64,000 nt of DNA from Rhizobiaceae bacterium (lineage in GTDB: Bacteria > Pseudomonadota > Alphaproteobacteria > Rhizobiales > Rhizobiaceae): NCBI GenBank assembly GCA_028279875.1, contig JANQMU010000061.1, positions 124,001-188,000 on the forward strand. The letters are read 5' to 3'. A program made the position numbers and the translations under genes. Shown here piece after piece: positions 1-64,000 of this stretch; the first letter of the stretch is position 1, and each line of letters opens with the position of its first letter. Under the pieces are notes generated by a model, which searched no databases, was not told the origin of the DNA, and saw nothing but the letters and a program-made list of their open reading frames with translations.

Positions 1-336
1 GCCTGCCGTGACATCGATGAAGCCACGGAATTGGAGTTTCCTGTCTTTGCGAAAGAGTTCATTCCACTGACAGCGCGCGGCCGCATTGTTGAACAATCCT
101 ATGGTGAACTGGTCGAAGTCTGTGGCGTTTCAGTATCTCAGGCGGACTACGTCATAGCAGATGGCAGCGGGGTGGCCTTCATCCCTGCAGATCGCGCTGA
201 AGAGGTTGTCTCAAAGGCAGAGGGCATTGTCGCGCATGAGAAGGCCATGGCACAGGCCGTGCGCGATGGTCGCCCTGTCAGTGAAGTGATGGGCGAATCC
301 TATGAGACCTTGTTGCAGAATGCCGCTGACAGGTAG
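1..336 (+). CDS. RraA-family aldolase-like protein, 3' part only
   Basis: The reading frame is open from base 1, so the gene starts before the window; 111 codons remain. The visible part begins with the Arg-Asp pair (residues 3-4 of the fragment) that ends the GxxxRD motif of the RraA / HMG-CHA aldolase fold, and continues through the conserved stretch in which an aspartate and a glycine-rich turn precede V-x-F-I-P-A-D. Family members are Mg2+-dependent pyruvate-releasing aldolases or RNase E regulators; in a catabolic island the aldolase role is more likely. It converges on a second RraA-like gene 53 bases away. The family call is firm; the substrate is unknown. Confidence 0.8.
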   Translation, partial: ACRDIDEATELEFPVFAKEFIPLTARGRIVEQSYGELVEVCGVSVSQADYVIADGSGVAFIPADRAEEVVSKAEGIVAHEKAMAQAVRDGRPVSEVMGESYETLLQNAADR

Positions 337-389
337 GAGAAAGGGTGCGAAAAGCGACCGGCTTCTTAATCGCATACAGTGGTATCGGC

Positions 390-1067
390 TCAATCTACCT
401 TGGTCTGCAACGCGTGATAATTAAACTTCTTACGCGCTTCACGCAGACTCAATCCCCCTTCAACTGCCGCACGCAGCTGGTTTTCAGTCTCCTCGATCTC
501 ACGGGCCGAGGCCGCGACCTCTGCAGCTCGGTCCTGCGGCACAACCACAATACCATCGCCGTCACCGACCAATATGTCAGCCGGATTTACCCGAACCTCG
601 CCAAGCGATATCGGCACTTGGACGGCATCCATTTGCACACGTTCTTTTCCGGTGCGCATGAAGTATCCCTTCGAAAAAACGGGATACCCGATCGATCGGG
701 CAAGAGAGGTGTCCCGGCAAACTCCGTTGATCACCGTGCCGGCCACACCCTTTCGGTGTGCGACAGCTGTCAGGATATCACCCCAAACAGTGCAATCTTC
801 GCGACCGGCATTGTCGAGAACGACAACCGCGCCTGCAGGCACGTCATCGATGTAGTCACCGACGGTTCCTTTCACGACCCCGCATGGTCCATATTTGCAG
901 GTAAATGCTTGGCCAACCAGCCGAAATCCGGGCTTTAGCGGTTTCAGGCCGATCGCCTGCCCCTCGATCCCGAGTTTGTCCATGGCGTCAGAGATCGCAG
1001 AGCACGACAATTCGCCAAGCTCTGTCAACACGCCTTCATCTAATTTGTCCAAGATCGTTTTCCTCAA
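390..1067 (-). CDS. RraA-family protein, probable 4-carboxy-4-hydroxy-2-oxoadipate (CHA) aldolase
   Basis: The protein has 225 residues, the usual length for CHA/HMG aldolases. The W-G-D-I-L segment (95-99) and G-V-C-R-D (115-119) match the phosphate/pyruvate-binding and Mg2+-binding motifs, with Arg118 and Asp119 in the catalytic positions. It is the last gene of a minus-strand unit ridA - amidohydrolase - rraA, 33 bases after the amidohydrolase. That neighbour resembles LigJ (4-oxalomesaconate hydratase), whose product CHA is the known substrate of LigK-type aldolases of this family, giving pyruvate and oxaloacetate. That specific reaction is inferred from context; the family assignment is seen directly. 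Confidence 0.8.
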   Translation of the reverse strand: MRKTILDKLDEGVLTELGELSCSAISDAMDKLGIEGQAIGLKPLKPGFRLVGQAFTCKYGPCGVVKGTVGDYIDDVPAGAVVVLDNAGREDCTVWGDILTAVAHRKGVAGTVINGVCRDTSLARSIGYPVFSKGYFMRTGKERVQMDAVQVPISLGEVRVNPADILVGDGDGIVVVPQDRAAEVAASAREIEETENQLRAAVEGGLSLREARKKFNYHALQTKVD

Positions 1068-1100
1068 CGTTCGATAACGCTGTGACGCTGCTGATGAACG

Positions 1101-2096
1101 TCAGGCACCAGGGTTGAAATTGGTTGTATAGACCTTGCGGCAAGTACCTTCGAAGATCTTGACCTTGTCTTCCTCGGACAACCACTCGATGCTCTCTATG
1201 ACCGGTTTCAGATCATCGAAATCCCGTCCCGTTTCAGGACAATGCACCGAACCTGTTCCCGGACGTTCTGTTCCGAACATGATATTGTCGACACCCAGCA
1301 TCTTGATCTGGAATTCCAGGGAGTCCTTGGAGTAGTTGCAGGTGTCGAAATACAGCTTGCGCATCTTTTGCTCGAAGGTTTCCGGCTCTTTGCGACGCAG
1401 GTTCCAGGCCCTGAATCTCCCCATGTGGAACGGAATCGCACCGCCGGAATGGGGCACGATGATCTTCAGATCCGGGAAGTCATCGAACACATTGGATTCC
1501 AGGATCGAAATGATTGCGATGCTTTCTTCATTGATGAATTTGAGGGTGTAGGACTCGCGCGGATGGCTACTGGACGCCGAATGGACCATGCCCGGCACAT
1601 CGAGTTCGACCATCTTCTCGTAAAGCGGATACCAGAACTCGTCCCCCATTCCCGGAGGTGGTGATCCGTCACCTTCGACCGGATCGGGGTTGATCAAACA
1701 TCCGACGAAACCCAATTCCTTGACGCAACGCTCCAATTCCTCGATCGAGTTTTCAGGGCTTTCATCCCGGAACTGCGGTAGACCGGCGACCCCGTAGATC
1801 CGACCTGGATGCATCTGGGTCATCATGTGGATGGCGTCGTTGACGGCGCGTGCCCAAAGCCGGCTAACAAGGGACGGACGCACCGAATGCATCTGCGCAA
1901 AGGGGCGCGGAGAAAGGAGCTGAATATCTGTTCCGACTTCGTCCATCTTTCGGATCAGACCGTCCACGGCGGCGCGAACCGGTTCTTCCGGCGGTTTGAA
2001 ACGCGGTACTGGATTGCCGCGGCTTGATGCCAAATCAGCCATGAAGCGGTACATCTCTTGGGGCATGACCACATGCGCGTGACTGTCGATGATCAC
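1101..2096 (-). CDS. LigJ-type amidohydrolase (4-oxalomesaconate hydratase / ACMSD-like superfamily)
   Basis: This is a 331-residue metal-dependent hydrolase of the amidohydrolase-2 group. It starts with GTG, and its first two bases overlap the RidA stop (GTGA), so translation is coupled. Visible metal ligands are His6 and His8 in D-S-H-A-H, His172, His216 (P-H-S-G-G) and Glu277 in G-T-E-R-P-G. The glutamate, where ACMSD decarboxylases have aspartate, and the later P-E-T-G-x-x-F-D-D point to the LigJ hydratase branch of protocatechuate or gallate 4,5-cleavage. With the RraA aldolase downstream it could hydrate 4-oxalomesaconate or an analogue. A decarboxylase of an ACMSD-like acid is the alternative. 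Confidence 0.75.
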   Translation of the reverse strand: MIIDSHAHVVMPQEMYRFMADLASSRGNPVPRFKPPEEPVRAAVDGLIRKMDEVGTDIQLLSPRPFAQMHSVRPSLVSRLWARAVNDAIHMMTQMHPGRIYGVAGLPQFRDESPENSIEELERCVKELGFVGCLINPDPVEGDGSPPPGMGDEFWYPLYEKMVELDVPGMVHSASSSHPRESYTLKFINEESIAIISILESNVFDDFPDLKIIVPHSGGAIPFHMGRFRAWNLRRKEPETFEQKMRKLYFDTCNYSKDSLEFQIKMLGVDNIMFGTERPGTGSVHCPETGRDFDDLKPVIESIEWLSEEDKVKIFEGTCRKVYTTNFNPGA

Positions 2097-2488
2097 TCGT
2101 CTTCTCCCTGTAGAACGGCAATAATTTCAAGTTGAACCAGCATTCCTGCCGGAAGATCGAGGACGACAGCGTGCCTTGCGGGTCGGTCCTCGGGGTCTGG
2201 AAACATCTCCAGCCAGGGTTTGTTCACATGCTCGCGAACAGAGCGGTCCTTCATGAAAACAGTAACGTGGCCGATGTCGTCGGTGGTGCCTCCAGCGTTT
2301 TCCATCATTGTTTTCATATTCTGGAACGCGAACCGTGCCTGGCTTTCCGGATCGGTCGGCAACGTCCCGGTTTCGGGGTTTTTGCCCATAATCCCGGACG
2401 AGAACACCATGTCTCCGACACGTGCTCCCATGGGAATGGGGGCCGAGTGATCAATTCCACATACATGAAGAGATTTTCGTCGTCCCAT
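2093..2488 (-). CDS. RidA/YjgF-family protein (imine/enamine deaminase-like)
   Basis: The protein has 131 residues, the normal size of a Rid-family subunit. Arg105, the carboxylate-binding arginine of active RidA proteins, is present in the segment P-A-R-H-A-V, followed by L-P-A-G and an acidic residue at 121 near the end. RidA hydrolyses reactive 2-aminoacrylate-type imines, and one branch includes 2-aminomuconate deaminases. As first gene of a unit with a LigJ-type hydratase and an aldolase, it hints that the pathway passes through an enamine or imine intermediate. The family is clear; the substrate is inferred. Confidence 0.8.
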   Translation of the reverse strand: MGRRKSLHVCGIDHSAPIPMGARVGDMVFSSGIMGKNPETGTLPTDPESQARFAFQNMKTMMENAGGTTDDIGHVTVFMKDRSVREHVNKPWLEMFPDPEDRPARHAVVLDLPAGMLVQLEIIAVLQGEDE

Positions 2489-2528
2489 TATCTAGCTTCC
2501 CCTGTTGTGCTGTCCCGTATCTTCCGAA

Positions 2529-2547
2529 CACCAGCAATATGCTGGTG
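2529..2547. other. Perfect inverted repeat in the leader of the ridA operon
   Basis: Two 8-base arms (CACCAGCA and TGCTGGTG) are separated by three bases, 41 bases upstream of the ridA start and between it and the operator at 2583. The structure could be an mRNA stem-loop in the 5' leader or the site of another regulator. No run of T follows, so it is not a standard terminator. Confidence 0.4.
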
Positions 2548-2582
2548 ACAATCCGTGTTCTCATACCTAGCAAAAACTATAG

Positions 2583-2596
2583 ATTAGACATCTAAT
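2583..2596. promoter_or_regulatory. Palindromic operator (island regulon motif) before the ridA operon
   Basis: ATTAGA-CA-TCTAAT is a perfect inverted repeat. On the minus strand a TATAAT hexamer (plus-strand bases 2595-2600) overlaps its edge, so a protein bound here would cover the -10 region of the ridA - amidohydrolase - rraA unit. The same motif recurs at nine other places up to 24732. Binding by the MarR protein encoded at 4528-5103 is inferred. Confidence 0.7.
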
Positions 2597-2686
2597 TATA
2601 TAGTTGTATTGACCTTTTCCCTATTGAACCCCGATAGGAGGTTTCAACCTAGTGTTGGTAGGAACTGGAGCGCTTTATCCCCGCGC

Positions 2687-3664
2687 TCACAAATCGAGAA
2701 CCAAGCGTCCGTTCGCTGAACGGGAAACACAGATCATGATATGATCTTTCTTCTCACCTTCGCTCAGGACCAGATCTCGGTGATCGACGTCGCCGGAGAG
2801 AAGTTTTGTCATACAGGTGCCGCATGTGCCCGACTTGCAGGATGTCGCCGCGTGAACGCCACTGCGCTCAAGCGCCTGGATAATGGTCTCATCCCTCGCC
2901 ACCTCTATCACAGAACCGGAACTTGCAAGTTCAACTTCAAAGGCCTCATCACCTTCCAAAACCGCCTGGTCGTTAGATCCAAAATCCTCAAAATGCACAG
3001 TGCCTGGCGGCCAGTCTTCGGACAGGCCCTTGACTGCCTTCATAAGTCCCAGCGGGCCGCAGCAATAAAGATGCAGACCGTTGCTACGATTTTGAAGCAG
3101 CGGGACAAGGTCCAATGCGTTTTCCGGCCTTCCCTGATCATGGTGAATGTGAACATTGCCGGAAAACGGTCCGTTTCTTAGTTCATCCGCAAATGCAGTC
3201 GTTTCATCCGAGCGTGTCAGGTAAATCAATCGAAACGGCCTACCCTCATCTGTCAGCTGTCGCGCCATGGCCAAAATCGGCGTTATGCCGATTCCGCCGG
3301 CGATCAGCAGAAAAGATTGGGCGTCCTCGACAAGTTCAAAGTAGTTTCGCGGTGATGAGATTCGCAGGACCGTACCCACTTTGACATCATCATGCATACT
3401 GAGAGATCCGCCTCCGCCGTCGACTTCCCGTTTGATGGCGATCGAGTAGGTACCTGACCTGTCGGTCGAGTTGATCAAAGAGTAGTCACGTCGCTCCTTT
3501 CTAGGGGTTTCGATCGTAACGTGGGCTCCCGCGGAAAACTTTGGCAGACTGACCCCAAAATCCGGTGACAGCTCAAATCGCCGAATGTTTTCGGCGACAT
3601 CCTCAATTGACGTCACTTCGACCGATAAATTCAGTTGCGGGTTGTTCATGTTCGCGCTGTTCAT
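2687..3664 (-). CDS. PDR/VanB-type oxidoreductase (flavin plus C-terminal [2Fe-2S])
   Basis: The 325-residue protein is an electron-transfer reductase of the phthalate-dioxygenase/vanillate-demethylase reductase type. It has the flavin-binding R-D-Y-S (59-62), the NAD(P)-binding G-G-I-G-I-T-P (123-129) and C-G-P-L-G (202-206), and a C-terminal plant-type ferredoxin domain with Cys276, Cys281, Cys284 and Cys312 in C-x4-C-x2-C spacing. Such reductases normally feed a Rieske oxygenase, but none lies in this window. The operator at 3669-3680 almost touches the ATG and no Shine-Dalgarno is visible, so the mRNA may be leaderless; Met6 (3649) is an alternative start. Confidence 0.85.
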   Translation of the reverse strand: MNSANMNNPQLNLSVEVTSIEDVAENIRRFELSPDFGVSLPKFSAGAHVTIETPRKERRDYSLINSTDRSGTYSIAIKREVDGGGGSLSMHDDVKVGTVLRISSPRNYFELVEDAQSFLLIAGGIGITPILAMARQLTDEGRPFRLIYLTRSDETTAFADELRNGPFSGNVHIHHDQGRPENALDLVPLLQNRSNGLHLYCCGPLGLMKAVKGLSEDWPPGTVHFEDFGSNDQAVLEGDEAFEVELASSGSVIEVARDETIIQALERSGVHAATSCKSGTCGTCMTKLLSGDVDHRDLVLSEGEKKDHIMICVSRSANGRLVLDL

Positions 3665-3668
3665 TTTT

Positions 3669-3680
3669 TTAGATATCTAA
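3669..3680. promoter_or_regulatory. Perfect 12-bp palindromic operator before the PDR-type reductase
   Basis: TTAGATATCTAA is fully self-complementary and ends four bases upstream of the reductase start codon. A TAATAT hexamer on the minus strand (plus bases 3680-3685) abuts it as a likely -10 element. It is the best copy of the island motif. Confidence 0.7.
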
Positions 3681-3716
3681 TATTATTCGCGCAAAAGGGC
3701 AAGAGCTAAGTTAGGA

Positions 3717-4337
3717 CTAAGTGCGGGATCCCAGTTCAAATATCTGATACGTGGTTTTCCCGGCAGATATCGATTGAAGATATCCCTGTTCCTTCGCAAC
3801 CACCGCATCGGCTTTTTCCACTATCTCCTCCCCGAAGTCAGCCGGAACGACAACCACACCGTCGTCGCTCCCAACAACGATGTCTCCTGGATTTACCTTG
3901 GCGGCGCCGCACAAAATCTGGATATCAATTTCGCCGATCTCGGCCTTCCCTGTGGGTGTCGGATTTGCGCCCATGCAAAACACCGGAAACCGGAGGGCCC
4001 GCAGTTCGGCCATGTCGCGAACGGTGCTGCTGATCACAAGGCCAACAATACTCTTCTGCATACAGTTGGTTGCCAGAATGTCGCCGAAGGGCCCGAACCC
4101 GAGCGTGTTCCCCCCATCAACAACAAGGACGTCACCGGGCTCGGCAGTGTGAACCGCACGATGGATCCCGGCATTCTGTCCCGGCGTAATCCGAGCCGTC
4201 TTTGCGCGACCAACGACTTTTGTACCGGGCTCCAACGGACGGATCGACGCCCCGAAGGCGAGAACGCGCGTGTCCGCGTTGCACAAGCTTCCCAGCGAGT
4301 GCGCCCCGATCCTTTCGAGCAACTTTTCTTCCCGCAT
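3717..4337 (-). CDS. RraA-family protein (third paralogue, aldolase-like)
   Basis: The 206-residue RraA-fold protein has F-G-P-F-G-D-I-L-A (81-89) and S-T-V-R-D (104-108), the latter containing the Arg107-Asp108 catalytic pair. It differs clearly from the 225-residue paralogue at 390-1067, so the two are not a recent duplication. It stands alone between the reductase and the MarR gene, with its own imperfect operator at 4449. A pyruvate-releasing aldolase acting on a 4-hydroxy-2-oxo acid is likely; a non-catalytic role cannot be excluded. Confidence 0.8.
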   Translation of the reverse strand: MREEKLLERIGAHSLGSLCNADTRVLAFGASIRPLEPGTKVVGRAKTARITPGQNAGIHRAVHTAEPGDVLVVDGGNTLGFGPFGDILATNCMQKSIVGLVISSTVRDMAELRALRFPVFCMGANPTPTGKAEIGEIDIQILCGAAKVNPGDIVVGSDDGVVVVPADFGEEIVEKADAVVAKEQGYLQSISAGKTTYQIFELGSRT

Positions 4338-4448
4338 TGGATGCCCTCTTTGATCAAAGGTGATGCTGTTTCGTCATTGCGGCCGGCACGACTTCGCATT
4401 CGAACGAAGTCAGTTCGGCGCCCGCATGAAGCAATGCGCCAAATTTGA

Positions 4449-4460
4449 TTACATGTCTAA
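4449..4460. promoter_or_regulatory. Imperfect palindromic operator before the third rraA-like gene
   Basis: TTACATGTCTAA departs from perfect symmetry at one pair only and lies 112 bases upstream of the gene starting at 4337. It matches the island motif in both half-sites (TTA-A and TCTAA). Confidence 0.5.
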
Positions 4461-4527
4461 GTATGAAATTACAAGCCAGCGATTTCAAAACCAAAAAAAG
4501 GTCAAACCATACTTTTGGGTCTTCGCT

Positions 4528-5103
4528 TCAGCGGGCTTTTTTGGAACGAGATTTGGCCGGCACACCCGCCTCCCCGGCCCTGTGACGGTTTTCGATCACC
4601 TTTGACACATCCCGCGTCGAAGGCACGCGACGTTCATCGTTCAGCAGTTCTACCTCGTCCTTCTGCAAATTCTTGACAATTGCAGAGAGAGTTCGCTGTG
4701 TCGCTTCTACGTCCTCGGCAGTTACACCTGAAAGAGCCTTCTTGCTCACATCTTCTGCCAGGGGCATCAAGACATCTTTGAGTTTTTTGCCCTCTTCTGT
4801 AAGGTAGATGTAGACTTGCTTTCGATCGCCCTCTTTCTTCATTCGGGTAATGTAGCCAAGCTTTTTCAGAGCGCGCAGGGCACTGTATGCGGTCGGCTCC
4901 ATCACACCCACATTTGCCGCAAGTTCCCGTTGAGTCTGGCCGTCTTTTTCCCAGAGTGCCCGCAAGAAAAGGCGATGACCGATGGAGACAGAATGTTCGA
5001 TCAATCGGATCTGCATGCTTCGCGAATAGGCCTTCACCGCCTCTTTCGCCAAGAATGAGATGCGCTTTTTGTCGTTCAATAGCAGATCGTGACTATTTGA
5101 CAC
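4528..5103 (-). CDS. MarR-family transcriptional regulator
   Basis: The 191-residue protein starts with GTG. A winged helix-turn-helix spans roughly residues 40-110: L-A-A-N-V-G-V-M-E-P-T-A-Y-S-A-L as recognition helix, then the wing with G-D-R-K-Q-V-Y-I-Y-L-T-E-E-G. The tail after about residue 150 is basic (R/K-rich) and longer than usual. MarR proteins bind short palindromes and release them on binding a phenolic or similar ligand. The gene's own start codon is overlapped by a degenerate copy of the island palindrome, which suggests autoregulation, and it lies among the units carrying that motif. It is the best candidate for the regulon's repressor. Confidence 0.85.
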   Translation of the reverse strand: MSNSHDLLLNDKKRISFLAKEAVKAYSRSMQIRLIEHSVSIGHRLFLRALWEKDGQTQRELAANVGVMEPTAYSALRALKKLGYITRMKKEGDRKQVYIYLTEEGKKLKDVLMPLAEDVSKKALSGVTAEDVEATQRTLSAIVKNLQKDEVELLNDERRVPSTRDVSKVIENRHRAGEAGVPAKSRSKKAR

Positions 5104-5116
5104 CTAGACACCTAAG
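5103..5116. promoter_or_regulatory. Degenerate operator overlapping the marR start
   Basis: CCTAGACACCTAAG keeps the TAG...CTA core of the island palindrome with two mismatched pairs. It overlaps the GTG start of the MarR gene, a position expected for autorepression. It is weaker than the other sites. Confidence 0.4.
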
Positions 5117-5572
5117 TCTTGGATTCCAATCATTGATGCTACGGTAAAGCAGCATTCAGCGGGAATTCCAAGTGCAATTTCGAACAAAGCTGGGTATGAC
5201 GCGGCGAATCGCGAACCTGAAATTTATCCACCGCATAGGGTCGGAAAGCGCGGCTTCTGAGGTATCGCTCCCGGGATCCTTCGTTGATCGTAGCATCTCC
5301 CATTCCTGCGTGGCATGGTTCCAATTTGTGCTGTTGTTCAGGGCTCTGGGCTCGAAACAGGACGGAATCGGCCCAGCAAGGCAGCGCGCTTGCAAGACAA
5401 ATATTTCAGTGTTCCGGGTGTAATCTGATGCACAGATCGGTCCTCCTTCGGGCTGTCCCGTAGAACCCCTCCGGCACGCTGTGTCAGGGAAATTTCCTTC
5501 CTACGCGGCATATCGCTTTGTACCCCATCGCAGTTGCTTCAATCACATTCGCTTGCGCGGATGAGAATTTTC
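5117..5572. other. Intergenic region without recognisable gene
   Basis: About 450 bases lie between the MarR gene and the xdhA-like promoter. Short open frames on both strands show no family features and no convincing ribosome-binding site. Nothing further could be assigned. Confidence 0.5.
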
Positions 5573-5584
5573 TTAGATTGCTAA
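5573..5584. promoter_or_regulatory. Palindromic operator before the first molybdopterin-subunit gene
   Basis: TTAGATTGCTAA, extended to CTTAG...CTAAG, has five-base arms and sits 165 bases upstream of the ATG at 5749. The identical 12-mer recurs at 8319 before the MFS operon, which supports a shared regulator. Confidence 0.65.
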
Positions 5585-5748
5585 GTTTTTGAATATCCGC
5601 TATTCGTGAGAGAGAAAGCCAACACACTTAAAGTTTCAAGGAACAAGGTGCGCTTGCCCGGAGCTGGAAAGCGCACGCAAACCGACTTGCGAATTGTCTT
5701 TACGTTGAAGACAAACCAGAGTTGATTCACGAAAACGGGAGTTTATGA

Positions 5749-8091
5749 ATGCGCGTTCCGAAGTTTTCCGTGGGCCAGCCGACCCGACGTATGGAAGACG
5801 TTGGTTTACTGACCGGCAATGGATGCTACGCAGACGACTTTCGACACCCCGACGAGGTCCACGCTGTGTTCGTCCGTTCCGCTGTCGCGCATGCAGACAT
5901 TGGGACGCCGGACATCTCGTCAGCGCTGGAAGTCCCTGGTGTTCTGAGTGTTCTGACCGGTCAGGACTGGAAGGATGAAGGGCTGGGCGAACTCAACGGG
6001 TCCGGGTTCTTTGGCATTCTCGATCCGAAAAGACGCGACGGTCAGGATTGGTTTCGTCCGATCAGGCTACCGCTGGCAGTCGGCCGCGTAAGGTATTTGG
6101 GCGAACCGATCGCGGTGGTAGTTGCCGAGACACAAAACGCAGCCAGAGATGCCGCCGAGCTTGTCGATATCCACTACAACCCGTTACCAATCGTCACGGA
6201 CACGGCGGAAGCGAACGCGCCGGGGAGCGTTCAAATCTATGACGAGTGCGAACGCAATGAGTCTTTTGTTTACGAGGTTGGAGACCAGGATGCGACCGAC
6301 CTGGCATTTTCTAGTGCGCCGCTCGTAGTCAAACAGAAATTTATCATCAATCGTATGTATGCCTCACCGATCGAACCAAGATCGGTCCTTGCACGATACA
6401 ACGCCGCCAACGGGAAATACGAGATCAAAGTCGGCGCGCAAAGCCCCAACGATCTACGTCGTTCCTTTGGGACAATGATGCTCAAGGTCGATCCGAACAA
6501 CATTCTCATCGAAACAGGGGATGTGGGCGGATCCTTCGGTATGAAGTCCAACAACTTCGCCGAAGCTCCGGTATTGGCTTGGGCTTCACGCAAGCTGGGC
6601 CGGCCGATCAAATGGTGTGCTACGCGCAGCGAGAGCTTTCTCGCGGACACACATGGACGCGACAACGTTACGGAAGGCGAACTCGCGCTGGACATAGATG
6701 GGCAATTTTTAGCATTTCGCGCACGGACGAATGTCGCTTTGGGTGCCTATATGAGCCCCGCAGGCGGCGTTCCGGCGACTTTGAACGTCGGAACAATGGC
6801 GGGTCCCTACACCACCCCGTCGGCACACGTTTCTGTCGCCGGCGTATTCACAAACACCAACCCTACATCCGCATACCGCGGATCGGGCCGCCCGGAGGCA
6901 GCGCTGGTGATCGAGCGCTTGATCGATATCGCGGCGGCAAAGCTGGAGGTCGACCCCGCTCAGTTGCGCCGCAGGAACATGATTCCTGTAGACGCCTTTC
7001 CCTACAAAACACCATTGGTCTTTACGTATGACTGCGGCGATTTCAAAACCGTGTTGAACAAGTGTCAGGAGGCGGCCGACTATGATGGCTTCAAGGCGCG
7101 AAGAACAGAAGCCGCAGGCCGAAACCGCTTACGCGGCATCGGGATCGCCTCGACGATCGAAATCGCCGCGCGCCCGGGCAGAGACACGGCCGTGTTGCAA
7201 GTCGGACCCGACGGAAAGGCGTGCGTTTTTGCAGGCTCGACCAACCACGGCCAGGGTCACGCGACTATCTATCGGCAGATCCTGAGTGACGAATTGGGTA
7301 TCCTCCCCGAAGACGTCACGATTTCGGAAGGCAACACTGCTTTTTCGCCGAGCGGCACCGGGAGCAACAGTTCACGCAGCTCCGCATTCGGATCAGCAAG
7401 CGTTCTTGACGCGACAAAAAAGGTGGCGGAATGCGGTCTGCCTGTCGCCGCTTACCTGCTTCAGTCCGACATCTCTGACGTCCAGTTTGAAAAGGGTTGC
7501 TACTCCACTGAACAGGGCGCAGGCACAGTGTCATTTTCCGATGTTGCAAAGGCTGTTGCTGATCCAAAACTTTCGGAACTCGTCGGCGGAGCTAAACTCG
7601 AAGGCACAGGTCACGCCGTACACGAGGCAGCGAACTTTCCGAATTGTTGCCATATCTGTGAGGTGGAGATTGATCCCGATACCGGCATAACCGAAATCGT
7701 CGGATATTGGGTGGTGGATGATGTGGGAACGGAATTGAATCCGGTGATCGTCAAGGGTCAGGTTCACGGTGGGGTGATGCAGGGTGTGGGTCAGGCCCTT
7801 TTGGAAAACATCGTGTTTGACGAGGACGGCCAGCTTCTCACCGGATCGTACATGGACTACGCGATGCCCCGCGCTTCGGACATCTGTGAAATCGTAGTCG
7901 ACAGCCATCCGGTTCCGACGGCCACGAACCCATACGGCGCCAAAGGCGTCGGCGAATCCGGAACCGTGGGCAGCCTGCCGGCCACGATGAATGCCATAGC
8001 CAACGCGCTTGGCCCGATTGGCATCACGCATGTCGACACACCGGCAACTCCAGACAAAATCTGGAGGCTTATTCGGGATGCGCAAAAATGA
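5749..8091 (+). CDS. Xanthine dehydrogenase family molybdopterin-binding (large) subunit
   Basis: The 780-residue protein is a CoxL/XdhB-type large subunit. The active-site loop A-Y-R-G-S-G-R (375-381) is of the form II type, not the A-Y-R-C-S-F-R of true CO dehydrogenase, and the catalytic glutamate is Glu736 in G-V-G-E-S-G. Family enzymes hydroxylate N-heterocycles, aldehydes or aromatics using a molybdenum cofactor. They normally need [2Fe-2S] and FAD subunits, which are absent from this window. The start at 5749 is chosen over an out-of-frame ATG four bases earlier. The substrate is unknown. Confidence 0.9.
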   Translation: MRVPKFSVGQPTRRMEDVGLLTGNGCYADDFRHPDEVHAVFVRSAVAHADIGTPDISSALEVPGVLSVLTGQDWKDEGLGELNGSGFFGILDPKRRDGQDWFRPIRLPLAVGRVRYLGEPIAVVVAETQNAARDAAELVDIHYNPLPIVTDTAEANAPGSVQIYDECERNESFVYEVGDQDATDLAFSSAPLVVKQKFIINRMYASPIEPRSVLARYNAANGKYEIKVGAQSPNDLRRSFGTMMLKVDPNNILIETGDVGGSFGMKSNNFAEAPVLAWASRKLGRPIKWCATRSESFLADTHGRDNVTEGELALDIDGQFLAFRARTNVALGAYMSPAGGVPATLNVGTMAGPYTTPSAHVSVAGVFTNTNPTSAYRGSGRPEAALVIERLIDIAAAKLEVDPAQLRRRNMIPVDAFPYKTPLVFTYDCGDFKTVLNKCQEAADYDGFKARRTEAAGRNRLRGIGIASTIEIAARPGRDTAVLQVGPDGKACVFAGSTNHGQGHATIYRQILSDELGILPEDVTISEGNTAFSPSGTGSNSSRSSAFGSASVLDATKKVAECGLPVAAYLLQSDISDVQFEKGCYSTEQGAGTVSFSDVAKAVADPKLSELVGGAKLEGTGHAVHEAANFPNCCHICEVEIDPDTGITEIVGYWVVDDVGTELNPVIVKGQVHGGVMQGVGQALLENIVFDEDGQLLTGSYMDYAMPRASDICEIVVDSHPVPTATNPYGAKGVGESGTVGSLPATMNAIANALGPIGITHVDTPATPDKIWRLIRDAQK

Positions 8092-8318
8092 AGTGCCGAA
8101 GCCGATATGGGCACGACCTTCACTTCATGCACAGAAGTCTAACTGAACCACGATAAGTCCCACTTTGTGTGGAATAGGCATTTGGCCGGCACACGAAACC
8201 AACTCTAAGCACAGCCTATCCGCCTGGGAACGCTCCAAACCGGTCTAACTCACATCGACCAGGGTTGCTCCATGGTGAGCCAACAGAACGGTGTTGTATC
8301 TGTCTTGGTACATTATGT
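8092..8318. other. Intergenic region, no gene seen
   Basis: The stretch between the molybdopterin subunit gene and the MFS operon promoter holds no convincing reading frame. A 7-base inverted repeat (TGAAGTG...CACTTCA) just after the stop codon is a weak stem with a long loop; there is no T-run. Confidence 0.4.
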
Positions 8319-8330
8319 TTAGATTGCTAA
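8319..8330. promoter_or_regulatory. Palindromic operator before the MFS - hydratase - cyclase - GMC operon
   Basis: TTAGATTGCTAA is identical to the copy at 5573. It lies about 130 bases upstream of the MFS start and is the only copy seen before this four-gene operon. Confidence 0.65.
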
Positions 8331-8458
8331 GTAAAATCGTAAGTGATAAGACCTGAACGCGCGCCAGCACGTAATGGTCAGGCTGACTGCCCTTGCCCAA
8401 GAGGCTTCGATCAAGATTTCACTCGAGGCCAACATGGACAAACCAAAGGACCCACTGA

Positions 8459-10078
8459 GTGAGAATGACACAAGGATCATCGCCGCTGGCTGTCTTGTCA
8501 CACGGGTCTTTTCGCACAATCTGGCTAGCGACCATGGTGTCAATGCTGGGGCACTGGATACAGACCGTGGCAGCGGCGTGGACGATGTCCTCAATCACCG
8601 ATTCGGCGATCCTGGTCGCCCTCGTGCAAAGCACGATACATCTCCCGTTGATGATCTTCTCCTATTCCGCAGGCATTATCGCAGATACCTGGGATCGCCG
8701 CCGTGTCATGCTCTTTGCCCAGGTTCTGGCTTGCAGCTCCGCCGCCGTTCTGGCGGCGATCACCTGGTTGGATGTTATCTCTCCCGTGACGCTCCTTATC
8801 CCGTGCTTTCTTATAGGTACGAGCATGGCGCTGCATCATCCGGCATGGAACGCCTCGATCGCAGATATTCTGGGATCAGGTGAACGCCTTCCGGCAGCCA
8901 TCAGCTTGAACTCCATGGGCACAAACAGCATGCGCAGCATCGGGCCGGCGATCGGCGGAGCCGTCGTTACATTTGCGGGTGCTGCTGTCGCATTCGCAAT
9001 GAACGCAGTGAGCTACATCTTCCTGATCGCCGCGCTCTATTGGTGGAAACCGCCGAAGAAGGTCGCAGAGCTTCCTTCCGAGGAATTCCGGATCGCGGCC
9101 ACCAACGGCCTGCGCTACCTGCTGATGTCGCCGAACCTTCTACGCATAATATCCTACGGCTCTGCCTTCGGCTTGTCCGCCGTCTGCACGATGGCACTGC
9201 TTCCGTTGATAGTCCGAAACGATTTGCAACAACCGGCCTCGGTCTTTGGAATCATGCTGGCATGTTTTGGCCTGGGCGCCGTCATCGCGGCGTTTCTACT
9301 TCCGTGGATCAGGAACCGTTACCCAATCAGGCACATCATTCGGGTCGGGCTGTGTGCGAGCGGCCTTGCGCAGTTGGCAATCGTCGCGGTCGGCCGCACC
9401 GACATCACCGGCCTGTCACTGGTTGTCTCAGGTGCATCGTGGTCGATTTTGCTCAACTTGCTGAACATCACGGTCCAGACTCGGACACCGCGCTGGGTGA
9501 TCGGGCGCGCTCTTTCACTCCACATGACATTCACGGTCGGAGGCATGGCCATCGGCTCGTTGTTGTGGGGGTACATATCGCAAATCAGTTCTAACGATAT
9601 TGCCATGTCCTGCGCGGCGGCACTGGCAATATTGAGCGGGATTGTTGGCGTCGGCATCAATGACACGAATGCAGGTGGTGAAAGACTCGAGCCATTGAAT
9701 CGGTTCGTGCCTCCACAGGTCGACCAGGACATCAAGCCGATGAGCGGCCCCATCGTTGTTCACATCGATTATAGAATCGAAAACTCTGATACCTCCAAGT
9801 TTCTAAAGATCATGACGCAGAGGCGGCGTATGCATCTGCGGGACGGTTCTTACAACTGGGCACTATTGCGCGATCTCGAAACCGCAAACTGGTGGACCGA
9901 GCGCTATTACATGCCGACCTGGACGGAGTATCTCCGACACCATGGGCGTCGTTCAAAGAAAGACGGTGAAATGCACGATATGCTGGAAAAGATAAGTAAA
10001 ACAAAGCCGAAGGTGCGTCGGATGATCGAGCGTCAAACGGTCCCGACAAAAATCAGTTCCGCGGACTTCTTTCAATGA
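8459..10078 (+). CDS. MFS exporter of the MFS_3 (PF05977-like) type with C-terminal extension
   Basis: The 539-residue protein has about twelve hydrophobic segments between residues 15 and 410. G-x-x-A-D-x-W-D-R-R-R (after TM2) is the typical MFS loop. The last ~115 residues are soluble and resemble the antibiotic-monooxygenase-like tail found in this exporter family. It starts with GTG at 8459, with ATG at 8465 as a close alternative. It heads an operon with hydratase, cyclase and GMC oxidoreductase genes (gaps of 22-70 bases). Export of a toxic intermediate or substrate analogue is a reasonable inference. Confidence 0.8.
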   Translation: MRMTQGSSPLAVLSHGSFRTIWLATMVSMLGHWIQTVAAAWTMSSITDSAILVALVQSTIHLPLMIFSYSAGIIADTWDRRRVMLFAQVLACSSAAVLAAITWLDVISPVTLLIPCFLIGTSMALHHPAWNASIADILGSGERLPAAISLNSMGTNSMRSIGPAIGGAVVTFAGAAVAFAMNAVSYIFLIAALYWWKPPKKVAELPSEEFRIAATNGLRYLLMSPNLLRIISYGSAFGLSAVCTMALLPLIVRNDLQQPASVFGIMLACFGLGAVIAAFLLPWIRNRYPIRHIIRVGLCASGLAQLAIVAVGRTDITGLSLVVSGASWSILLNLLNITVQTRTPRWVIGRALSLHMTFTVGGMAIGSLLWGYISQISSNDIAMSCAAALAILSGIVGVGINDTNAGGERLEPLNRFVPPQVDQDIKPMSGPIVVHIDYRIENSDTSKFLKIMTQRRRMHLRDGSYNWALLRDLETANWWTERYYMPTWTEYLRHHGRRSKKDGEMHDMLEKISKTKPKVRRMIERQTVPTKISSADFFQ

Positions 10079-10130
10079 CACTCCGATCAAGCAACGGAGT
10101 TCCCACTAATCTGCCCATGGAGTTCAGCAT

Positions 10131-10922
10131 ATGCGCACAGACAAAGAACGAATAGAGCGGATGTCCGGCGCGCTTGCCCAAGCCTGGCGAACGCGGAACC
10201 GTATTGATCACTTTCCGCATCACGACGCGCCGCGCGACCTTGACGAAGCGCTGGCCGTACAGTCCGCGTTCCTGGAAACGATGGGAAGCGAACCGGGCGG
10301 TTGGAAGGCAGCCGGCTCCGGCCCAGGATCTGCGCCACGGCTCGCCTTGGGCGAACCCATGCACGGACCGCTGCTGGAGAGCGTTTTCCTGAGCAGCGAC
10401 GAACCGATTTCGCTCAGTCGTTTTGTCGCGCCGAAGTTCGAACTCGAAATCGCCCTACGCGTGGCGGACACCTGGGCGCCCGGGGACCGGCTTCCGCCCG
10501 TGCGTGAATGCGCCACCATGTTCAGCGGTGCCTTTGTCGGGTGCGAAATCGCAGATTCCCGGCATGCGGATTTTCTCAAGGCTGGCTGGTTCAGTTGCAT
10601 GGCCGATAATTCCGGAATGGCCGGATACATTGTCGGCCCGGAGCTTTCCGGTGTCGACATCGCGGCCTTGCGGTCCGACAGTGCACGATACGCGATAGAC
10701 GGAAAGACGGTTGCAACGGAACTCGGTGGCGAAGAGGTCTATTCCGCCGGCGAGATCGGCCACTGGCTGATACAAAGGATCATCGGACGTGGCCTGACGG
10801 TAAATAAGGACGCGGTCCTGACCCTGGGCACGGTCACCATGCCGCAATCAATCACGGCCGGGAGCACTGTCGAGATGTCGATCGGCACGTTTGATCCGTT
10901 GATCTTTCGGGTCACAGCCTAG
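10131..10922 (+). CDS. 2-oxopent-4-enoate hydratase / 4-oxalocrotonate decarboxylase family protein
   Basis: The 263-residue protein belongs to the MhpD/XylJ/XylI family. Lys59 in G-G-W-K-A, and Glu104 and Glu106 in K-F-E-L-E-I-A, match the metal-binding E-x-E motif and conserved lysine. Members hydrate 2-hydroxy-dienoates or decarboxylate oxalocrotonate in meta-cleavage pathways. The gene is second in the operon led by the MFS exporter. Hydratase and decarboxylase cannot be told apart from sequence reading alone. Confidence 0.75.
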   Translation: MRTDKERIERMSGALAQAWRTRNRIDHFPHHDAPRDLDEALAVQSAFLETMGSEPGGWKAAGSGPGSAPRLALGEPMHGPLLESVFLSSDEPISLSRFVAPKFELEIALRVADTWAPGDRLPPVRECATMFSGAFVGCEIADSRHADFLKAGWFSCMADNSGMAGYIVGPELSGVDIAALRSDSARYAIDGKTVATELGGEEVYSAGEIGHWLIQRIIGRGLTVNKDAVLTLGTVTMPQSITAGSTVEMSIGTFDPLIFRVTA

Positions 10923-10992
10923 ACTTGGCCCACACCCAGCATCAACCTGACATGGCTACAGTTGCAAACGACAAATCTATCGGCAGTAAAGT

Positions 10993-12039
10993 ATGAACAA
11001 CAAAAGATGGACAAACAGACCCGACGGCTCCAACTGGGGCGATTTCGGACCAGATGACCAGCTTGGCCGCATCAACCTGCTGACGGCTGAAAAAGTCCGT
11101 CAGGGAATTGCGGAAGTCTATGAGGGAATAACTTTTGGCCTGAGCATGCCGCTTGATTATCCGAAAGGTGTCGTTCTGGCCCAGGGGCGCTTCCCCCCGC
11201 AACTGACAGCGACCGAACGGGACGGGCAACCGATATTCAATCTGCCTTTGGCCGCGCGAAATCCAAACCACCGCGAAATCGTCAGCGACGATGTCGCGAC
11301 GCTGACACTGCAATACTCAACGCATTGGGACGCCCTTTCGCATGTCGGCTACAAGTTCGACGTCTTCGGCAACGGGAAGCCGGAACACGTCTACTACAAC
11401 GGTTTTCGTGCAAATGAGGATGTCGTTGGACCTGTCAATTATGCAGCAGCTGACACCCCCGGGGCACAGTCAGGGCCCTATGGAGCATTTGCATTGGATA
11501 TCGCCAGGCTTGCCAAGAAGCCGATCCAAGGGCGGGCGATTTTGATCGATATCGCCCATCATTTCGGCACAGATCGGAGATTGATCACCGGCGCAGACGT
11601 AAAAACGATCATTCAGGCCGACAAAATTTTGGTCAAGAAAGGGGATATCGTCGCTTTCAGAACCGGATGGACGGAGTACCTCATGGAGGCTGGGGAAGAT
11701 TCCAATATCGACAGCCTCAACAAGATAGGCGGTATGCTCGATGGCCGGGACACCGAGCTTCTGGATTGGATCACACAATCGGGTATCGCTGCCATCTGCG
11801 CTGACAATTATGCGGTGGAGGCGTTACCGTCTCGTGACGCTGATGCATCTGACTCAGCCCTTCCCTTGCACGAACATTGCCTTTTCAAACTCGGGATTCC
11901 CCTAGGCGAGCTTTGGGCACTCGGTGAACTGGCAAAATGGCTACGGCGAGCAAATCGTTCGGCATTCCTGCTTACCGCACCGCCGCTCTATCTTCCGCGC
12001 GCTGTCGGCTCACCGGTCAATCCGGTAGCAACCGTTTAG
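10993..12039 (+). CDS. Cyclase-family protein (kynurenine-formamidase-like metal hydrolase)
   Basis: The 348-residue protein shows the PF04199 signature: S-T-H-W-D-A-L-S-H (109-117), with His111, Asp113 and His117 as metal ligands, and a later A-D-N-Y-A-V-E segment typical of the longer bacterial members. The family includes kynurenine formamidase, isatin hydrolase and cyclic-amide or lactone hydrolases. Between a hydratase and a GMC oxidoreductase, hydrolytic opening of a ring amide, imide or lactone is plausible but not shown. Confidence 0.8.
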   Translation: MNNKRWTNRPDGSNWGDFGPDDQLGRINLLTAEKVRQGIAEVYEGITFGLSMPLDYPKGVVLAQGRFPPQLTATERDGQPIFNLPLAARNPNHREIVSDDVATLTLQYSTHWDALSHVGYKFDVFGNGKPEHVYYNGFRANEDVVGPVNYAAADTPGAQSGPYGAFALDIARLAKKPIQGRAILIDIAHHFGTDRRLITGADVKTIIQADKILVKKGDIVAFRTGWTEYLMEAGEDSNIDSLNKIGGMLDGRDTELLDWITQSGIAAICADNYAVEALPSRDADASDSALPLHEHCLFKLGIPLGELWALGELAKWLRRANRSAFLLTAPPLYLPRAVGSPVNPVATV

Positions 12040-12061
12040 CCTGCTGTAGGAAACGGCAATT

Positions 12062-13690
12062 ATGGCAGCAAACGCATATGACTACATCGTCGTCGGATCA
12101 GGCTCAGCCGGCGGAGCCATCGTTGGCAGGCTCAGCGAGAATGGCAAATACACGGTACTGTGCCTTGAAGCAGGTATCGAAAAATCCAACTACATTTTTA
12201 CCAAACCGCCTGCGGCCAATGTTTTTCTTATAAACAACCCCAAGGTCAATTGGCGCTATTTCTCGGAACGGGATGAATCCCACGGCAACCGGGAGATTTA
12301 TGTCCCGCGTGGCAAGATTCTCGGCGGTTCAAGCGCCATAAACGGGACGATCTACAACAGGGGTCAAAAACTCGACTACGACACCTGGGCGCAGATGGGG
12401 TGTCGCGGTTGGGGGTATGACGACGTTCTGCCCTACATGAAAAAACTCGAGAGCACGGATGTCGGTGACGACAGATATCGGGGGCGATCCGGTCCTATTC
12501 ACGTCAACGTCGCCTCGAAAATCAGCCCGTTTTACGATTTGTTCATCCAATCCGCCAATGCCATCGGCATCCCGAGCAATCCCGATTATAGCGGCGAGAC
12601 TCAAGAGGGGGTGGCGATGGCGCAACAGGCTGTCCGTCGAGGATACCGCCAAAGCACCGCCACAGGATATATTGACCCGGCGCGCAAACGAAAAAACGTC
12701 ACCATCATAGCAGGGGCTGAAGCAAAGACACTCATACTCGAGGGCAAACGCTGCGTGGGCGTGCGCTATGAGAAAGACGGCTTGGAACACGAAGCCCGCG
12801 CGAATTGCGAGGTAATCGTGTCTTGTGGTGCCGCGAATTCACCTAAACTGCTGGAGCTTTCGGGCATCGGAAATCCTGAGGTATTGAGCTCATTCAATAT
12901 TGAAGCGGTGCATTCCCTTCCCGGCGTCGGAGAGAATCTGCGCGACCACTATGCAGGCATCTTGAAGTGGCAATTCAATCAACCCGGGATTTCCATTGCC
13001 AAACGCGGCCGCGGCATGGGCTTGTTGATTGAACTTTTGAAGTTCGGGCTTTTTCGACGAGGTTTCATTTCGCAAGGAATGGGCACTCTGCGGGTCTTTT
13101 CCCGTTCTCGACCCGGACTGGACAATCCCGACGTCATGATGGTTGTCGCCCCGTTTCTGATCGAAATGGGGGCCGGCGAAAACTTCAGAATGTCCGCTAC
13201 AAACGGATTTTTCATGTATTCCCATATGCAGCGAACTGAAAGCACCGGCTCGGTTCACATCCGTTCGAGCGATTTCCATGCGCCCCCTGCCATCCGGTTC
13301 CGTTTCCTGGACACTGAAAATGACCGGCAAACCGCCATTCGGGCGGTCCGGCAGGGCAGAGAGATCGCTGCCGCAAAACCGCTGTCCGACTACATCGATA
13401 AGGAACTGCAACCGGGCCCCGAAGTGCAAACGGACGGCGAAATTCTCGAATTTCTGCGTAACACAGGCCAAATCACACATCACATGGTTGGGACCTGCCG
13501 AATGGGGCATGATCCAATGGCGGTTGTAGACGACCGATTGCGGGTTCATGGAATAGAAGGGCTGCGCGTCGCCGACGCCTCCATCATGCCGACAATTCCA
13601 TCAGGCAACACGAGCATACCCTGTGTGATCGTCGGGGAAAAATGTGCCGCCATGGTACTGGAGGATGCCAAATCTGCGCGATCGACGTAA
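12062..13690 (+). CDS. GMC-family FAD oxidoreductase (choline dehydrogenase-like)
   Basis: The 542-residue protein has an N-terminal FAD-binding G-S-G-S-A-G-G (13-19), the GMC signature G-G-S-S-A-I-N-G (88-95), and a C-terminal half with H-H-M-V-G-T-C-R-M-G containing the catalytic His region and a final S-I-M-P-T-I-P-S-G-N-T. GMC enzymes oxidise primary or secondary alcohols to aldehydes or ketones. It is the last gene of the MFS-led operon and converges on the second molybdopterin-subunit gene. Pairing with an aldehyde-oxidising molybdoenzyme is possible. Confidence 0.9.
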   Translation: MAANAYDYIVVGSGSAGGAIVGRLSENGKYTVLCLEAGIEKSNYIFTKPPAANVFLINNPKVNWRYFSERDESHGNREIYVPRGKILGGSSAINGTIYNRGQKLDYDTWAQMGCRGWGYDDVLPYMKKLESTDVGDDRYRGRSGPIHVNVASKISPFYDLFIQSANAIGIPSNPDYSGETQEGVAMAQQAVRRGYRQSTATGYIDPARKRKNVTIIAGAEAKTLILEGKRCVGVRYEKDGLEHEARANCEVIVSCGAANSPKLLELSGIGNPEVLSSFNIEAVHSLPGVGENLRDHYAGILKWQFNQPGISIAKRGRGMGLLIELLKFGLFRRGFISQGMGTLRVFSRSRPGLDNPDVMMVVAPFLIEMGAGENFRMSATNGFFMYSHMQRTESTGSVHIRSSDFHAPPAIRFRFLDTENDRQTAIRAVRQGREIAAAKPLSDYIDKELQPGPEVQTDGEILEFLRNTGQITHHMVGTCRMGHDPMAVVDDRLRVHGIEGLRVADASIMPTIPSGNTSIPCVIVGEKCAAMVLEDAKSARST

Positions 13691-13734
13691 ATCCGATCAT
13701 TTAGCCCGCGCGCAGACGGCCCGACGTTTCGGCA

Positions 13735-16062
13735 TCACTGCTGGACTGCATTGTGGATCGCCCGCCAGATCCTGTTCGGTGTCGCCGGCATGTCGATATG
13801 GTCGATACCGCAGCCGCGATGGAGGGCGTCGCGCAACGCGTTAATGACAGCAGGGGTTGCTCCGATCGTTCCGGCTTCACCAGCACCCTTGATTCCAAGT
13901 TCATTGGTCGTCGAGGGGACGTTGCGGGTTTCGAACTCAACGGTGGGCATGTTGTCCGCGCGCGGCATCGCGTAGTCCATGAAAGTTGCAGTGAGCAGTT
14001 GACCGCCGGCATCGTACACCGTGTTTTCCAGAAGCGCCTGGGACACACCCTGTATGATACCGCCGTGAACCTGTCCGGCGAGCAGAAGCGGATTCACAGT
14101 GGCTCCGAAATCATCAACAGCAACAAAGCGCAATATCCTTGTCGTGCCGGTTTCCGGATCTATTTCCACTTCACAGACATGCGTGCCGTTCGGATAAGTC
14201 GCCTCTTCCTGAACGAAACGGCCGGTGGCCGTCAAATCCTCTGGATCGTCCGCCGATTGCGCGATCTCTGCAAAACTCACAAACCGGTTCGCGCGCCGGT
14301 TCGAAGCCGTCCCATTTTCAAGGGAAATGTTCGCTACATCGCAATCCATGAGATCCGCCGCCAGTCGCGTGATCTTGGTTGCCAGTTCCGTACCGGCTCG
14401 CGCCGCTGAGGCTCCGCCGAGCGGAATTGATCGCGAACCACTTGTGCCCCCTCCTGAAGGAATGGCGTCGCTGTCGCCTTGCTGCACGTAGATGTCACCG
14501 ATATCCATGTTCAATCTCTCGGCAATGAATTGCGCATAGACGGTTTCGTGCCCTTGCCCGTTCGACTGTGTGCCGATCTTGCAAGTCACACTGCCGTCCG
14601 AGTTGAGCGTCACGTAAGCGGCCTCGGATCCGGCGAAGGCACAAGCCTCGATGTAAGTTGACATTCCGATCCCACGGAGCATTCCGCGGGATTTCGAATC
14701 TTCCAGTCGGGCTTCGAATCCTTGCCAATCAGCGCATTCCAACGCTTGATTCATGTGCTCTTCAAACTCGCCAACGTCGTAGATCAGGTCCGTGGGGGTC
14801 GTGTAAGGAAACTTGTCGGGAGATATGAAATTGCGGCGGCGAATTTCATCGCGCGCCATATCGAGCTCTATGGCACAGCGATCAACAAGGGTTTCCAGAA
14901 GGAACGCCGCCTCTGGGCGGCCGGCGCCCCGGAAGGCATCAACGGGATTGGTATTGGTAAACACGCCGTCGACCCGCACATCGAGTACGGGAATATCGTA
15001 GACACCGGTCGACATTGCTGAGCCAATATACGGTATGAAAGGGCCGTTCTGAGATGTATATGCCCCGAGATTGGCAGTAGTCTGGATGCGCAGTCCCAGA
15101 AACCGGCCGTCTTCACGCAATGCCATCTCTGCGACCGATATATGATCCCGCCCATGTGTATCAGTCAGGAAGTGCTCGGTCCGCTCGGATGTCCATTTCA
15201 CCGGCTGCCCGAGGCGTCGCGCTGCCTCCAAAACAAGTGCGTATTCACGATAGGTCAGGAGTTTCGGTCCGAATCCACCACCCACATCCGGGGTTCGAAC
15301 ATGGAAACGATCGGGATCCGCATCGAAAACGTAACTTAATACGTCACGCAAGCTGAAAACGCCTTGCGATCCAGCAGTGAGGGCATAACGCTTCGTTTCT
15401 GGCCGATACTCTCCGATGGCCGATCGAGGTTCCATATAGTTACTGACGATACGGTTGTTGACGAAATTTATACCGACAGTCTTATCGGCGGTCTCGAAGG
15501 CCGCGTTGCAGGCTTCCTCATTACCCCTTCGGTAGAGAAAGCATCGGTTGCTTCCATTCTCGGGCCAGACAAGGGGTGTGTCGTCCTCAAGCGCTTTGGC
15601 CGGATCAACATTGGTTGCGAGTTCCCTGTAGTCAATTTCAATGAGCTCTGCCGCGTCCCATGCCTGCTCCCTGCTGTCAGCTACAACAAAGGCAACGGCG
15701 TCCCCGACGTAGCGCACCCGATCCCGGCATAGCACCTCAATCTCCCGAAGAGCCCCGCTGCTGCCGTCAGACTGAGTGCCGGCCAACCGGACCTTTAATC
15801 CATTCAGATGCGCCACGTCCTGTCCCGTCAAAACAAGATGCACACCGGGAGCGTTCCGCGCCTGATCGATATCACCGATTTCGAACTCAGCATGCGCGAC
15901 AGGCGAGCGCAGCACGTAGCCGAACAACATGCCTTCAGTGGCGATGTCATCGGTATAACAGCCCTGCCCTCTCAAAAAGGCACTGTCTTCAATACGCCGT
16001 ACGGGTCTTCCGACACCAAATTTCGGTGGAAATTCTGCCATACCTTGTGACCCCAAGTGCAA
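13735..16062 (-). CDS. Second xanthine dehydrogenase family molybdopterin-binding (large) subunit
   Basis: The 775-residue protein is a paralogue of the one at 5749-8091. Its loop is A-F-R-G-A-G-R (376-382) and the active-site glutamate is Glu729 in G-A-G-E-A-G-T. Length and the N-terminal G-V-G-R-P-V-R-R-I-E-D start are typical of single-gene large subunits. No FAD or [2Fe-2S] subunit gene adjoins it. It is transcribed alone from a promoter region carrying the palindrome at 16136. The two paralogues may act on successive intermediates. Confidence 0.9.
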   Translation of the reverse strand: MHLGSQGMAEFPPKFGVGRPVRRIEDSAFLRGQGCYTDDIATEGMLFGYVLRSPVAHAEFEIGDIDQARNAPGVHLVLTGQDVAHLNGLKVRLAGTQSDGSSGALREIEVLCRDRVRYVGDAVAFVVADSREQAWDAAELIEIDYRELATNVDPAKALEDDTPLVWPENGSNRCFLYRRGNEEACNAAFETADKTVGINFVNNRIVSNYMEPRSAIGEYRPETKRYALTAGSQGVFSLRDVLSYVFDADPDRFHVRTPDVGGGFGPKLLTYREYALVLEAARRLGQPVKWTSERTEHFLTDTHGRDHISVAEMALREDGRFLGLRIQTTANLGAYTSQNGPFIPYIGSAMSTGVYDIPVLDVRVDGVFTNTNPVDAFRGAGRPEAAFLLETLVDRCAIELDMARDEIRRRNFISPDKFPYTTPTDLIYDVGEFEEHMNQALECADWQGFEARLEDSKSRGMLRGIGMSTYIEACAFAGSEAAYVTLNSDGSVTCKIGTQSNGQGHETVYAQFIAERLNMDIGDIYVQQGDSDAIPSGGGTSGSRSIPLGGASAARAGTELATKITRLAADLMDCDVANISLENGTASNRRANRFVSFAEIAQSADDPEDLTATGRFVQEEATYPNGTHVCEVEIDPETGTTRILRFVAVDDFGATVNPLLLAGQVHGGIIQGVSQALLENTVYDAGGQLLTATFMDYAMPRADNMPTVEFETRNVPSTTNELGIKGAGEAGTIGATPAVINALRDALHRGCGIDHIDMPATPNRIWRAIHNAVQQ

Positions 16063-16135
16063 GCGTCAGAGTGCTGCGTAGTTATGCCAATCTATTCAGG
16101 TGCCCGCACAGGCGTATGGGCACTCGATATTTTTC

Positions 16136-16147
16136 ATAGATATCTAA
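16136..16147. promoter_or_regulatory. Palindromic operator before the second molybdopterin-subunit gene
   Basis: ATAGATATCTAA contains the perfect 10-base palindrome TAGATATCTA and lies 73 bases upstream of the start at 16062. A half-site CTTAGATATATGA follows at 16193-16205. Confidence 0.6.
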
Positions 16148-16518
16148 TTATTTTTTTGCCTTCAAGCCGACTGGCAGCTAAATTTTGGGAAACTTAGATA
16201 TATGACAATGGATAATCAGCTTAGGCAGCTTGGCCGAATTGCCGATCGTATCAGCATGTGGAAGACGGATCGTTCGTTCGGACAAACTATTTAGCCAGGA
16301 GCTTTCACGGCACAGATTTTTCACCAGCCAAAACAGCCATTACACGATCTGACCAGATATAATATCGGCTGAAAATCATAGGCTTTTCCTGGCAAACTAC
16401 ATCAGCGTCGATTCACTTTAATCCTGTTTTGAGCCGCATCTTCGCCGACTTCAACCCTCGCTGTGCTCCGAAACTCAAAGACACACACATCAATCATGCC
16501 GGATAAAAAATTAATTGC
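16148..16518. other. Intergenic region between divergent units; one 30-codon frame
   Basis: No standard gene is visible. A 30-residue open frame on the plus strand (16202-16294, ATG to TAG) has protein-like composition but no recognised family and no clear ribosome-binding site. It could be a relic or chance. Confidence 0.35.
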
Positions 16519-16530
16519 ATAGATGTCTAA
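16519..16530. promoter_or_regulatory. Palindromic operator before the first TRAP transporter operon
   Basis: ATAGATGTCTAA (TAGA-TG-TCTA core) sits 137 bases upstream of the dctP start, with a further CTTAGA half-site at 16541. It belongs to the ten-member island motif set. Confidence 0.6.
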
Positions 16531-16666
16531 GAATATGCTACTTAGAAACATAATAAGAAGCGGGAGGGGCGTTTTCTGGCCGAAGCACCGGGCCGGATTC
16601 CCCAATCGTAAATGGATACTCGCCGGATAATGCGCGTGCATATTAGAATGAACAGAGGAGGATACC

Positions 16667-17821
16667 ATGACGCTGTTGGAGTTGGTTCAATCTAAGGCTA
16701 TTGCAGCGGCGCTTGCCACGTCGATCGTAGCTTCACCCGCCGTTGCGGCCGAAATGAGTTTTGCCGTTGGATTCCCGGATAAACAAACAAATACTCAAGC
16801 CGCTTATGTCATGGCCGAGTATGTTGCAGATAACACGGATATTGACGTTAAAGTCTATCCGATTTCGCTTCTCAGCCTCGCGGAGACATCCGCGGGCCTT
16901 CGCGATGGTCTGGCAGATATCGGGTTCGTTGTTACCGGCTACACGCCCTCGGACTACGCGGAAATGGGATTGGCGACCAACCTTGCATTGTCCGCAAACA
17001 GCACAGGCAAACAAACCGAATATCCGGGCGCGGCTATGGGTCTGGCGGTCACAGAATATGTGATGCTTCACTGTCCCGAGTGTCAGGCCGAAATGAAGAA
17101 GATGAACCAGGTTTATCTGGGTGGCGGCAGCTCAGCCTCTTACAGCATCATCTGTGCCAATACCGAAATTGACTCGGCCGCCGACCTGAAGGGTCTCAAA
17201 ATCCGAACAGCCGGCCCCGAATACGCGCGCTGGGTTGAAAGTTTCGGCGCGGTCAACGTGAAAATCCCGCTGGGCGAGGTTTATGAGGGTTTCTCACAAG
17301 GGGTTATGGATTGCATGTTGAATCCACCCAACTCGGTAGAAGGCTCTCAGCTTTATGATGTCATTAAGCAGGTCTACCTTGGCGCTCCAAAGGGCACCTA
17401 CGCCGCCATGACGACCGGCAACGTAAACTTGGATGCGTGGAAAGAACTGTCGGTGGAAGAGAAAACGGCTTTCCTGCGTGGTGCTGCCGAAGCCTCCGCG
17501 TTCACCTCCTGGAATTATCTGAACGAAGGCGAAGTCGCCCTCAAAAAGATGGAGGAATTGGACATCACGGTTAAGCCGGTACCGGACGATATCGTCCAGA
17601 CATCAGCCGACTTCGCGAAGAGTGATATTGCCACTGTCGCAGAACTCATGAAGTCACAATACAATATCGATGATGTCGAGAAGAAAATGAACACGGTTGT
17701 CGAACTGGTCGAAAAGTACAAGGTGCTTACAGAAGGCAAAGAGCGCGATCGAGCGGCTCTGGCCCAGCTGTATTGGGATCACATCATGTCGAAGGTCGAC
17801 CCGGCGACATACGGAAGCTGA
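16667..17821 (+). CDS. TRAP transporter substrate-binding protein (DctP type)
   Basis: The 384-residue periplasmic protein has a Sec signal peptide ending near A-V-A-A-E (about residue 28). A strong Shine-Dalgarno (GGAGG) precedes the ATG. The central R-T-A-G-P-E segment carries the arginine that TRAP receptors use to bind a carboxylate of the ligand, and G-L-K-I-R-T is typical of the family. It heads the unit dctP - dctQ - dctM - adh. The ligand is probably an organic acid; its identity is unknown. Confidence 0.9.
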   Translation: MTLLELVQSKAIAAALATSIVASPAVAAEMSFAVGFPDKQTNTQAAYVMAEYVADNTDIDVKVYPISLLSLAETSAGLRDGLADIGFVVTGYTPSDYAEMGLATNLALSANSTGKQTEYPGAAMGLAVTEYVMLHCPECQAEMKKMNQVYLGGGSSASYSIICANTEIDSAADLKGLKIRTAGPEYARWVESFGAVNVKIPLGEVYEGFSQGVMDCMLNPPNSVEGSQLYDVIKQVYLGAPKGTYAAMTTGNVNLDAWKELSVEEKTAFLRGAAEASAFTSWNYLNEGEVALKKMEELDITVKPVPDDIVQTSADFAKSDIATVAELMKSQYNIDDVEKKMNTVVELVEKYKVLTEGKERDRAALAQLYWDHIMSKVDPATYGS

Positions 17822-17934
17822 TAGACGGATGTTCTGGTGGGTCTGATGCTTGTCAGGCTCGCCAGTACATAACTTCTTCCGCAGCCGAGATCCGGGTATC
17901 AGCTGCCAGTTTCTTGTAGGGACTACGTATAGGT

Positions 17935-18450
17935 GTGACCGGCCGCATATTCGACAAGTTGATAGATGCTGCGACTGCTATCGGTGCGCTTGCGACAGCG
18001 CTCATGATGATCCACGTGTCGCTTGATGTGACATTGAAATACCTGTTCAACGCTCCGATTCCCGCCACGATCGTCATCGTTTCGCAATACTACATGCTTT
18101 GCGTTGCATTCCTTCCCCTGGCGCTTGCCGAGCAACAGAATTCGCACATCAGCGTCGAGATTTTTGCCACACACCTACCGGAGCGTATTCAGAACTATCT
18201 GCAAGGCGCCTCGTTCCTGTTCGCCTGCATCGTCTACGGGATGCTGACGTATATAGCGGCTTTCAACGCGCGCAGGGAGTTTGAGGCCGGTAGCTTCTTG
18301 ATCGAGCAGCAAGTCAAGATCGATGTATGGCCAGCCTATTTCATTCTTCCGACCGGGACCGGATTGATGACCCTTTATCTTGCACTGCGCTTCTTCCGGT
18401 TTCTGCGCGGTGACGATCAACTGAAATCTCACGAAGTTCCATTCGAATAG
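17935..18450 (+). CDS. TRAP transporter small permease (DctQ type)
   Basis: The 171-residue membrane protein has four predicted hydrophobic helices and starts with GTG. Positions about 25-40 carry the family pattern H-V-S-L-D-V-T-L-K-Y near the first helix. The gene follows dctP by 113 bases and precedes dctM by 8 bases, as usual. It links the binding protein and the large membrane subunit. Confidence 0.85.
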   Translation: MTGRIFDKLIDAATAIGALATALMMIHVSLDVTLKYLFNAPIPATIVIVSQYYMLCVAFLPLALAEQQNSHISVEIFATHLPERIQNYLQGASFLFACIVYGMLTYIAAFNARREFEAGSFLIEQQVKIDVWPAYFILPTGTGLMTLYLALRFFRFLRGDDQLKSHEVPFE

Positions 18451-18458
18451 GGCGCCCC

Positions 18459-19766
18459 ATGTCTAACATCGAAATTGGCTTCACGGGATTGGGTTTGCTG
18501 TTCACACTAATTCTGCTCCGCTTCCCAATCGGCATTTCCATGATCGGCGTTTCTTTCGCGGGAATTTGGGTGTTGGTTGGCGAACGCGCGGCTTGGGCTG
18601 CGCTTGGGCTGATACCGCAGTCATTCGCCGCAAAATGGGCGTTGAGTTCCGTCCCCATGTTCCTGCTGATGGGCTTCGTCTGCTATCACACGGGTCTCAC
18701 CAAGTCTCTGTTCGACGTCGCCCGATTGTGGTTGTCGCGTCTCCCAGGGGGCCTTGCGGTTGCATCCGTTTTTGGTTCCGCGGGGTTTGCTGCGGTCACC
18801 GGATCAAGTGTGGCCTGCTCTGCAACGATGGGTAAAATTGCCGTGCCGGAAATGACCCGATGTGGCTATTCTCCGAAACTCGCGACAGGAACGGTCGCCG
18901 CCGCAGGAACGATTGGCGCGCTTATCCCGCCATCGATATTGATGATCCTTTACGGGATCATCGCCCAGGTTCCGATAGGCAAGCTGTTTCTTGGCGGGCT
19001 TGCTGTCGGCTTGTTGACCACTTTCGCCTACTGCGCCGTGATTATTCTTCAAGCGACATTGAATCCGAAGATCGCGCCTCGAATCGAGGGCGGCATTCCG
19101 ATGAAGGAGAAGTTGGACGCCCTGTTGACGACCTGGCCGCTTATCCTTCTTGTCATCGGCGTTTTCGGGGGTCTGTTTTCAGGGTTGTTTACACCGACCG
19201 AAGCCGGAGCTGTTGGCGCTGCGCTGGCCATCATTATCGCGATGGTCAAGCGTTCGCTGACTTGGCAAAACTTCTGGTTATCGATCCGGGAAACCTTGCT
19301 TACGACAGCGACGCTTTTCATCATCGCCATCGGTGCCAGCCTGTTAACCCGTTTTCTTGCATTGAGCGGATCCGGGGATTTTCTGGCAGATACGATTATT
19401 GGTTTCGGTGCGGACCCGCTCGTCCTGCTCATTGGAATAACCGTGGTTTACCTCCTGATGGGCATGATTCTTGATCCCCTCGGTGCGATGCTTTTGACGC
19501 TGCCGGTTCTTCTTCCAATCCTGGAAGCCGGCCAGTTCAGCCTGATCTGGTTTGGTGTTTTGCTGACGAAATACCTGGAGATCGGCATGATCACGCCTCC
19601 AATCGGACTGAATGTCTTCGTCATTAAGGGTGTTGTGGGCAATCTCGCGTCGCTGGAAACAATATTCAAGGGCGTCATCCACTTTCTCATAGCCGACATC
19701 TTCATTGTTGCCGCGATGATCGCTTTCCCAGAGTTCGTTCTCTATCTGCCGAACCTGGTGGAATAA
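18459..19766 (+). CDS. TRAP transporter large permease (DctM type)
   Basis: The 435-residue protein has many hydrophobic segments, with the family landmarks S-V-P-M-F-L-L-M-G-F (66-75), a G-S-S-V-A-C-S-A-T-M-G loop and I-P-P-S-I-L-M-I-L-Y-G. It is the sodium-coupled channel subunit. It is tightly coupled to dctQ and followed 147 bases later by an alcohol dehydrogenase in the same direction. Confidence 0.9.
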   Translation: MSNIEIGFTGLGLLFTLILLRFPIGISMIGVSFAGIWVLVGERAAWAALGLIPQSFAAKWALSSVPMFLLMGFVCYHTGLTKSLFDVARLWLSRLPGGLAVASVFGSAGFAAVTGSSVACSATMGKIAVPEMTRCGYSPKLATGTVAAAGTIGALIPPSILMILYGIIAQVPIGKLFLGGLAVGLLTTFAYCAVIILQATLNPKIAPRIEGGIPMKEKLDALLTTWPLILLVIGVFGGLFSGLFTPTEAGAVGAALAIIIAMVKRSLTWQNFWLSIRETLLTTATLFIIAIGASLLTRFLALSGSGDFLADTIIGFGADPLVLLIGITVVYLLMGMILDPLGAMLLTLPVLLPILEAGQFSLIWFGVLLTKYLEIGMITPPIGLNVFVIKGVVGNLASLETIFKGVIHFLIADIFIVAAMIAFPEFVLYLPNLVE

Positions 19767-19912
19767 CGCTTCGATGCTAATCCCGGCAAAAGAGTTTCAA
19801 GAAGCCGCCAAACGACCACCTCCAGCAAGCGAGGCTTGTCCGCCGATGATTTTCGCATCGGAGAAGCGCTTTTGATGGCTGGGAGCATGCTGGATCATTT
19901 GGGAGAAGAAAA

Positions 19913-20977
19913 ATGAAAATATGGGCCATGGTGGCGCCGAGGACTCCGCTGAAGTTGATTGAAGTCGAGGACCCTAATCCCAAGGGAACCGAGGTCATCG
20001 TCAGAACGACACATTGCGGGCTGTGCCATTCCGATGTTCACCTTTGGGAAGGCGGATACAATCTCGGCGGCGGCAAGGTGATGAGTATTCTCGACCGCGG
20101 TGTGAACCTTCCACTGGCGCCCAGTCACGAGATTGCCGGCGTCGTCGACGCAGTCGGACCGAATGCCGACGGCGTTCACGTAGGGGACAAGCGCATTGTC
20201 TTTCCCTGGATCGGATGCGGAAAATGCGACCGCTGCAAGGCAGGTGAAGAGAACCTTTGTGCCACCATGAGTCCCATCGGCCTGCTGCGCCATGGCGGCA
20301 TGGCGCAGAAGGTGGTGGTACCGCATCCGCGTTACCTGGTCGACCCCGGCAACCTGGAGCTCGGGCTTGGCGCCACCTATGCCTGTTCCGGTATCACCGC
20401 GAATGGTGCCATTCGCAAACTGGAGATCGACAGCCCGGAAAAACCCGTGGTGTTGATGGGTGCTGGCGGACTTGGTTTGTCGGCTGTGGCGTTGCTGAAG
20501 GCCAAGGATCATCGCAATACGATTGTTGTCGATTTGAACTCTGCCAAGCGCGAGGCCGCAATGGAGGCCGGCGCTACAGCCTTTGTTGATGGCACGGCTT
20601 CTGATCTGGGTGCCAAGATCAAAGATGCCGCAGGTGGACCGGTGCCTTATGCAATCGACTTTGTCGGCAACGATAAAACGGCACGGGTGTTGTTCGACAA
20701 CCTTGCCAAGGGTGGGCGTGTGGTGATTGTAGGTGTGGCCGGCGGTGAGTTGAACCTGTCACTGGCCGGCCTGATTTTTGTGCCTCGAGCGATCATGGGC
20801 TCTGTGGTGGGAACCATCCAGGACCTTCGAGAAGTGGTTGCACTTGCCAATTCCGGCAAACTGAAACCTCTCCCGATTGAGCGAATGCCGATTGACCAGG
20901 CAAACCAGGCGTTGCAGAAATTGATCGACGGAAAGACAACCGGACGCATCGTGCTGGAGCACAACAATACAGATTGA
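19913..20977 (+). CDS. Zinc-dependent alcohol dehydrogenase (MDR superfamily)
   Basis: The 354-residue protein has catalytic zinc ligands Cys35 (H-C-G-L-C-H-S), His72-Glu73 and Cys158, structural zinc cysteines 102, 105, 108 and 116, and the NAD(P)-binding G-A-G-G-L-G (183-188). All are intact, so an active NAD(P)-dependent alcohol dehydrogenase is expected. A good purine-rich Shine-Dalgarno precedes the ATG. It follows the TRAP genes and probably oxidises an alcohol derived from the imported compound. Confidence 0.9.
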   Translation: MKIWAMVAPRTPLKLIEVEDPNPKGTEVIVRTTHCGLCHSDVHLWEGGYNLGGGKVMSILDRGVNLPLAPSHEIAGVVDAVGPNADGVHVGDKRIVFPWIGCGKCDRCKAGEENLCATMSPIGLLRHGGMAQKVVVPHPRYLVDPGNLELGLGATYACSGITANGAIRKLEIDSPEKPVVLMGAGGLGLSAVALLKAKDHRNTIVVDLNSAKREAAMEAGATAFVDGTASDLGAKIKDAAGGPVPYAIDFVGNDKTARVLFDNLAKGGRVVIVGVAGGELNLSLAGLIFVPRAIMGSVVGTIQDLREVVALANSGKLKPLPIERMPIDQANQALQKLIDGKTTGRIVLEHNNTD

Positions 20978-21141
20978 AACGGTAGCGGGTTAAGAGTCCA
21001 TTCGGGAATTAAGTTGGCGAAAGCCAAAACGCGATCCATCACTGCAATCGGTTATTTCGCCGGTGTACTGATCTTCGAACTCGGTATGCGGTCTTTTTTG
21101 CGAATACCTTCTGTTTGAGCGCATTATATTCGCCCATAGAT

Positions 21142-21177
21142 CGGGTGCCGGGCTCGACTTGTAGAGCCCGGCACCCG
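21142..21177. terminator. Strong stem-loop between convergent adh and dctP genes
   Basis: Fourteen-base perfect arms (from CGGGTGCC to GGCACCCG) enclose an eight-base loop, 12 bases beyond the dctP stop on the minus strand. No long T-run is present. Position and stability suggest a terminator, possibly bidirectional. Confidence 0.7.
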
Positions 21178-21188
21178 TCTAGATCCGA

Positions 21189-22313
21189 TCAGTCGATGCC
21201 GTAGGTTTTGACGTCGACCTTGTCAAAGATGTTTTCCTTGAGAACCGCCAGAAGCGCGTCCTCGTCCTTGCGGTCCACGCCGGCCAAGAGGCCCTCCCAT
21301 TTTTCCACGTACACTGCGAACGAGGAAAAGAGCGAGTCTGGGTCGGCGATACCGAATTTCTCTTTGGCGATCTCGGCACCGCCCCCAAATCCACCGTCGA
21401 CCCAAGCTCGAACCGCGTCCTTGAAGGCCGCATCCGCCTCGACCACAGCCTTGCCGTTGTCCTTGGCCCACTGCAGAGCATCTTCAACCTCTTTGGCATA
21501 GGCCATTTGCAGACGCACCATACTTAACGCACCCACGTCCAGCAAATGGCGGCGGTTCTCATCCGAAATACCCTGCCAGAAGTCGCGATCATACATCAGG
21601 CCCGCGGAAGAGAAGTACGGCATGAAATTCGCCAGAAAAACGGAATCGATCAGATCGCCGATTTTTTGTCCGGAGACCAGGAAGGTCAGGTCTGCGGCAA
21701 CGCAATCCAGAGCCCCACGCTCGAGCCCCGTATAGGATTCGCTGGATGATATATTCACCGGGCTCAATCCGATATCGGTCATTACGCGTGCGTAAGACGC
21801 TCCCGGCGAGCGGGTCTTGGCACCCTGAAGATCTTCCAGGGAGGTCCGGCCGCCAGTGCACATCAGATGATAGACCGGCGTCGCGTGACCGGCTCCGTAT
21901 AGAACGCCGTTGTTTTTCCAGTCCTGTTTTGCGGCTTCATCGTTGAAATTGAAATCGGCATAGGCGAAAGCCAGGACAAAACTGTCAGGCTTCAACCAAC
22001 CCAAGTCACTGACCGCGTTAAGCACGGGCAATGCCGAAGGCGCATAGGTCGGAGGCATGACCGAGACCTGTGCCACACCGTTGGATATGCCTTCGAGTGT
22101 CCCAGTGGGGGGCAACAGCGCACCGCCTGCAAAGACTTCGAAGTCGATCTCTCCACCCGTCGCGTCGCGCACATTGTCCGCGAACTCCTGGTGCTGGTAG
22201 CGTGTTATGATGTGCGTTGGACCGATAAAGGTCGCAATCGAATACTGCTCGGCCTTGGCCGGGGTTGCGATGGCCAAGAACACAGCTGCCATCAGGGTCT
22301 TTCTGAAACGCAT
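21189..22313 (-). CDS. TRAP transporter substrate-binding protein (second system)
   Basis: The 374-residue exported protein has a signal peptide cleaved near A-K-A-E (residue 21). A very strong Shine-Dalgarno (AAGGAGGAAA) precedes the ATG. It is only distantly similar to the DctP at 16667, so the ligands may differ. It is the last gene of the minus-strand unit dctQ - dctM - dctP, where the receptor comes third rather than first. Confidence 0.88.
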   Translation of the reverse strand: MRFRKTLMAAVFLAIATPAKAEQYSIATFIGPTHIITRYQHQEFADNVRDATGGEIDFEVFAGGALLPPTGTLEGISNGVAQVSVMPPTYAPSALPVLNAVSDLGWLKPDSFVLAFAYADFNFNDEAAKQDWKNNGVLYGAGHATPVYHLMCTGGRTSLEDLQGAKTRSPGASYARVMTDIGLSPVNISSSESYTGLERGALDCVAADLTFLVSGQKIGDLIDSVFLANFMPYFSSAGLMYDRDFWQGISDENRRHLLDVGALSMVRLQMAYAKEVEDALQWAKDNGKAVVEADAAFKDAVRAWVDGGFGGGAEIAKEKFGIADPDSLFSSFAVYVEKWEGLLAGVDRKDEDALLAVLKENIFDKVDVKTYGID

Positions 22314-22349
22314 GATTTCCTCCTTTTTTCCAGCGTTTTAGATCAGCAC

Positions 22350-23657
22350 TTACTTCATCTGACTCGGCAGCCAGAGCGCGATTTCCGGCCAGATGATCAT
22401 TGCAACGAGAACCAGCACATCCATTGCCAGGAACATCAGCGCACCTTTGAAGATGGTCGGCAGGGACGCTGCGCCGCGCAGAAGCGAATGAATGACGAAA
22501 CAGTTGAGCCCAAAGGGCGGCGAGATCAGACCAATTTCCAGCAGCTTCACCACCAGGATGCCAAACCAGATCATGTTGATGTCGGCCGCATCGAGTAGCG
22601 GAATCAAGATCGGCAGCGTCAGCAGCATGATCCCTAGCGAGTCGATGAACATGCCCAGCGTGATGTACATCAGGGCGATCACCAGGATCAGTGTCAGCGG
22701 ATCGGTCCCGAGCGCCTTGATATTGTCGGAGATTGCGGCGGGAAGACCGGCGAGCCCCATGAATGTCGTGAACATGCTTGCGCCCATGGCGATCACAAAC
22801 AGGCTGGACGTCCCGAGCGCTGTTTCCTTCAATGCGCTGAGCATCTGCTTCAGCGTCAGCGTTCGCCGCGTCAGCGCGATGATGCAGGCCAACGCAGCAC
22901 CCACGGCGCCTGCCTCTGTAGGCGTCATGATACCTGCGTAGATGCCGCCGATGACGCCGATCACCAACACGGGCAGTGGCCAGGATTCGCGAACCGCATC
23001 CCAGAATTCACCCTCTGCGAGTTCTATTCTGGTACTGGGAGCCATCGACGGATTGATCTTCACGACAACCATGATCATCGCGATGTAAGCGACTGCTGTC
23101 AGCAATCCGGGAATGAAACCCGCGATGAACAACTGGCCGATGGGCGCTTGGGTAAATACGCCATAAATGACGAGGATGACCGAGGGTGGGATCAGCGACC
23201 CGAGTGTGCCGGATGCGGCAACGCAACCGGCGGACAGGCTATAGGCATATCCGGCCTTGCGCATTTCGGGAATTGCGATCCTGCCCATCCCCGCCGCCGT
23301 CGCGACAGATGATCCCGAAGCCGCAGCGAACAGCGCACAGGCGCCAACGGAGGAACAGGCAAGTCCACCGGGCACACGGTAGAGAAGCACCCGCATCATG
23401 CGGAACAGGCCCGTTGTGAGCCCTGTTTGACTTGCGACGAAGCCCATCAGCAGAAACATGGGCACAGCGCTGAACGACCAGTTGGCAATAAACTGATACG
23501 GAACCGCTTTGAGCATTCCAAAGGCGGCATTGATGTTGGTCAGAGCCCAAAGGCCGACAAAGGACGTCGTGGCGAGCGCAATGCCAATCGGTGTTCGGAG
23601 CAGAACGAGCAGAAAGGTCACTGCGATGCCGATCAGTCCAATATCGAACCTATCCAT
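22350..23657 (-). CDS. TRAP transporter large permease (second system)
   Basis: The 435-residue DctM protein starts with Met-Asp-Arg-Phe-Asp-Ile-Gly. An upstream in-frame extension to 23807 overlaps dctQ and lacks membrane-protein character, so it is rejected. It has S-A-V-P-M-F-L-L-M-G-F, the G-S-S-V-A-T-A-A-G-M-G loop and I-P-P-S-V-I-L-V-I-Y-G, as in the first system. Its first bases overlap the dctQ stop by 8, indicating coupling. Confidence 0.9.
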   Translation of the reverse strand: MDRFDIGLIGIAVTFLLVLLRTPIGIALATTSFVGLWALTNINAAFGMLKAVPYQFIANWSFSAVPMFLLMGFVASQTGLTTGLFRMMRVLLYRVPGGLACSSVGACALFAAASGSSVATAAGMGRIAIPEMRKAGYAYSLSAGCVAASGTLGSLIPPSVILVIYGVFTQAPIGQLFIAGFIPGLLTAVAYIAMIMVVVKINPSMAPSTRIELAEGEFWDAVRESWPLPVLVIGVIGGIYAGIMTPTEAGAVGAALACIIALTRRTLTLKQMLSALKETALGTSSLFVIAMGASMFTTFMGLAGLPAAISDNIKALGTDPLTLILVIALMYITLGMFIDSLGIMLLTLPILIPLLDAADINMIWFGILVVKLLEIGLISPPFGLNCFVIHSLLRGAASLPTIFKGALMFLAMDVLVLVAMIIWPEIALWLPSQMK

Positions 23658-24183
23658 GGAACTCTTCCTGTTCCACGTCGTGTACGCCCACGAGCTTCGC
23701 GCGAACCTCCTTGTTTGTGAAAAACTGATAGAGATAGACGACGCAGATGACGCCTGCCAAGAAGAAACTGACAGGCAGGACAAACCGGCTCGGCCAGACA
23801 GTGACAAAGTATTGTCCCATCATCTGTTCATTGATCCGGAATGAGCGCAGGGCATCTCCCCAACTGGTGTAAGCCAGCACGAAATAGACGGTGGCCGACA
23901 GCGTGAGCACCATCGTCATGCAGGAAACCTTCATGAAATGGGGCATGAACTGATAGGCCGCGTCGACAGCGATCGAAGCGCGCGCAAGCTCCACCGCTGC
24001 AAGCGGCAGAAACACCCCGGCAACCATGTAGTAGGCGGAGACGATTTCCAGAGTGCCCGGAATGGGGCTGTTCATCGCGTATCTCAGGGCAACGTCGGCG
24101 GCGACGTGAACCATCATGGCAAACAGGAACAGCCCTGAAAGAAGCAACGTCAGGTTGGACAGATGCGTCAGAATTCGCTTCAC
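23650..24183 (-). CDS. TRAP transporter small permease (second system)
   Basis: The 177-residue protein has four hydrophobic helices. The GTG at 24183 is chosen because GGTGGAG precedes it at correct spacing; the frame is open to 24315 but that extension is hydrophilic and unlike DctQ proteins. H-V-A-A-D-V-A-L-R-Y is the family pattern after the first helix. It is the first gene of the operon; the palindrome at 24414 lies in its promoter region. Confidence 0.85.
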   Translation of the reverse strand: MKRILTHLSNLTLLLSGLFLFAMMVHVAADVALRYAMNSPIPGTLEIVSAYYMVAGVFLPLAAVELARASIAVDAAYQFMPHFMKVSCMTMVLTLSATVYFVLAYTSWGDALRSFRINEQMMGQYFVTVWPSRFVLPVSFFLAGVICVVYLYQFFTNKEVRAKLVGVHDVEQEEFHG

Positions 24184-24413
24184 GCTGTTTTCTCCACCTG
24201 TGTCACCTGCTTTCGGTTGCCTAAAGTGCTCTTCAGCATTTCTTTGATTTTCTCGATCGATCCCTGCATCGGTGGCTACGGCGGGCTTGCGCGAAAAGAG
24301 CTTGCCGATCCGCAACCGTACGCAGACCGCCCGGCACAGATCGAGTTCGGCTTGCGAGTACGCTGAAACTCAACCCTCGCTTGATTGAGATCGGCCGAGA
24401 ATCAACTCCTCCC

Positions 24414-24425
24414 AAAGATATCTAA
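24414..24425. promoter_or_regulatory. Palindromic operator before the second TRAP operon
   Basis: AAAGATATCTAA has a perfect AGATATCT core and one intact outer half-site. It lies about 230 bases upstream of the dctQ start. It matches the island motif. Confidence 0.5.
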
Positions 24426-25092
24426 TTACAAAGCGCGAGCGCGAACATCGGCGTTTGTCGCCTCGTAATATGCAAAGCTACAAGATCCATCTTGATTGTA
24501 ATTGTCATGCATTCGGCAATCATTGATTTGAAGGGCTAGATCTGGGTTGAATTAGAGTCAAGCTTATGTTTTTGTTACACTAATTTTGTCCTGCTTTAAC
24601 GAGACTGGTGCTGAATCTGGCAAGCCGAAGCTGCGGCGAAGCGAGCCTGTTAAAGTGCACCCTACCCTACATCAGTAACACTCCCTCCCATTTCTTATTC
24701 TGTAACTAGGTATCATATACTTAGATGTCTATGCAACATAAATTGCGAATGCCCCGAGGCAGCAGAATGCGAAGCCAGGTCCCTGGAAAGAATGCCGGCA
24801 GATGGAACTTTTGTGCAGGCCGAGTTCGCCGCCGAACGAACACATCTCGTCCCCATCGTGCCGGAACAGGCTTCAGCAAGCTGACTTCGAATTCTGGAGT
24901 AAGGGTGTCGCGATGTTGTCGATCGACTAGCCGTAGCTGCCCGGCACAGATCGATGCGAAATAAGACCTTCAACCAAATAATGAGCCGATACTGAGCCCG
25001 GTCATGTTTCGGAAACAAATACGTTGCGCACCTGTCCACCTTCGGCTGAAATTACCCCATTGCCGAACTGGAACAATTGGGTGAAGGTTGCG
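24426..25092. other. Long intergenic region at the island end, no gene assigned
   Basis: About 660 bases lie between the TRAP promoter and the DUF4268 gene. Short frames on both strands (for example around 24725-25039) show no family features. One island palindrome lies at 24721. The stretch may contain decayed genes. Confidence 0.4.
24721..24732. promoter_or_regulatory. Solitary copy of the island palindrome
   Basis: TTAGATGTCTAT (TAGA-TG-TCTA core) is a good match to the island motif but has no adjacent start codon: the nearest genes begin about 360 bases to the right and 540 to the left. It may serve a decayed or unannotated transcript, or act as a distal site. Confidence 0.45.
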
Positions 25093-26073
25093 ATGAGAGA
25101 AGATCGGAAAGATGCCTCGGTTGAAGTGCCGTATCGGAAGCCGGAGTGGCTTCGGTTGGTTTACAAAAGCAAAGCGCCACCTTTGCCCATTGACCCGATG
25201 CTACGGCATCGTGTTCCTGCGGGCTATCAGCGTCTTCACGACGCCATAAAAGCCACCGGCCAAGCTACGGTACAGGGTTGGAACGGAAATGAATCCTATG
25301 CGAGCCGTTGCAAGCTCCCACCGGATCCACCTTGGAAATGGCCGACGGTGAAGGATCTCAATGTTCCGTTTATAATCACAGATAGCAACCAGTATGGGGA
25401 AGCATCCCTGGAAGAGATGCACACATGGTGGAGCGACAATGAAGTTCCAATCGTTGGCGAGTGGCAGTTTGCCGTGGAGCGCTGGGAAGAGGCGCGCGAA
25501 CAAGTCTTGCTGATGCTTGAGCGCGACTTGGTGCCTGCATTCGTTCACCGACAAGACGGCGAGCTTGTTCTTGCCGAGAAAGCTCAGGACGAGGCCGTGG
25601 AGGCGACCGATAAGAAGAAAAGGCACATCATTCGCAGAAAGTTCTGGACGCAGCTGATCCTGGAAATGAACAATCGCTCGAACCTCTATCAGAACATCTC
25701 GCCGGGTATCGCGTCCTGGATAAGCGCTGGATCCGGCATGAGAGGGGTGGGTTTCAATTTCGGCGCGACGAAAACTTATGGCCGGGCGGAGGTGTATATT
25801 GATCGCGGAAACTCTGATGAGAACAAATGGGTATTTGACCAGCTCCTTGAGCAAAGGAGTGTCATAGAAAATGCTTTTGGGGGTTCGCTGGTATGGGAGC
25901 GGCTCGATCAAAAGAGTGGTTGTCGGATCAAAGCTGAAGAACCAGGGAATATCTACGATCCAGACCAGTGCCCATCCATGATTGAGTTCATGGTCGACGC
26001 AATGTCCCGTATGGAACTGGCATTCCGTGGGCCACTGGACGAAATCAACAGGAAGCTGCGGACAAAATCCTAG
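25093..26073 (+). CDS. DUF4268-containing protein of unknown function
   Basis: The 326-residue protein is counted from the ATG at 25093 (AAGG upstream); a TTG at 25024 is a poorer alternative. The C-terminal part, about residues 180-285, resembles DUF4268, with K-F-W-T-Q and F-N-F-G-A-T, a domain often found beside restriction or defence genes. The N-terminal half is not recognised. No signal peptide or membrane helix is seen. It lies between the catabolic genes and the tRNA-Arg gene, a typical spot for island cargo. Confidence 0.65.
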
Positions 26074-26145
26074 CTGCGGTGGTTACTATGTGGTTACTTC
26101 TTCGAAACCACACGCCATCAAATCAACTTAACTTATTGAAAAATT

Positions 26146-26222
<77 letters not shown>

Positions 26223-26383
26223 CTTATGCGCTGGCGGCATTGGTTGTTGGCTGGATAAACCAAGTTGCGGGCGACCGCAATCTGAAAATGCTTGGCGACC
26301 GGGGAACGAGTGCAAATCGGCTCCTCGGGTGAGCGGCCGACGATATTGTCCGCGATCCCACATCGGGACCGTGATCTCCGGGC

Positions 26384-27001
26384 TTAGGCAGCCGCCGGCA
26401 GGAACAGCAGCTTCACATAGGAGCGGAACAGCAGGATCTGCTCGGCCAGGATCTTCGGCTGGCCGAGGGCCTTGGACATGACGATGCCGCCTTCCACCGT
26501 GCTCGACACCATATCGGCCAGTGCTTCCAGATCGACCTTGTCCCTCGGCGGATAGATCTTGCTGATCTCGTTCAATTCCGTCAGGAACCGCTGGCGCCAG
26601 GCAAGGACGGCCTGCCGGTTGAGGTCGCACACCTCCCGGTCGAAGAGGCGCTCATTGTAGCAATAGGTGGCGATCAGGCAGCCGGGATGCCCTTTGGGCA
26701 AATCAGCCATCATCTCGGCAAACAGTTTGAGACCGATGAGAAAGGCGTGAAGGGGATCGTCGTGCAGTTCGCGCGCCCGCAGGAAGATATCGTCGAGCAC
26801 CTCCTCGTCACGATCGACATAGCGCTGCAACAGGGCGCGGGCGAGTTCGTTCTTGTCCCGGAAATGATAGAAGAAGCCGCTTTTGGTGATTTGTGCCTCA
26901 GCGATAATCTCATCGATGGAGGTCGCGCCAAATCCTTTGGTCAAAATGGCGGCTTCGGCAATGTCCATCAGCCGCTCGCGTGTTTCCTGGCCTTTGCGCA
27001 T
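26384..27001 (-). CDS. TetR/AcrR-family transcriptional regulator
   Basis: The 205-residue protein has an N-terminal helix-turn-helix: R-E-R-L-M-D-I-A-E-A-A, then F-G-A-T-S-I-D-E-I, then I-T-K-S-G-F-F-Y-H-F. The ATG at 27001 is preferred over a TTG four codons upstream. The C-terminal half is a variable ligand-binding domain. It stands alone next to the tRNA and is divergent from the acetyltransferase gene, which it may control. Confidence 0.88.
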   Translation of the reverse strand: MRKGQETRERLMDIAEAAILTKGFGATSIDEIIAEAQITKSGFFYHFRDKNELARALLQRYVDRDEEVLDDIFLRARELHDDPLHAFLIGLKLFAEMMADLPKGHPGCLIATYCYNERLFDREVCDLNRQAVLAWRQRFLTELNEISKIYPPRDKVDLEALADMVSSTVEGGIVMSKALGQPKILAEQILLFRSYVKLLFLPAAA

Positions 27002-27282
27002 CGCTTTTCCCAATTCACTTTACCGCAAGTACAGTTTTCTGCGCGCCTGCTGCCGGCAGTTGGTCAGAATTCCCATAACACACTGAAATATATATAATAA
27101 TTTTTCCAACCGCACCATACCGCAATCCCGCTATCGCACGGGCCCGCCTGTCGTCATGCTTCCGTCACAACCCAAGGACAAAGCCATGAGACACGCAAGA
27201 TATAGGCATAAGCTGCCACAACTCAACGGCCATGCGTGCCGCCATCACCGATGCGCCACCTGGAGCAACAAAGGAGAATGTC

Positions 27283-27867
27283 ATGTTGAACACGTTGCAG
27301 ACGATTCGCGGCGCGACCGTGGATGACGCGAAGGACCTTGCCCAACTGGTCAATCATGCCGGCGAAGGCATGCCCCATCACTACTGGCGCAGCATCGGCG
27401 GCCCCGACGCCGATCCCTGGGAGATCGGCATCGAGCGGGCGCGGCGCGAGAGCGGCGCGTTCTGCTATCGCAAGGCGACGATGATCGAACTGGGCGGCCG
27501 GGTCGCCGGCGCGCTGATCTCCTACCCGGTCACGGAGACGACAACAAAGGACGATTATGCGTCGATGCCGCCGTTGTTCGTGCCGCTTCAGGAACTGGAG
27601 GATCAAGCCGTCGGCACCCATTACATCAATGTGCTGGCCGTGCATCCCGCACTTCGCGGGCGCGGGCTCGGCGGTCGCCTGCTGCAGCGGGCCGAGGACG
27701 CGGCCAAAGGCAGGACCATGAGCCTCGTCGTGTCGGACGCCAATGTCGGCGCACGGCGCCTGTATGAGCGCACCGGGTACCGGTTGAGGGCAAGCCGCCC
27801 GGCGATCAAAGATGGCTGGGACAATCCGGTGCAAGACTGGCTTCTGATGGTGAAAGAGGCAACCTGA
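27283..27867 (+). CDS. GNAT-family N-acetyltransferase
   Basis: The 194-residue protein starts at the ATG preceded by AAGGAG. The acetyl-CoA-binding motif is visible in V-H-P-A-L-R-G-R-G-L-G-G-R-L-L (motif A), followed by S-D-A-N-V-G-A-R-R-L-Y-E-R-T-G-Y (motif B). The acceptor substrate is unknown. Confidence 0.88.
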   Translation: MLNTLQTIRGATVDDAKDLAQLVNHAGEGMPHHYWRSIGGPDADPWEIGIERARRESGAFCYRKATMIELGGRVAGALISYPVTETTTKDDYASMPPLFVPLQELEDQAVGTHYINVLAVHPALRGRGLGGRLLQRAEDAAKGRTMSLVVSDANVGARRLYERTGYRLRASRPAIKDGWDNPVQDWLLMVKEAT

Positions 27868-27936
27868 ATCCACCTGGCGTTGGATGAAGGTCACGGCGGC
27901 GGCCCGTTTGCCGCCGCCGTTCGGCCCTTTCGGATT

Positions 27937-29250
27937 CTATTCGCCTGTGGCCCGGTGCATCAGGCTGAGACCCTTGGCGGTGCGTGGGGGGAAACCCTTC
28001 CAGTAATTGTGCTCGGGCTTCGGCGTGCCGTCCTCCTCGAGGGCGTGGACGGCGTCTCGGGAATGCTCGACGAGATCGAGATAGGCGGCCATGTCATTGT
28101 CGCCCTTCAGATACCGGCCGAGAAAGGCGGTGACGAAGTGCTGGGCGATGTTGTTCATGCGCACCGAGTCCCAGACCGGGTCGGCATAGTGGTCGAAGGG
28201 GATGAAATCGAGTTGCGCGGAAGGCTGCCAGGATTCGGCCGGCGCCGGCATCGGCGCCGCGGCATTGTGGTTGGCATATTCGAAGGTCAGGAGATAGCGG
28301 TCGGTGTTGACGCTGCCTTCGAAAATGGCCTTGGTGCCGGTCTCGTAGCCGGAGATGTCGTCGTCACTGCCGGCGATGAAGAAGACCGGCTTGCGCACGC
28401 CGGCAAGGCCGGCCGCGTCCCAGAAACCGGCATTCATGCCCCAGGGCGCGAAGGCGACGACGGCCCTGATCCGCGGGTCGACCAGCGCCTCGTGGGTGTC
28501 GCTGCCGGCGAGATGAATTTCCAGCGTGCCGGCCGGCGCGCCCCAGCTCAGTTCGGTGCTGGCCTGGGTAACGCCGCCGCCGGCGGTGATGACTGCGCCA
28601 TAGCCGCCCATGGAATAGCCGACCAGGCCGGTATCAGCGGTATCGACGAGACCGTTCAGGAAATCGCCATCCGCCTTCGACCGGCGGTCGATTTCGTTGA
28701 GCACGAAGGTCTGGTCGAGCGACCGGTTGACCAGCGTGCTGCCGAAGGCGGCGGCGTTGTCATAGGTGCTGTCGGTGTGGTCGATGGAGACGACCACATA
28801 GCCCTTGGTGGCGAGATTCTCGCCGAGATGACTCATCAGGAAGCGGTTGCCGGGATAGCCGTGGGAGAGGATCACCAGCGGATAGGGCTCGGCCGGGCTT
28901 GCCGGCGCTGAATCGCGCACCGCGCGGCCCGTCAGTTCCAGCGTTGTGACCCCGTCACGCAATTGCACATCGCTATAGGTGCCGCCGGTGCCCGTGCCCT
29001 CCGCAGCCGGATACCAGATTTCCAGGGTCAGCGGGCGATCATAGCGCGGCAGGGGCTTGTCCTCTTCGACCTTGAGAATGTCGATCTGTCCGGGATTGGT
29101 CACGGTCAGCGTGCGCACGCCGATGGCGGCCTCGCCATGGGCGGCAAGCTCCGGTGCGTCGGGACGGATCCGGTCAATGCGATTGGTTTCGGCCACGGCC
29201 GTTCCAGACAGCAAAACCCCGAAGATTGCAACGCCGATGATGGTTTTCAT
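27937..29250 (-). CDS. Exported alpha/beta hydrolase (PAF-acetylhydrolase/dienelactone-hydrolase-like)
   Basis: The 437-residue protein, counted from the ATG at 29250 with GGAGGAA upstream, has an N-terminal signal peptide ending near A-V-A-E. L-S-H-G-Y-P-G-N-R forms the oxyanion region and G-Y-S-M-G-G-Y is the nucleophile elbow with the catalytic serine. It is probably a periplasmic esterase or lipase-like enzyme. The in-frame extension to 29376 is not used because it would bury the signal peptide. Confidence 0.8.
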   Translation of the reverse strand: MKTIIGVAIFGVLLSGTAVAETNRIDRIRPDAPELAAHGEAAIGVRTLTVTNPGQIDILKVEEDKPLPRYDRPLTLEIWYPAAEGTGTGGTYSDVQLRDGVTTLELTGRAVRDSAPASPAEPYPLVILSHGYPGNRFLMSHLGENLATKGYVVVSIDHTDSTYDNAAAFGSTLVNRSLDQTFVLNEIDRRSKADGDFLNGLVDTADTGLVGYSMGGYGAVITAGGGVTQASTELSWGAPAGTLEIHLAGSDTHEALVDPRIRAVVAFAPWGMNAGFWDAAGLAGVRKPVFFIAGSDDDISGYETGTKAIFEGSVNTDRYLLTFEYANHNAAAPMPAPAESWQPSAQLDFIPFDHYADPVWDSVRMNNIAQHFVTAFLGRYLKGDNDMAAYLDLVEHSRDAVHALEEDGTPKPEHNYWKGFPPRTAKGLSLMHRATGE

Positions 29251-29508
29251 GAATGTTCTTCCTCCAGTGATGAATGAATGGTGTCGGGCGGAAAGCGTTC
29301 CGCTCCGTCGATGCCTTCGGACAACTGGTATGCGCGCGGTGCGTGACAAGGGTGTCGCCGACAAAAGTTTCGACACGGCACTCGCCGCGGCCGCATTGCA
29401 TGTGCTGCGACATTAATTTTCTTGATGTTTTCGAGAAATCTTATTTATCATCATCACGCATACAAATTGCAGTCTATAGTGTCCGGCGGTGACGACGAGG
29501 CGCAGCCA

Positions 29509-30771
29509 TTGACCGACCGATATTCTGTTTTTTCGCTGTTTCGCGAAGCACTGCGCGGCAATCGCGGCTGGCAGCGGGCCTGGCGGGCGGCCGAGCCCAA
29601 GCCGCAATATGACGTGGTGATCATCGGCGGCGGCGGCCATGGGCTGGCGACCGCCTATTACCTTGCCAAGGAGCACGGGCTGCACAGCGTTGCGGTGGTC
29701 GAACGGGGCTGGGTCGGCGGCGGCAATGTCGGCCGCAACACCACCATCGTGCGCTCCAACTATCTGCTGCCGCAAAATGCCCAGTTCTATGAGAAGGGCA
29801 TGAAACTGTGGGAGCAGCTCTCCCGCGATCTCAATTTCAATGTGATGTTTTCACAGCGCGGCACCCTCAATCTCGCCCACACGCCGGGACAGATGGACGC
29901 CTATGCGCGGCGCGGCAACGCCATGCGGCTGGAGGGCATCGACGCGGAACTGCTGACCCGCGCCGAGGTCCAGAAGATGGTCCCGGAGATGGATTATTCG
30001 GACGCCGCGCGGTTTCCGATCGAAGGCGGGTTGCTGCAGCCGCGCGCCGGCACGGCTCGTCACGATGCGGTGGCCTGGGGCTTTGCACGGGCCGCCGACC
30101 GGCTGGGCGTCGATATTATCGAAAACTGCGAGGTCACCGGCTTCGCGCGCTCTGGCGACCGGATTATCGGCGTTGAAACCACCCGCGGCCGGATCCATGC
30201 CGGCAAGGTGGGCGTCGCCGTCGCCGGCAGTACGTCGGAGGTGATGCGGCGCGCCGGTATCGACCGGCTGCCGATCGAAAGCCATGTGCTGCAGGCTTTC
30301 GTCTCGGAGCCCTTGAAACCGCTGATCGACACGGTGGTGACCTTCGGCGCCGGCCATCTCTATATCAGCCAGTCGGACAAGGGCGGGCTGGTGTTCGGCG
30401 GCGACATCGACGGCTACAATTCCTATGCCCAGCGCGGCAATCTGCCGGTCTATGAGGACGTCATCGCCAGTGCCGTCGCGCTGTTTCCCAATCTGGCGCG
30501 GGTCCGGCTGCTTCGTAACTGGGGCGGCATCATGGACATGTCGATGGATGGCAGTCCGATCATCGCGCCCGGCCCGCTGCCCGGCCTCTATCTGAATGCC
30601 GGCTGGTGCTATGGCGGCTTCAAGGCAACGCCGGCCTCCGGCTGGTGCTTTGCCTGGACGATCGCCCGCGAAGCACCGCATGAGCTCAACGCCGCCTTCA
30701 CGCTGGAGCGTTTCGCCGGCGGCCGGGTGCTTGACGAAAAGGGCGTCGGACCGGCGCCGGAGCTGCACTGA
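29509..30771 (+). CDS. soxB: Sarcosine oxidase, beta subunit
   Basis: The 420-residue protein starts from TTG at 29509, which gives the family-typical start T-D-R-Y-S-V-F-S-L-F; the frame is open to 29422. FAD binding is seen in V-V-I-I-G-G-G-G-H-G-L-A, and G-R-N-T-T-I-V-R-S-N-Y-L is the family hallmark. It forms heterotetrameric sarcosine oxidase with the next three genes, oxidatively demethylating sarcosine to glycine and passing the methyl group to tetrahydrofolate. Its stop overlaps the soxD start by one base. Confidence 0.93.
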   Translation: MTDRYSVFSLFREALRGNRGWQRAWRAAEPKPQYDVVIIGGGGHGLATAYYLAKEHGLHSVAVVERGWVGGGNVGRNTTIVRSNYLLPQNAQFYEKGMKLWEQLSRDLNFNVMFSQRGTLNLAHTPGQMDAYARRGNAMRLEGIDAELLTRAEVQKMVPEMDYSDAARFPIEGGLLQPRAGTARHDAVAWGFARAADRLGVDIIENCEVTGFARSGDRIIGVETTRGRIHAGKVGVAVAGSTSEVMRRAGIDRLPIESHVLQAFVSEPLKPLIDTVVTFGAGHLYISQSDKGGLVFGGDIDGYNSYAQRGNLPVYEDVIASAVALFPNLARVRLLRNWGGIMDMSMDGSPIIAPGPLPGLYLNAGWCYGGFKATPASGWCFAWTIAREAPHELNAAFTLERFAGGRVLDEKGVGPAPELH

Positions 30772-31055
30772 TGAGACTGAACTGCCCGATCTGCGGCGAC
30801 CGGGACGCCAGCGAGTTCACCTATCTGGGCGATGCGTCGCGCACCATGCCGCCGCTCGATGCCGATACGGGCGACTGGACGACCCATGTCTATGAGCGCG
30901 CCAATCCGATGGGCCGTCACCGTGAATACTGGCAGCATTCCGGCGGTTGCAGGGCGGTGCTGACCGTCGAGCGCGATACGGTGACGCATAAGGTCCTTTC
31001 GGTGTGGATCACCGGTCCGCAGGCGGCAATCCAGGAAGACGAGGCCGGGCCATGA
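30771..31055 (+). CDS. soxD: Sarcosine oxidase, delta subunit
   Basis: The 94-residue protein has the zinc-binding pattern C-P-I-C-G-D-R near the N-terminus and H-S-G-G-C-R further on. Length and the E-F-T-Y-L-G segment are typical of the delta subunit, the small zinc protein of the tetramer. It overlaps soxB by one base and soxA by four. Confidence 0.93.
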   Translation: MRLNCPICGDRDASEFTYLGDASRTMPPLDADTGDWTTHVYERANPMGRHREYWQHSGGCRAVLTVERDTVTHKVLSVWITGPQAAIQEDEAGP

Positions 31056-34045
31056 GTTCCTACCGCCTCCATGACAAAGGTCACCTGATCGACCGCGACT
31101 GGCCGATCCGCTTCCGCTTCAACGGTCAGGCGGTGGAGGGCTTTGAGGGCGACACGCTTGCCTCGGCGCTTCTGGCGCAGGATGTTCAGCACATTGCGGC
31201 GAGCTTCAAATATCACCGGCCGCGCGGCGTCATGACTGCCGGATCGCACGAGCCGAGCGGCATCGTCACGCTGCGCGGCGGCGGGCGGCGGGAGCCGAAC
31301 TGCAAGGCGCCCGAGGTCGAAATCCATGAGGGGCTGGAGGCGCATCCACAAAATGTCTGGCCATCGCTCGACTTCGACGTGCAGGCGGTCAACGGGCTGT
31401 TGTCGCCGATCTTCGCCGCCGGTTTCTATTACAAGACCTTCTTCGAAGCCGGGCAGAGAGGCTGGCATTTCTTCGAGCGCTTCATCCGCCGGGCCGCCGG
31501 CATGGGCGAGGCCTCGCGCCTGCCCGATCCGGACCGCTATGAACGCGCCAATGGCTTTGCCGACGTGCTGGTCGTCGGCAGCGGCGCGGCGGGCCTTGCC
31601 GCCGCCCTGACCGCCGCCCGCTCGGGTGCCCGGGTGCTGGTCGCAGAGGAAGCAGCGCATTTCGGCGGCGGGCTGCTTGCCAGCACGGCATCGATCAACG
31701 GCATCAAGGCCATGCAATGGTGCCGCGAAACGCTGCTGGAGCTCGACGGCCTGCCGAATGTCACGATGATGCCGCGGACCACCGTCCACGGGCTGTTCGA
31801 CGACAACACCGCGGCCGCGCTGGAACGGGTCGCCGACCACAAGGCACAGCCCGAAAACTACGAACCGCGCCAGCGGCACTGGACGCTGCATGCACAACAC
31901 ATCGTCCTGGCGACGGGCGCCTTCGAACGGCCGCTGGTGTTTGACGGCAATGACCGCCCGGGCGTCATGCTGGCAAGCGCGGCGGTCCAGTACGCCGCCT
32001 GCTACGGGGTGGCGGCCGGCCGGACGCCGATCGTCATGACCAACAATGACAGCGGCTATCAGGCGGCGTTCGATCTGAAGGCGTACGGTGTGAACGTGGC
32101 GGCGATCGTCGATCTGCGCAGCGCCACCGGTTCATCGCTGGGCGAGCAGGCCGCCGCCCATTCCATTGCCGTGCATGCCGGGCAGGCTATCGTTTCGGTC
32201 AAGGGCCGGCGAGCGGTTCGCGGGGTCCGGATCGCGCCCTTCGATGCCTCCAGCGGACAGCAGACCGGCTCGGGCGAAATCGTGGCCGCCGATGCGGTGC
32301 TGATTGCCGGCGGCTGGACTCCGAATATCAATCTGGCAAGCCAGGCCGGCGGCAAACCGGTCTTCGATGCCGGCCTGCAGGCGTTCCTGCCGGGCGAGGC
32401 GCGGGCCAATATGGCTTTCGAATGCTGCGGCTCGGCTGCGGGGATATTCGACCTTCAGGACGCGCTGTCGAGCGGCGTGGCGGCAGGCCGCACGGCCGTG
32501 GAAAGGCTTGGCCGCAAACCGCTGGCTCCGCCGCCGGCGACGGTCGAACCGCCCTCGCCCGATATCCGTCCGCTGCCCGTTTTCGACATTGCGCCGCGGC
32601 GCGGCGGGGGGAAGCGCTTTGTCGATTTCCAGCACGATGTCACCGCGTCCGATATCGCGCTGGCGCATCGCGAAGGCTATGTGTCGGTCGAGCACCTGAA
32701 GCGCTACACCACCCTCGGCATGGCGATCGACCAGGGCAAGAACGCCAATATGAACGCGCTGACCCTGATGGCGAAAGCCCAGGGCAAGCCGATCGACGCC
32801 GTCGGTACGACGCGGTTTCGCCCGCCCTATGTGCCGGTCAGCCTCGGATCGATTGCCGGACGCGAGACCGGCCGGCAGTTCCGGCCGGTTCGCCGCTCGC
32901 CGATGCATGACTGGCACGTCGCCAACCATGCGGTGATGCTCAATACCGGCCCGTGGGAACGGCCTCGCTACTACCCGAAGCCCGGCGAAACCATCACCGA
33001 GGCCTATATCCGCGAAGCCTCCACCGTGCGCCGGGGCGTCGGCATGGTCGACGTCTCCTTCCTCGGCAAGATCGACGTGCAGGGCCACGATGCGGCGGAA
33101 TTCCTCAACCGCGTCTATTCCAACGCCTTCCTGAAACTGCCGGTCGGCAAGGCCCGCTACGGTCTGATGCTGCGCGAGGACGGGATCGTCTATGATGACG
33201 GCACCACGTGGCGGCTGGCGGAGCATCAATATCTGATGACGACGACGACGGCGAACGCCGCCACCGTTCTGGCCAGGCTGGAATATTGGCACGCCACCGC
33301 CTGGCCGGAGTTGAAGGTCAGGCTGACCTCGGTCACCGACCAGTGGGCGGGCATGGCAGTGGCCGGCCCCGACAGCCGCGCGGTGCTGCAGAAGATCGTG
33401 ACGGACCTGTCGCTGGATGCCGAGGATTTCGGCTTCATGGCGGTCGGCGAAGGCACGGTCGACGGCATGCCGGTGCTGATCGCCCGCCTCTCCTTTTCCG
33501 GCGAACTGGCCTATGAGGTGTTTACCGGCAGTCATGACGGGACCGCCGTCTGGGAAGCGATCATGGACGCCGGGCAGGATTTCGACATCATCCCCTACGG
33601 CACGGAGGCGCTCGGCACGCTGCGCATCGAAAAGGGCCATGTGACGGCCACCGAGATCGACGGGCGCACCACGGCCGACGATCTCGGCCTTGGCGGCCTG
33701 TGTTCGAAAAAGAAGAGCTTCATTGGCAGCGCGCTCCTCGGTCGCGACGGTCTCACCGACCCGGACCGCCTGCAACTCGTCGGGCTGGTGTCGAAGGAAA
33801 ACCGGGCGCTGCTGCCGGGCGCCCATCTGACTGCGACCGGCAGCACGACCAGCATCGGCCATGTCACGGCGACCACCTACAGCCCGGCCGGCGAGCGCTA
33901 TATCGCGCTCGGCCTGCTGCGGGGCGGGCGCGGCCGCCATGGCGAGGCGCTGACCGCCCGTTTCCCGATGCGCGGCGACACCCACGAGATCGAAGTGGTC
34001 GATCCGGTGTTTTTCGATCCGGACGGGAGCCGCATGCATGGCTGA
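31052..34045 (+). CDS. soxA: Sarcosine oxidase, alpha subunit
   Basis: The 997-residue protein starts at ATG 31052 within the soxD stop (ATGA); the in-frame extension to 31004 is not used. The N-terminal part resembles a ferredoxin-like module with S-F-K-Y-H-R-P-R-G. NAD/FAD-type binding is at V-V-G-S-G-A-A-G-L-A (about 174-183). The last ~380 residues form a GcvT-like aminomethyltransferase domain that hands the one-carbon unit to folate. Confidence 0.94.
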   Translation: MSSYRLHDKGHLIDRDWPIRFRFNGQAVEGFEGDTLASALLAQDVQHIAASFKYHRPRGVMTAGSHEPSGIVTLRGGGRREPNCKAPEVEIHEGLEAHPQNVWPSLDFDVQAVNGLLSPIFAAGFYYKTFFEAGQRGWHFFERFIRRAAGMGEASRLPDPDRYERANGFADVLVVGSGAAGLAAALTAARSGARVLVAEEAAHFGGGLLASTASINGIKAMQWCRETLLELDGLPNVTMMPRTTVHGLFDDNTAAALERVADHKAQPENYEPRQRHWTLHAQHIVLATGAFERPLVFDGNDRPGVMLASAAVQYAACYGVAAGRTPIVMTNNDSGYQAAFDLKAYGVNVAAIVDLRSATGSSLGEQAAAHSIAVHAGQAIVSVKGRRAVRGVRIAPFDASSGQQTGSGEIVAADAVLIAGGWTPNINLASQAGGKPVFDAGLQAFLPGEARANMAFECCGSAAGIFDLQDALSSGVAAGRTAVERLGRKPLAPPPATVEPPSPDIRPLPVFDIAPRRGGGKRFVDFQHDVTASDIALAHREGYVSVEHLKRYTTLGMAIDQGKNANMNALTLMAKAQGKPIDAVGTTRFRPPYVPVSLGSIAGRETGRQFRPVRRSPMHDWHVANHAVMLNTGPWERPRYYPKPGETITEAYIREASTVRRGVGMVDVSFLGKIDVQGHDAAEFLNRVYSNAFLKLPVGKARYGLMLREDGIVYDDGTTWRLAEHQYLMTTTTANAATVLARLEYWHATAWPELKVRLTSVTDQWAGMAVAGPDSRAVLQKIVTDLSLDAEDFGFMAVGEGTVDGMPVLIARLSFSGELAYEVFTGSHDGTAVWEAIMDAGQDFDIIPYGTEALGTLRIEKGHVTATEIDGRTTADDLGLGGLCSKKKSFIGSALLGRDGLTDPDRLQLVGLVSKENRALLPGAHLTATGSTTSIGHVTATTYSPAGERYIALGLLRGGRGRHGEALTARFPMRGDTHEIEVVDPVFFDPDGSRMHG

Positions 34046-34592
34046 GCCAACCACCCCGATCGATGACGGCGTTTTCGAGCGCAGCAGCCCCAAGCTCAGC
34101 CTCGCGGTGGAACAGCCGGACCGGGTCGTGCAATTCGGTTTCTGGCCGGGCAGTGCGGCGCGCGTACACCGGGCGATGAATGCCCGGTTCAAGCTGGCCA
34201 AAACGCTTGCGCCGGGGCGGTTCGCGACAAGGGGCAATGCCCTGTGCATCCGAACCGCCTTCGATACCTATCTGGTCGTCAATGCGGATCGGCAAGCGCA
34301 GGAAGACCGGCTTGCGCCGAACATATGCGCGGTGACGGACCTTTCCCATGCGCGCGCCGCCATCGCCATCACGGGTCCGGCGGCGACGCCGTTCCTCAAT
34401 CGCGAACTCGCCGTCGATTTTTCACCGGAGGCCTGCCCGGACGGCAGCGCCGTCCAGACCACCATGCACCATATGCCGGTGCTGCTGCTGCGTCATGCGC
34501 CGGATCGTTTCGTGCTCTATGTCTATCGCAGCTATGCCCGCGATCTCGCCGGCTGGCTGGCCGATATGGCGCTGCCGTTTCAGACCGGTTGA
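34038..34592 (+). CDS. soxG: Sarcosine oxidase, gamma subunit
   Basis: The 184-residue protein overlaps the soxA end by 8 bases. It resembles the gamma subunit, with a degenerate GcvT-like fold: D-L-S-H-A-R-A-A-I-A-I-T-G near the middle and R-S-Y-A-R-D-L-A-G-W-L near the C-terminus. It completes the soxBDAG order that is standard in rhizobia. Confidence 0.9.
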   Translation: MAEPTTPIDDGVFERSSPKLSLAVEQPDRVVQFGFWPGSAARVHRAMNARFKLAKTLAPGRFATRGNALCIRTAFDTYLVVNADRQAQEDRLAPNICAVTDLSHARAAIAITGPAATPFLNRELAVDFSPEACPDGSAVQTTMHHMPVLLLRHAPDRFVLYVYRSYARDLAGWLADMALPFQTG

Positions 34593-34627
34593 GCGCCAAA
34601 TGGCGGTGCGTTGGAACAGGAGGCCGC

Positions 34628-35593
34628 GTGCAGGATCTGCCAAGAGGCTTTGACCTGAAATCGCTGAGGGCGTTCGTCGCCGCGGTCGAGCTCGGCGGCA
34701 TGACCCAGGCGGCGCGGCAACTGGGCATGACCCAGTCCAACATGTCGCAGATCATCGGCCATCTGGAAGAGGCGGTGGACGCGCCGCTCTTTGACCGGTC
34801 GGCCCGCCCAATCGCACCAACATCGGTCGGCCACAGCTTCTACCATCAGGCACGGGAAATCCTGATGCTGGCCGATGAGAGCCTGCGCCATGTCGGACGG
34901 CGACAGCGCGATACGATCTCGGCGCTGACCATTGCCATGCCGGACAGTGTCGCCAATTCGATCGGCGCCAAGCTGCTGCAGACGCTGCGCCCGAAGGCCC
35001 GGCGGCTGCAGCTTTGGTCGGGGATCTCGCCGCATCAGCACGACGCATTGCTGTCGCGCAATGTCGACATGGTCATCACCGCCAGCGATGCGCTGAGCCA
35101 CACGAACGGGCTGGTGCGACAGGCGCTGCTGCGCGAGCCCTATGTCGTCGCCCTGCCGCACGATCACGAGGGGCCGGCCGATATCAAGAGCCTGGCGACC
35201 ACCCTGCCCTTCATCCGCTACACATTGCGCTCGGCCATCGGCCGGCAGATCGAGGGTCAGCTCAACCGCCTGAAAATCCGGCCGCCGGTGGAAATGGAAT
35301 TCGATTCGGCCCCCAGCCAACTGGCGGCCGTTGCCGCCGGCATGGGCTGGAGCCTGACCACGCCGCTGTGCCTGCGCCAGGACATGTCGCTGCTTGCCGG
35401 GCTCAGGGTGCTGCCGCTCGACAGCGGCCGCTTCGGCCGCTCGCTCTCGCTGATCGCCCGGGAGGACTGGCATCCCGACATTGCCGAGGCCACCGCCCGG
35501 AGCGCCGCGGCCCTGCTACAGGACGAGGCCATCGCGCCGATTGTCAGGGCCTATCCGTGGATGGCGGACAGTATCGACGCGCCCGGACGCTGA
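34628..35593 (+). CDS. LysR-family transcriptional regulator
   Basis: The 321-residue protein starts from GTG at 34628 with AGGAGG upstream; the longer open frame from 34244 only shadows soxG. The helix-turn-helix lies in the first 60 residues (G-G-M-T-Q-A-A-R-Q-L-G-M-T-Q-S-N-M-S), followed by a periplasmic-binding-like effector domain. Thirty-five bases after soxG in the same direction, it may be cotranscribed with and control the sarcosine oxidase genes. Confidence 0.88.
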   Translation: MQDLPRGFDLKSLRAFVAAVELGGMTQAARQLGMTQSNMSQIIGHLEEAVDAPLFDRSARPIAPTSVGHSFYHQAREILMLADESLRHVGRRQRDTISALTIAMPDSVANSIGAKLLQTLRPKARRLQLWSGISPHQHDALLSRNVDMVITASDALSHTNGLVRQALLREPYVVALPHDHEGPADIKSLATTLPFIRYTLRSAIGRQIEGQLNRLKIRPPVEMEFDSAPSQLAAVAAGMGWSLTTPLCLRQDMSLLAGLRVLPLDSGRFGRSLSLIAREDWHPDIAEATARSAAALLQDEAIAPIVRAYPWMADSIDAPGR

Positions 35594-35596
35594 GCC

Positions 35597-37132
35597 TCAG
35601 GGTTTCAACGGCGGTGCCGGCACAAAGGACAGGAATTCATCAATCTGCTCCCGCTGTTCTTCCGGCAGGCCCGCGCCGACCTGGCCGCCGCCTTTGACTT
35701 CAAGAACATACAGCTTCGGGTGATCGGGATTTTTCGAGGTTGAAGCCTCGGTAAAGCCAGGATGATACATCGTCCATGGCGCACCGGCCTCCCTGGTTCT
35801 GCTGCCTGGTTCCAGGCTTTTCAGATGTCCCTTTCCGGTGGGCTTCCTGAATCCAGGATCACGGTTTTGCGTCTCCGGTCCGAATTCATAACCGACGTCC
35901 CGGTAGGTATCGATGGTGCGGCCATCCCATATCCAGTCGCCGTTCATTTCGATCTGGAATTCGCGCCAGCGACGCGTGAACCGCTTTTCCTCAGCCTCAA
36001 GAACATCATCGCCCGGCGTGTGTTTGAGCGAGTGACTACCAAAGAACCGGCCGGCCTTGGCCAGATCCTTGATCGCGTTGTTGTGATGTTTCAACCGAGC
36101 CAGTTTCTGCTTGCGAAATGTGCGCTCTCCGTTCTTGAACAGCCATGAATTATTGAACACATAAAAATCGCCATCGTTCCTCTGGCTGCCCTTGGTCTTG
36201 AAGCCGGAGCCGCTGTCGCGGGTTCCGGAGCCCGGCTTGTTGATCAGCCAGTGATGGTTGTCATAAATGTAGAACCAGCCGCCGCGCTCGAACTCGAAGG
36301 AATAGGGCGCGTAGCAGTCGGCAAAGCGGTTGCCACGCACGACCCAGTTCCAGGCATGGTCTTCCGGCTCGATGCAGTTGTCTCGCACCCGTTCGAACAG
36401 ATTGTTCTCGATCAGAACGGTGTTCGCGGACTTCCGGTCGGTATTGTACCTTGGCGCCTTGGCCGGTTCGCAGACCTCGAGCCGGTCCACCCGGTTGAAG
36501 AAATGGATGCCGTTGAACGCGTCGCGGATGGTGTTGCCGCGCAGGGTGACGTTGCCGGCAATGTCCCAAGCGCGGAAGAAATCGCCGTCAAGGGCATGAC
36601 GACCGTCTTTCACATCGACCGAGTAGGGACCGGCTGAAAAGGATCCATGGATGGATTCCCAGGTGATCTCATTCCACATCTCCCCGGGATCCGTCTGAAA
36701 GAAGGTGCAGTTTTCGATCAGCAGATCGCGCGTGTTGCCGCCATTGGCGCCGATGGCGATCGTTGCTCGGCGAAAGCAGCAATCCTTCACCACGATGTTC
36801 TGGCACTCGTCCAGATAAAGCGCGGTCGGCCAGCAATCTTCAAATACCAGCTTTTCGATCAGAACGAACTGGCAGTTGCGTAGAATGAGAGCCGCGTCAT
36901 CGGCGACCTGACCGACGCTGGGGAAATATCCGGCCTCCTGGCGCTTGAGGGCGATCGTATTGAAATATTTATCCGCATCCTCCTTCGGAAGCGTGATGAT
37001 ACTGTCGCCTTCCCGTGTGACGACGATCGGATCATCGAATGTCCCATGCAGCCCCTCCAGCACGATCGCACCGTCCGGGCAATGCTCGATACAGATTTTC
37101 TTTTCATGTTTGCGGCGTTTTGATGCGGCCAT
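35597..37132 (-). CDS. Right-handed parallel beta-helix (NosD/pectate-lyase-like) protein
   Basis: The 511-residue protein starts at ATG 37132 with GGGAGG upstream. Between residues about 80 and 320 it shows repeating short strands with N-x-x-x-x-N-x-F patterns (for example V-V-K-D-C-C-F, L-I-E-N-C-T-F, L-I-E-N-N-L-F, V-V-R-G-N-R-F), diagnostic of a beta-helix with about 22-residue coils. The C-terminal region is charged and unassigned. No signal peptide is evident. Related proteins are polysaccharide lyases, hydrolases or adhesins; no catalytic set can be named. It is divergent from the lectin gene. Confidence 0.75.
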   Translation of the reverse strand: MAASKRRKHEKKICIEHCPDGAIVLEGLHGTFDDPIVVTREGDSIITLPKEDADKYFNTIALKRQEAGYFPSVGQVADDAALILRNCQFVLIEKLVFEDCWPTALYLDECQNIVVKDCCFRRATIAIGANGGNTRDLLIENCTFFQTDPGEMWNEITWESIHGSFSAGPYSVDVKDGRHALDGDFFRAWDIAGNVTLRGNTIRDAFNGIHFFNRVDRLEVCEPAKAPRYNTDRKSANTVLIENNLFERVRDNCIEPEDHAWNWVVRGNRFADCYAPYSFEFERGGWFYIYDNHHWLINKPGSGTRDSGSGFKTKGSQRNDGDFYVFNNSWLFKNGERTFRKQKLARLKHHNNAIKDLAKAGRFFGSHSLKHTPGDDVLEAEEKRFTRRWREFQIEMNGDWIWDGRTIDTYRDVGYEFGPETQNRDPGFRKPTGKGHLKSLEPGSRTREAGAPWTMYHPGFTEASTSKNPDHPKLYVLEVKGGGQVGAGLPEEQREQIDEFLSFVPAPPLKP

Positions 37133-37301
37133 TGACGGGCCTCCCTTGCCAGAGCTGGTGATGCTCACGAAACGGCCGACCCCTGTACGGGTTGTCGCCA
37201 TCCCCTTTACACTCGCAATGATACAATCTATCGGCGAACACTTGCAAAACATTCCCTTCCATGCCTGAAATTTCCCGACGCTCCGAACCGTGGGACAAGT
37301 C

Positions 37302-37847
37302 ATGCCTTCTTCACCAAAAGCCCTGATCGTCCCCATGGGACTTCTTGCATTCGCCTTTGCCTGCGGTCCGGCCCTTGCTGATGCCCCGACCCTCAAAACG
37401 CCGGCGCCGGTGATCTATCTGGCCGATAATCTCGACGAAAAGGACGGGCTCGGATGGTGTATCGACACGCTCGGGCGCGGCTTTTCGGAACAGCTTCAGG
37501 TTCATTCGTGCAAACCGCAAGGCGGCGATGTGCAGTTCCGTTACGATGCCGATACGCTGCAGATCGTCTCGGTGGCGTTTCCCGGAAAATGCGCGACGTT
37601 GAGCGATCCGGCGAGCGAGACGGTGCCGTTCGGGCTTCTCGATTGCGCCAGCAACACCGCTGCTCAGAGATTCGTCCGTGACCCGGAAACATTTCAGTTC
37701 CGACTCGAGAGCGACGAAGCCCTGTGCCTTGCGGCCGGACGAAACGGCCGGTCAGCGGGACCTTTCATGTCGCGCGATCTGATCCTTGCGCCCTGCGCGC
37801 AAACGGACAACGCACTGTTACAGTGGATCGTCAAAGAAGGCACCTGA
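37302..37847 (+). CDS. Exported ricin-B-type lectin-like protein
   Basis: The 181-residue protein, counted from ATG 37302, has a clear signal peptide (hydrophobic L-L-A-F-A-F-A, cleavage near A-L-A-D). The rest is one beta-trefoil-like unit with paired cysteines and a terminal L-Q-W-I-V resembling the Q-x-W motif of ricin B repeats. Carbohydrate binding at the surface or in the periplasm is likely. It ends four bases before the inverted-repeat element. Confidence 0.65.
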   Translation: MPSSPKALIVPMGLLAFAFACGPALADAPTLKTPAPVIYLADNLDEKDGLGWCIDTLGRGFSEQLQVHSCKPQGGDVQFRYDADTLQIVSVAFPGKCATLSDPASETVPFGLLDCASNTAAQRFVRDPETFQFRLESDEALCLAAGRNGRSAGPFMSRDLILAPCAQTDNALLQWIVKEGT

Positions 37848-37851
37848 TCGT

Positions 37852-38045
37852 GGGTCCGTTCAATTCTGTGGGGTGCATTGGTTAAGGGAAAATGTGAGGT
37901 TGGTCGCCAGGTTTCAGAACGGAGACACATGCACTGGCGCATCACATTGGAAGCGATTGACCCGACTAGCTTCTTTCATCAGCCCAAAGCTCTCGATCTT
38001 CGAGCATCCGCAGGCGGCATGACCCCACCGAATTGAACGGACTCC
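37852..38045. repeat. ~194-bp element with inverted terminal repeats (probable IS relic)
   Basis: The two ends are inverted copies of one another: a 21-base core at 37854-37874 pairs with 38022-38042 with one mismatch, and similarity extends a few bases on both sides. The interior holds an open frame on the plus strand ending with TGA inside the right terminus, as transposase genes often do. No full transposase is present. A third copy of the right end lies at 44458. Confidence 0.6.
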
Positions 38046-38161
38046 AAGAAATGCATCTTTGCTAAACGGTCGGCGGAGCTTACATCAGCAAGCTCCGCCG
38101 ACCGGTCACGGCGTGTTGAAAGGGAGGAATTTGATTTCGCGCCGCATTCGCTGATGTCAAC

Positions 38162-39184
38162 TCAACGATATCTGATCTGGTTCCATCTGTGCCCTATAAG
38201 CGAGAGCAAGATAATAAGCCCGTTAAAGAACTGGACATAAAACCCACTCAAGCCGCTCGCAACGATTCCTGTTTGGATAAAGGAAACAATGACCGCGCCA
38301 AGCGCGCCGCCCGTAATTGTTCCGATTCCACCCCAGGTCGGCGTTCCGCCAACAAAAACTGCAGCCAGGCCAGGCAGCAGGAACCCGTCTCCCGAGGTCG
38401 GCCACCAAGTGAAGTTTATCATCGTCGAGAATATTCCCGCCAAAGCGGCACCGACGCCCACAAAGGCGAATGTGGCCACCCGGGTTTTCTTGACATTCAC
38501 TCCCATTTGGGCTGCTGAATCAGGATTATCTCCCACAAAACGTGTGTGCGCCCCAAAGCGATGATAGTTGAACAGCATGACCGAGACGAAAACGAAAACG
38601 GCAGCCCAATACATCTGAGACGGGATCCCCAGCATCTCACTGGCAAAAAATTTGTGCATGAAAGTCCCTCGGAGCTCCAGCAAGCTCAGAGACTTCCCTT
38701 CCGACATAATCAGGATGAATCCCCTGATCAAAAAATTCAGGCCAAGTGTTGCCACCAGTGATGAAAGCCCACCGTAAACAACGATGGCACCAACCATTAC
38801 CCCCACAATCAAACCCATGATCACACCGGCCAACATTGCGATAAATGGAGGAACTCCGGCGGTTACTGCCAAAGCGAATATCCACGCAGAAAAGGCCATC
38901 GTGGAAGGAAAAGAGAGATCGATTTCCCCCGCGACGACTACAAAAACCAGCGGCACCACAAGAAACAGCACGATAGGCAGCGAGATCAGGACTGATTTGT
39001 AGATTGCCCAGGTCGAAAACACGACGGGGTTTGCGATGAAGAAAATGAGCATCATGATGCAGAACACACCCAATGTGCCCATCGCAGCCCTGTTCTTCAT
39101 CAACAGCTTGGACATCGAACCAGGTTCTTTGGAAGCCAGCACGTTCGACGGCGATGTTTCTGTCATGTTCGGATCCGCGCCCAC
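38162..39184 (-). CDS. Sugar ABC transporter permease (RbsC/FrcC type)
   Basis: The 340-residue membrane protein has 8-10 hydrophobic helices. The E-I-D-L-S-F-P-S-T-M segment (EIDLS motif) and the late G-G-T-P-T-W-G-G-I-G-T-I-T-G-G loop are hallmarks of CUT2-class permeases. GTG at 39184 with AGGGGG upstream is used; ATG at 39166 is possible. It is the last gene of the LacI-controlled cassette. Confidence 0.9.
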   Translation of the reverse strand: MGADPNMTETSPSNVLASKEPGSMSKLLMKNRAAMGTLGVFCIMMLIFFIANPVVFSTWAIYKSVLISLPIVLFLVVPLVFVVVAGEIDLSFPSTMAFSAWIFALAVTAGVPPFIAMLAGVIMGLIVGVMVGAIVVYGGLSSLVATLGLNFLIRGFILIMSEGKSLSLLELRGTFMHKFFASEMLGIPSQMYWAAVFVFVSVMLFNYHRFGAHTRFVGDNPDSAAQMGVNVKKTRVATFAFVGVGAALAGIFSTMINFTWWPTSGDGFLLPGLAAVFVGGTPTWGGIGTITGGALGAVIVSFIQTGIVASGLSGFYVQFFNGLIILLSLIGHRWNQIRYR

Positions 39185-39185
39185 G

Positions 39186-39980
39186 TCAGTTGACCCCCTG
39201 TTTCTGCATCAAGTGATCCAAGGGATTTTGCCCGGTGGGATGGGCAATATGCTCCATAAATCCGATCAGTTTCTCTGCGCTTTCCACCTCTTCCTTTGTG
39301 GCGGTGAGCGCGACCCGACCCCGGTCCAACACAACGAAGCGCTCTGCAATATCGTATACGTGGTGGATGTTGTGGCCGATAAAGAGGATTGAGCGGCCGC
39401 TTTGACGGACTGTCCGCACGAAGCTGAAGACCTTCTCGGTTTCAGTCAGCGACAAAGCGGTTGTGGGCTCGTCCAGAACAATCAAATCCGCCTGATTGTA
39501 AATCGCTCTCGCAATGGCCACCCCTTGGCGTTCACCACCCGACAACTGGCCGACAATTGAGTCCGGTGAGAACACTTTAGAGGTAAAGCCGATTTCCCTC
39601 ATGAGGCGTTCAGCTTCTTGGCGCTCCTTTCCCGTATCGAGAAATCCGAACCCCCTCGTAATCTCGCGCCCCATGAATATGTTTCGGGTGATGGTTTGCT
39701 GGACACACAGCGCCCGGTCTTGAAACACCGTTTCGATGCCGGCATTTCTAGACTGTGCCGAGCTCCAGTTACTCGTTTTCTTTCCTCGAACCAGAATATC
39801 TCCGCTTGTGGGCGTGACAGCACCGGCAAGCATCTTGATCAGGGTCGATTTGCCAGCGCCATTGTCACCAAGCAGTCCGACAACCTCTCCATCACGAATC
39901 TCCAAGTCGACTCCACCCACCGCATAAACGTTGCCGTAGGACTTTTTGATATTCCGTAGCTCTATGATTGGGCTCTGCAT
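39186..39980 (-). CDS. Sugar ABC transporter ATP-binding protein (single domain, FrcA-like)
   Basis: The 264-residue ATPase has Walker A G-D-N-G-A-G-K-S-T, signature L-S-G-G-E-R-Q-G-V-A, Walker B L-I-V-L-D-E-P-T and the H-loop histidine in F-I-G-H-N. It has only one nucleotide-binding domain, unlike the double-domain RbsA, as in the rhizobial FrcA type. One base separates its stop from the permease start. Confidence 0.92.
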   Translation of the reverse strand: MQSPIIELRNIKKSYGNVYAVGGVDLEIRDGEVVGLLGDNGAGKSTLIKMLAGAVTPTSGDILVRGKKTSNWSSAQSRNAGIETVFQDRALCVQQTITRNIFMGREITRGFGFLDTGKERQEAERLMREIGFTSKVFSPDSIVGQLSGGERQGVAIARAIYNQADLIVLDEPTTALSLTETEKVFSFVRTVRQSGRSILFIGHNIHHVYDIAERFVVLDRGRVALTATKEEVESAEKLIGFMEHIAHPTGQNPLDHLMQKQGVN

Positions 39981-40045
39981 TTTTTCTTTGCACTCTTATC
40001 CTGGAATTCGAGGGGGCGGGCGAATACCCGCCCCACTCGATGAAC

Positions 40046-41038
40046 TCAGCGCAGACCTGCTTTCGCCAACTCGGCGACAGACTTGTAATTGGTAACGTCC
40101 ACGAATCCTGCACCTGTGTCGTAGCTCATAGGACCGAAGTCAAAATTGTGCTGCAGACAGATGCTGAGGATCGGCAGATATCCTTGCAGGAACGGCTGCT
40201 GATCCGACGTCAGATGAACCCATCCTTCCTCGAAGGCTGAAATGATCTGAGGGCTTGTGTCAAAGCCTATGTTGATGATCTCGCCCGGAGCCTTACCGGC
40301 AGCTTGCATGTAAGTCGCAGCGTTGCCGAGCATTTGACCGCCGGGATATGCAATCAGCTTTGTATTCGGATTCGCAACCAAGGCCGCTGTGACAATCGGA
40401 ATTCCGAGGTTCGGATCAGCTGCCATCTCCGGTGTTGTGTCGAGCTTGATTACCTCAACACCACCGGCCTTGAGAGCGTCAACAGTTGCCAATTCCCTCA
40501 ACGCACGGGTTTCCGTGGTCCAATCTCCGAACACAACCGCCGTATCCCCTGCGCCGAGCTCGAAATCGGCAATTGCACGCTCGCCCAGAGCCTTGCCCTG
40601 CTCGACCAGCTGAGCACCCACATAGCCGCCGCCATGTGCAGAGCGAACGTCAGGAACGTCCGTGTTCTGGTACTGCATGATGATGCCCTTTGCCGCTGCA
40701 TCTTCAGCCAAGGGCGCAATGGCGCTGTTTCCCGGGTGCCCCATCATGGCGATGCCGTCGACATCTGATGCAACAGCTTCTCGCAGCTGCTGGACCATTG
40801 TTTCCATTTCCCAGCCTGAGAACAGATAGTCGACGTCCGCCCCGGTGTCCTCAGCCGCCTGAATTGCACCCGCATGAACGATGGACCCAAAGGCATCGCC
40901 TTCCGCACCACCTGTAAAGAAGCGAATCTTGGTGTCTGAGCACCAATTCTCTGCCGCAGATGCAGCAGCCGTAGACACTAAGAGCGCCACGCAAAGGGCG
41001 CCAGCTGCTACCCGACAGCGATTGTATATATTAGCCAT
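40046..41038 (-). CDS. Sugar ABC transporter substrate-binding protein (CUT2 class)
   Basis: The 330-residue exported protein starts at ATG 41038 with GGAGGAAG upstream. The signal peptide ends near A-A-S-A-A-E. The peripla-BP-4 fold shows the G-H-P-G-N-S-A motif and later I-N-I-G-F-D-T-S-P-Q. The bound sugar is unknown; accompanying dehydrogenase and isomerase genes suggest an inositol- or ketose-like compound. Confidence 0.9.
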   Translation of the reverse strand: MANIYNRCRVAAGALCVALLVSTAAASAAENWCSDTKIRFFTGGAEGDAFGSIVHAGAIQAAEDTGADVDYLFSGWEMETMVQQLREAVASDVDGIAMMGHPGNSAIAPLAEDAAAKGIIMQYQNTDVPDVRSAHGGGYVGAQLVEQGKALGERAIADFELGAGDTAVVFGDWTTETRALRELATVDALKAGGVEVIKLDTTPEMAADPNLGIPIVTAALVANPNTKLIAYPGGQMLGNAATYMQAAGKAPGEIINIGFDTSPQIISAFEEGWVHLTSDQQPFLQGYLPILSICLQHNFDFGPMSYDTGAGFVDVTNYKSVAELAKAGLR

Positions 41039-41163
41039 TTCTTCCTCCTGATAGATCCTGGATTCTGCTTCGCCGGCCATGAGGCCGGCTTGTTCTCACT
41101 CATGTATTGGGCTGCTCAACACGCTTGTTACGCCATCCGCGGAGAACAGACGGAAGCAGGAAT

Positions 41164-41280
41164 TCATCCAACGCGTCGAACATCTGAATTCGCATCACAC
41201 CGGAACTGTTGCGTTCGGCGCAGATACGTTTGAGGGCAATTTAAACCGCATAACTCCCCCAAAATGCGCAAGCATTTCAC
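41164..41280 (-). CDS. Possible 38-residue cysteine-rich small protein
   Basis: This is a short GTG-started frame with GGAGG five bases upstream, lying in the 266-base gap between the isomerase and binding-protein genes. It has four cysteines (C-L-R-I-L-G-E-L-C-G-L-N-C then C-D) and no recognised family. It may be chance or a translated leader. Confidence 0.25.
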   Translation of the reverse strand: MKCLRILGELCGLNCPQTYLRRTQQFRCDANSDVRRVG

Positions 41281-41304
41281 ATTCTCCTCCACTTGGTTCA
41301 TCGT

Positions 41305-42240
41305 TTACTTTTCCAATGACGGGTCTCCGCCGGCGTAGGCCACCTGGTCGTCGACGAACGATCCGCCGCGGCAGAGTTTCAGGTGATTCAGAGCGTGAAC
41401 CTGGCCGGTCATCTCAAGGGCATCGCGGTAAACGGGATCGTGCCATCCTTCGATGTCAATCGCGCCTTTGTAGCCAGCCAGTCGAAGTTCACTGATGATG
41501 TCCGTCCAGTTGCTGTCGCCAAAACCGGGCGTACGCATGAACACAAACGGCTCCTTGCCGAATATTCCGTGCTCGCGGATCACATCGTGGCGAACAGTGG
41601 CGTCCTTGCCGTGGACATGAAAAATCCGGTCGGCCCATTTGCGGATTTGAGGCAGCGGATCAATCAGATAGACAAGCTGGTGGCACGGTTCCCACTCAAT
41701 ACCGAGATTTTCATCCGGCAACTCGTTGAACATCAGCTCCCAGGCATCAGGATTGTGGGCGATGTTCCAGTCCCCGGTCTGCCAGTTGCCGTCCATGGCG
41801 CAGTTTTCAAAGGCAAGACGAATGCCGCTATCCGCAGCGCGTTTCGCCAAATCTCCCCAGATTTCGCGAAATCTGGGTAGGCTATCCGGCAGCGGTTTGT
41901 TTCTGATCCGGCCGGTAAAGCCGGCGACACAAGTGGCTCCGAAATGATGAGCATTGTCGATGCAGTCTTCCCAGCCTCGAAGGGTGTCCAGATCAAGCGC
42001 ATCTGTTTCGAGTGGGTTGCCGAACATACCGAGGGTCGAGATCGTAATGTCCCGCTCGCCGATGGCTTCGCGGCATTGTTTACCAAGCTCGGCCAAGTTC
42101 TGGCCCTCTGTTGTCTGCCAGAAAAAGGGCTCGAAGCTCTCAAAGCCGTAATCAGCGATCTGCCGAATCCGGTCAGCCGCATTGCCCTCGTTGGCCGAGA
42201 CCATTGTTCCGATGCGAATGTCCTTTGCCGGATCGCTCAT
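41305..42240 (-). CDS. Sugar phosphate isomerase/epimerase (xylose-isomerase-like TIM barrel)
   Basis: The 311-residue protein starts at ATG 42240 (M-S-D-P-A-K-D-I-R-I-G); a longer frame to 42399 runs into the dehydrogenase gene and is not used. The AP-endonuclease-2 fold shows F-E-N-C-A, H-V-H-G-K-D-A and D-I-E-G-W-H-D-P, carrying acidic and histidine metal ligands. It probably isomerises, epimerises or dehydrates the oxidised sugar produced by the upstream dehydrogenase. Confidence 0.85.
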   Translation of the reverse strand: MSDPAKDIRIGTMVSANEGNAADRIRQIADYGFESFEPFFWQTTEGQNLAELGKQCREAIGERDITISTLGMFGNPLETDALDLDTLRGWEDCIDNAHHFGATCVAGFTGRIRNKPLPDSLPRFREIWGDLAKRAADSGIRLAFENCAMDGNWQTGDWNIAHNPDAWELMFNELPDENLGIEWEPCHQLVYLIDPLPQIRKWADRIFHVHGKDATVRHDVIREHGIFGKEPFVFMRTPGFGDSNWTDIISELRLAGYKGAIDIEGWHDPVYRDALEMTGQVHALNHLKLCRGGSFVDDQVAYAGGDPSLEK

Positions 42241-42247
42241 CAGACGG

Positions 42248-43279
42248 TCAGTCCTTTGCCAGAGAAACAGTGCGGCCTTGAGCGGCGCTTTCAATCGCAC
42301 CGAAGACCATGGAGAGGGAGTGAATATTGTCGGAGCAGTCGGTCTCAGGCGATGAATCCGAATCCACAGCGTCGACAAAATCGGCGATGACGGAAACATG
42401 TTCCTGTGTCAGGCGGTCACACGGCATGTGGGGTATGTCCACGATGATGCTGTCGCGCAGGAAGGCCTCGTCGCCCGTTGCGATCGAGGCGGTCATGGCC
42501 TCTTCACCGTCCCAGGTGAGCATGCCTCCGGTGCCGACAATCCGCCAGCTCGCATCCCAGGACGTGGGATTGCCCTCCGCGCACCAGCTCCCATTGTAGG
42601 AGAAGGTGACTTCGTTGCTCATTTTGAAAATCGCTGACACCGCCGCCCCATGAGCATACCACGACCCTTTGGGATTGGTTTCATGGCATAGGACCGCGGT
42701 CGGCTCCTCACCCAGCATGAACCGGGCGGCGTCGAAGTGATGGATCGCCATGTCCAGCAGAAGAACGTGATCCATTTCCTCTCGGAACCCGCCAAAATGG
42801 GGGCCGATGAAAAAATCCGCATGAATGGAGGTGACCGTTCCCAGGCCGCCTTCCTTCAAAAAAGCCTGGACCCGCCGCGCCCCAGGCTTGTAGCGACGGT
42901 TCTGCGTGACGGCGAAAATCCTGTTTTCGGCCCGCGCCGTGTCGCAAAGAGCGCGAGCCGTGGCCATATCAGGCGCCATCGGCTTTTCAGAGAGGACATG
43001 CTTTCCCGCCTTGAGGGCGGTTTGGACAATAAACGGACGGGCATCAGGAGGCGTGACATCAAAAACGGCATCCGGCTCCGTCTGCGACAAAGCCTCCTCA
43101 AGATCAGAAAAGACCGGAATCCCGAGCAACCCGTTATCGTCTGCGAATTGGGACGCGATTTCAAAATCTCTGTCCACGACACCGCATAGGGTGACGCGGT
43201 CAGCCAGCAGCGGGTTGGACGTCACGGCCTCCACCCAGCTCTTTGCCATGTCACCGCATCCGACGAGCAGTGCGCGCAT
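42248..43279 (-). CDS. Gfo/Idh/MocA-family oxidoreductase
   Basis: The 343-residue protein has an N-terminal Rossmann motif G-C-G-D-M-A-K (8-14), then E-K-P-M-A (the conserved E-K-P with catalytic-site lysine) and a D-M-A-I-H-H-F-D segment typical of the family. It is an NAD(P)-dependent sugar or inositol dehydrogenase. As first gene of the cassette on the minus strand, it directly follows the LacI operators. Confidence 0.9.
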   Translation of the reverse strand: MRALLVGCGDMAKSWVEAVTSNPLLADRVTLCGVVDRDFEIASQFADDNGLLGIPVFSDLEEALSQTEPDAVFDVTPPDARPFIVQTALKAGKHVLSEKPMAPDMATARALCDTARAENRIFAVTQNRRYKPGARRVQAFLKEGGLGTVTSIHADFFIGPHFGGFREEMDHVLLLDMAIHHFDAARFMLGEEPTAVLCHETNPKGSWYAHGAAVSAIFKMSNEVTFSYNGSWCAEGNPTSWDASWRIVGTGGMLTWDGEEAMTASIATGDEAFLRDSIIVDIPHMPCDRLTQEHVSVIADFVDAVDSDSSPETDCSDNIHSLSMVFGAIESAAQGRTVSLAKD

Positions 43280-43322
43280 TACCTTCCTCCCAGGCAGCTC
43301 CGATTTCTCCTCATCGGCGCTA

Positions 43323-43338
43323 CCGTAAACGTTTACGG
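43323..43338. promoter_or_regulatory. LacI-type operator 1 (perfect 16-bp palindrome)
   Basis: CCGTAAACGTTTACGG is perfectly symmetric with a central CG, the standard LacI/GalR-family operator form. It lies 44 bases upstream of the dehydrogenase start, between the divergent cassette and lacI-like genes. Confidence 0.85.
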
Positions 43339-43378
43339 AGAATAGTAATCAACATGTGCAAGCCGAGTCAATCAATTT

Positions 43379-43392
43379 CGTAAACGTTTACG
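43379..43392. promoter_or_regulatory. LacI-type operator 2 (perfect 14-bp palindrome)
   Basis: CGTAAACGTTTACG has the same core as operator 1, with centres 55 bases apart. It lies 46 bases upstream of the regulator start, so the pair could control both divergent units, perhaps by looping. Confidence 0.85.
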
Positions 43393-43437
43393 AGAGACTT
43401 TTCTCACCGGCGGAAATTTGCTTTATGTTGAAGGAAC

Positions 43438-44454
43438 ATGACCGGTATCAAAGACCTCGCACAGCATCTTGGTGTCTCGATCGGGACCGTTTCGCGCGCG
43501 CTGAACAACAAGATCGATGTCAATCAGGAGACGCGGGAGCGCGTGCTCAAGGCCGCTCAGGAGCTTGGTTATGTCCCAAACCAGGCCGGCCGTTCACTGA
43601 GACAAGGCAATACGGGGCTCATCGGGTTCATTCTGGAGACCGACCCGGAAGGCATGATGCAGGGAGACCTGTTCTTTATCCGTGTGTTTGACGGCATGCA
43701 GTCTGTGCTCTCCGAATATGGACTGAATCTGATGGTTATGATGGCACCGTCATCGGAGCAGTCTGATGAGTATCTCAAAAAGATAGTGGCCAGAGGACTT
43801 GCCGACGCGCTGGTGTTGTCTGCAACACGTCGCGTTGATCAGAGAATAGATTTTCTGTCGGATCAGAATGTTCCGTTCGTTACCCTGGGGCGCTCACAAA
43901 CGGACCGAGGGCAACCTTGGCTCGACCTGGATTTTGAAGGGGTGGTTGTGCATGCGATTGACCGGCTGACAGCTCAGGGGCACAAAAGAATTGCGCTCGT
44001 GGTCCCGGAAAAGGACTTGAACTACAGGACGGTCATGCAAACCGTCTACAAAAAGCAGCTCGAAAAATATGGCCTGACATTTGATCCCTCCCTGGTCATA
44101 GAAATCAATCCGGGGGAAAACAGTGGCGTGGCTTTGGCAAGCCTTGTTCTTGAAATGGAAAACAGACCAACCGCCGTCATTCTCTCCGATCAACTGCATC
44201 CGTTCGGGCTTTATCGCGGCCTTGCTGACAGGGGTCTTGTACCGGGAAGAGATTTGGCGATGCTCGGTGTATCAGCCCGGCTGGCCTCCGTACTGAGCCC
44301 AAATCTCACGCACTACCGCTTCAAGCTGTTCGATCTTGGTCAGCGCGTTGCCCATGCGCTCATCCATCGATTGCCGCATCTGACCCAGGAGGCCGACCCG
44401 CCGGTCGTTCGAGAGTGTGTGCCCTTCACTTTCGTAGAAGGCGAGAGCGGCTGA
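43438..44454 (+). CDS. LacI-family transcriptional regulator
   Basis: The 338-residue protein has an N-terminal helix-turn-helix: I-K-D-L-A-Q-H-L-G-V-S-I-G-T-V-S-R-A-L-N. The hinge Y-V-P-N-Q-A-G-R-S-L-R is followed by a sugar-binding effector domain. It is transcribed away from the sugar cassette, with two palindromes in the shared intergenic region. It probably represses the cassette in the absence of its sugar. Confidence 0.92.
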   Translation: MTGIKDLAQHLGVSIGTVSRALNNKIDVNQETRERVLKAAQELGYVPNQAGRSLRQGNTGLIGFILETDPEGMMQGDLFFIRVFDGMQSVLSEYGLNLMVMMAPSSEQSDEYLKKIVARGLADALVLSATRRVDQRIDFLSDQNVPFVTLGRSQTDRGQPWLDLDFEGVVVHAIDRLTAQGHKRIALVVPEKDLNYRTVMQTVYKKQLEKYGLTFDPSLVIEINPGENSGVALASLVLEMENRPTAVILSDQLHPFGLYRGLADRGLVPGRDLAMLGVSARLASVLSPNLTHYRFKLFDLGQRVAHALIHRLPHLTQEADPPVVRECVPFTFVEGESG

Positions 44455-44457
44455 GGA

Positions 44458-44489
44458 GCGGCATGACCCCACCAAATTGAACGTACTCC
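44458..44489. repeat. Solo copy of the IS-relic end (direct repeat of 38014-38045)
   Basis: The 32 bases match 38014-38045 at 30 positions in the same orientation. The repeat begins four bases after the regulator stop. With the left copy it exactly brackets the sugar cassette. Confidence 0.65.
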
Positions 44490-44504
44490 CTGATCGTGGT
44501 CAGC

Positions 44505-46178
44505 TTATGGATCGGCGATCCGATAGAGACGAACGATATATTCCGGGCCGTTGGAATAGTTGATGCCGAAGAGCGCGTCGCCGCTCACCAGTTCGGCGCC
44601 GTCCTGTTTTACCCTGTCCAGAAACGGTCCCGCCGCTTCATCGGGCACCGCGGCGACGGCGCATTGCGGGTCGGCGAGCAGGTGCTCCGCGGCGCCCGCC
44701 GCGTCGGTCAACAGGGTGTCCGTGCCGGCCAGGAACACCAGGCTCGGTTCGTGATAGGTGACCGAGGCGAGTGTCGAATCGGCACAGGCCTTTTCGGCAT
44801 GGAACTGGGCGGCGATCTGCCGGCTGAGCCAGAGTTGATCGATCCGCGGCAATATTCCGCCAAACATCAGCCCGTAGGCCGTCGTCGCCGTCAGTGCCGC
44901 CACCAGAACGCGGCGGATCGGCGTGACATGGACCCGCAGGCCGAGGCCGAGCCACGCAGCAACCAGCAGCAGTGCGGCGGCCGGCAGGCTCCAGACCGAG
45001 GGCGAGCCCGACAGATAGATCGGCGCGACGACCGCGATCGCCACGAAGCCCGCCGCGACGACCGCCACGCCAAAGCCGGCAAGGCCGTGCACGATGCGTT
45101 GCCAGACAAGGGCAAGCGGCTGCTGATCCGCCGGAAGCGACAGAAACCAGCCGCCAAGCAGCAGGATCGCCGGATAGGCGGGCAGCACGTAATGCGGCAG
45201 TTTGGTGGGAATGAGTTCGAAGAACAGCCAGAAGGGCAGATACCAGGCCAGGCAGAACAGCAGCCGCGGGTCGGATGCCATCTTGCGCAGCGCATGGGTG
45301 ACCCCGATCACGGCAATGAGACCGAAGGGCCACATGTAAAGCGAGTAGGTGAAGATGTAATAGCCCGGCCAGGCGCCATGCGATTCCTGCCCGCCGGCGA
45401 CCTTGCCCAGCATGTCGCGACCCACCGCCTCCTGCCAGAAGGCGCCGCCGGTCTTGCCGGTGATCAGCACCAGCCAGGGCAGTGCAATGAGCGCCGTCAA
45501 CGCCACGCCGCGCAGTGGTTTGAGGTCGGCCAGCCACTGGCGATCGCGGTTGCGGTCGAACACCAGGAGAAAGCCGATCGTCAGCGCGCTGAGCAGCGGC
45601 GTGATCGGTCCCTTGATCAAAATCGCCGCCCCTTGCGCGATCCAGAACAGCCAGGCGGTCCACGATCCGGCGGTCCACCCCTGCCGCCGGGCCAGATAGA
45701 GGCGGGCGAGAAGGCCCTGGGCGCCGATGGAAAGCAACAGCAGGGCGGCATCGGTCTTGGCGATTCGCCCCTCGAAGCCGGCGCCGAACAGGCCGGCCAG
45801 CATCAGCGCCGCCAGCGCCCCGGCCGGCGGGCCGAACAGTGCCACGCCCACCCAGTAAAGCGCCGCGATGGCCAGGGCCATGGCCACCACCGAGACCAGC
45901 CGATAGGCCCAGACGGAGGTCGCGGCATCGCCGCCGCTCAGCGCGACGCTTGCCGATTGCAGCCAGTAAATCCCGATCGGTTTCTTGTGGCGCGGCTGCT
46001 GCTGAAAGCGGATATCGACAAAATCGCCGCTCTCGACCATCTGCTTGGTCGCCTGGATGAAGCGGGATTCATCGCGGTCGATCGGCGGCAGTTGCGCAAC
46101 GCCGGGCAACAGCACCGCGATGCCGAACAGAAAGACGATCAGGGTGCGGATTGCAGGGGATAGTTGCCCGAAGGCCAT
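44505..46178 (-). CDS. GT39-family glycosyltransferase (ArnT/Rgt-like, lipid-linked donor)
   Basis: The 557-residue integral membrane protein has many hydrophobic segments. D-R-D-E-S-R-F (34-40) in the first periplasmic loop is the catalytic/metal motif of ArnT-type PMT-family transferases, followed by H-K-K-P-I-G-I-Y-W. It transfers a sugar from a polyprenyl phosphate to lipid A or core at the periplasmic face. It overlaps the LAB_N gene by one base; the upstream GT2 would make the donor. Sugar identity (aminoarabinose, galacturonic acid or other) is undecided. Confidence 0.88.
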   Translation of the reverse strand: MAFGQLSPAIRTLIVFLFGIAVLLPGVAQLPPIDRDESRFIQATKQMVESGDFVDIRFQQQPRHKKPIGIYWLQSASVALSGGDAATSVWAYRLVSVVAMALAIAALYWVGVALFGPPAGALAALMLAGLFGAGFEGRIAKTDAALLLLSIGAQGLLARLYLARRQGWTAGSWTAWLFWIAQGAAILIKGPITPLLSALTIGFLLVFDRNRDRQWLADLKPLRGVALTALIALPWLVLITGKTGGAFWQEAVGRDMLGKVAGGQESHGAWPGYYIFTYSLYMWPFGLIAVIGVTHALRKMASDPRLLFCLAWYLPFWLFFELIPTKLPHYVLPAYPAILLLGGWFLSLPADQQPLALVWQRIVHGLAGFGVAVVAAGFVAIAVVAPIYLSGSPSVWSLPAAALLLVAAWLGLGLRVHVTPIRRVLVAALTATTAYGLMFGGILPRIDQLWLSRQIAAQFHAEKACADSTLASVTYHEPSLVFLAGTDTLLTDAAGAAEHLLADPQCAVAAVPDEAAGPFLDRVKQDGAELVSGDALFGINYSNGPEYIVRLYRIADP

Positions 46179-46510
46179 CAGTCGGCGTCCGCCATGGCCG
46201 ACCGTCTCTCATTGGCGATCAGCCACAGATTGCGAATATAAATGATCAGCCCCATGCCCTGCCCGGCGATGAACACCGGATCCTGGCGCTGAATGGCGTA
46301 GATGAACAGGAGGCCGCCGCCGAACAGCGAGAAAAACCAGAAGGCGACCGGCACGACGCTGCGTTTGGCGCGCTCGGAGGCAATCCACTGGACCACAAAG
46401 CGCATTGTGAAACAGACCTGGGCGAGGAAGCCCAGCAGCACCCATGCGTCGAGCTGCTCGATAAAGACGACACGGAACCAGACGACTAACGGTGTCACCG
46501 CTTCAATCAT
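46178..46510 (-). CDS. LAB_N-domain membrane protein (lipid-A-disaccharide synthase N-terminal-like)
   Basis: The 110-residue protein has three hydrophobic helices with F-V-V-Q-W-I-A-S-E-R and F-W-F-F-S-L-F-G-G. The stand-alone LAB_N domain commonly sits between GT2 and GT39 genes in lipid A modification clusters. Its role is thought to be accessory, perhaps donor-lipid handling. It overlaps both neighbours (8 and 1 bases). Confidence 0.85.
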   Translation of the reverse strand: MIEAVTPLVVWFRVVFIEQLDAWVLLGFLAQVCFTMRFVVQWIASERAKRSVVPVAFWFFSLFGGGLLFIYAIQRQDPVFIAGQGMGLIIYIRNLWLIANERRSAMADAD

Positions 46511-47225
46511 GATGAATTTCCTCGACCTTGGGCATTGCGCTGCGCCGGCGCTTCAGCCACCAAACTCCGAACAGGTCGAGCGCGCCGCGCAACCCGCGAT
46601 CCAAAATACCATAATTCGACGATCCGAAGCGACGCGGGCGATCCAGAACATCGATCGCAACGACGTCATAGCCCTCCTGGATGACCAGCGCGGGCAAAAA
46701 CCGGTGCGTGCCATTGAAAAAGGGAAGGCGCCTGAAAATATCGGCGTGCAGGGCTTTCAGGCCGCAACCGGAATCGCGCGTCTTGTCGTTGAGGATCGAG
46801 CCGCGCAGCCAATTGGCGAAGCGGGAAGACCATTGTTTGAGCTTCGTGTCCTTGCGCTTGATGCGCTGGCCGCAGGCAATGCCGATGCCGGGTCCTGCCT
46901 CGAGAAGCGTGTCAACGAGCGGACCGATATATTTCGGATTGTTCTGGCCGTCACCGTCGATCGTCGCGATGATGTCGCCCTTGGCCGCCAGCACGCCGGT
47001 TCGCAGCGACAGGCTCTGGCCGACGGAGGTCTCGTGGCGGAGATGGCGGACGGGAAACGGCCGCGCCGACGCTTCCGCAGAGAGCACCGCGGCCGTATCG
47101 TCGGTGGACCCGTCATTGACGATGATCACTTCGATGTCGCGGCCCGCCAGATGTTCGGCGATTTCATCCAGCAACGGCGGAATATTCTCCGCCTCGTTCT
47201 TGCATGGAATGACGATCGATATCAT
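46503..47225 (-). CDS. GT2-family glycosyltransferase (dolichol-phosphate mannose synthase/ArnC-like)
   Basis: The 240-residue cytoplasmic enzyme has V-I-P-C-K-N-E-A-E-N at the N-terminus, V-N-D-G-S-T-D-D-T for nucleotide binding and I-D-G-D-G-Q-N-N-P as the D-x-D metal motif. C-G-Q-R-I-K-R-K-D-T is conserved in the DPM1 group. No C-terminal transmembrane pair is present. It would load a sugar on a polyprenyl phosphate for the GT39 protein. Confidence 0.9.
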   Translation of the reverse strand: MISIVIPCKNEAENIPPLLDEIAEHLAGRDIEVIIVNDGSTDDTAAVLSAEASARPFPVRHLRHETSVGQSLSLRTGVLAAKGDIIATIDGDGQNNPKYIGPLVDTLLEAGPGIGIACGQRIKRKDTKLKQWSSRFANWLRGSILNDKTRDSGCGLKALHADIFRRLPFFNGTHRFLPALVIQEGYDVVAIDVLDRPRRFGSSNYGILDRGLRGALDLFGVWWLKRRRSAMPKVEEIHHD

Positions 47226-47524
47226 GGCGGCCCTGTCCTAATCAGTTTTGAGCTGACCGGCGTGCCCGAACGCGGCCGGGCATCCGTCGGGCTGATCTCG
47301 TCGTTCCCGTCTTTGCCGTCCCCGCTGGCCGGTCGCGGTCCGCTGCCCGCAGACTGGCCGACGCCTTACCAAGAGGGCGCGGTGGAGGCAAGTTCTTTGA
47401 CGGCGCCGCGCGACGGGTCGACAGCCTGATAATTATTCAAAAACAGGACTTTTCCTGATCGTCACCGGCGGTCATACTGCGGCAAAACCGATGCGCGGGG
47501 CATCGCGACAAATGGGAGAACACA

Positions 47525-49153
47525 ATGCTCGGACTGATGCAGGAATGGCCTCTGCTGTGCCACAAGATCCTCGATCATGCGGCGCTTTTTCATGGCGGCC
47601 GTGCGGTCGTTTCACGATCCGTCGAGGGGCCGATCCATCGCACCGATTACCGAGCCATTCGCGGACGGGCGCTGCAGGTTGCCAAACGACTCGAGAAGGA
47701 CGGCATCGGCCTCGGAGACCGCGTCGCCACCATGGCCTGGAATACCGGGCGGCATCTGGAGGCTTGGTATGGCATCCTGGGCATCGGCGCCGTGTATCAC
47801 ACATTGAATCCGCGGCTCTTCAGCGAGCAGATCATCTGGATCATGAACGATGCCGAAGACCGGTTTCTGTTTGTCGACCTGACCTTTGTCGGCCTGATCG
47901 AAGCGATTGCCGACAAGGTTCCGAGCCTCGAAAAGGTGATCATCCTCACCGACCGGGACCATATGCCGCAAACCACGCTGGCCAATGCCGTGGCCTTTGA
48001 GGACTGGATCGCCGAGACCGATCAGGATTTTGCCTGGAAGGAGTTCGACGAAAGAACCGCCGCCGGCATGTGCTACACATCGGGGACGACGGGCAACCCG
48101 AAGGGCGTGGTCTATTCGCACCGCTCCAACGTCCTGCACGCCATGGCCAGCGTCCAGCCGGACATGCTGAACCTGTCGTCGAGGGACCGGATGATGCCCG
48201 TCGTTCCGCTGTTTCATGCCAATGGCTGGTCGACTGCCTTTTCCTGCCCGATGGTGGGATGCGGCATGGTGATGCCTGGCGCCGGAATGGACGGCGCGTC
48301 GATCCATCAGCTCCTGTCCGAGGAACGGGTCACGGTCACCGCCGCCGTGCCGACGGTCTGGCTGATGCTGCTGCAGCACCTGGAGAAGACCGGGGACACG
48401 CTGCCGGATCTCGAACGGGTCATCATCGGCGGATCGGCCTGTCCGCGCTCCATCACCCAGGCCTTCCAGGAGACCTATGGTGTCGAGGTCATCCATGCCT
48501 GGGGCATGACGGAGATGAGCCCGCTCGGCAGCATGTGCACGATCAAACCGGAATATCAGGACCTTTCGGGAGAAGCCAAACTCGACCTGCAGGCCAAGCA
48601 GGGTCACCCGCCATTCACCGTCGAGATGAAAGTCACCAATGACGAGAACGAGGACCTGCCGTGGGACGGCAAGACCTTCGGGCGACTGAAGGTGCGCGGA
48701 CCCGCAATTTCGGCGTCCTACTACAAGGGTCGCGGCAGCGAGCAATTCGACGGTGAGGACTGGTTCGACACCGGCGACGTCGCCCATATCGACCCGCATG
48801 GCTATATGGAAATCACCGACCGCGCGAAGGATGTCATCAAGTCCGGCGGCGAATGGATTTCGACGATCGAGCTGGAGAATCTGGCCGTCGGACACGAGGA
48901 TGTCGCCGAGGCCGCGGTGATCGGCATTCATCATCCCAAGTGGGACGAGCGGCCGCTGCTCGTCATCGTCTGCAAGGAGGGCTGCAATCCGTCGAAAGAC
49001 GCCATCCTCGACTTCCTGCGCGGCAAGGTCGCAAAGTGGTGGATGCCCGATGATGTCGCGTTTGTTGATGAAATTCCACATACGGCGACCGGCAAGATCC
49101 AGAAGATGGATTTGCGCGAACAGTTCAAGGACTACAGTTTTCCGGGAACCTGA
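47525..49153 (+). CDS. Long-chain/medium-chain acyl-CoA synthetase (AMP-forming)
   Basis: The 542-residue protein has the AMP-binding signature [12 protein letters not shown], the A8 region W-F-D-T-G-D-V and a C-terminal catalytic lysine in [15 protein letters not shown] precedes the ATG. It resembles AlkK/FadD-like ligases that activate fatty acids to acyl-CoA. It is monocistronic; the 299-base region upstream shows nothing specific. Confidence 0.92.
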
Positions 49154-49210
49154 CGACTATCTTGTCGGACACGGATGGCCGGTTCGGATCGACGGGCCGT
49201 CACCGGATGC

Positions 49211-49603
49211 TCAAAAGCGAATGGCCAGATAGCCGACGCCCGCCGACACGCCCGTTAGGGCGGCACCCCAGGCGATATCCACCAGCACCATGGCGATCGT
49301 CCAGTCGCGCAGCGTGGCGTAATTGGTGACGTCATAGGTGCCATAGGCGATCAAGCCGAGCAGCGCGCCGAGCAGTACGGCCGTCAGCAGCGATTCGGAC
49401 CGCAATGCGGGCAGGACCGCGAAGATGACGATGCCGGCAATGTAGAAGACATAGAAAATCGCCGCGACGCCAAGCCGCGGCTGATCGAGCATCAGCGGCC
49501 CGATCTGGCTGCGGTAGAACGAGCCGGCCAGGCGGGTCAGCCAGAGATAGTCCAGCAAAAAGAAAACAGTCGCCGTGGCGATATAGGCCTTCAGGTAAAT
49601 CAT
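49211..49603 (-). CDS. DUF2177-family membrane protein
   Basis: The 130-residue protein has four hydrophobic helices. D-Y-L-W-L-T near the N-terminus, G-T-Y-D-V-T-N-Y-A-T-L-R-D-W and V-D-I-A-W-G are the family hallmarks. Function is unknown. Its predicted RpoE promoter makes it a probable member of the singlet-oxygen regulon, divergent from the FAD oxidoreductase. Confidence 0.88.
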   Translation of the reverse strand: MIYLKAYIATATVFFLLDYLWLTRLAGSFYRSQIGPLMLDQPRLGVAAIFYVFYIAGIVIFAVLPALRSESLLTAVLLGALLGLIAYGTYDVTNYATLRDWTIAMVLVDIAWGAALTGVSAGVGYLAIRF

Positions 49604-49631
49604 CGATGGCTGCTCTGCAGTTGGTCGCTGA

Positions 49632-49661
49632 TCTTTACGTCGGATCGGGGCTTTCGGATCA
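49632..49661 (-). promoter_or_regulatory. Predicted RpoE (ECF11) promoter for the DUF2177 gene
   Basis: On the minus strand TGATCC (49656-49661), 18 bases and TAAAGA (49632-49637) match the RpoE consensus recalled for Rhodobacter (TGATCC-N18-TAAGA). The start codon is 29 bases beyond. Confidence 0.8.
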
Positions 49662-49694
49662 CCGGGCCGGCGCCGGGCTCATTTACGCGTTTTG

Positions 49695-49724
49695 TGATCC
49701 GGCACCAATGTGCATACGTAAGGA
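49695..49724 (+). promoter_or_regulatory. Predicted RpoE (ECF11) promoter for the FAD oxidoreductase - DUF1365 operon
   Basis: TGATCC (49695-49700), 18 bases and TAAGGA (49719-49724) lie 32 bases upstream of the TTG start at 49757. It is back to back with the DUF2177 promoter. Confidence 0.82.
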
Positions 49725-49756
49725 TATGAAAGCATGGCGTGGTACAGGAGCACCCG

Positions 49757-51076
49757 TTGAAAAAGCAGAATATCGCGGTGATCGGCGGCGGCGTATCCGG
49801 GCTGTCGGCAGCCTGGCTCCTGAGCCGCCGCCACAATGTCACACTGTTCGAAAAGGCGGACTATGCGGGCGGCCACGCCAATACGGTAACGGTGGAGACA
49901 CGGGACGGGGCGATCCCGGTCGATACGGGGTTTATCGTCTTCAACGACCGCAACTATCCCAATCTCAAGGCGCTGCTCGGGCATCTGGGCGTTGCGTGCG
50001 CGGACACGAGGATGAGCTTTTCGCTCACCCATGATTTCGGACGCTATGAATATGCCGGTTGCGGAAAGGGATTTTTCGGCCAGCGCAGCAATCTGGTGAA
50101 TGTTCACCACTGGATGATGCTGCGCGAGATCAACCGGTTTTTCCGCCATTCGAGCCGGCGGATCGCCCTCTATCACAAGGATACTGCGCTCGGCGCATTT
50201 TTGGAGAAGGAACATTATTCGCGCGATTTCATCGATGAGCATATCGTTCCCATGGGGGCGGCGATCTGGTCGACCTCGGTGCAGAAGATGCTTGAATTTC
50301 CGGCCCGGTCCTTCATCGATTTCTACGCCAATCACGGGCTCCTGCAGTTTCGCAAGCGGCCGCTCTGGAAAACGGTGCTCGGCGGCAGCCGGCTCTATGT
50401 GCGGCGCCTGATTGAGGACGGCGATTTCGAGACCCGCCTCAACGCCGACATAAGACAGGTTCACCGACGTCCGGACCGGGTGCTCATCGAAACCCGGGAC
50501 GGGGTGATGCACCTCTTCGATCACGTGATTTTCGCAACCCATGCGGATCAGGCGCTGGACCTTCTGGGCGATGCGGATCCCGTTGAAAGGGCGCTGCTGT
50601 CGGCCTTTCCCTATCAGAAAAACACGGCCGTGCTGCATCGCGACGAGCGGTGGATGCCAAAACGCAGCCGACTGTGGTCGGCCTGGAACTATATCAAGAC
50701 GGGCGAAGATGACGGGCTTTGCGTGAGCTACTGGATGAACCGGCTGCAATCGCTGCCGACCCGCGAAAACATCTTTGTGACCCTCAACCCGTCGCAGGAG
50801 ATTCGCGCCGACAGGATCGACCGGGTGCTGCACTATGATCATCCGGTGTTCACCGCCGCCGCATTCCGCGCCCAAGAGGAGATGCATACCGTGCAGGGGT
50901 ACCGCCGTACCTGGTATTGCGGCAGCTATCTTGGATACGGTTTCCATGAAGACGGCCTTGTCAGCGGTCTCGCCGTCGCCGAGGAACTGGGCGGAATCGC
51001 GCGACCCTGGGCCAGCGACGAGACCTTCACCGGCCAGCGCGCGGTGACGGCGCAATATCGCCAGGTGGCGGAATGA
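49757..51076 (+). CDS. FAD/NAD(P)-dependent oxidoreductase (amine-oxidase/desaturase-like)
   Basis: The 439-residue protein starts at TTG 49757, which has AGGAG at correct spacing; the longer frame from 49739 lies just after the promoter. Rossmann FAD-binding I-G-G-G-V-S-G-L-S-A-A and the following E-K-A-D-Y-A-G-G-H-A-N-T motif match a family regularly found with DUF1365 in RpoE-ChrR regulons. Homologues have been linked to lipid modification under singlet oxygen; the exact reaction here is inference. It overlaps the next gene by four bases. Confidence 0.88.
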   Translation: MKKQNIAVIGGGVSGLSAAWLLSRRHNVTLFEKADYAGGHANTVTVETRDGAIPVDTGFIVFNDRNYPNLKALLGHLGVACADTRMSFSLTHDFGRYEYAGCGKGFFGQRSNLVNVHHWMMLREINRFFRHSSRRIALYHKDTALGAFLEKEHYSRDFIDEHIVPMGAAIWSTSVQKMLEFPARSFIDFYANHGLLQFRKRPLWKTVLGGSRLYVRRLIEDGDFETRLNADIRQVHRRPDRVLIETRDGVMHLFDHVIFATHADQALDLLGDADPVERALLSAFPYQKNTAVLHRDERWMPKRSRLWSAWNYIKTGEDDGLCVSYWMNRLQSLPTRENIFVTLNPSQEIRADRIDRVLHYDHPVFTAAAFRAQEEMHTVQGYRRTWYCGSYLGYGFHEDGLVSGLAVAEELGGIARPWASDETFTGQRAVTAQYRQVAE

Positions 51077-51873
51077 GCGACAGGCATGAAGGGCTGTATG
51101 CGGGTTCGGTGATGCACCGGCGCATCAGGCCGAAAATGCATCATTTCAAATATAATGTGTTTGCCCTGCTGGCCGATGTCGACACCCTGCCAGACCTCGG
51201 CCGCCGGCTGCGGCTGTTTTCCCACAACCGGTTCAACCTGTTTTCCATGCATGACGCGGATTTCGGCGACGGTGGCGATCTGCGATCGCATCTCGACGGG
51301 ATCGCCGAGGCGACGGTCGGGCGCGGTGCCGTCGACCGCTTCCTCATTTTGTGTTACCCGCGCGTGCTCGGCTATGTCTTCAATCCTTTGACAGTCTATT
51401 ACGGCCTCGATGCAGGCGGAGAATGTGTGGTGACGATCTATGAAGTGTCGAACACGTTCGGCGAACGGCACAGTTACGCCATGGCGACGGAGGCGGATCG
51501 CGGCGGGGTCATCCGCCATGGCTGCGACAAGGTCTTTCACGTCTCGCCGTTCAACCGGATCAATGGGCGCTATGCTTTCAGGACGGCATTGCCCGGCGAG
51601 ACGGCGGCGATCGGCATTCGCCTGGAAGACGATGACGGCCCGTTGATGGCGGCACATTTTGCCGGCCAGCGCCGGCCGCTGACCGACCGGCAATTGCTGG
51701 GTCGGTTTGCCGCCACCGCCTTGATGACCCAAAAGGTCTGGCTGGCCATTCGGTGGCAGGCCCTGCGGCTGTGGCTGCGACGCCTGCCGGTCCATCGAAA
51801 GCCGGCGCCGCCGCGTTCTCCCGTCAGTGTGCACACAGTCGCCAACAAGGCGCCCGACGATCTCGCCGCCTGA
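51073..51873 (+). CDS. DUF1365-family protein
   Basis: The 266-residue protein has M-H-R-R-I-R-P-K-M-H-H-F-K-Y near the N-terminus, N-P-L-T-V-Y-Y and H-V-S-P-F-N-R-I-N-G-R-Y as family signatures. Function is not established. It starts within the stop of the oxidoreductase (ATGA), so the two are translationally coupled and probably act together on membrane lipid. Confidence 0.9.
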   Translation: MSDRHEGLYAGSVMHRRIRPKMHHFKYNVFALLADVDTLPDLGRRLRLFSHNRFNLFSMHDADFGDGGDLRSHLDGIAEATVGRGAVDRFLILCYPRVLGYVFNPLTVYYGLDAGGECVVTIYEVSNTFGERHSYAMATEADRGGVIRHGCDKVFHVSPFNRINGRYAFRTALPGETAAIGIRLEDDDGPLMAAHFAGQRRPLTDRQLLGRFAATALMTQKVWLAIRWQALRLWLRRLPVHRKPAPPRSPVSVHTVANKAPDDLAA

Positions 51874-51912
51874 ATGCGCCTGTTGCTTATCGGGCCGTGT
51901 CCAGGAGGCCTG

Positions 51913-52674
51913 CTAACGCCGCAGCATCCGCCGGATGCCCCAGAAGAACAGCGGATTGGGAACGAGGTTGGCCAGCCGAACCGTGTTGGCGAACAGCCAT
52001 GGAAAGAGGATCGCGAATTTTCGTCGCCTGATGCCGGCCAGCATGCTGCGGGCGGCCTGATCGGCGCTGATCATGCCGGGCATGGCGAATCTGTTCTGCC
52101 GCGTCATCGGCGTGTCGACGAATCCCGGATTGACAATCGACACGTCGATGCCGAAGGGCTCGAGATCGATCTTCAGCGTTTCGGCGAAATTCATCAGGGC
52201 CGCCTTGGTCGGCCCGTAGGCCGCGGCCTGCGGCAGACCGCGATAGCCGGCGACGGAGGCGACAATCACGATGTGACCGCGCCGGCGCGCCTTCATGCCC
52301 GGAACCACCGCGTTCACCAGATTGACCGCACCGAAGAAATTGACATCCATGGCGGCATGCATCGACGCCAGATCCAGTTGATCGGCCGGCATGACTTTCC
52401 ACAGGCCCGAACAGATCACGGCGAGATCGATGGATCCGAACTGCGTTTCGATCGCACCGGCCACCTCGGCCATCGCATCGGCGGAGGTGACGTCCACCGG
52501 AAACGGCACCAGTGATTGTGTCTCCGACCGGATTTTCTCAAGCTTGTCGCCGGACCGCGCCGATATGGCGACCCGGGCCGCCTCACCATCGATCAGGCGC
52601 GCGAAGTGTTCGCCGATGCCCGAGCTGGCGCCGATCACCCAGACGTTGCCGAGCCCTTCGCCGGGTTCCCGCAT
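51913..52674 (-). CDS. Short-chain dehydrogenase/reductase
   Basis: The 253-residue protein has the cofactor motif G-A-S-S-G-I-G (15-21) and catalytic Y-G-P-T-K (Y-x3-K). It follows chrR by 10 bases on the same strand, so it is probably expressed with rpoE-chrR. An SDR in this position is common in such loci. Substrate unknown. Confidence 0.88.
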   Translation of the reverse strand: MREPGEGLGNVWVIGASSGIGEHFARLIDGEAARVAISARSGDKLEKIRSETQSLVPFPVDVTSADAMAEVAGAIETQFGSIDLAVICSGLWKVMPADQLDLASMHAAMDVNFFGAVNLVNAVVPGMKARRRGHIVIVASVAGYRGLPQAAAYGPTKAALMNFAETLKIDLEPFGIDVSIVNPGFVDTPMTRQNRFAMPGMISADQAARSMLAGIRRRKFAILFPWLFANTVRLANLVPNPLFFWGIRRMLRR

Positions 52675-52684
52675 CGGACAGAAC

Positions 52685-53353
52685 TCAGATCCTGACGAAG
52701 GGCTGCATCAGGCGGCTGACAACGCCCTTGAAGCGTGTCGGCTCTTCCGTCGCCACCAGACAGATGCACGGCTCGTCGGAATCGACCACCGGCTGGTGTT
52801 CGACATGCTCATCGAGATCGGCGATATCGCCGGCCTGATACCGGCCCAGCACATCGCTGTAGGAGCCGCGCATCACCAGCGTCATTTCGGATCCGCCGTG
52901 GCCGTGTTCGGGCATTTTCCGGCCGCGGCCGATCTTCAACATATAGAGGGACGAATTTGTGTCGGCCAGCTCGATGCGGTGGCGCTGGACGCCCGGCACA
53001 ATCGTGCGCCAGCGCACATCGTCGAAAGTATCGCCGACAAGGCGCCTGAGCGGCAGCGGAACGTCCGACCGAAGCGTTTCACGGATCCCTTGATCCGCCG
53101 GCGCGGCGGGCCGGTCCCTGGCGCCATCGGCGTCAATGGCATGTGACAGGCGCGCAAAGGCGCCATCGGAAAGCGCCGGCGCCGGCGCGTCATCAAGACA
53201 TTGCCCGCCCATGGCCTCGGCAAGGCGAACGGCCCTGCGGCACTCGTCGCACATCGCAAGATGCGAGGCCACCACGATGGTAAAGGCCGCATCCAGATCG
53301 CCGCTCGCGTAGCGCATCACTGTCGCGGCATCCAGATGGTGATGAATGCTCAT
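52685..53353 (-). CDS. chrR: ChrR-type zinc anti-sigma factor (cupin)
   Basis: The 222-residue protein has His6, His31, Cys35 and Cys38 (H-L-A-M-C-D-E-C), the zinc-binding set of the anti-sigma domain at the same residue numbers I recall for Rhodobacter ChrR. The C-terminal cupin has H-G-H-G-G-S-E metal ligands and senses singlet oxygen. It holds RpoE inactive until stress. It starts within the rpoE stop (ATGA overlap). Confidence 0.93.
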   Translation of the reverse strand: MSIHHHLDAATVMRYASGDLDAAFTIVVASHLAMCDECRRAVRLAEAMGGQCLDDAPAPALSDGAFARLSHAIDADGARDRPAAPADQGIRETLRSDVPLPLRRLVGDTFDDVRWRTIVPGVQRHRIELADTNSSLYMLKIGRGRKMPEHGHGGSEMTLVMRGSYSDVLGRYQAGDIADLDEHVEHQPVVDSDEPCICLVATEEPTRFKGVVSRLMQPFVRI

Positions 53354-53949
53354 TTCAATTCCTCAAGATGATCTTTCAGTTTCTGATAGGCCAGACGCAT
53401 GCGCGATTTGACGGTGCCGATCGGCAGGTTCAGTTCCTCGGCAATCGCGCTTTGCGGCTTGAACCGCAGAAAGGCCATTTCAATCACCGTCCTTTGTTCC
53501 TCGGGCAGCCGGTCGACCGCCTCGCGGACCCGGCTGTCACTCTGGCGCGCAATGACCTGCGTCTCGGCGCTGGGCGCATCGCATTCCAGTATCACCGTGT
53601 CGACATCGACATAGGGCTGGACCGGCTGCCGGCGCAGCCTGTCGATCCGGGCATTGCGGGCGATGGTGAAGATCCAGGTGCTGACATTGCCGCGTTCCGG
53701 TGCGTAGAGCGCGGCCTTGCGCCAGACGGTCATCATGACGTCCTGCACCAAGTCTTCGGCCAGGTCCTCCGTCGCCCCGGAACCCATCATCATGCCCTTG
53801 ATGCGCGGACCGAAGCGGTCAAACAGGGTTTCGAACGCGTCCCGGTCACGTGAATCGGCAATGGCGGCGATCAGCGACTGCAGGATCTGCTGATCCGAAC
53901 CCGGTTCCCGATTGGCCATCGGTTTTTCCACTCGCATGACTTTCAGCAT
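53350..53949 (-). CDS. rpoE: RNA polymerase ECF sigma factor RpoE (ECF11 type)
   Basis: The 199-residue protein starts at ATG 53949. The frame is open to 53994, but that would place the start inside the predicted promoter, so it is rejected. Region 2 contains D-L-V-Q-D-V-M-M-T-V-W and W-I-F-T-I-A-R-N; region 4 has L-P-E-E-Q-R-T-V-I and G-T-V-K-S-R-M-R-L-A. It directs transcription from TGATCC-N18-TAA promoters, four of which lie in this locus including its own. Confidence 0.94.
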   Translation of the reverse strand: MLKVMRVEKPMANREPGSDQQILQSLIAAIADSRDRDAFETLFDRFGPRIKGMMMGSGATEDLAEDLVQDVMMTVWRKAALYAPERGNVSTWIFTIARNARIDRLRRQPVQPYVDVDTVILECDAPSAETQVIARQSDSRVREAVDRLPEEQRTVIEMAFLRFKPQSAIAEELNLPIGTVKSRMRLAYQKLKDHLEELK

Positions 53950-53972
53950 TGCCCGACCTTCATGTGTCGGGA

Positions 53973-54002
53973 CCATTACGCGGACCAAGTTCAATCAGAT
54001 CA
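53973..54002 (-). promoter_or_regulatory. Predicted RpoE promoter for rpoE-chrR-SDR (autoregulation)
   Basis: On the minus strand TGATCT (53997-54002), 18 bases and TAATGG (53973-53978) lie just upstream of the rpoE ATG at 53949. One mismatch from the -35 consensus. Confidence 0.75.
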
Positions 54003-54026
54003 CAATCGGGCGTTTTTTTGAACCGG

Positions 54027-54056
54027 TGATCCAATCATCCAAAACGTCCGTAACCC
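54027..54056 (+). promoter_or_regulatory. Predicted RpoE promoter for the fasciclin gene
   Basis: TGATCC (54027-54032), 18 bases and TAACCC (54051-54056) lie 58 bases upstream of the fasciclin ATG. The -10 is less perfect than in the others. It is divergent from the rpoE promoter. Confidence 0.7.
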
Positions 54057-54113
54057 AGACGCTAGCAACGAAACCAACCGGTCGTCGACTGATCCCATTG
54101 AGAGGACTTGAAG

Positions 54114-54602
54114 ATGAAAAAAATTCTGATCGCGGCGGGCCTTGCCACCGCACTCATGGCGACGGGGCCTGCCCAGTCGGCCAATATTGTCGAGACGGCC
54201 AAGAGCGCCGGCAGTTTTGAAACGCTGCTCGCCGCGGCAACGGCCGCCGGGCTTGCCGATGCGCTGGCTACCGGCGACAATCTGACCGTTTTCGCGCCGA
54301 CAGACGAAGCCTTCGCCGCGCTGCCGGCCGGCACCGTTGAGACCCTGCTCAAGCCGGAAAACAAGGACCAGCTTGTTGCCGTGCTGAGCTATCACGTCCT
54401 GCCGCGCAAGCTGATGTCCAATCAGTTGCCGGGCCGGGTTATTCACGTCAAGACGATCAAATCCGGGGGCGACAGGCTGCTGGCCGTCGAAAAATCGGCA
54501 AGCGGCGTATCGGTGGACGGAGCCAATGTGATCACCGCCGACATCGTCACCGACAATGGCGTGATCCATGTGATCGACAAGGTCATGCTGCCGTCGAATT
54601 GA
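54114..54602 (+). CDS. Exported fasciclin-domain protein
   Basis: The 162-residue protein has a signal peptide ending near A-Q-S-A-N. The fasciclin repeat shows F-A-P-T-D-E-A-F-A-A-L-P and L-S-Y-H-V-L-P, with V-I-D-K-V-M-L-P at the end. Fasciclin proteins mediate adhesion or act in the periplasm. ATG 54114 is preferred to a TTG two codons upstream. Its divergent position and promoter suggest it belongs to the RpoE stress regulon. Confidence 0.9.
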   Translation: MKKILIAAGLATALMATGPAQSANIVETAKSAGSFETLLAAATAAGLADALATGDNLTVFAPTDEAFAALPAGTVETLLKPENKDQLVAVLSYHVLPRKLMSNQLPGRVIHVKTIKSGGDRLLAVEKSASGVSVDGANVITADIVTDNGVIHVIDKVMLPSN

Positions 54603-54612
54603 GGTATCAACG

Positions 54613-54632
54613 GGGGCGCTTGTGAGCGCCCC
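54613..54632. terminator. Stem-loop between convergent fasciclin and ABC ATPase genes
   Basis: GGGGCGC and GCGCCCC form a seven-base stem with a six-base loop, 11 bases after the fasciclin stop. No T-run follows. It is a candidate bidirectional terminator. Confidence 0.5.
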
Positions 54633-54649
54633 TGTCGATCTGAAATCGC

Positions 54650-55708
54650 CTAGCGGATGCGGGTTTCGGTCTCGCGATCGAACAGCATGGCGCGTTCGGG
54701 CTCAAAGGTGATGCCGACCCTGGCGCCCTCCGCCGAGCGCTCGTCGCCATGTTCCTCTACGATGATCTTCTCGCCGGTATCGGATATCAGATAGTCATAG
54801 GACACACCGCCCAGCGCTTCGGTCAGATCGACGGCCAGCGTGTCGCCGGTCCTGTCGACATCGATATGCTCAGGCCTTATGCCGAGGATCACGGGTGTTC
54901 CCGCCTCGGGAAGCTTGACCGGAAGCTTGTAGCTGCTCTTGAGAGCCGGAACCTCGACCGTGTCGCCCTTGCTTGTTGCTTCAAGGAAGTTCATGGCCGG
55001 CGAGCCGATAAATCCGGCAACAAATTTGTTGTTCGGATCGCGGTAAAGATCGAGCGGCGCGCCGACCTGCTCGATCACGCCGGCACGCAGAACCACGATC
55101 TTGTCCGCCAAAGTCATGGCTTCGACCTGATCGTGCGTCACATAAATCATGGTGGCGCCGATTTCCTTGTGCAACCGGGCGATCTCGACGCGCATTTCAA
55201 CGCGCAGTTCCGCATCGAGGTTGGAGAGCGGCTCGTCGAACAGGAAAACCTCGGGTCCGCGGACAATCGCGCGACCGATGGACACACGCTGCCGCTGCCC
55301 GCCGGACAGGGCGGAGGGCTTGCGGTTGAGATATTCCTCCAGCTTGAGGATACGTGTGGCTTCGGCAACTTTTTCTGCAATTTCGGCCTTCGGATGGCCG
55401 TTCATCTTCAGGCCGAAGCCCATATTCTCCTTGACCGTCATGTGCGGATAGAGCGCATAGGTCTGAAACACCATGGAAACGCCGCGCTGGGCCGGGTCCA
55501 TCCGGGTCACATCGCGCGATCCGATGGAAATCTTGCCTTCCGTCGTTTCTTCCAGCCCTGCCACCATGCGCAGCAATGTTGATTTGCCGCAGCCGGATGG
55601 TCCGACAAACACGCAGAACTCTCCGTCCTCGATCTGAAGATCCACCCCGTGGATCACCTGCACATCGCTGTACCGCTTGACGACTTCTTGAAGTGTTACA
55701 CCTGACAT
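54650..55708 (-). CDS. Sugar ABC transporter ATP-binding protein (UgpC/MsmK type)
   Basis: The 352-residue protein has Walker A G-P-S-G-C-G-K-S-T, signature L-S-G-G-Q-R-Q-R-V, Walker B F-L-F-D-E-P-L-S-N-L-D and a C-terminal TOBE regulatory domain (G-I-R-P-E-H-I near residue 270). It serves CUT1 importers; the binding protein and permeases are encoded divergently at 56653-59810. It follows the IclR gene by 4 bases. Confidence 0.93.
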   Translation of the reverse strand: MSGVTLQEVVKRYSDVQVIHGVDLQIEDGEFCVFVGPSGCGKSTLLRMVAGLEETTEGKISIGSRDVTRMDPAQRGVSMVFQTYALYPHMTVKENMGFGLKMNGHPKAEIAEKVAEATRILKLEEYLNRKPSALSGGQRQRVSIGRAIVRGPEVFLFDEPLSNLDAELRVEMRVEIARLHKEIGATMIYVTHDQVEAMTLADKIVVLRAGVIEQVGAPLDLYRDPNNKFVAGFIGSPAMNFLEATSKGDTVEVPALKSSYKLPVKLPEAGTPVILGIRPEHIDVDRTGDTLAVDLTEALGGVSYDYLISDTGEKIIVEEHGDERSAEGARVGITFEPERAMLFDRETETRIR

Positions 55709-55712
55709 TTGG

Positions 55713-56522
55713 TTAGATCTCCATTGATTCCGGCGTTTTCCGATTGTCGGGGAACCGCCAATATTCGGCCGCTGACGCGATTTCGCCGGCTGTCCCCTGC
55801 AAATCCGGCACGAATTTTTTCAGCTTGCCAAGAGAGGTCCTGGCCGATGAGCTGGTTATCGAAATGGCGCCCATCATCTGTTTGCTGCGGGACAGGACGG
55901 GGACCGCCACGCAGATAATACCGGGCTCGTGGTCTTCACGGTCGAGCGCAAAGCCGTGCTGGCGTATCTGCCTGAGTTCGGCGGTCAGTTCCTTCTGCGA
56001 ACAAATCGTCGACGGGGTGAAGCGATGATAGGATTGCTGCGGCAGGATGCGCTGTAGTTCATCGTCGGGCAAAAAGGCGAGCATCGCCTTGCCGACACCG
56101 GTGCAATAGGCGGGACCGACCTTACCGGCCTCCGAAAACATCGTGATGTGACGTTTCGCATCGCGCTTGTCGAGATAAAGCACATGCGGTCCGTCAAGCT
56201 GCGCAAGGTGGATGGTCTCGCCCGTCGTTTTACTGAGCGATGTCAGGTGCGGACGGGCAACGGGCGCCAGGGAAGACTGCGTCCAGGCGTAATGCGCCAG
56301 GCGCACGAGACGAACGCCGAGTGCGTAGGTCTGCCATTTGCGGTCGAATGTCAGGAGATCTTCGGTTACCAGGTTTTGCAGGATCCGGTAGAGCGTCGCC
56401 TTGGGAAAGGGCGAGTCCGCCAGGATGTCATTGAACCGCACCGGCCGCTCAAATGACGCCACCTGGTCAAGCACGCTCAGTGCTTTCCCCACAGTCCCGC
56501 TCGACTTGTGTCCGGTTCGCAA
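55713..56522 (-). CDS. IclR-family transcriptional regulator
   Basis: The 269-residue protein starts at TTG 56522 because GGGAGG lies at proper spacing; a TTG at 56537 would overlap that site. The N-terminal winged helix contains F-N-D-I-L-A-D-S-P-F-P-K-A-T-L-Y-R-I-L. The C-terminal GAF-like effector domain has G-V-G-K-A-M-L-A. It is divergent from the galactoside operon and likely controls it. Confidence 0.88.
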   Translation of the reverse strand: MRTGHKSSGTVGKALSVLDQVASFERPVRFNDILADSPFPKATLYRILQNLVTEDLLTFDRKWQTYALGVRLVRLAHYAWTQSSLAPVARPHLTSLSKTTGETIHLAQLDGPHVLYLDKRDAKRHITMFSEAGKVGPAYCTGVGKAMLAFLPDDELQRILPQQSYHRFTPSTICSQKELTAELRQIRQHGFALDREDHEPGIICVAVPVLSRSKQMMGAISITSSSARTSLGKLKKFVPDLQGTAGEIASAAEYWRFPDNRKTPESMEI

Positions 56523-56619
56523 TTTTGATCCTCCCAATCCTCACCCGGCAATAAAGCCGACGAGGATGTTCTTGACAAGCGTATGACAATCGTGCTCCAA
56601 TTTCAATATGTAAATTATA

Positions 56620-56636
56620 GTTTCATTATTCGGAAC
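56620..56636. promoter_or_regulatory. Possible IclR operator before the binding-protein gene
   Basis: GTTTC-N7-GGAAC is an imperfect inverted repeat 16 bases upstream of the ATG at 56653. IclR-type regulators bind such short palindromes. The match is weak. Confidence 0.3.
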
Positions 56637-56652
56637 CGAAAGGGAGGATACC

Positions 56653-57903
56653 ATGCGTTCCATTTTAAAGGCGTCAGCGTTGGCGCTTGCGACTACTGCC
56701 GTGTTGGCGACAGGGGCTCCTGCCGCTGAAAAACTGAGCGGCGAAATGAAAATATTTCTCGACACCTCAAACCCTGCACCGCGTGCCACATTCGAAGGCA
56801 TCATCGCCCAGTTCGATGAAATGCACCCGGATCTCAATATCGAAACGACCATCATCGACCGTGACGGCTACAAGACCCAGATCAGGAACTTCCTGACCGC
56901 CAACCCGCCGGATGTCGCGACCTGGTATGCGGGCAACCGCATGCTGCCCTATGTCGAGACCGGCCTGTTCGAAGATGTGTCTGATCTCTGGCAGGGTGAG
57001 CTGGCTGAACAGTTGGCATCCACCAAGACAGCATTGACCATCGACGGCAAGCAGTGGGGCGTCCCCTATACCTACTACCAGTGGGGCGTCTATTACCGGA
57101 AGGATATCTTCGACAAGCTGGGCCTGAGCGAGCCGACCACCTGGGCCGAAGAAAAGGCCAATTGCCAGAAGATTCTCGATTCCGGTGCGAAATGCTACAC
57201 GATCGGCACCAAGTTCCTGTGGACCGCCGCCGGCTGGTTTGACTATCTGAACCTGCGCACGAACGGCTACGAATTCCACATGGACCTGACAGCCGGCAAG
57301 GTGCCCTGGACGGACGACCGGGTCAAGGCGACCATGGCGAACTGGCGTGAGCTGATCGACATGGGCGCTTTCATCGACGACCACACCGCCTATAGCTGGC
57401 AGGAAGCCATCCCCTTCCTCGTCGACGGAAGGGCAGCATCTTACCTGATGGGCAACTTTGCCGTCGATCCGATCAAAGCCGCCGGACTGACCGACGATCA
57501 GCTTGATTTTTATCAGTTCCCGCTGATCACCGAAGGCATTCCGATGGCTGAGGAAGCACCAACGGATACGCTGCATATCCCGTCGGGTGCGCAAAACAAG
57601 GAAGCTGCCCGTGCGTTCCTGCGCTTTGTCGCGACGCCCGAGGTGCAGACGTCGATGAATGCAAGTCTCGGTCAGTTGCCGGTCAATAACCAGGCCAGCG
57701 TCAACACGGACGACAAGTTCGTGCAACAGGGTTTTGAAATGCTGAACGGGGCTTCAGCCCTTGCTCAGTTCTTCGACCGCGATGCGCCGGCGGAAATGGC
57801 CAAAGTCGGCATGGAAGGTTTCCAGGAATTCATGGTTCGCCCTGACAATCTGGACCGGATTCTTCAGCGCCTGGAGAAAACACGCAAGCGTGTCTACAAG
57901 TAA
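56653..57903 (+). CDS. Sugar ABC transporter substrate-binding protein (CUT1)
   Basis: The 416-residue exported protein has a signal peptide ending near A-P-A-A-E. GGGAGGATACC precedes the ATG. The family pattern is seen in N-P-P-D-V-A-T-W-Y-A-G-N, G-V-P-Y-T-Y-Y-Q-W-G-V-Y-Y and F-L-R-F-V-A-T-P-E-V-Q. It heads an operon with two permeases and alpha-galactosidase, so an alpha-galactoside (melibiose- or raffinose-like) ligand is inferred. Confidence 0.92.
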   Translation: MRSILKASALALATTAVLATGAPAAEKLSGEMKIFLDTSNPAPRATFEGIIAQFDEMHPDLNIETTIIDRDGYKTQIRNFLTANPPDVATWYAGNRMLPYVETGLFEDVSDLWQGELAEQLASTKTALTIDGKQWGVPYTYYQWGVYYRKDIFDKLGLSEPTTWAEEKANCQKILDSGAKCYTIGTKFLWTAAGWFDYLNLRTNGYEFHMDLTAGKVPWTDDRVKATMANWRELIDMGAFIDDHTAYSWQEAIPFLVDGRAASYLMGNFAVDPIKAAGLTDDQLDFYQFPLITEGIPMAEEAPTDTLHIPSGAQNKEAARAFLRFVATPEVQTSMNASLGQLPVNNQASVNTDDKFVQQGFEMLNGASALAQFFDRDAPAEMAKVGMEGFQEFMVRPDNLDRILQRLEKTRKRVYK

Positions 57904-57910
57904 CCAAACC

Positions 57911-57936
57911 GGGGCGGGACCAATTTGTCCCGCCCC
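57911..57936. other. Intergenic stem-loop between binding-protein and permease genes
   Basis: GGGGCGGGAC and GTCCCGCCCC form a perfect ten-base stem with a six-base loop eight bases after the stop. No T-run follows. Such structures after binding-protein genes usually stabilise the upstream mRNA or partly attenuate transcription, giving more receptor than permease. Confidence 0.7.
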
Positions 57937-58030
57937 GCTTGCCTTTCGGGCCCTTCAATAGCCCGCATTTGGTTTCCAGCTTCGCCGGCCCAACGCGGCA
58001 CGCGAATGCATTGAAGAAACGAGGTTCGCG

Positions 58031-58960
58031 ATGTCGACTGCCAGCGTAACCAACTCCGAATACGAAACGATCAACAGATCCTGGTACAAGCGAAACGAGA
58101 TCAGCGTCACGCCGTGGCTGTTCCTTGCACCGGCGATCCTGTTCTTTCTCGCCTATGTGATCATTCCGATTTTCCAGAGCTTCGAAATCTCCCTCTTTGC
58201 GTGGGACGGTTTGGGTGCCCGCGAATATATCGGCACGGAAAACTATGTGGAACTGTGGGATGATCCGGCGTTCTACACGTCACTGAAGAACAATGTGATC
58301 TGGCTGATCCTGTATCTCCTGGCGATTCCCGCCGGACTGTTCATCGCCTTGTTCCTGAACCAGACCGTCGTGGGTATCAGACTTTACAAGTCGCTTTTCT
58401 TTTTCCCATTCGTCATCAGCCAGGTTGTCGTCGGCCTGGTGTTTACCTGGTTTTACGATCCGACATTCGGGCTGCTCAATACGATCATCGGCTGGGTCGG
58501 ACTTGGCCCGATCAACGTTCTGGGCGATCCCACCTATGTGACCTACGGCATCATCGCCGCGGGCCTCTGGCCGCAGACGGCCTATTGCATGATCCTATAT
58601 CTGACCGGTCTCAATGCCGTTGATCCCGAGCAGATCGAGGCGGCAAGGCTTGACGGCGCAAAGGGCTGGAAAATGCTCTGGTATGTCGTGGTGCCGCAAC
58701 TCAAGCCGGCAACCTTCATTGCCTTTGTGGTGACGATTATCGGCGCGCTTCGCTCCTTCGACCTGATTTCGGTCATGACCAATGGCGGACCTTTCGGCGA
58801 AAGCCGGGTCTTGAGCTTCTACATGTTCGAGGTTGCTCTTTCCGAATACGGTTTCCGCATGGGTTATGGCGCCGCAATCGCCGTGGTGCTGTTCGTCATC
58901 ATGTTGTTCTTCATCGCGTATTTCCTCTACTCGATGTACCAGGAAGAGAGGGGCCGCTGA
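58031..58960 (+). CDS. Sugar ABC transporter permease 1 (CUT1, MalF-like)
   Basis: The 309-residue protein has six hydrophobic helices. The EAA loop is visible in E-A-A-R-L-D-G-A-K-G-W-K-M-L-W (interaction with the ATPase). It ends one base before the next permease begins. Confidence 0.93.
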   Translation: MSTASVTNSEYETINRSWYKRNEISVTPWLFLAPAILFFLAYVIIPIFQSFEISLFAWDGLGAREYIGTENYVELWDDPAFYTSLKNNVIWLILYLLAIPAGLFIALFLNQTVVGIRLYKSLFFFPFVISQVVVGLVFTWFYDPTFGLLNTIIGWVGLGPINVLGDPTYVTYGIIAAGLWPQTAYCMILYLTGLNAVDPEQIEAARLDGAKGWKMLWYVVVPQLKPATFIAFVVTIIGALRSFDLISVMTNGGPFGESRVLSFYMFEVALSEYGFRMGYGAAIAVVLFVIMLFFIAYFLYSMYQEERGR

Positions 58961-58961
58961 G

Positions 58962-59810
58962 ATGTTTCCGACACCCATTCAAAAATCGCCGCGCAGCTGG
59001 CAGATCACCTACCAGTCCTTTCTGCCGGTGGCGCTGATCCTGTGGCTGCTGCCGCTGATCGCCGTCGCCCTGTTCTCGGTCAAGCCGGAGGGTGACTTCT
59101 CCGGCGGCGATTACTGGTCCCTGCCCTCGACCTTCGGCGGCTTCGAAAACTACGGAAAGGTGTTCTTCGAATCGGACATGCCGCGCTACCTTCTCAACTC
59201 GCTGCTGATCACCGTGCCGACGGCCATCGGCGCGGTGGCACTTGCCTGCATGGCGGGGTTTGCGCTGGGCATCTACAAATTCAAACTGAATTTGTGGATC
59301 TTCTTCCTGTTCGTCGCCGGAAACTTCGTTCCCTTCCAGATCCTGATGGTGCCGGTGCGGGACCTGACGCTGGATCTGGGGCTTTACAATACGAAGACCG
59401 GACTTGTGCTGTTCCACATAGCGTTCCAGTCCGGGTTCTGCACGCTGTTCATGCGCAACTTCATCAAGGGGCTGCCCTTTGCGCTGATCGAGGCTGCGCG
59501 GGTCGAAGGCATCGCCGAATGGAAGATCTTCATCTATATCGTCCTGCCGCTGATGAAACCGGCCATCGCCGCCCTCAGCGTGCTGATCTTCACCTTCATC
59601 TGGAACGACTATTTCTGGGCGATCGTGTTGACGCAGGGCGTTGAATCGCAACCTGTTACGGCCGGCATCACATCGTTCAACGCACAGTTCCGGGCCGCCT
59701 ATCACCTGATGAGCGCCGGTGCCATCGTGGCGGCCCTGCCGCCGGTTGCGATGTTCTTCCTGATGCAGAAGCACTTCATCGCCGGCCTGACACTTGGAGC
59801 CGTCAAATGA
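58962..59810 (+). CDS. Sugar ABC transporter permease 2 (CUT1, MalG-like)
   Basis: The 282-residue protein starts at ATG 58962; the frame open to 58833 overlaps permease 1 and is not used. The EAA loop reads E-A-A-R-V-E-G-I-A-E-W-K-I-F. F-I-W-N-D-Y-F-W is the usual late helix motif. It pairs with permease 1. Confidence 0.93.
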   Translation: MFPTPIQKSPRSWQITYQSFLPVALILWLLPLIAVALFSVKPEGDFSGGDYWSLPSTFGGFENYGKVFFESDMPRYLLNSLLITVPTAIGAVALACMAGFALGIYKFKLNLWIFFLFVAGNFVPFQILMVPVRDLTLDLGLYNTKTGLVLFHIAFQSGFCTLFMRNFIKGLPFALIEAARVEGIAEWKIFIYIVLPLMKPAIAALSVLIFTFIWNDYFWAIVLTQGVESQPVTAGITSFNAQFRAAYHLMSAGAIVAALPPVAMFFLMQKHFIAGLTLGAVK

Positions 59811-59838
59811 CGCCGTGCCCTAAAAGAGAAGAGCGGCC

Positions 59839-61923
59839 ATGATCCAATGCTGGCGGCTGGATGACAGGCGTCAGACTCTGGTACTCGGCTCCCAGAGAGA
59901 TCACCTTGCCGAGGTGATCTACTGGGGGCCGAAATTACCGGACGACGAGGATTTGAGTACCCTTTTTTCGGTCCATGCCATCGATGTCACCGGTGGCATG
60001 CTCGATTTGAACCCCGAACTTTCCGTTTCCCCCGAGGCAACCCGCACCTTTCCCGGCCAGCCGGGCCTGATCGTGCGCGCCACCGACGGGACGCAGTTGC
60101 TGACCAAATTCTGCCTCGAAAGGGCGGAAGCAGGCCCCGGCACATTGCAGCTCGTCTTTTGGGACGAACAGAACGGCCTGACCTATACGGCTCGCTTCGC
60201 AATCAACGCGCAGACCCACGTGATCGAGGCGCAGTCCTCGCTCGAAGCCAGGGAACCGGTTCATTTGCACTGGATGTCGGCACCGGTGATCCCGGCGCCG
60301 CAGCTTTCAGACGAAATGATCGACTTTGCCGGCCGCTGGTGTGGAGAATTCCAGCTCAACCGCACGGCCTGGTCGCCGGGCATGCGGTTTCGTGAGAACC
60401 GGACCGGCCGCACCGGGCATGAACATTTCCCCGGACTGATCATCCCGTGCCGCGGCGCGACGAACACGCAAGGCCAGGCCTATGCCTTCCACTACGGATG
60501 GTCGGGCGGGCACAAGATGATCGCCGAGGAGCTGCCGGACGGACGACGGCAGATTCAGTTCGGAAACGCCGAACACATGGAAGTCGCGCCACGAACGCGG
60601 TTTGAAACCGCGCCGCTCTACATCACGTTTTCCGATGACGGGCTGAATGGCTGCGCCGTGGCCTTCCAGCGGCATCTGCGGGACGAAATCGTGCACATGC
60701 CCGATGCTGGCCGCGCCAGGCCGGTTCATTTCAATTGCTGGGAGGCGGTCTATTTCGACCATAATCTGCCGGCGCTCAAGAGCATCGCCAGCCGCGCAGC
60801 GGAACTGGGCGCGGAACGGTTTGTGCTGGACGACGGCTGGTTCGGCCGGCGCGACGACGACACGCGGGCGCTGTCCGACTGGGAGGTCGATCCGCGCAAA
60901 TATCCGGACGGCCTCGACCCGCTTATCGAGCATGTGCACAGCATCGGCATGACGTTCGGCATCTGGTTCGAGCCGGAGATGATCAACCCGGATTCCAACA
61001 TTCACCGGGCGCATCCCGACTGGGCGCTGGGCGGTGAGGACCAGATCCTCGGGCGCAATCAAAAGGCGCTCAACATGGCGCTGCCGGAGGTTCAGGACTT
61101 TCTGTTTGACCGCATTGCGACCCTGCTTCGCGACCACACGATCGAATATATCAAATGGGATCACAACCGGGTCCTGCCGATGCCCGATGCGGCGCAGACA
61201 CGCGGGTCCTATGCCTTGATCGACCGGCTGCGCGGGGAATTCCCCCATGTGGAAATCGAAAGCTGTGCGTCGGGCGGCGGCCGGATCGATTTCGGCATCC
61301 TCAAACGCACGCACCGGATCTGGCTGAGCGACAGCAATGACGCTCTTGAACGGTTGAAGATGCAGCACAATGCATCGCTGTTCCTGCCGGCCGCGGTGAC
61401 GGGCAGCCATGTCGGTCCGCGGCAATGCCATACGTCGGGGCGGGTTCTCGACATGCATTTCCGCGCCTGGGTCGCAGCACAGCGGCACATGGGTATCGAA
61501 ATGAACCCGCACGAACTGACGGATGAGGAGGCAGCGGTTCTGCAACGGGTCATCGGCTGGTGGAAGCAGAACCGCGACTGGATGATGAAGGCCGATATTC
61601 TGCGGCTGGAAAGCGCCGATCCGGCGATTGTCGCCGAACAGCAAATGGCGACCGATCATTCGCGGTTCGTGGCCTTTGTCGGCAAGGCCGCGACCAGCAG
61701 CCAGATTGCCCCGAGACCGTTGCGGCTGACCCGCCTGGACCCCGACGCCCGCTACCGGATCACGCTGATCAATCGCGACAGCGCCAGCGGACTTTCCCGC
61801 GGCACGCTGACGCTGAAATCGGAATCAGTGGATCTCAGCGGCACCTATCTGATGAATCACGGCCTGACGCTGCCATGGAGCTTTCCCGAAACCATGTGGG
61901 TCATCGAAGGGTTGCGGCAATGA
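59839..61923 (+). CDS. Alpha-galactosidase, GH36 family
   Basis: The 694-residue protein has the GH36 N-terminal beta domain, then the barrel with W-F-E-P-E-M-I-N-P-D-S. The nucleophile is Asp441 in Y-I-K-W-D-H-N-R and the acid/base is probably Asp498 in W-L-S-D-S-N-D. No signal peptide is seen, so it works in the cytoplasm on the imported galactoside. It follows the permeases by 28 bases in the same operon. Confidence 0.93.
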   Translation: MIQCWRLDDRRQTLVLGSQRDHLAEVIYWGPKLPDDEDLSTLFSVHAIDVTGGMLDLNPELSVSPEATRTFPGQPGLIVRATDGTQLLTKFCLERAEAGPGTLQLVFWDEQNGLTYTARFAINAQTHVIEAQSSLEAREPVHLHWMSAPVIPAPQLSDEMIDFAGRWCGEFQLNRTAWSPGMRFRENRTGRTGHEHFPGLIIPCRGATNTQGQAYAFHYGWSGGHKMIAEELPDGRRQIQFGNAEHMEVAPRTRFETAPLYITFSDDGLNGCAVAFQRHLRDEIVHMPDAGRARPVHFNCWEAVYFDHNLPALKSIASRAAELGAERFVLDDGWFGRRDDDTRALSDWEVDPRKYPDGLDPLIEHVHSIGMTFGIWFEPEMINPDSNIHRAHPDWALGGEDQILGRNQKALNMALPEVQDFLFDRIATLLRDHTIEYIKWDHNRVLPMPDAAQTRGSYALIDRLRGEFPHVEIESCASGGGRIDFGILKRTHRIWLSDSNDALERLKMQHNASLFLPAAVTGSHVGPRQCHTSGRVLDMHFRAWVAAQRHMGIEMNPHELTDEEAAVLQRVIGWWKQNRDWMMKADILRLESADPAIVAEQQMATDHSRFVAFVGKAATSSQIAPRPLRLTRLDPDARYRITLINRDSASGLSRGTLTLKSESVDLSGTYLMNHGLTLPWSFPETMWVIEGLRQ

Positions 61924-62011
61924 TGGCTGATCGCGTCAGGCTAAACCGCCGCCGCACACCGAACCGCACCGATGCCCGGTGTCCGCACGAACAGATTGGA
62001 GTCCATTGAAG

Positions 62012-62782
62012 ATGAAACTTGATGCACATTTCGACGATTTGAAGGGACAGTCGGTCTTCATTACCGGCGGCGGATCCGGCATCGGCGCCTGGCTGACGGA
62101 AGGCTTCGTCGCGCAGGGCGCAAAGGTGGCGTTCGTTCAGCGCTCGGATGCGACTGAACTGTGCGACCGGCTTGAAGCGGATTATGAAAACCGCCCGCTT
62201 TTCATGGCCTGCGACATCACCAGCATCGACGCGCTTCGCGCAACGATCCAGCAGGCGCGCGAAGCGCACGGTCCGATCACCGTTCTTGTCAACAATGCCG
62301 CTTCCGACAACCGGCACGATCTCGACGCCTTTACCGTCGAGGACTGGGACAGGACGATCAATATCAACCTGCGGCCGCATTTTTTCACCGCGCAGGAAAT
62401 CGCCGGCGACATGCGCCGGGCCGGCTTTGGCTCGATCATCAATTTCTCATCCATCTCCTACATGATGGGCAATGCCGGATATCCGGTCTATGTGGCATCG
62501 AAATCGGCGATCACCGGACTGACCCGCGGACTGGCGCGCGAACTCGGGCCGGACAATATCCGCGTTAATGCCGTGATGCCCGGCTGGGTGCTGACCGACC
62601 GGCAACGGAAGTTGTGGGTGACCCCGGAGGGGCTGAAGGATCACATCGACCGGCAATGTCTGAAGGCTGAAATCCTGCCGGAGGATATCGTTGCGCCAAC
62701 GCTGTTTCTGGCATCGTCCGCCTCCAAGATGATGACCAGCCAGGCGCTGGTGGTGGATGGCGGCGTCGTGGTGACGGGGTAG
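62012..62782 (+). CDS. SDR-family oxidoreductase, candidate galactose 1-dehydrogenase
   Basis: The 256-residue protein starts at ATG 62012 (GGAG upstream). The cofactor motif is T-G-G-G-S-G-I-G and the catalytic Y-V-A-S-K is preceded by a serine in F-S-S-I-S. Between alpha-galactosidase and galactonate kinase, the oxidation of galactose to galactonolactone is the missing step and this gene is the natural candidate. It ends four bases before dgoK. Confidence 0.85.
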   Translation: MKLDAHFDDLKGQSVFITGGGSGIGAWLTEGFVAQGAKVAFVQRSDATELCDRLEADYENRPLFMACDITSIDALRATIQQAREAHGPITVLVNNAASDNRHDLDAFTVEDWDRTININLRPHFFTAQEIAGDMRRAGFGSIINFSSISYMMGNAGYPVYVASKSAITGLTRGLARELGPDNIRVNAVMPGWVLTDRQRKLWVTPEGLKDHIDRQCLKAEILPEDIVAPTLFLASSASKMMTSQALVVDGGVVVTG

Positions 62783-62786
62783 AGCG

Positions 62787-63740
62787 GTGGCAGCGGACCC
62801 TCATTTTGCGGCCGTCGACTGGGGCACAAGCCGGCTTCGCATCTGGCTGTTGTCCTGCGAGGGAAAACCGCTTGCCGAACGGCGCAGCGACGAGGGCATG
62901 GCACAGATGGTGCGTGCCAGCTATGAAAACGTTCTTGAAAAGCACCTTGAAGCGCTCGGCGCACCCCGGGAACTGCCGGTCGTCGTGTGCGGCATGGCAG
63001 GCTCCCGCCAGGGGTGGCAGGAAGCCCGTTACCTGACTGTTCCAGCCTCGCTGAAAGACATCGTCAGCAAGGCGGTTCGCGTGACGGACGCACAACGTGA
63101 CATCCGCATTCTGCCCGGTCTGGCGCAGCGTGACCAGGCACGGGCGGACGTCATGCGCGGCGAGGAAACGCAACTGCTTGGCGGCCTTGCCGATACGGAC
63201 CCGGCCGGGCTCGCCTGTCTGCCGGGAACGCATTCCAAATGGGCCCGGTTCGCCAGCGGTCACATCAGCGGGTTTTCCACTTACATGACCGGTGAGCTTT
63301 TCGGCCTGCTGGCGACCAAGTCGATCCTCCGGCATGCCGTGGGCACCGGGGGAGAGTTCGATCCGACGCGAGTGGATTTCGTCGAAGCGGTGCGCGACGG
63401 CCTGCAACACGCAACAGAAATCTCGCGGATGCTGTTTTCGCTGCGCGCCCTGCAGTTGCTCTACGATCGCCCGCAGATCGCCGGTTACGCGCGGCTGTCC
63501 GGGCTTCTCATCGGCAGTGAGATCGCCGCGGCCAAGATGGAATTCGGGACACCGGACATTGTCCATCTCATCGCATCGGGAAAACTGTCCGATCTTTATC
63601 AATCGGCGTTTTCGGCACTTGACATTGCAACGCGACGCGTGGATGCCGATCAGGCGGTCGTCACCGGTCTGATAACCGCCGCGCGGCACTTCTGGCCGCA
63701 GCCGGACCGACAGATCCATCTGGGGAACGTGAAAGCATGA
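62787..63740 (+). CDS. dgoK: 2-dehydro-3-deoxygalactonokinase
   Basis: The 317-residue protein starts with GTG. The phosphate-1 region A-V-D-W-G-T-S-R-L-R is typical, and G-L-A-C-L-P-G-T-H-S-K-W is the family hallmark. It phosphorylates 2-keto-3-deoxygalactonate at C6 in the De Ley-Doudoroff pathway. It overlaps dgoA by four bases. Confidence 0.93.
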   Translation: MAADPHFAAVDWGTSRLRIWLLSCEGKPLAERRSDEGMAQMVRASYENVLEKHLEALGAPRELPVVVCGMAGSRQGWQEARYLTVPASLKDIVSKAVRVTDAQRDIRILPGLAQRDQARADVMRGEETQLLGGLADTDPAGLACLPGTHSKWARFASGHISGFSTYMTGELFGLLATKSILRHAVGTGGEFDPTRVDFVEAVRDGLQHATEISRMLFSLRALQLLYDRPQIAGYARLSGLLIGSEIAAAKMEFGTPDIVHLIASGKLSDLYQSAFSALDIATRRVDADQAVVTGLITAARHFWPQPDRQIHLGNVKA

Positions 63741-64000
63741 CACAAACCATTGCCTGGCCCAGCCTGAAACGGTCGCTGGTGGCGATCCTGCGCGGCCTCA
63801 AACCCGATGAAACGGCTGAAACAGTTTCGGCCCTGATCGAAGCCGGCTTCGAAGCGATCGAAATTCCATTGAACTCCCCCGATCCGTTCCGGTCGATCTC
63901 CATCGCCGCCGAGACGGCGCCGGACCATTGCCTGATCGGCGCGGGCACGGTGTTGACGACCGACGATGTCGATCGGCTGGCAGATGTCGGCGGACGGCTG
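63737..64000 (+). CDS. dgoA: 2-dehydro-3-deoxy-6-phosphogalactonate aldolase, 5' part
   Basis: The frame from ATG 63737 is open to the end of the window (88 codons), so the gene is cut. The start overlaps the dgoK stop (ATGA). V-A-I-L-R-G-L-K-P-D-E and E-I-P-L-N-S-P-D-P are the KDPGal aldolase signatures, with G-A-G-T-V-L further on. It would split KDPGal to pyruvate and glyceraldehyde 3-phosphate. The Schiff-base lysine lies beyond the window. Confidence 0.92.
   Translation, partial: MTQTIAWPSLKRSLVAILRGLKPDETAETVSALIEAGFEAIEIPLNSPDPFRSISIAAETAPDHCLIGAGTVLTTDDVDRLADVGGRL

What the first reader, a model, noticed from the sequence alone, without database searches (positions are those of the whole stretch)
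2583..24732. Ten copies of a TTAGATNTCTAA palindrome define a putative MarR regulon across a 22-kb catabolic island
Sites at 2583, 3669, 4449, 5103, 5573, 8319, 16136, 16519, 24414 and 24721 share arms TTAGA/TCTAA. Nine lie directly upstream of a transcription unit, and every complete unit between 390 and 24183 has one; I noticed no comparable copy to the right of the tRNA. Two copies are perfect palindromes and two distant copies (5573, 8319) are identical. In the ridA and reductase promoters a -10-like hexamer overlaps or abuts the site, which suits a repressor. The only DNA-binding regulator in the island is the MarR protein at 4528, whose own start overlaps a degenerate site. The set links TRAP uptake, two molybdoenzymes, a reductase, aldolases and an exporter into one inferred pathway.
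Basis: partly seen in the sequence, partly recalled or inferred. Interest (0 to 1): 0.8.

Follow-up and report, generated by a model that had tools for sequence, protein, structure and literature searches.

The report
MarR operator set controlling aromatic island
About a dozen copies of one short DNA palindrome mark nearly every promoter of a gene island for breaking down an aromatic acid, and the same palindrome sits beside the same kind of regulator and oxygenase gene in many other bacteria, so it is very probably the regulator's binding site.

Summary
The palindromes are real: all ten cited sites exist (two starts off by one). Genome-wide, 20 places match TTAGANNTCTAA within one mismatch; 10 lie in 27 kb of this island (two left of the window), 10 in the other 6.86 Mb. 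Local counting alone would not exclude chance after the fact; comparison does. A matrix built only from other genomes' phthalate-type Rieske promoters ranks island sites 1-13 over 84 kb. Of 80 related Rieske loci, 52 carry exact TTAG-N4-CTAA within 200 bp upstream (0.44% of random stretches). Sampling by MarR instead, 17 of 17 stretches with MarR plus Rieske carry it, 3 of 26 without Rieske. In 25 of 52 Rieske promoters a -10 box directly precedes the palindrome (shuffles about 1), as for a repressor. MarRs with a changed recognition helix (ENT/ETT for EPT) go with a changed operator. Closest precedents: DdvR-ligXa, phtR genes, SlyA-type operators.

The parts
2584..2595 (.). operator TTAGACATCTAA before ridA-amidohydrolase-rraA
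   Evidence: 0 mismatches; one search score 25.7; -10 TATAAT starts 5 bp before the site, reading to ridA
3669..3680 (.). operator TTAGATATCTAA before the reductase
   Evidence: 0 mismatches; one search score 28.2
4449..4460 (.). operator TTACATGTCTAA before rraA2
   Evidence: 1 mismatch; one search score 16.3; CATACT starts 5 bp before the site
5104..5115 (.). weak operator CTAGACACCTAA at the marR start codon (autoregulation?)
   Evidence: 2 mismatches; one search score 11.9
5573..5584 (.). operator TTAGATTGCTAA before Mo-hydroxylase large subunit 1
   Evidence: one search score 28.7, the best of 84 kb
8319..8330 (.). operator TTAGATTGCTAA before the MFS-hydratase-cyclase-GMC operon
   Evidence: one search score 21.9
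16136..16147 (.). operator ATAGATATCTAA before Mo-hydroxylase large subunit 2
   Evidence: one search score 23.4
16194..16205 (.). weak secondary site TTAGATATATGA, 58 bp from 16136
   Evidence: 2 mismatches; one search score 6.3
16519..16530 (.). operator ATAGATGTCTAA before TRAP1-ADH
   Evidence: one search score 22.4
16542..16553 (.). secondary site TTAGAAACATAA, 23 bp from 16519
   Evidence: 2 mismatches; one search score 11.5
24414..24425 (.). weak, doubtful site AAAGATATCTAA before TRAP2
   Evidence: 2 mismatches; score -0.16 (background)
24721..24732 (.). orphan operator TTAGATGTCTAT; a -10-like TATACT starts 5 bp before it on the + strand
   Evidence: one search score 20.3
4528..5103 (-). 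MarR-family regulator, 191 aa, recognition-helix region GVMEPTAYSAL
   Evidence: Pfam MarR 36.8 bits, cut-off 24.6; only match at E<=1e-20 in its genome
390..1067 (-). RraA-like aldolase 1
   Evidence: Pfam PF03737
1101..2096 (-). amidohydrolase 2, nearest solved LigY and 4-oxalomesaconate hydratase
2093..2488 (-). RidA-family deaminase
2687..3664 (-). ferredoxin-type oxygenase reductase, with relatives in 51 of 83 compared loci
3717..4337 (-). RraA-like aldolase 2
5749..8091 (+). molybdenum hydroxylase large subunit 1
8459..10078 (+). MFS exporter (MFS_3)
10131..10922 (+). FAA-hydrolase/hydratase-like (below the Pfam cut-off, weak matches)
10993..12039 (+). cyclase-family hydrolase
12062..13690 (+). 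GMC oxidoreductase
13735..16062 (-). molybdenum hydroxylase large subunit 2
16667..20977 (+). TRAP transporter 1 (DctP, DctQ, DctM) and zinc alcohol dehydrogenase
21189..24315 (-). TRAP transporter 2 (DctP, DctM, DctQ)

Best explanation
The palindromes (core CTTAG-N4-CTAAG in an AT-rich 24-bp frame) are operators of the MarR-family protein encoded at 4528-5103. A MarR dimer, one winged helix per half-site, sits just downstream of or over the -10 box and the transcription start and blocks RNA polymerase. An aromatic acid (the pathway's substrate or an early product) entering by the TRAP importers would bind MarR and release it, switching on about 10 to 12 promoters together: Rieske oxygenase, Gfo/Idh dehydrogenase, CoxG, reductase, RidA/amidohydrolase/aldolases, two molybdenum hydroxylases, exporter operon, TRAP importers, and weakly marR itself. 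Shown by computation: sites, their island-specific density, conservation with MarR and the Rieske module, promoter geometry in related loci, change of operator with recognition helix. Inferred: binding, repression, ligand, pathway. The genes resemble a protocatechuate-4,5-cleavage-like route for a carboxylated (hetero)aromatic; the substrate is unknown.
For: Own genome: 10 of 20 sites (at most 1 mismatch) in 27 kb of 6.89 Mb; 4 of 7 exact TTAGNNNNCTAA; of the 10 off-island sites only C60:56750 scores above 15, beside a partial transposase and a DUF4062 gene. Matrix from 64 sites of other genomes: the 13 best places over 84 kb are island sites, the next on the list 4.65. Rieske-first: 52 of 80 loci have exact TTAG-N4-CTAA within 200 bp upstream; random 200-bp stretches 0.44%; next-best arm at that gap 7 of 80. 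MarR of 150 bits or more: site in 43 of 48 loci against 19 of 32 others, p = 0.002. MarR-first: 17 of 17 stretches with a Rieske relative (one only 30% identical), 3 of 26 without. Seven stretches (five loci) chosen for LigB or Mo-hydroxylase relatives and lacking this MarR: none has a hit above 5. A -10 hexamer starts 3-20 bp before the site in 25 of 52 Rieske promoters; flank shuffles mean 0.98, maximum 3. Helix and operator: TNVxE(N/T)T-helix MarRs go with TACTTC-N6-GAAGTA-like operators in 4 loci of the discovery set and in 4 of 4 further loci with a Rieske of 52-53% identity, two of them near-identical; one contig holds an EPT MarR with a TTAG site and an ENT MarR with a TACTTC-like site (L235/L236). 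The MarR is the only match at E<=1e-20 in its genome. DdvR, a MarR protein, represses ligXa in Sphingobium SYK-6 (PMC6874591, passages).
Against: No binding or expression data. The raw local count is not significant after the fact. Of the four homologues nearest in identity (about 50%), two (G308, G354) have Rieske and sites, but two (G095, beside nitrile hydratase; G172) have neither a Rieske nor an exact site in the 20-40 kb read, so MarR identity alone does not predict the site. 12 of 19 loci without a detected MarR still have the site (many are short contigs, but L094, L098 and L124 are full length). L116 has an EPT helix yet a variant operator; L059 has neither operator; L237 has an ETT helix, only a distant Rieske (28%) and no variant site; L231 has an ENT and an EPT MarR on a 5.4-kb contig with TTAG sites only. 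In the window the -10 fit is clear (9 of 12) at only 2 promoters. 24414 scores at background. One off-island place (C60:56750) scores 22.8, as high as good island sites; C139:15819 was not scored. Loci are related and partly the same contigs, so counts are not independent events.
Confidence: 0.9

Rival explanations
1. The sites are operators, but of another regulator of the genome; the nearby MarR is incidental or controls only itself.
For: Two of the four closest MarR homologues occur without the exact motif; three full-length loci with the motif (L094, L098, L124) show no MarR within 10 kb.
Against: No other regulator was matched among the island genes searched (the LysR at L016:7249-8163 lies outside). 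MarR and motif keep company in 43 of 48 and 17 of 17 loci, and the operator changes with the MarR recognition helix.
Confidence: 0.06
2. MarR binds the sites but works mainly as an activator or as a SlyA-like countersilencer, not as a steric repressor (not exclusive: it could do either at different promoters).
For: SlyA reads a very similar palindrome (TTAGCAAGCTAA, TTAN6TAA) and can activate by antagonising H-NS (PMC5797941, start of abstract and passages). In the window most sites lack a clear -10 just upstream.
Against: In related Rieske promoters the site lies just downstream of the -10 box in 25 of 52, an unusual place for an activator; DdvR represses ligXa.
Confidence: 0.12
3. A chance or compositional set: AT-rich intergenic stretches of a lower-GC island yield palindromes that the eye groups together.
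For: In local shuffles some palindrome class reaches 7 to 13 hits; the island is 51-57% GC, below much of the rest of the window.
Against: A matrix from other genomes recovers the sites, and the same motif stands before the same gene in 52 of 80 loci.
Confidence: 0.01

Closest known systems
DdvR-ligXa/ddvT regulation, Sphingobium sp. SYK-6 (PMC6874591, passages)
   Same: MarR-type repressor of a Rieske-type gene ligXa in an aromatic catabolic cluster with transporter genes; derepressed when the substrate enters. The window's Rieske matches Pfam LigXa_C.
   Different: DdvR sequence and operator were not compared here; several sphingomonad loci seen here have another recognition helix and operator. 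The window's Rieske is nearest to phthalate-dioxygenase-like solved proteins and its regulon is wider.
phtR / MarR of phthalate (pht) clusters: Sphingobium yanoikuyae SHJ (PMC6051330), Thalassospira (PMC9604089); passages
   Same: MarR gene with phthalate 4,5-dioxygenase and dihydrodiol dehydrogenase (in Thalassospira also reductase and TRAP importer): the kind of module that shares the operator here.
   Different: The passages read name the MarR gene only and give no operator. No Pht5-like decarboxylase was matched in the window island, which adds molybdenum hydroxylases, LigB, RidA and aldolases.
SlyA operator TTAGCAAGCTAA (PMC5797941, passages)
   Same: Same outer arms TTAG...CTAA and spacing; MarR family.
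   Different: The window MarR scores 36.4 bits on the SlyA model (cut-off 120); local catabolic regulon rather than a global one.
MarR_73/IadR and IacR of auxin catabolism (PMC9613470, passages)
   Same: MarR repressor of an aromatic-acid catabolic locus, released by the substrate.
   Different: Operator sequence not seen in the passages; different oxygenase type (alpha-beta IadD/E, PMC10374108 passages).

Membership tests
MarR-family transcription factor | MarR winged-helix domain above the curated cut-off | tested here: met
   PF01047 36.8 bits against 24.6; phmmer matches to solved MarR proteins such as 2fbh
MarR-family transcription factor | short palindromic operator in target promoters | tested here: met
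   (sequence evidence; binding not tested)
MarR-family transcription factor | DNA binding relieved by a ligand | not testable with these tools
   needs a gel shift with candidate ligands
SlyA subfamily | NCBIfam SlyA equivalog cut-off | tested here: not met
   36.4 bits, cut-off 120
SlyA subfamily | operator of form TTAN6TAA | tested here: met
   sites such as TTAGATATCTAA fit the form; works like it, not filed as a member
MarR regulator of phthalate-type Rieske modules (phtR kind) | MarR near PDO/LigXa-type Rieske, Gfo/Idh dehydrogenase and reductase | tested here: met
   all four present within about 9 kb
MarR regulator of phthalate-type Rieske modules (phtR kind) | TTAG-N4-CTAA-like operator before the Rieske gene | tested here: met
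   one-mismatch site TTAGATATCTAT 35 bp before the called Rieske start
MarR regulator of phthalate-type Rieske modules (phtR kind) | sequence kinship with DdvR or the named phtR proteins | not tested
   their sequences were not fetched
Phthalate (pht) catabolic cluster | 4,5-dihydroxyphthalate decarboxylase (Pht5, NMT1-like) present | tested here: not met
   no NMT1-family match among the island genes searched with Pfam (not every small ORF was searched); an NMT1 match is present in related locus L041. So the island is not filed as a phthalate cluster

The most novel reading that the evidence does not exclude
A MarR subfamily reaching across Alpha-, Beta- and Gammaproteobacteria carries its own operator code. 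Proteins with an MEPT-type recognition helix read CTTAG-N4-CTAAG; proteins with a TNVxE(N/T)T helix read TACTTC-N6-GAAGTA; and at least one genome runs both side by side, presumably without cross-talk. In the window one such repressor has been spread over about a dozen promoters of an uncharacterised aromatic (perhaps N-heteroaromatic) acid pathway, the largest set among the 81 loci compared.
Probability: 0.6. Interest if true: 0.6.

Novelty: new member of a known kind. Interest (0 to 1): 0.5.

Why it matters
It gives a sequence-level operator for a widespread group of MarR regulators beside phthalate-type Rieske oxygenases, for which the open-licence papers searched gave none, so regulon members and unknown pathway genes can be predicted in many genomes. 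The matched change of recognition helix and operator makes a MarR specificity switch directly testable, and the promoters are candidates for aromatic-acid biosensors. In the window it ties two molybdenum hydroxylases, a LigB dioxygenase's neighbours, RidA, aldolases and two TRAP importers into one switchable pathway of unknown substrate.

Tried and rejected
Raw palindrome counting in the island as proof: rejected, shuffles give comparable best classes. Orthologous whole islands: a LigB search of 297 genomes of the order gave 3 distant hits (38-43%) besides itself, and the five stretches read around them do not share the island; tblastn of Mo-large 1 against plasmids gave 1028 records, all under 60% identity, and the two regions read are not this island. 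Phthalate itself as substrate: not supported, no Pht5-like gene matched in the island. Literature: the motif string was found in one paper only, on a cyanobacterial flavodiiron deletion (listing only); searches gave no operator for a MarR of phthalate-type Rieske clusters in what I saw (listings, and passages of seven papers); subscription papers are mostly not held. Structure prediction was not used.
Full report
OBSERVATION. A scan for TTAGANNTCTAA with up to two mismatches finds all ten cited sites, two of them one base to the right of the stated start. In 64 kb there are 17 matches where shuffles give 6.7 on average and 14 at most. In the whole genome of the window (6,886,902 bases, 164 contigs) 20 places match with at most one mismatch; 10 lie on C128 between 121713 and 148732, that is from 2.3 kb left of the window to 24732, and 10 in all the rest. 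Exact TTAGNNNNCTAA occurs 7 times in the genome, 4 times in the island. A blind ranking of 7168 palindrome classes over 32.3 kb puts TTAGA-N2 second with 10 hits, but local shuffles reach 7 to 13 for their best class; so local counting alone could be an after-the-fact pick, and I rest the case on the tests below.

SURROUNDINGS. The island starts left of the window: ferredoxin reductase, FAD and FeS subunits of a molybdenum hydroxylase, LigB dioxygenase, a LigXa_C-type Rieske oxygenase, CoxG and a Gfo/Idh/MocA dehydrogenase. Sites stand 35 bp before the called Rieske start and 66 bp before CoxG; the latter lies inside the longest dehydrogenase ORF but before its Pfam domain, so probably between the two divergent genes. 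In the window follow RraA, amidohydrolase, RidA, reductase, RraA, MarR, two Mo-hydroxylase large subunits, MFS exporter, hydratase-like protein, cyclase, GMC oxidoreductase, two TRAP transporters and an alcohol dehydrogenase. Nearest solved relatives: Rieske, 7fjl and a putative phthalate 4,5-dioxygenase 7fhr; LigB, protocatechuate 4,5-dioxygenase; amidohydrolase, LigY and 4-oxalomesaconate hydratase. No other DNA-binding family was matched among the island genes searched; a LysR gene lies outside at L016:7249-8163.

INDEPENDENT MATRIX. In 52 of 80 an exact TTAG-N4-CTAA lies within 200 bp upstream of the Rieske match (7 more have one mismatch); random 200-bp stretches of the same loci give 0.44% (1600 draws); the next arm at that gap scores 7 of 80. 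A 24-bp matrix from the 64 exact sites found there, none from this genome, gives C before and G after the 12-mer in 70% and AT-rich flanks. Over the 84 kb of own sequence its 13 best places are island sites (28.7 down to 6.3); the next is 4.65. It supports 2584, 3669, 4449, 5573, 8319, 16136, 16519, 24721 and both left-hand sites strongly (16 or more), 5104 and 16542 moderately, 16194 weakly, and not 24414 (-0.16; the matrix is harsh on arm mismatches because only exact arms went in). Of the ten off-island sites nine score below 15, one 22.8.

LINK TO THE MarR PROTEIN. In the 80 loci a site within 2.5 kb upstream of the Rieske gene or at the MarR promoter occurs in 43 of 48 with a MarR of 150 bits or more and 19 of 32 others (p = 0.002); for the narrow 200-bp measure it is 35 of 48 against 17 of 32 (p = 0.09). 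Sampling from the MarR side: from the matches I read stretches of up to 20 kb for all but 11 listed matches (lower-scoring ones); 44 stretches, 43 with a MarR. 17 of 17 that also hold a Rieske relative have exact sites, 3 of 26 without one do. Seven stretches from five loci chosen for LigB or Mo-hydroxylase relatives, none with a MarR of this group above 30 bits, have no hit above 5. Against: of the four homologues of about 50% identity two (G308, G354) have Rieske and sites, but two (G095, G172) have no Rieske and no exact site in the stretches read; G172 has one place scoring 14.3 beside a Mo-hydroxylase-type gene.

CHANGE OF OPERATOR WITH CHANGE OF HELIX. Six of the 80 loci have a weak MarR match (under 150 bits) and no TTAG site. 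Five of them, L075, L115, L116, L121 and L123, carry another palindrome in the same place, TACTTC-N6-GAAGTA with at most one mismatch, 28 to 106 bp before the Rieske match; L059 has none. In all 80 loci ACTTC-N6-GAAGT with at most one mismatch occurs 47 times, 7 times within 200 bp before the Rieske match: these five and L067 and L071, which are hybrids with one CTTAG half. In four of the five the recognition-helix region reads TNVxE(N/T)T instead of the usual MEPT; L116 keeps EPT. The motif was picked from these loci, so the next set is the test. A search of 347 genomes of the family of L121's genome led to four more loci with such a MarR and a Rieske of 52-53% identity: L232, L233 (near-identical to L232), L234 and L235/L236. 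All four hold the variant palindrome (one, one, one and two mismatches): 79 bp before the Rieske frame in L232 and L233, at the very start of the stop-to-stop Rieske frame in L234, and at the dehydrogenase end 0.9 kb before the Rieske frame in L235. L232 and L233 also have a TTAG-N4-CTAA 0.9 kb beyond the Rieske gene; L237 (Rieske 28%) has no variant site; L231 (5.4 kb, ENT and EPT MarRs, no Rieske) has TTAG sites only. L235/L236 is a natural control: one contig with an EPT MarR, reductase and Rieske around TTAGGTTCCTAA, and about 13 kb on a second Rieske and an ENT MarR with TAGTTCTATATAGAAGCA. That the helix in question is the DNA-reading one is family knowledge (recalled), consistent with the alignment to 2fbh.

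MECHANISM. In 26 of 52 Rieske promoters with a site a sigma-70-like pair scores at least 9 of 12; in 25 of the 26 the -10 hexamer starts 3 to 20 bp before the palindrome (flank shuffles: mean 0.98, maximum 3 in 50 runs; opposite strand 2 of 10). In the island the same arrangement is clear for ridA (TATAAT at -5) and rraA2 (CATACT at -5) and weaker elsewhere. A protein bound there would cover the start of transcription, as a repressor does. Ligand release is inferred from the family: DdvR represses ligXa until its substrate enters (PMC6874591, passages), and MarR_73 releases DNA on binding auxin (PMC9613470, passages).

EXTENT. With a threshold of 10 the island holds 12 sites in 34 kb (7.1 per 20 kb); the other 80 loci hold 0 to 5, though 30 of them are shorter than 18 kb and none exceeds about 21 kb. 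So the window shows an unusually wide regulon of this kind.

NOVELTY. MarR repressors of aromatic catabolism, MarR genes in pht clusters and TTAG...CTAA operators of SlyA are all known; this is a new member, with an operator not found in the papers searched (open-licence papers only, seen as listings and passages). The operator-helix correspondence is the part most worth testing.

Noticed in passing
window 24721-24732 and 25024-26073: A strong orphan operator with a -10-like TATACT just before it on the + strand faces a DUF4268 gene about 290 bp away; no island gene follows, so it may be a leftover of a lost target.
   Followed up: partly
L016:13771-15085 with window 5749-8091 and 13735-16062: Two molybdenum hydroxylase large subunits, but only one FAD and one FeS subunit was matched among the island genes searched (left of the window); they may share it.
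   Followed up: no
window 1-26222: The island is 51-57% GC against mostly 57-67% further right, and a tRNA-Arg (26146-26222) stands at its right edge, as in acquired islands. Of seven genus relatives searched, two (G002, G004) have a MarR match at E<=1e-20, of 37%, beside a smaller Rieske module.
   Followed up: partly
L017 665-1336 (window -335 to 336): A third RraA-like gene seems to straddle the left edge of the window: it shares BLAST matches with the two other RraA genes; not checked with Pfam.
   Followed up: no
L235 3290-6195 and 16154-19801, L236 3-419: One contig holds two MarR-Rieske modules with different recognition helices and different operators.
   Followed up: partly
L238 (G1331:C23), around 218599-219074: An ENT-family MarR match is split into two pieces, while an exact TACTTC-N6-GAAGTA palindrome lies about 9 kb away.
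   Followed up: no
L038 13371-16134: A 47-50% homologue of the window MarR stands next to nitrile hydratase genes without the exact motif: the regulator may have been recruited to another function.
   Followed up: no
window 16136/16194 and L040 10231/10289: Paired sites 58 bp apart in two genomes; also pairs 23 bp apart (window 16519/16542, L163 3027/3050). Possible cooperative spacing or chance.
   Followed up: no
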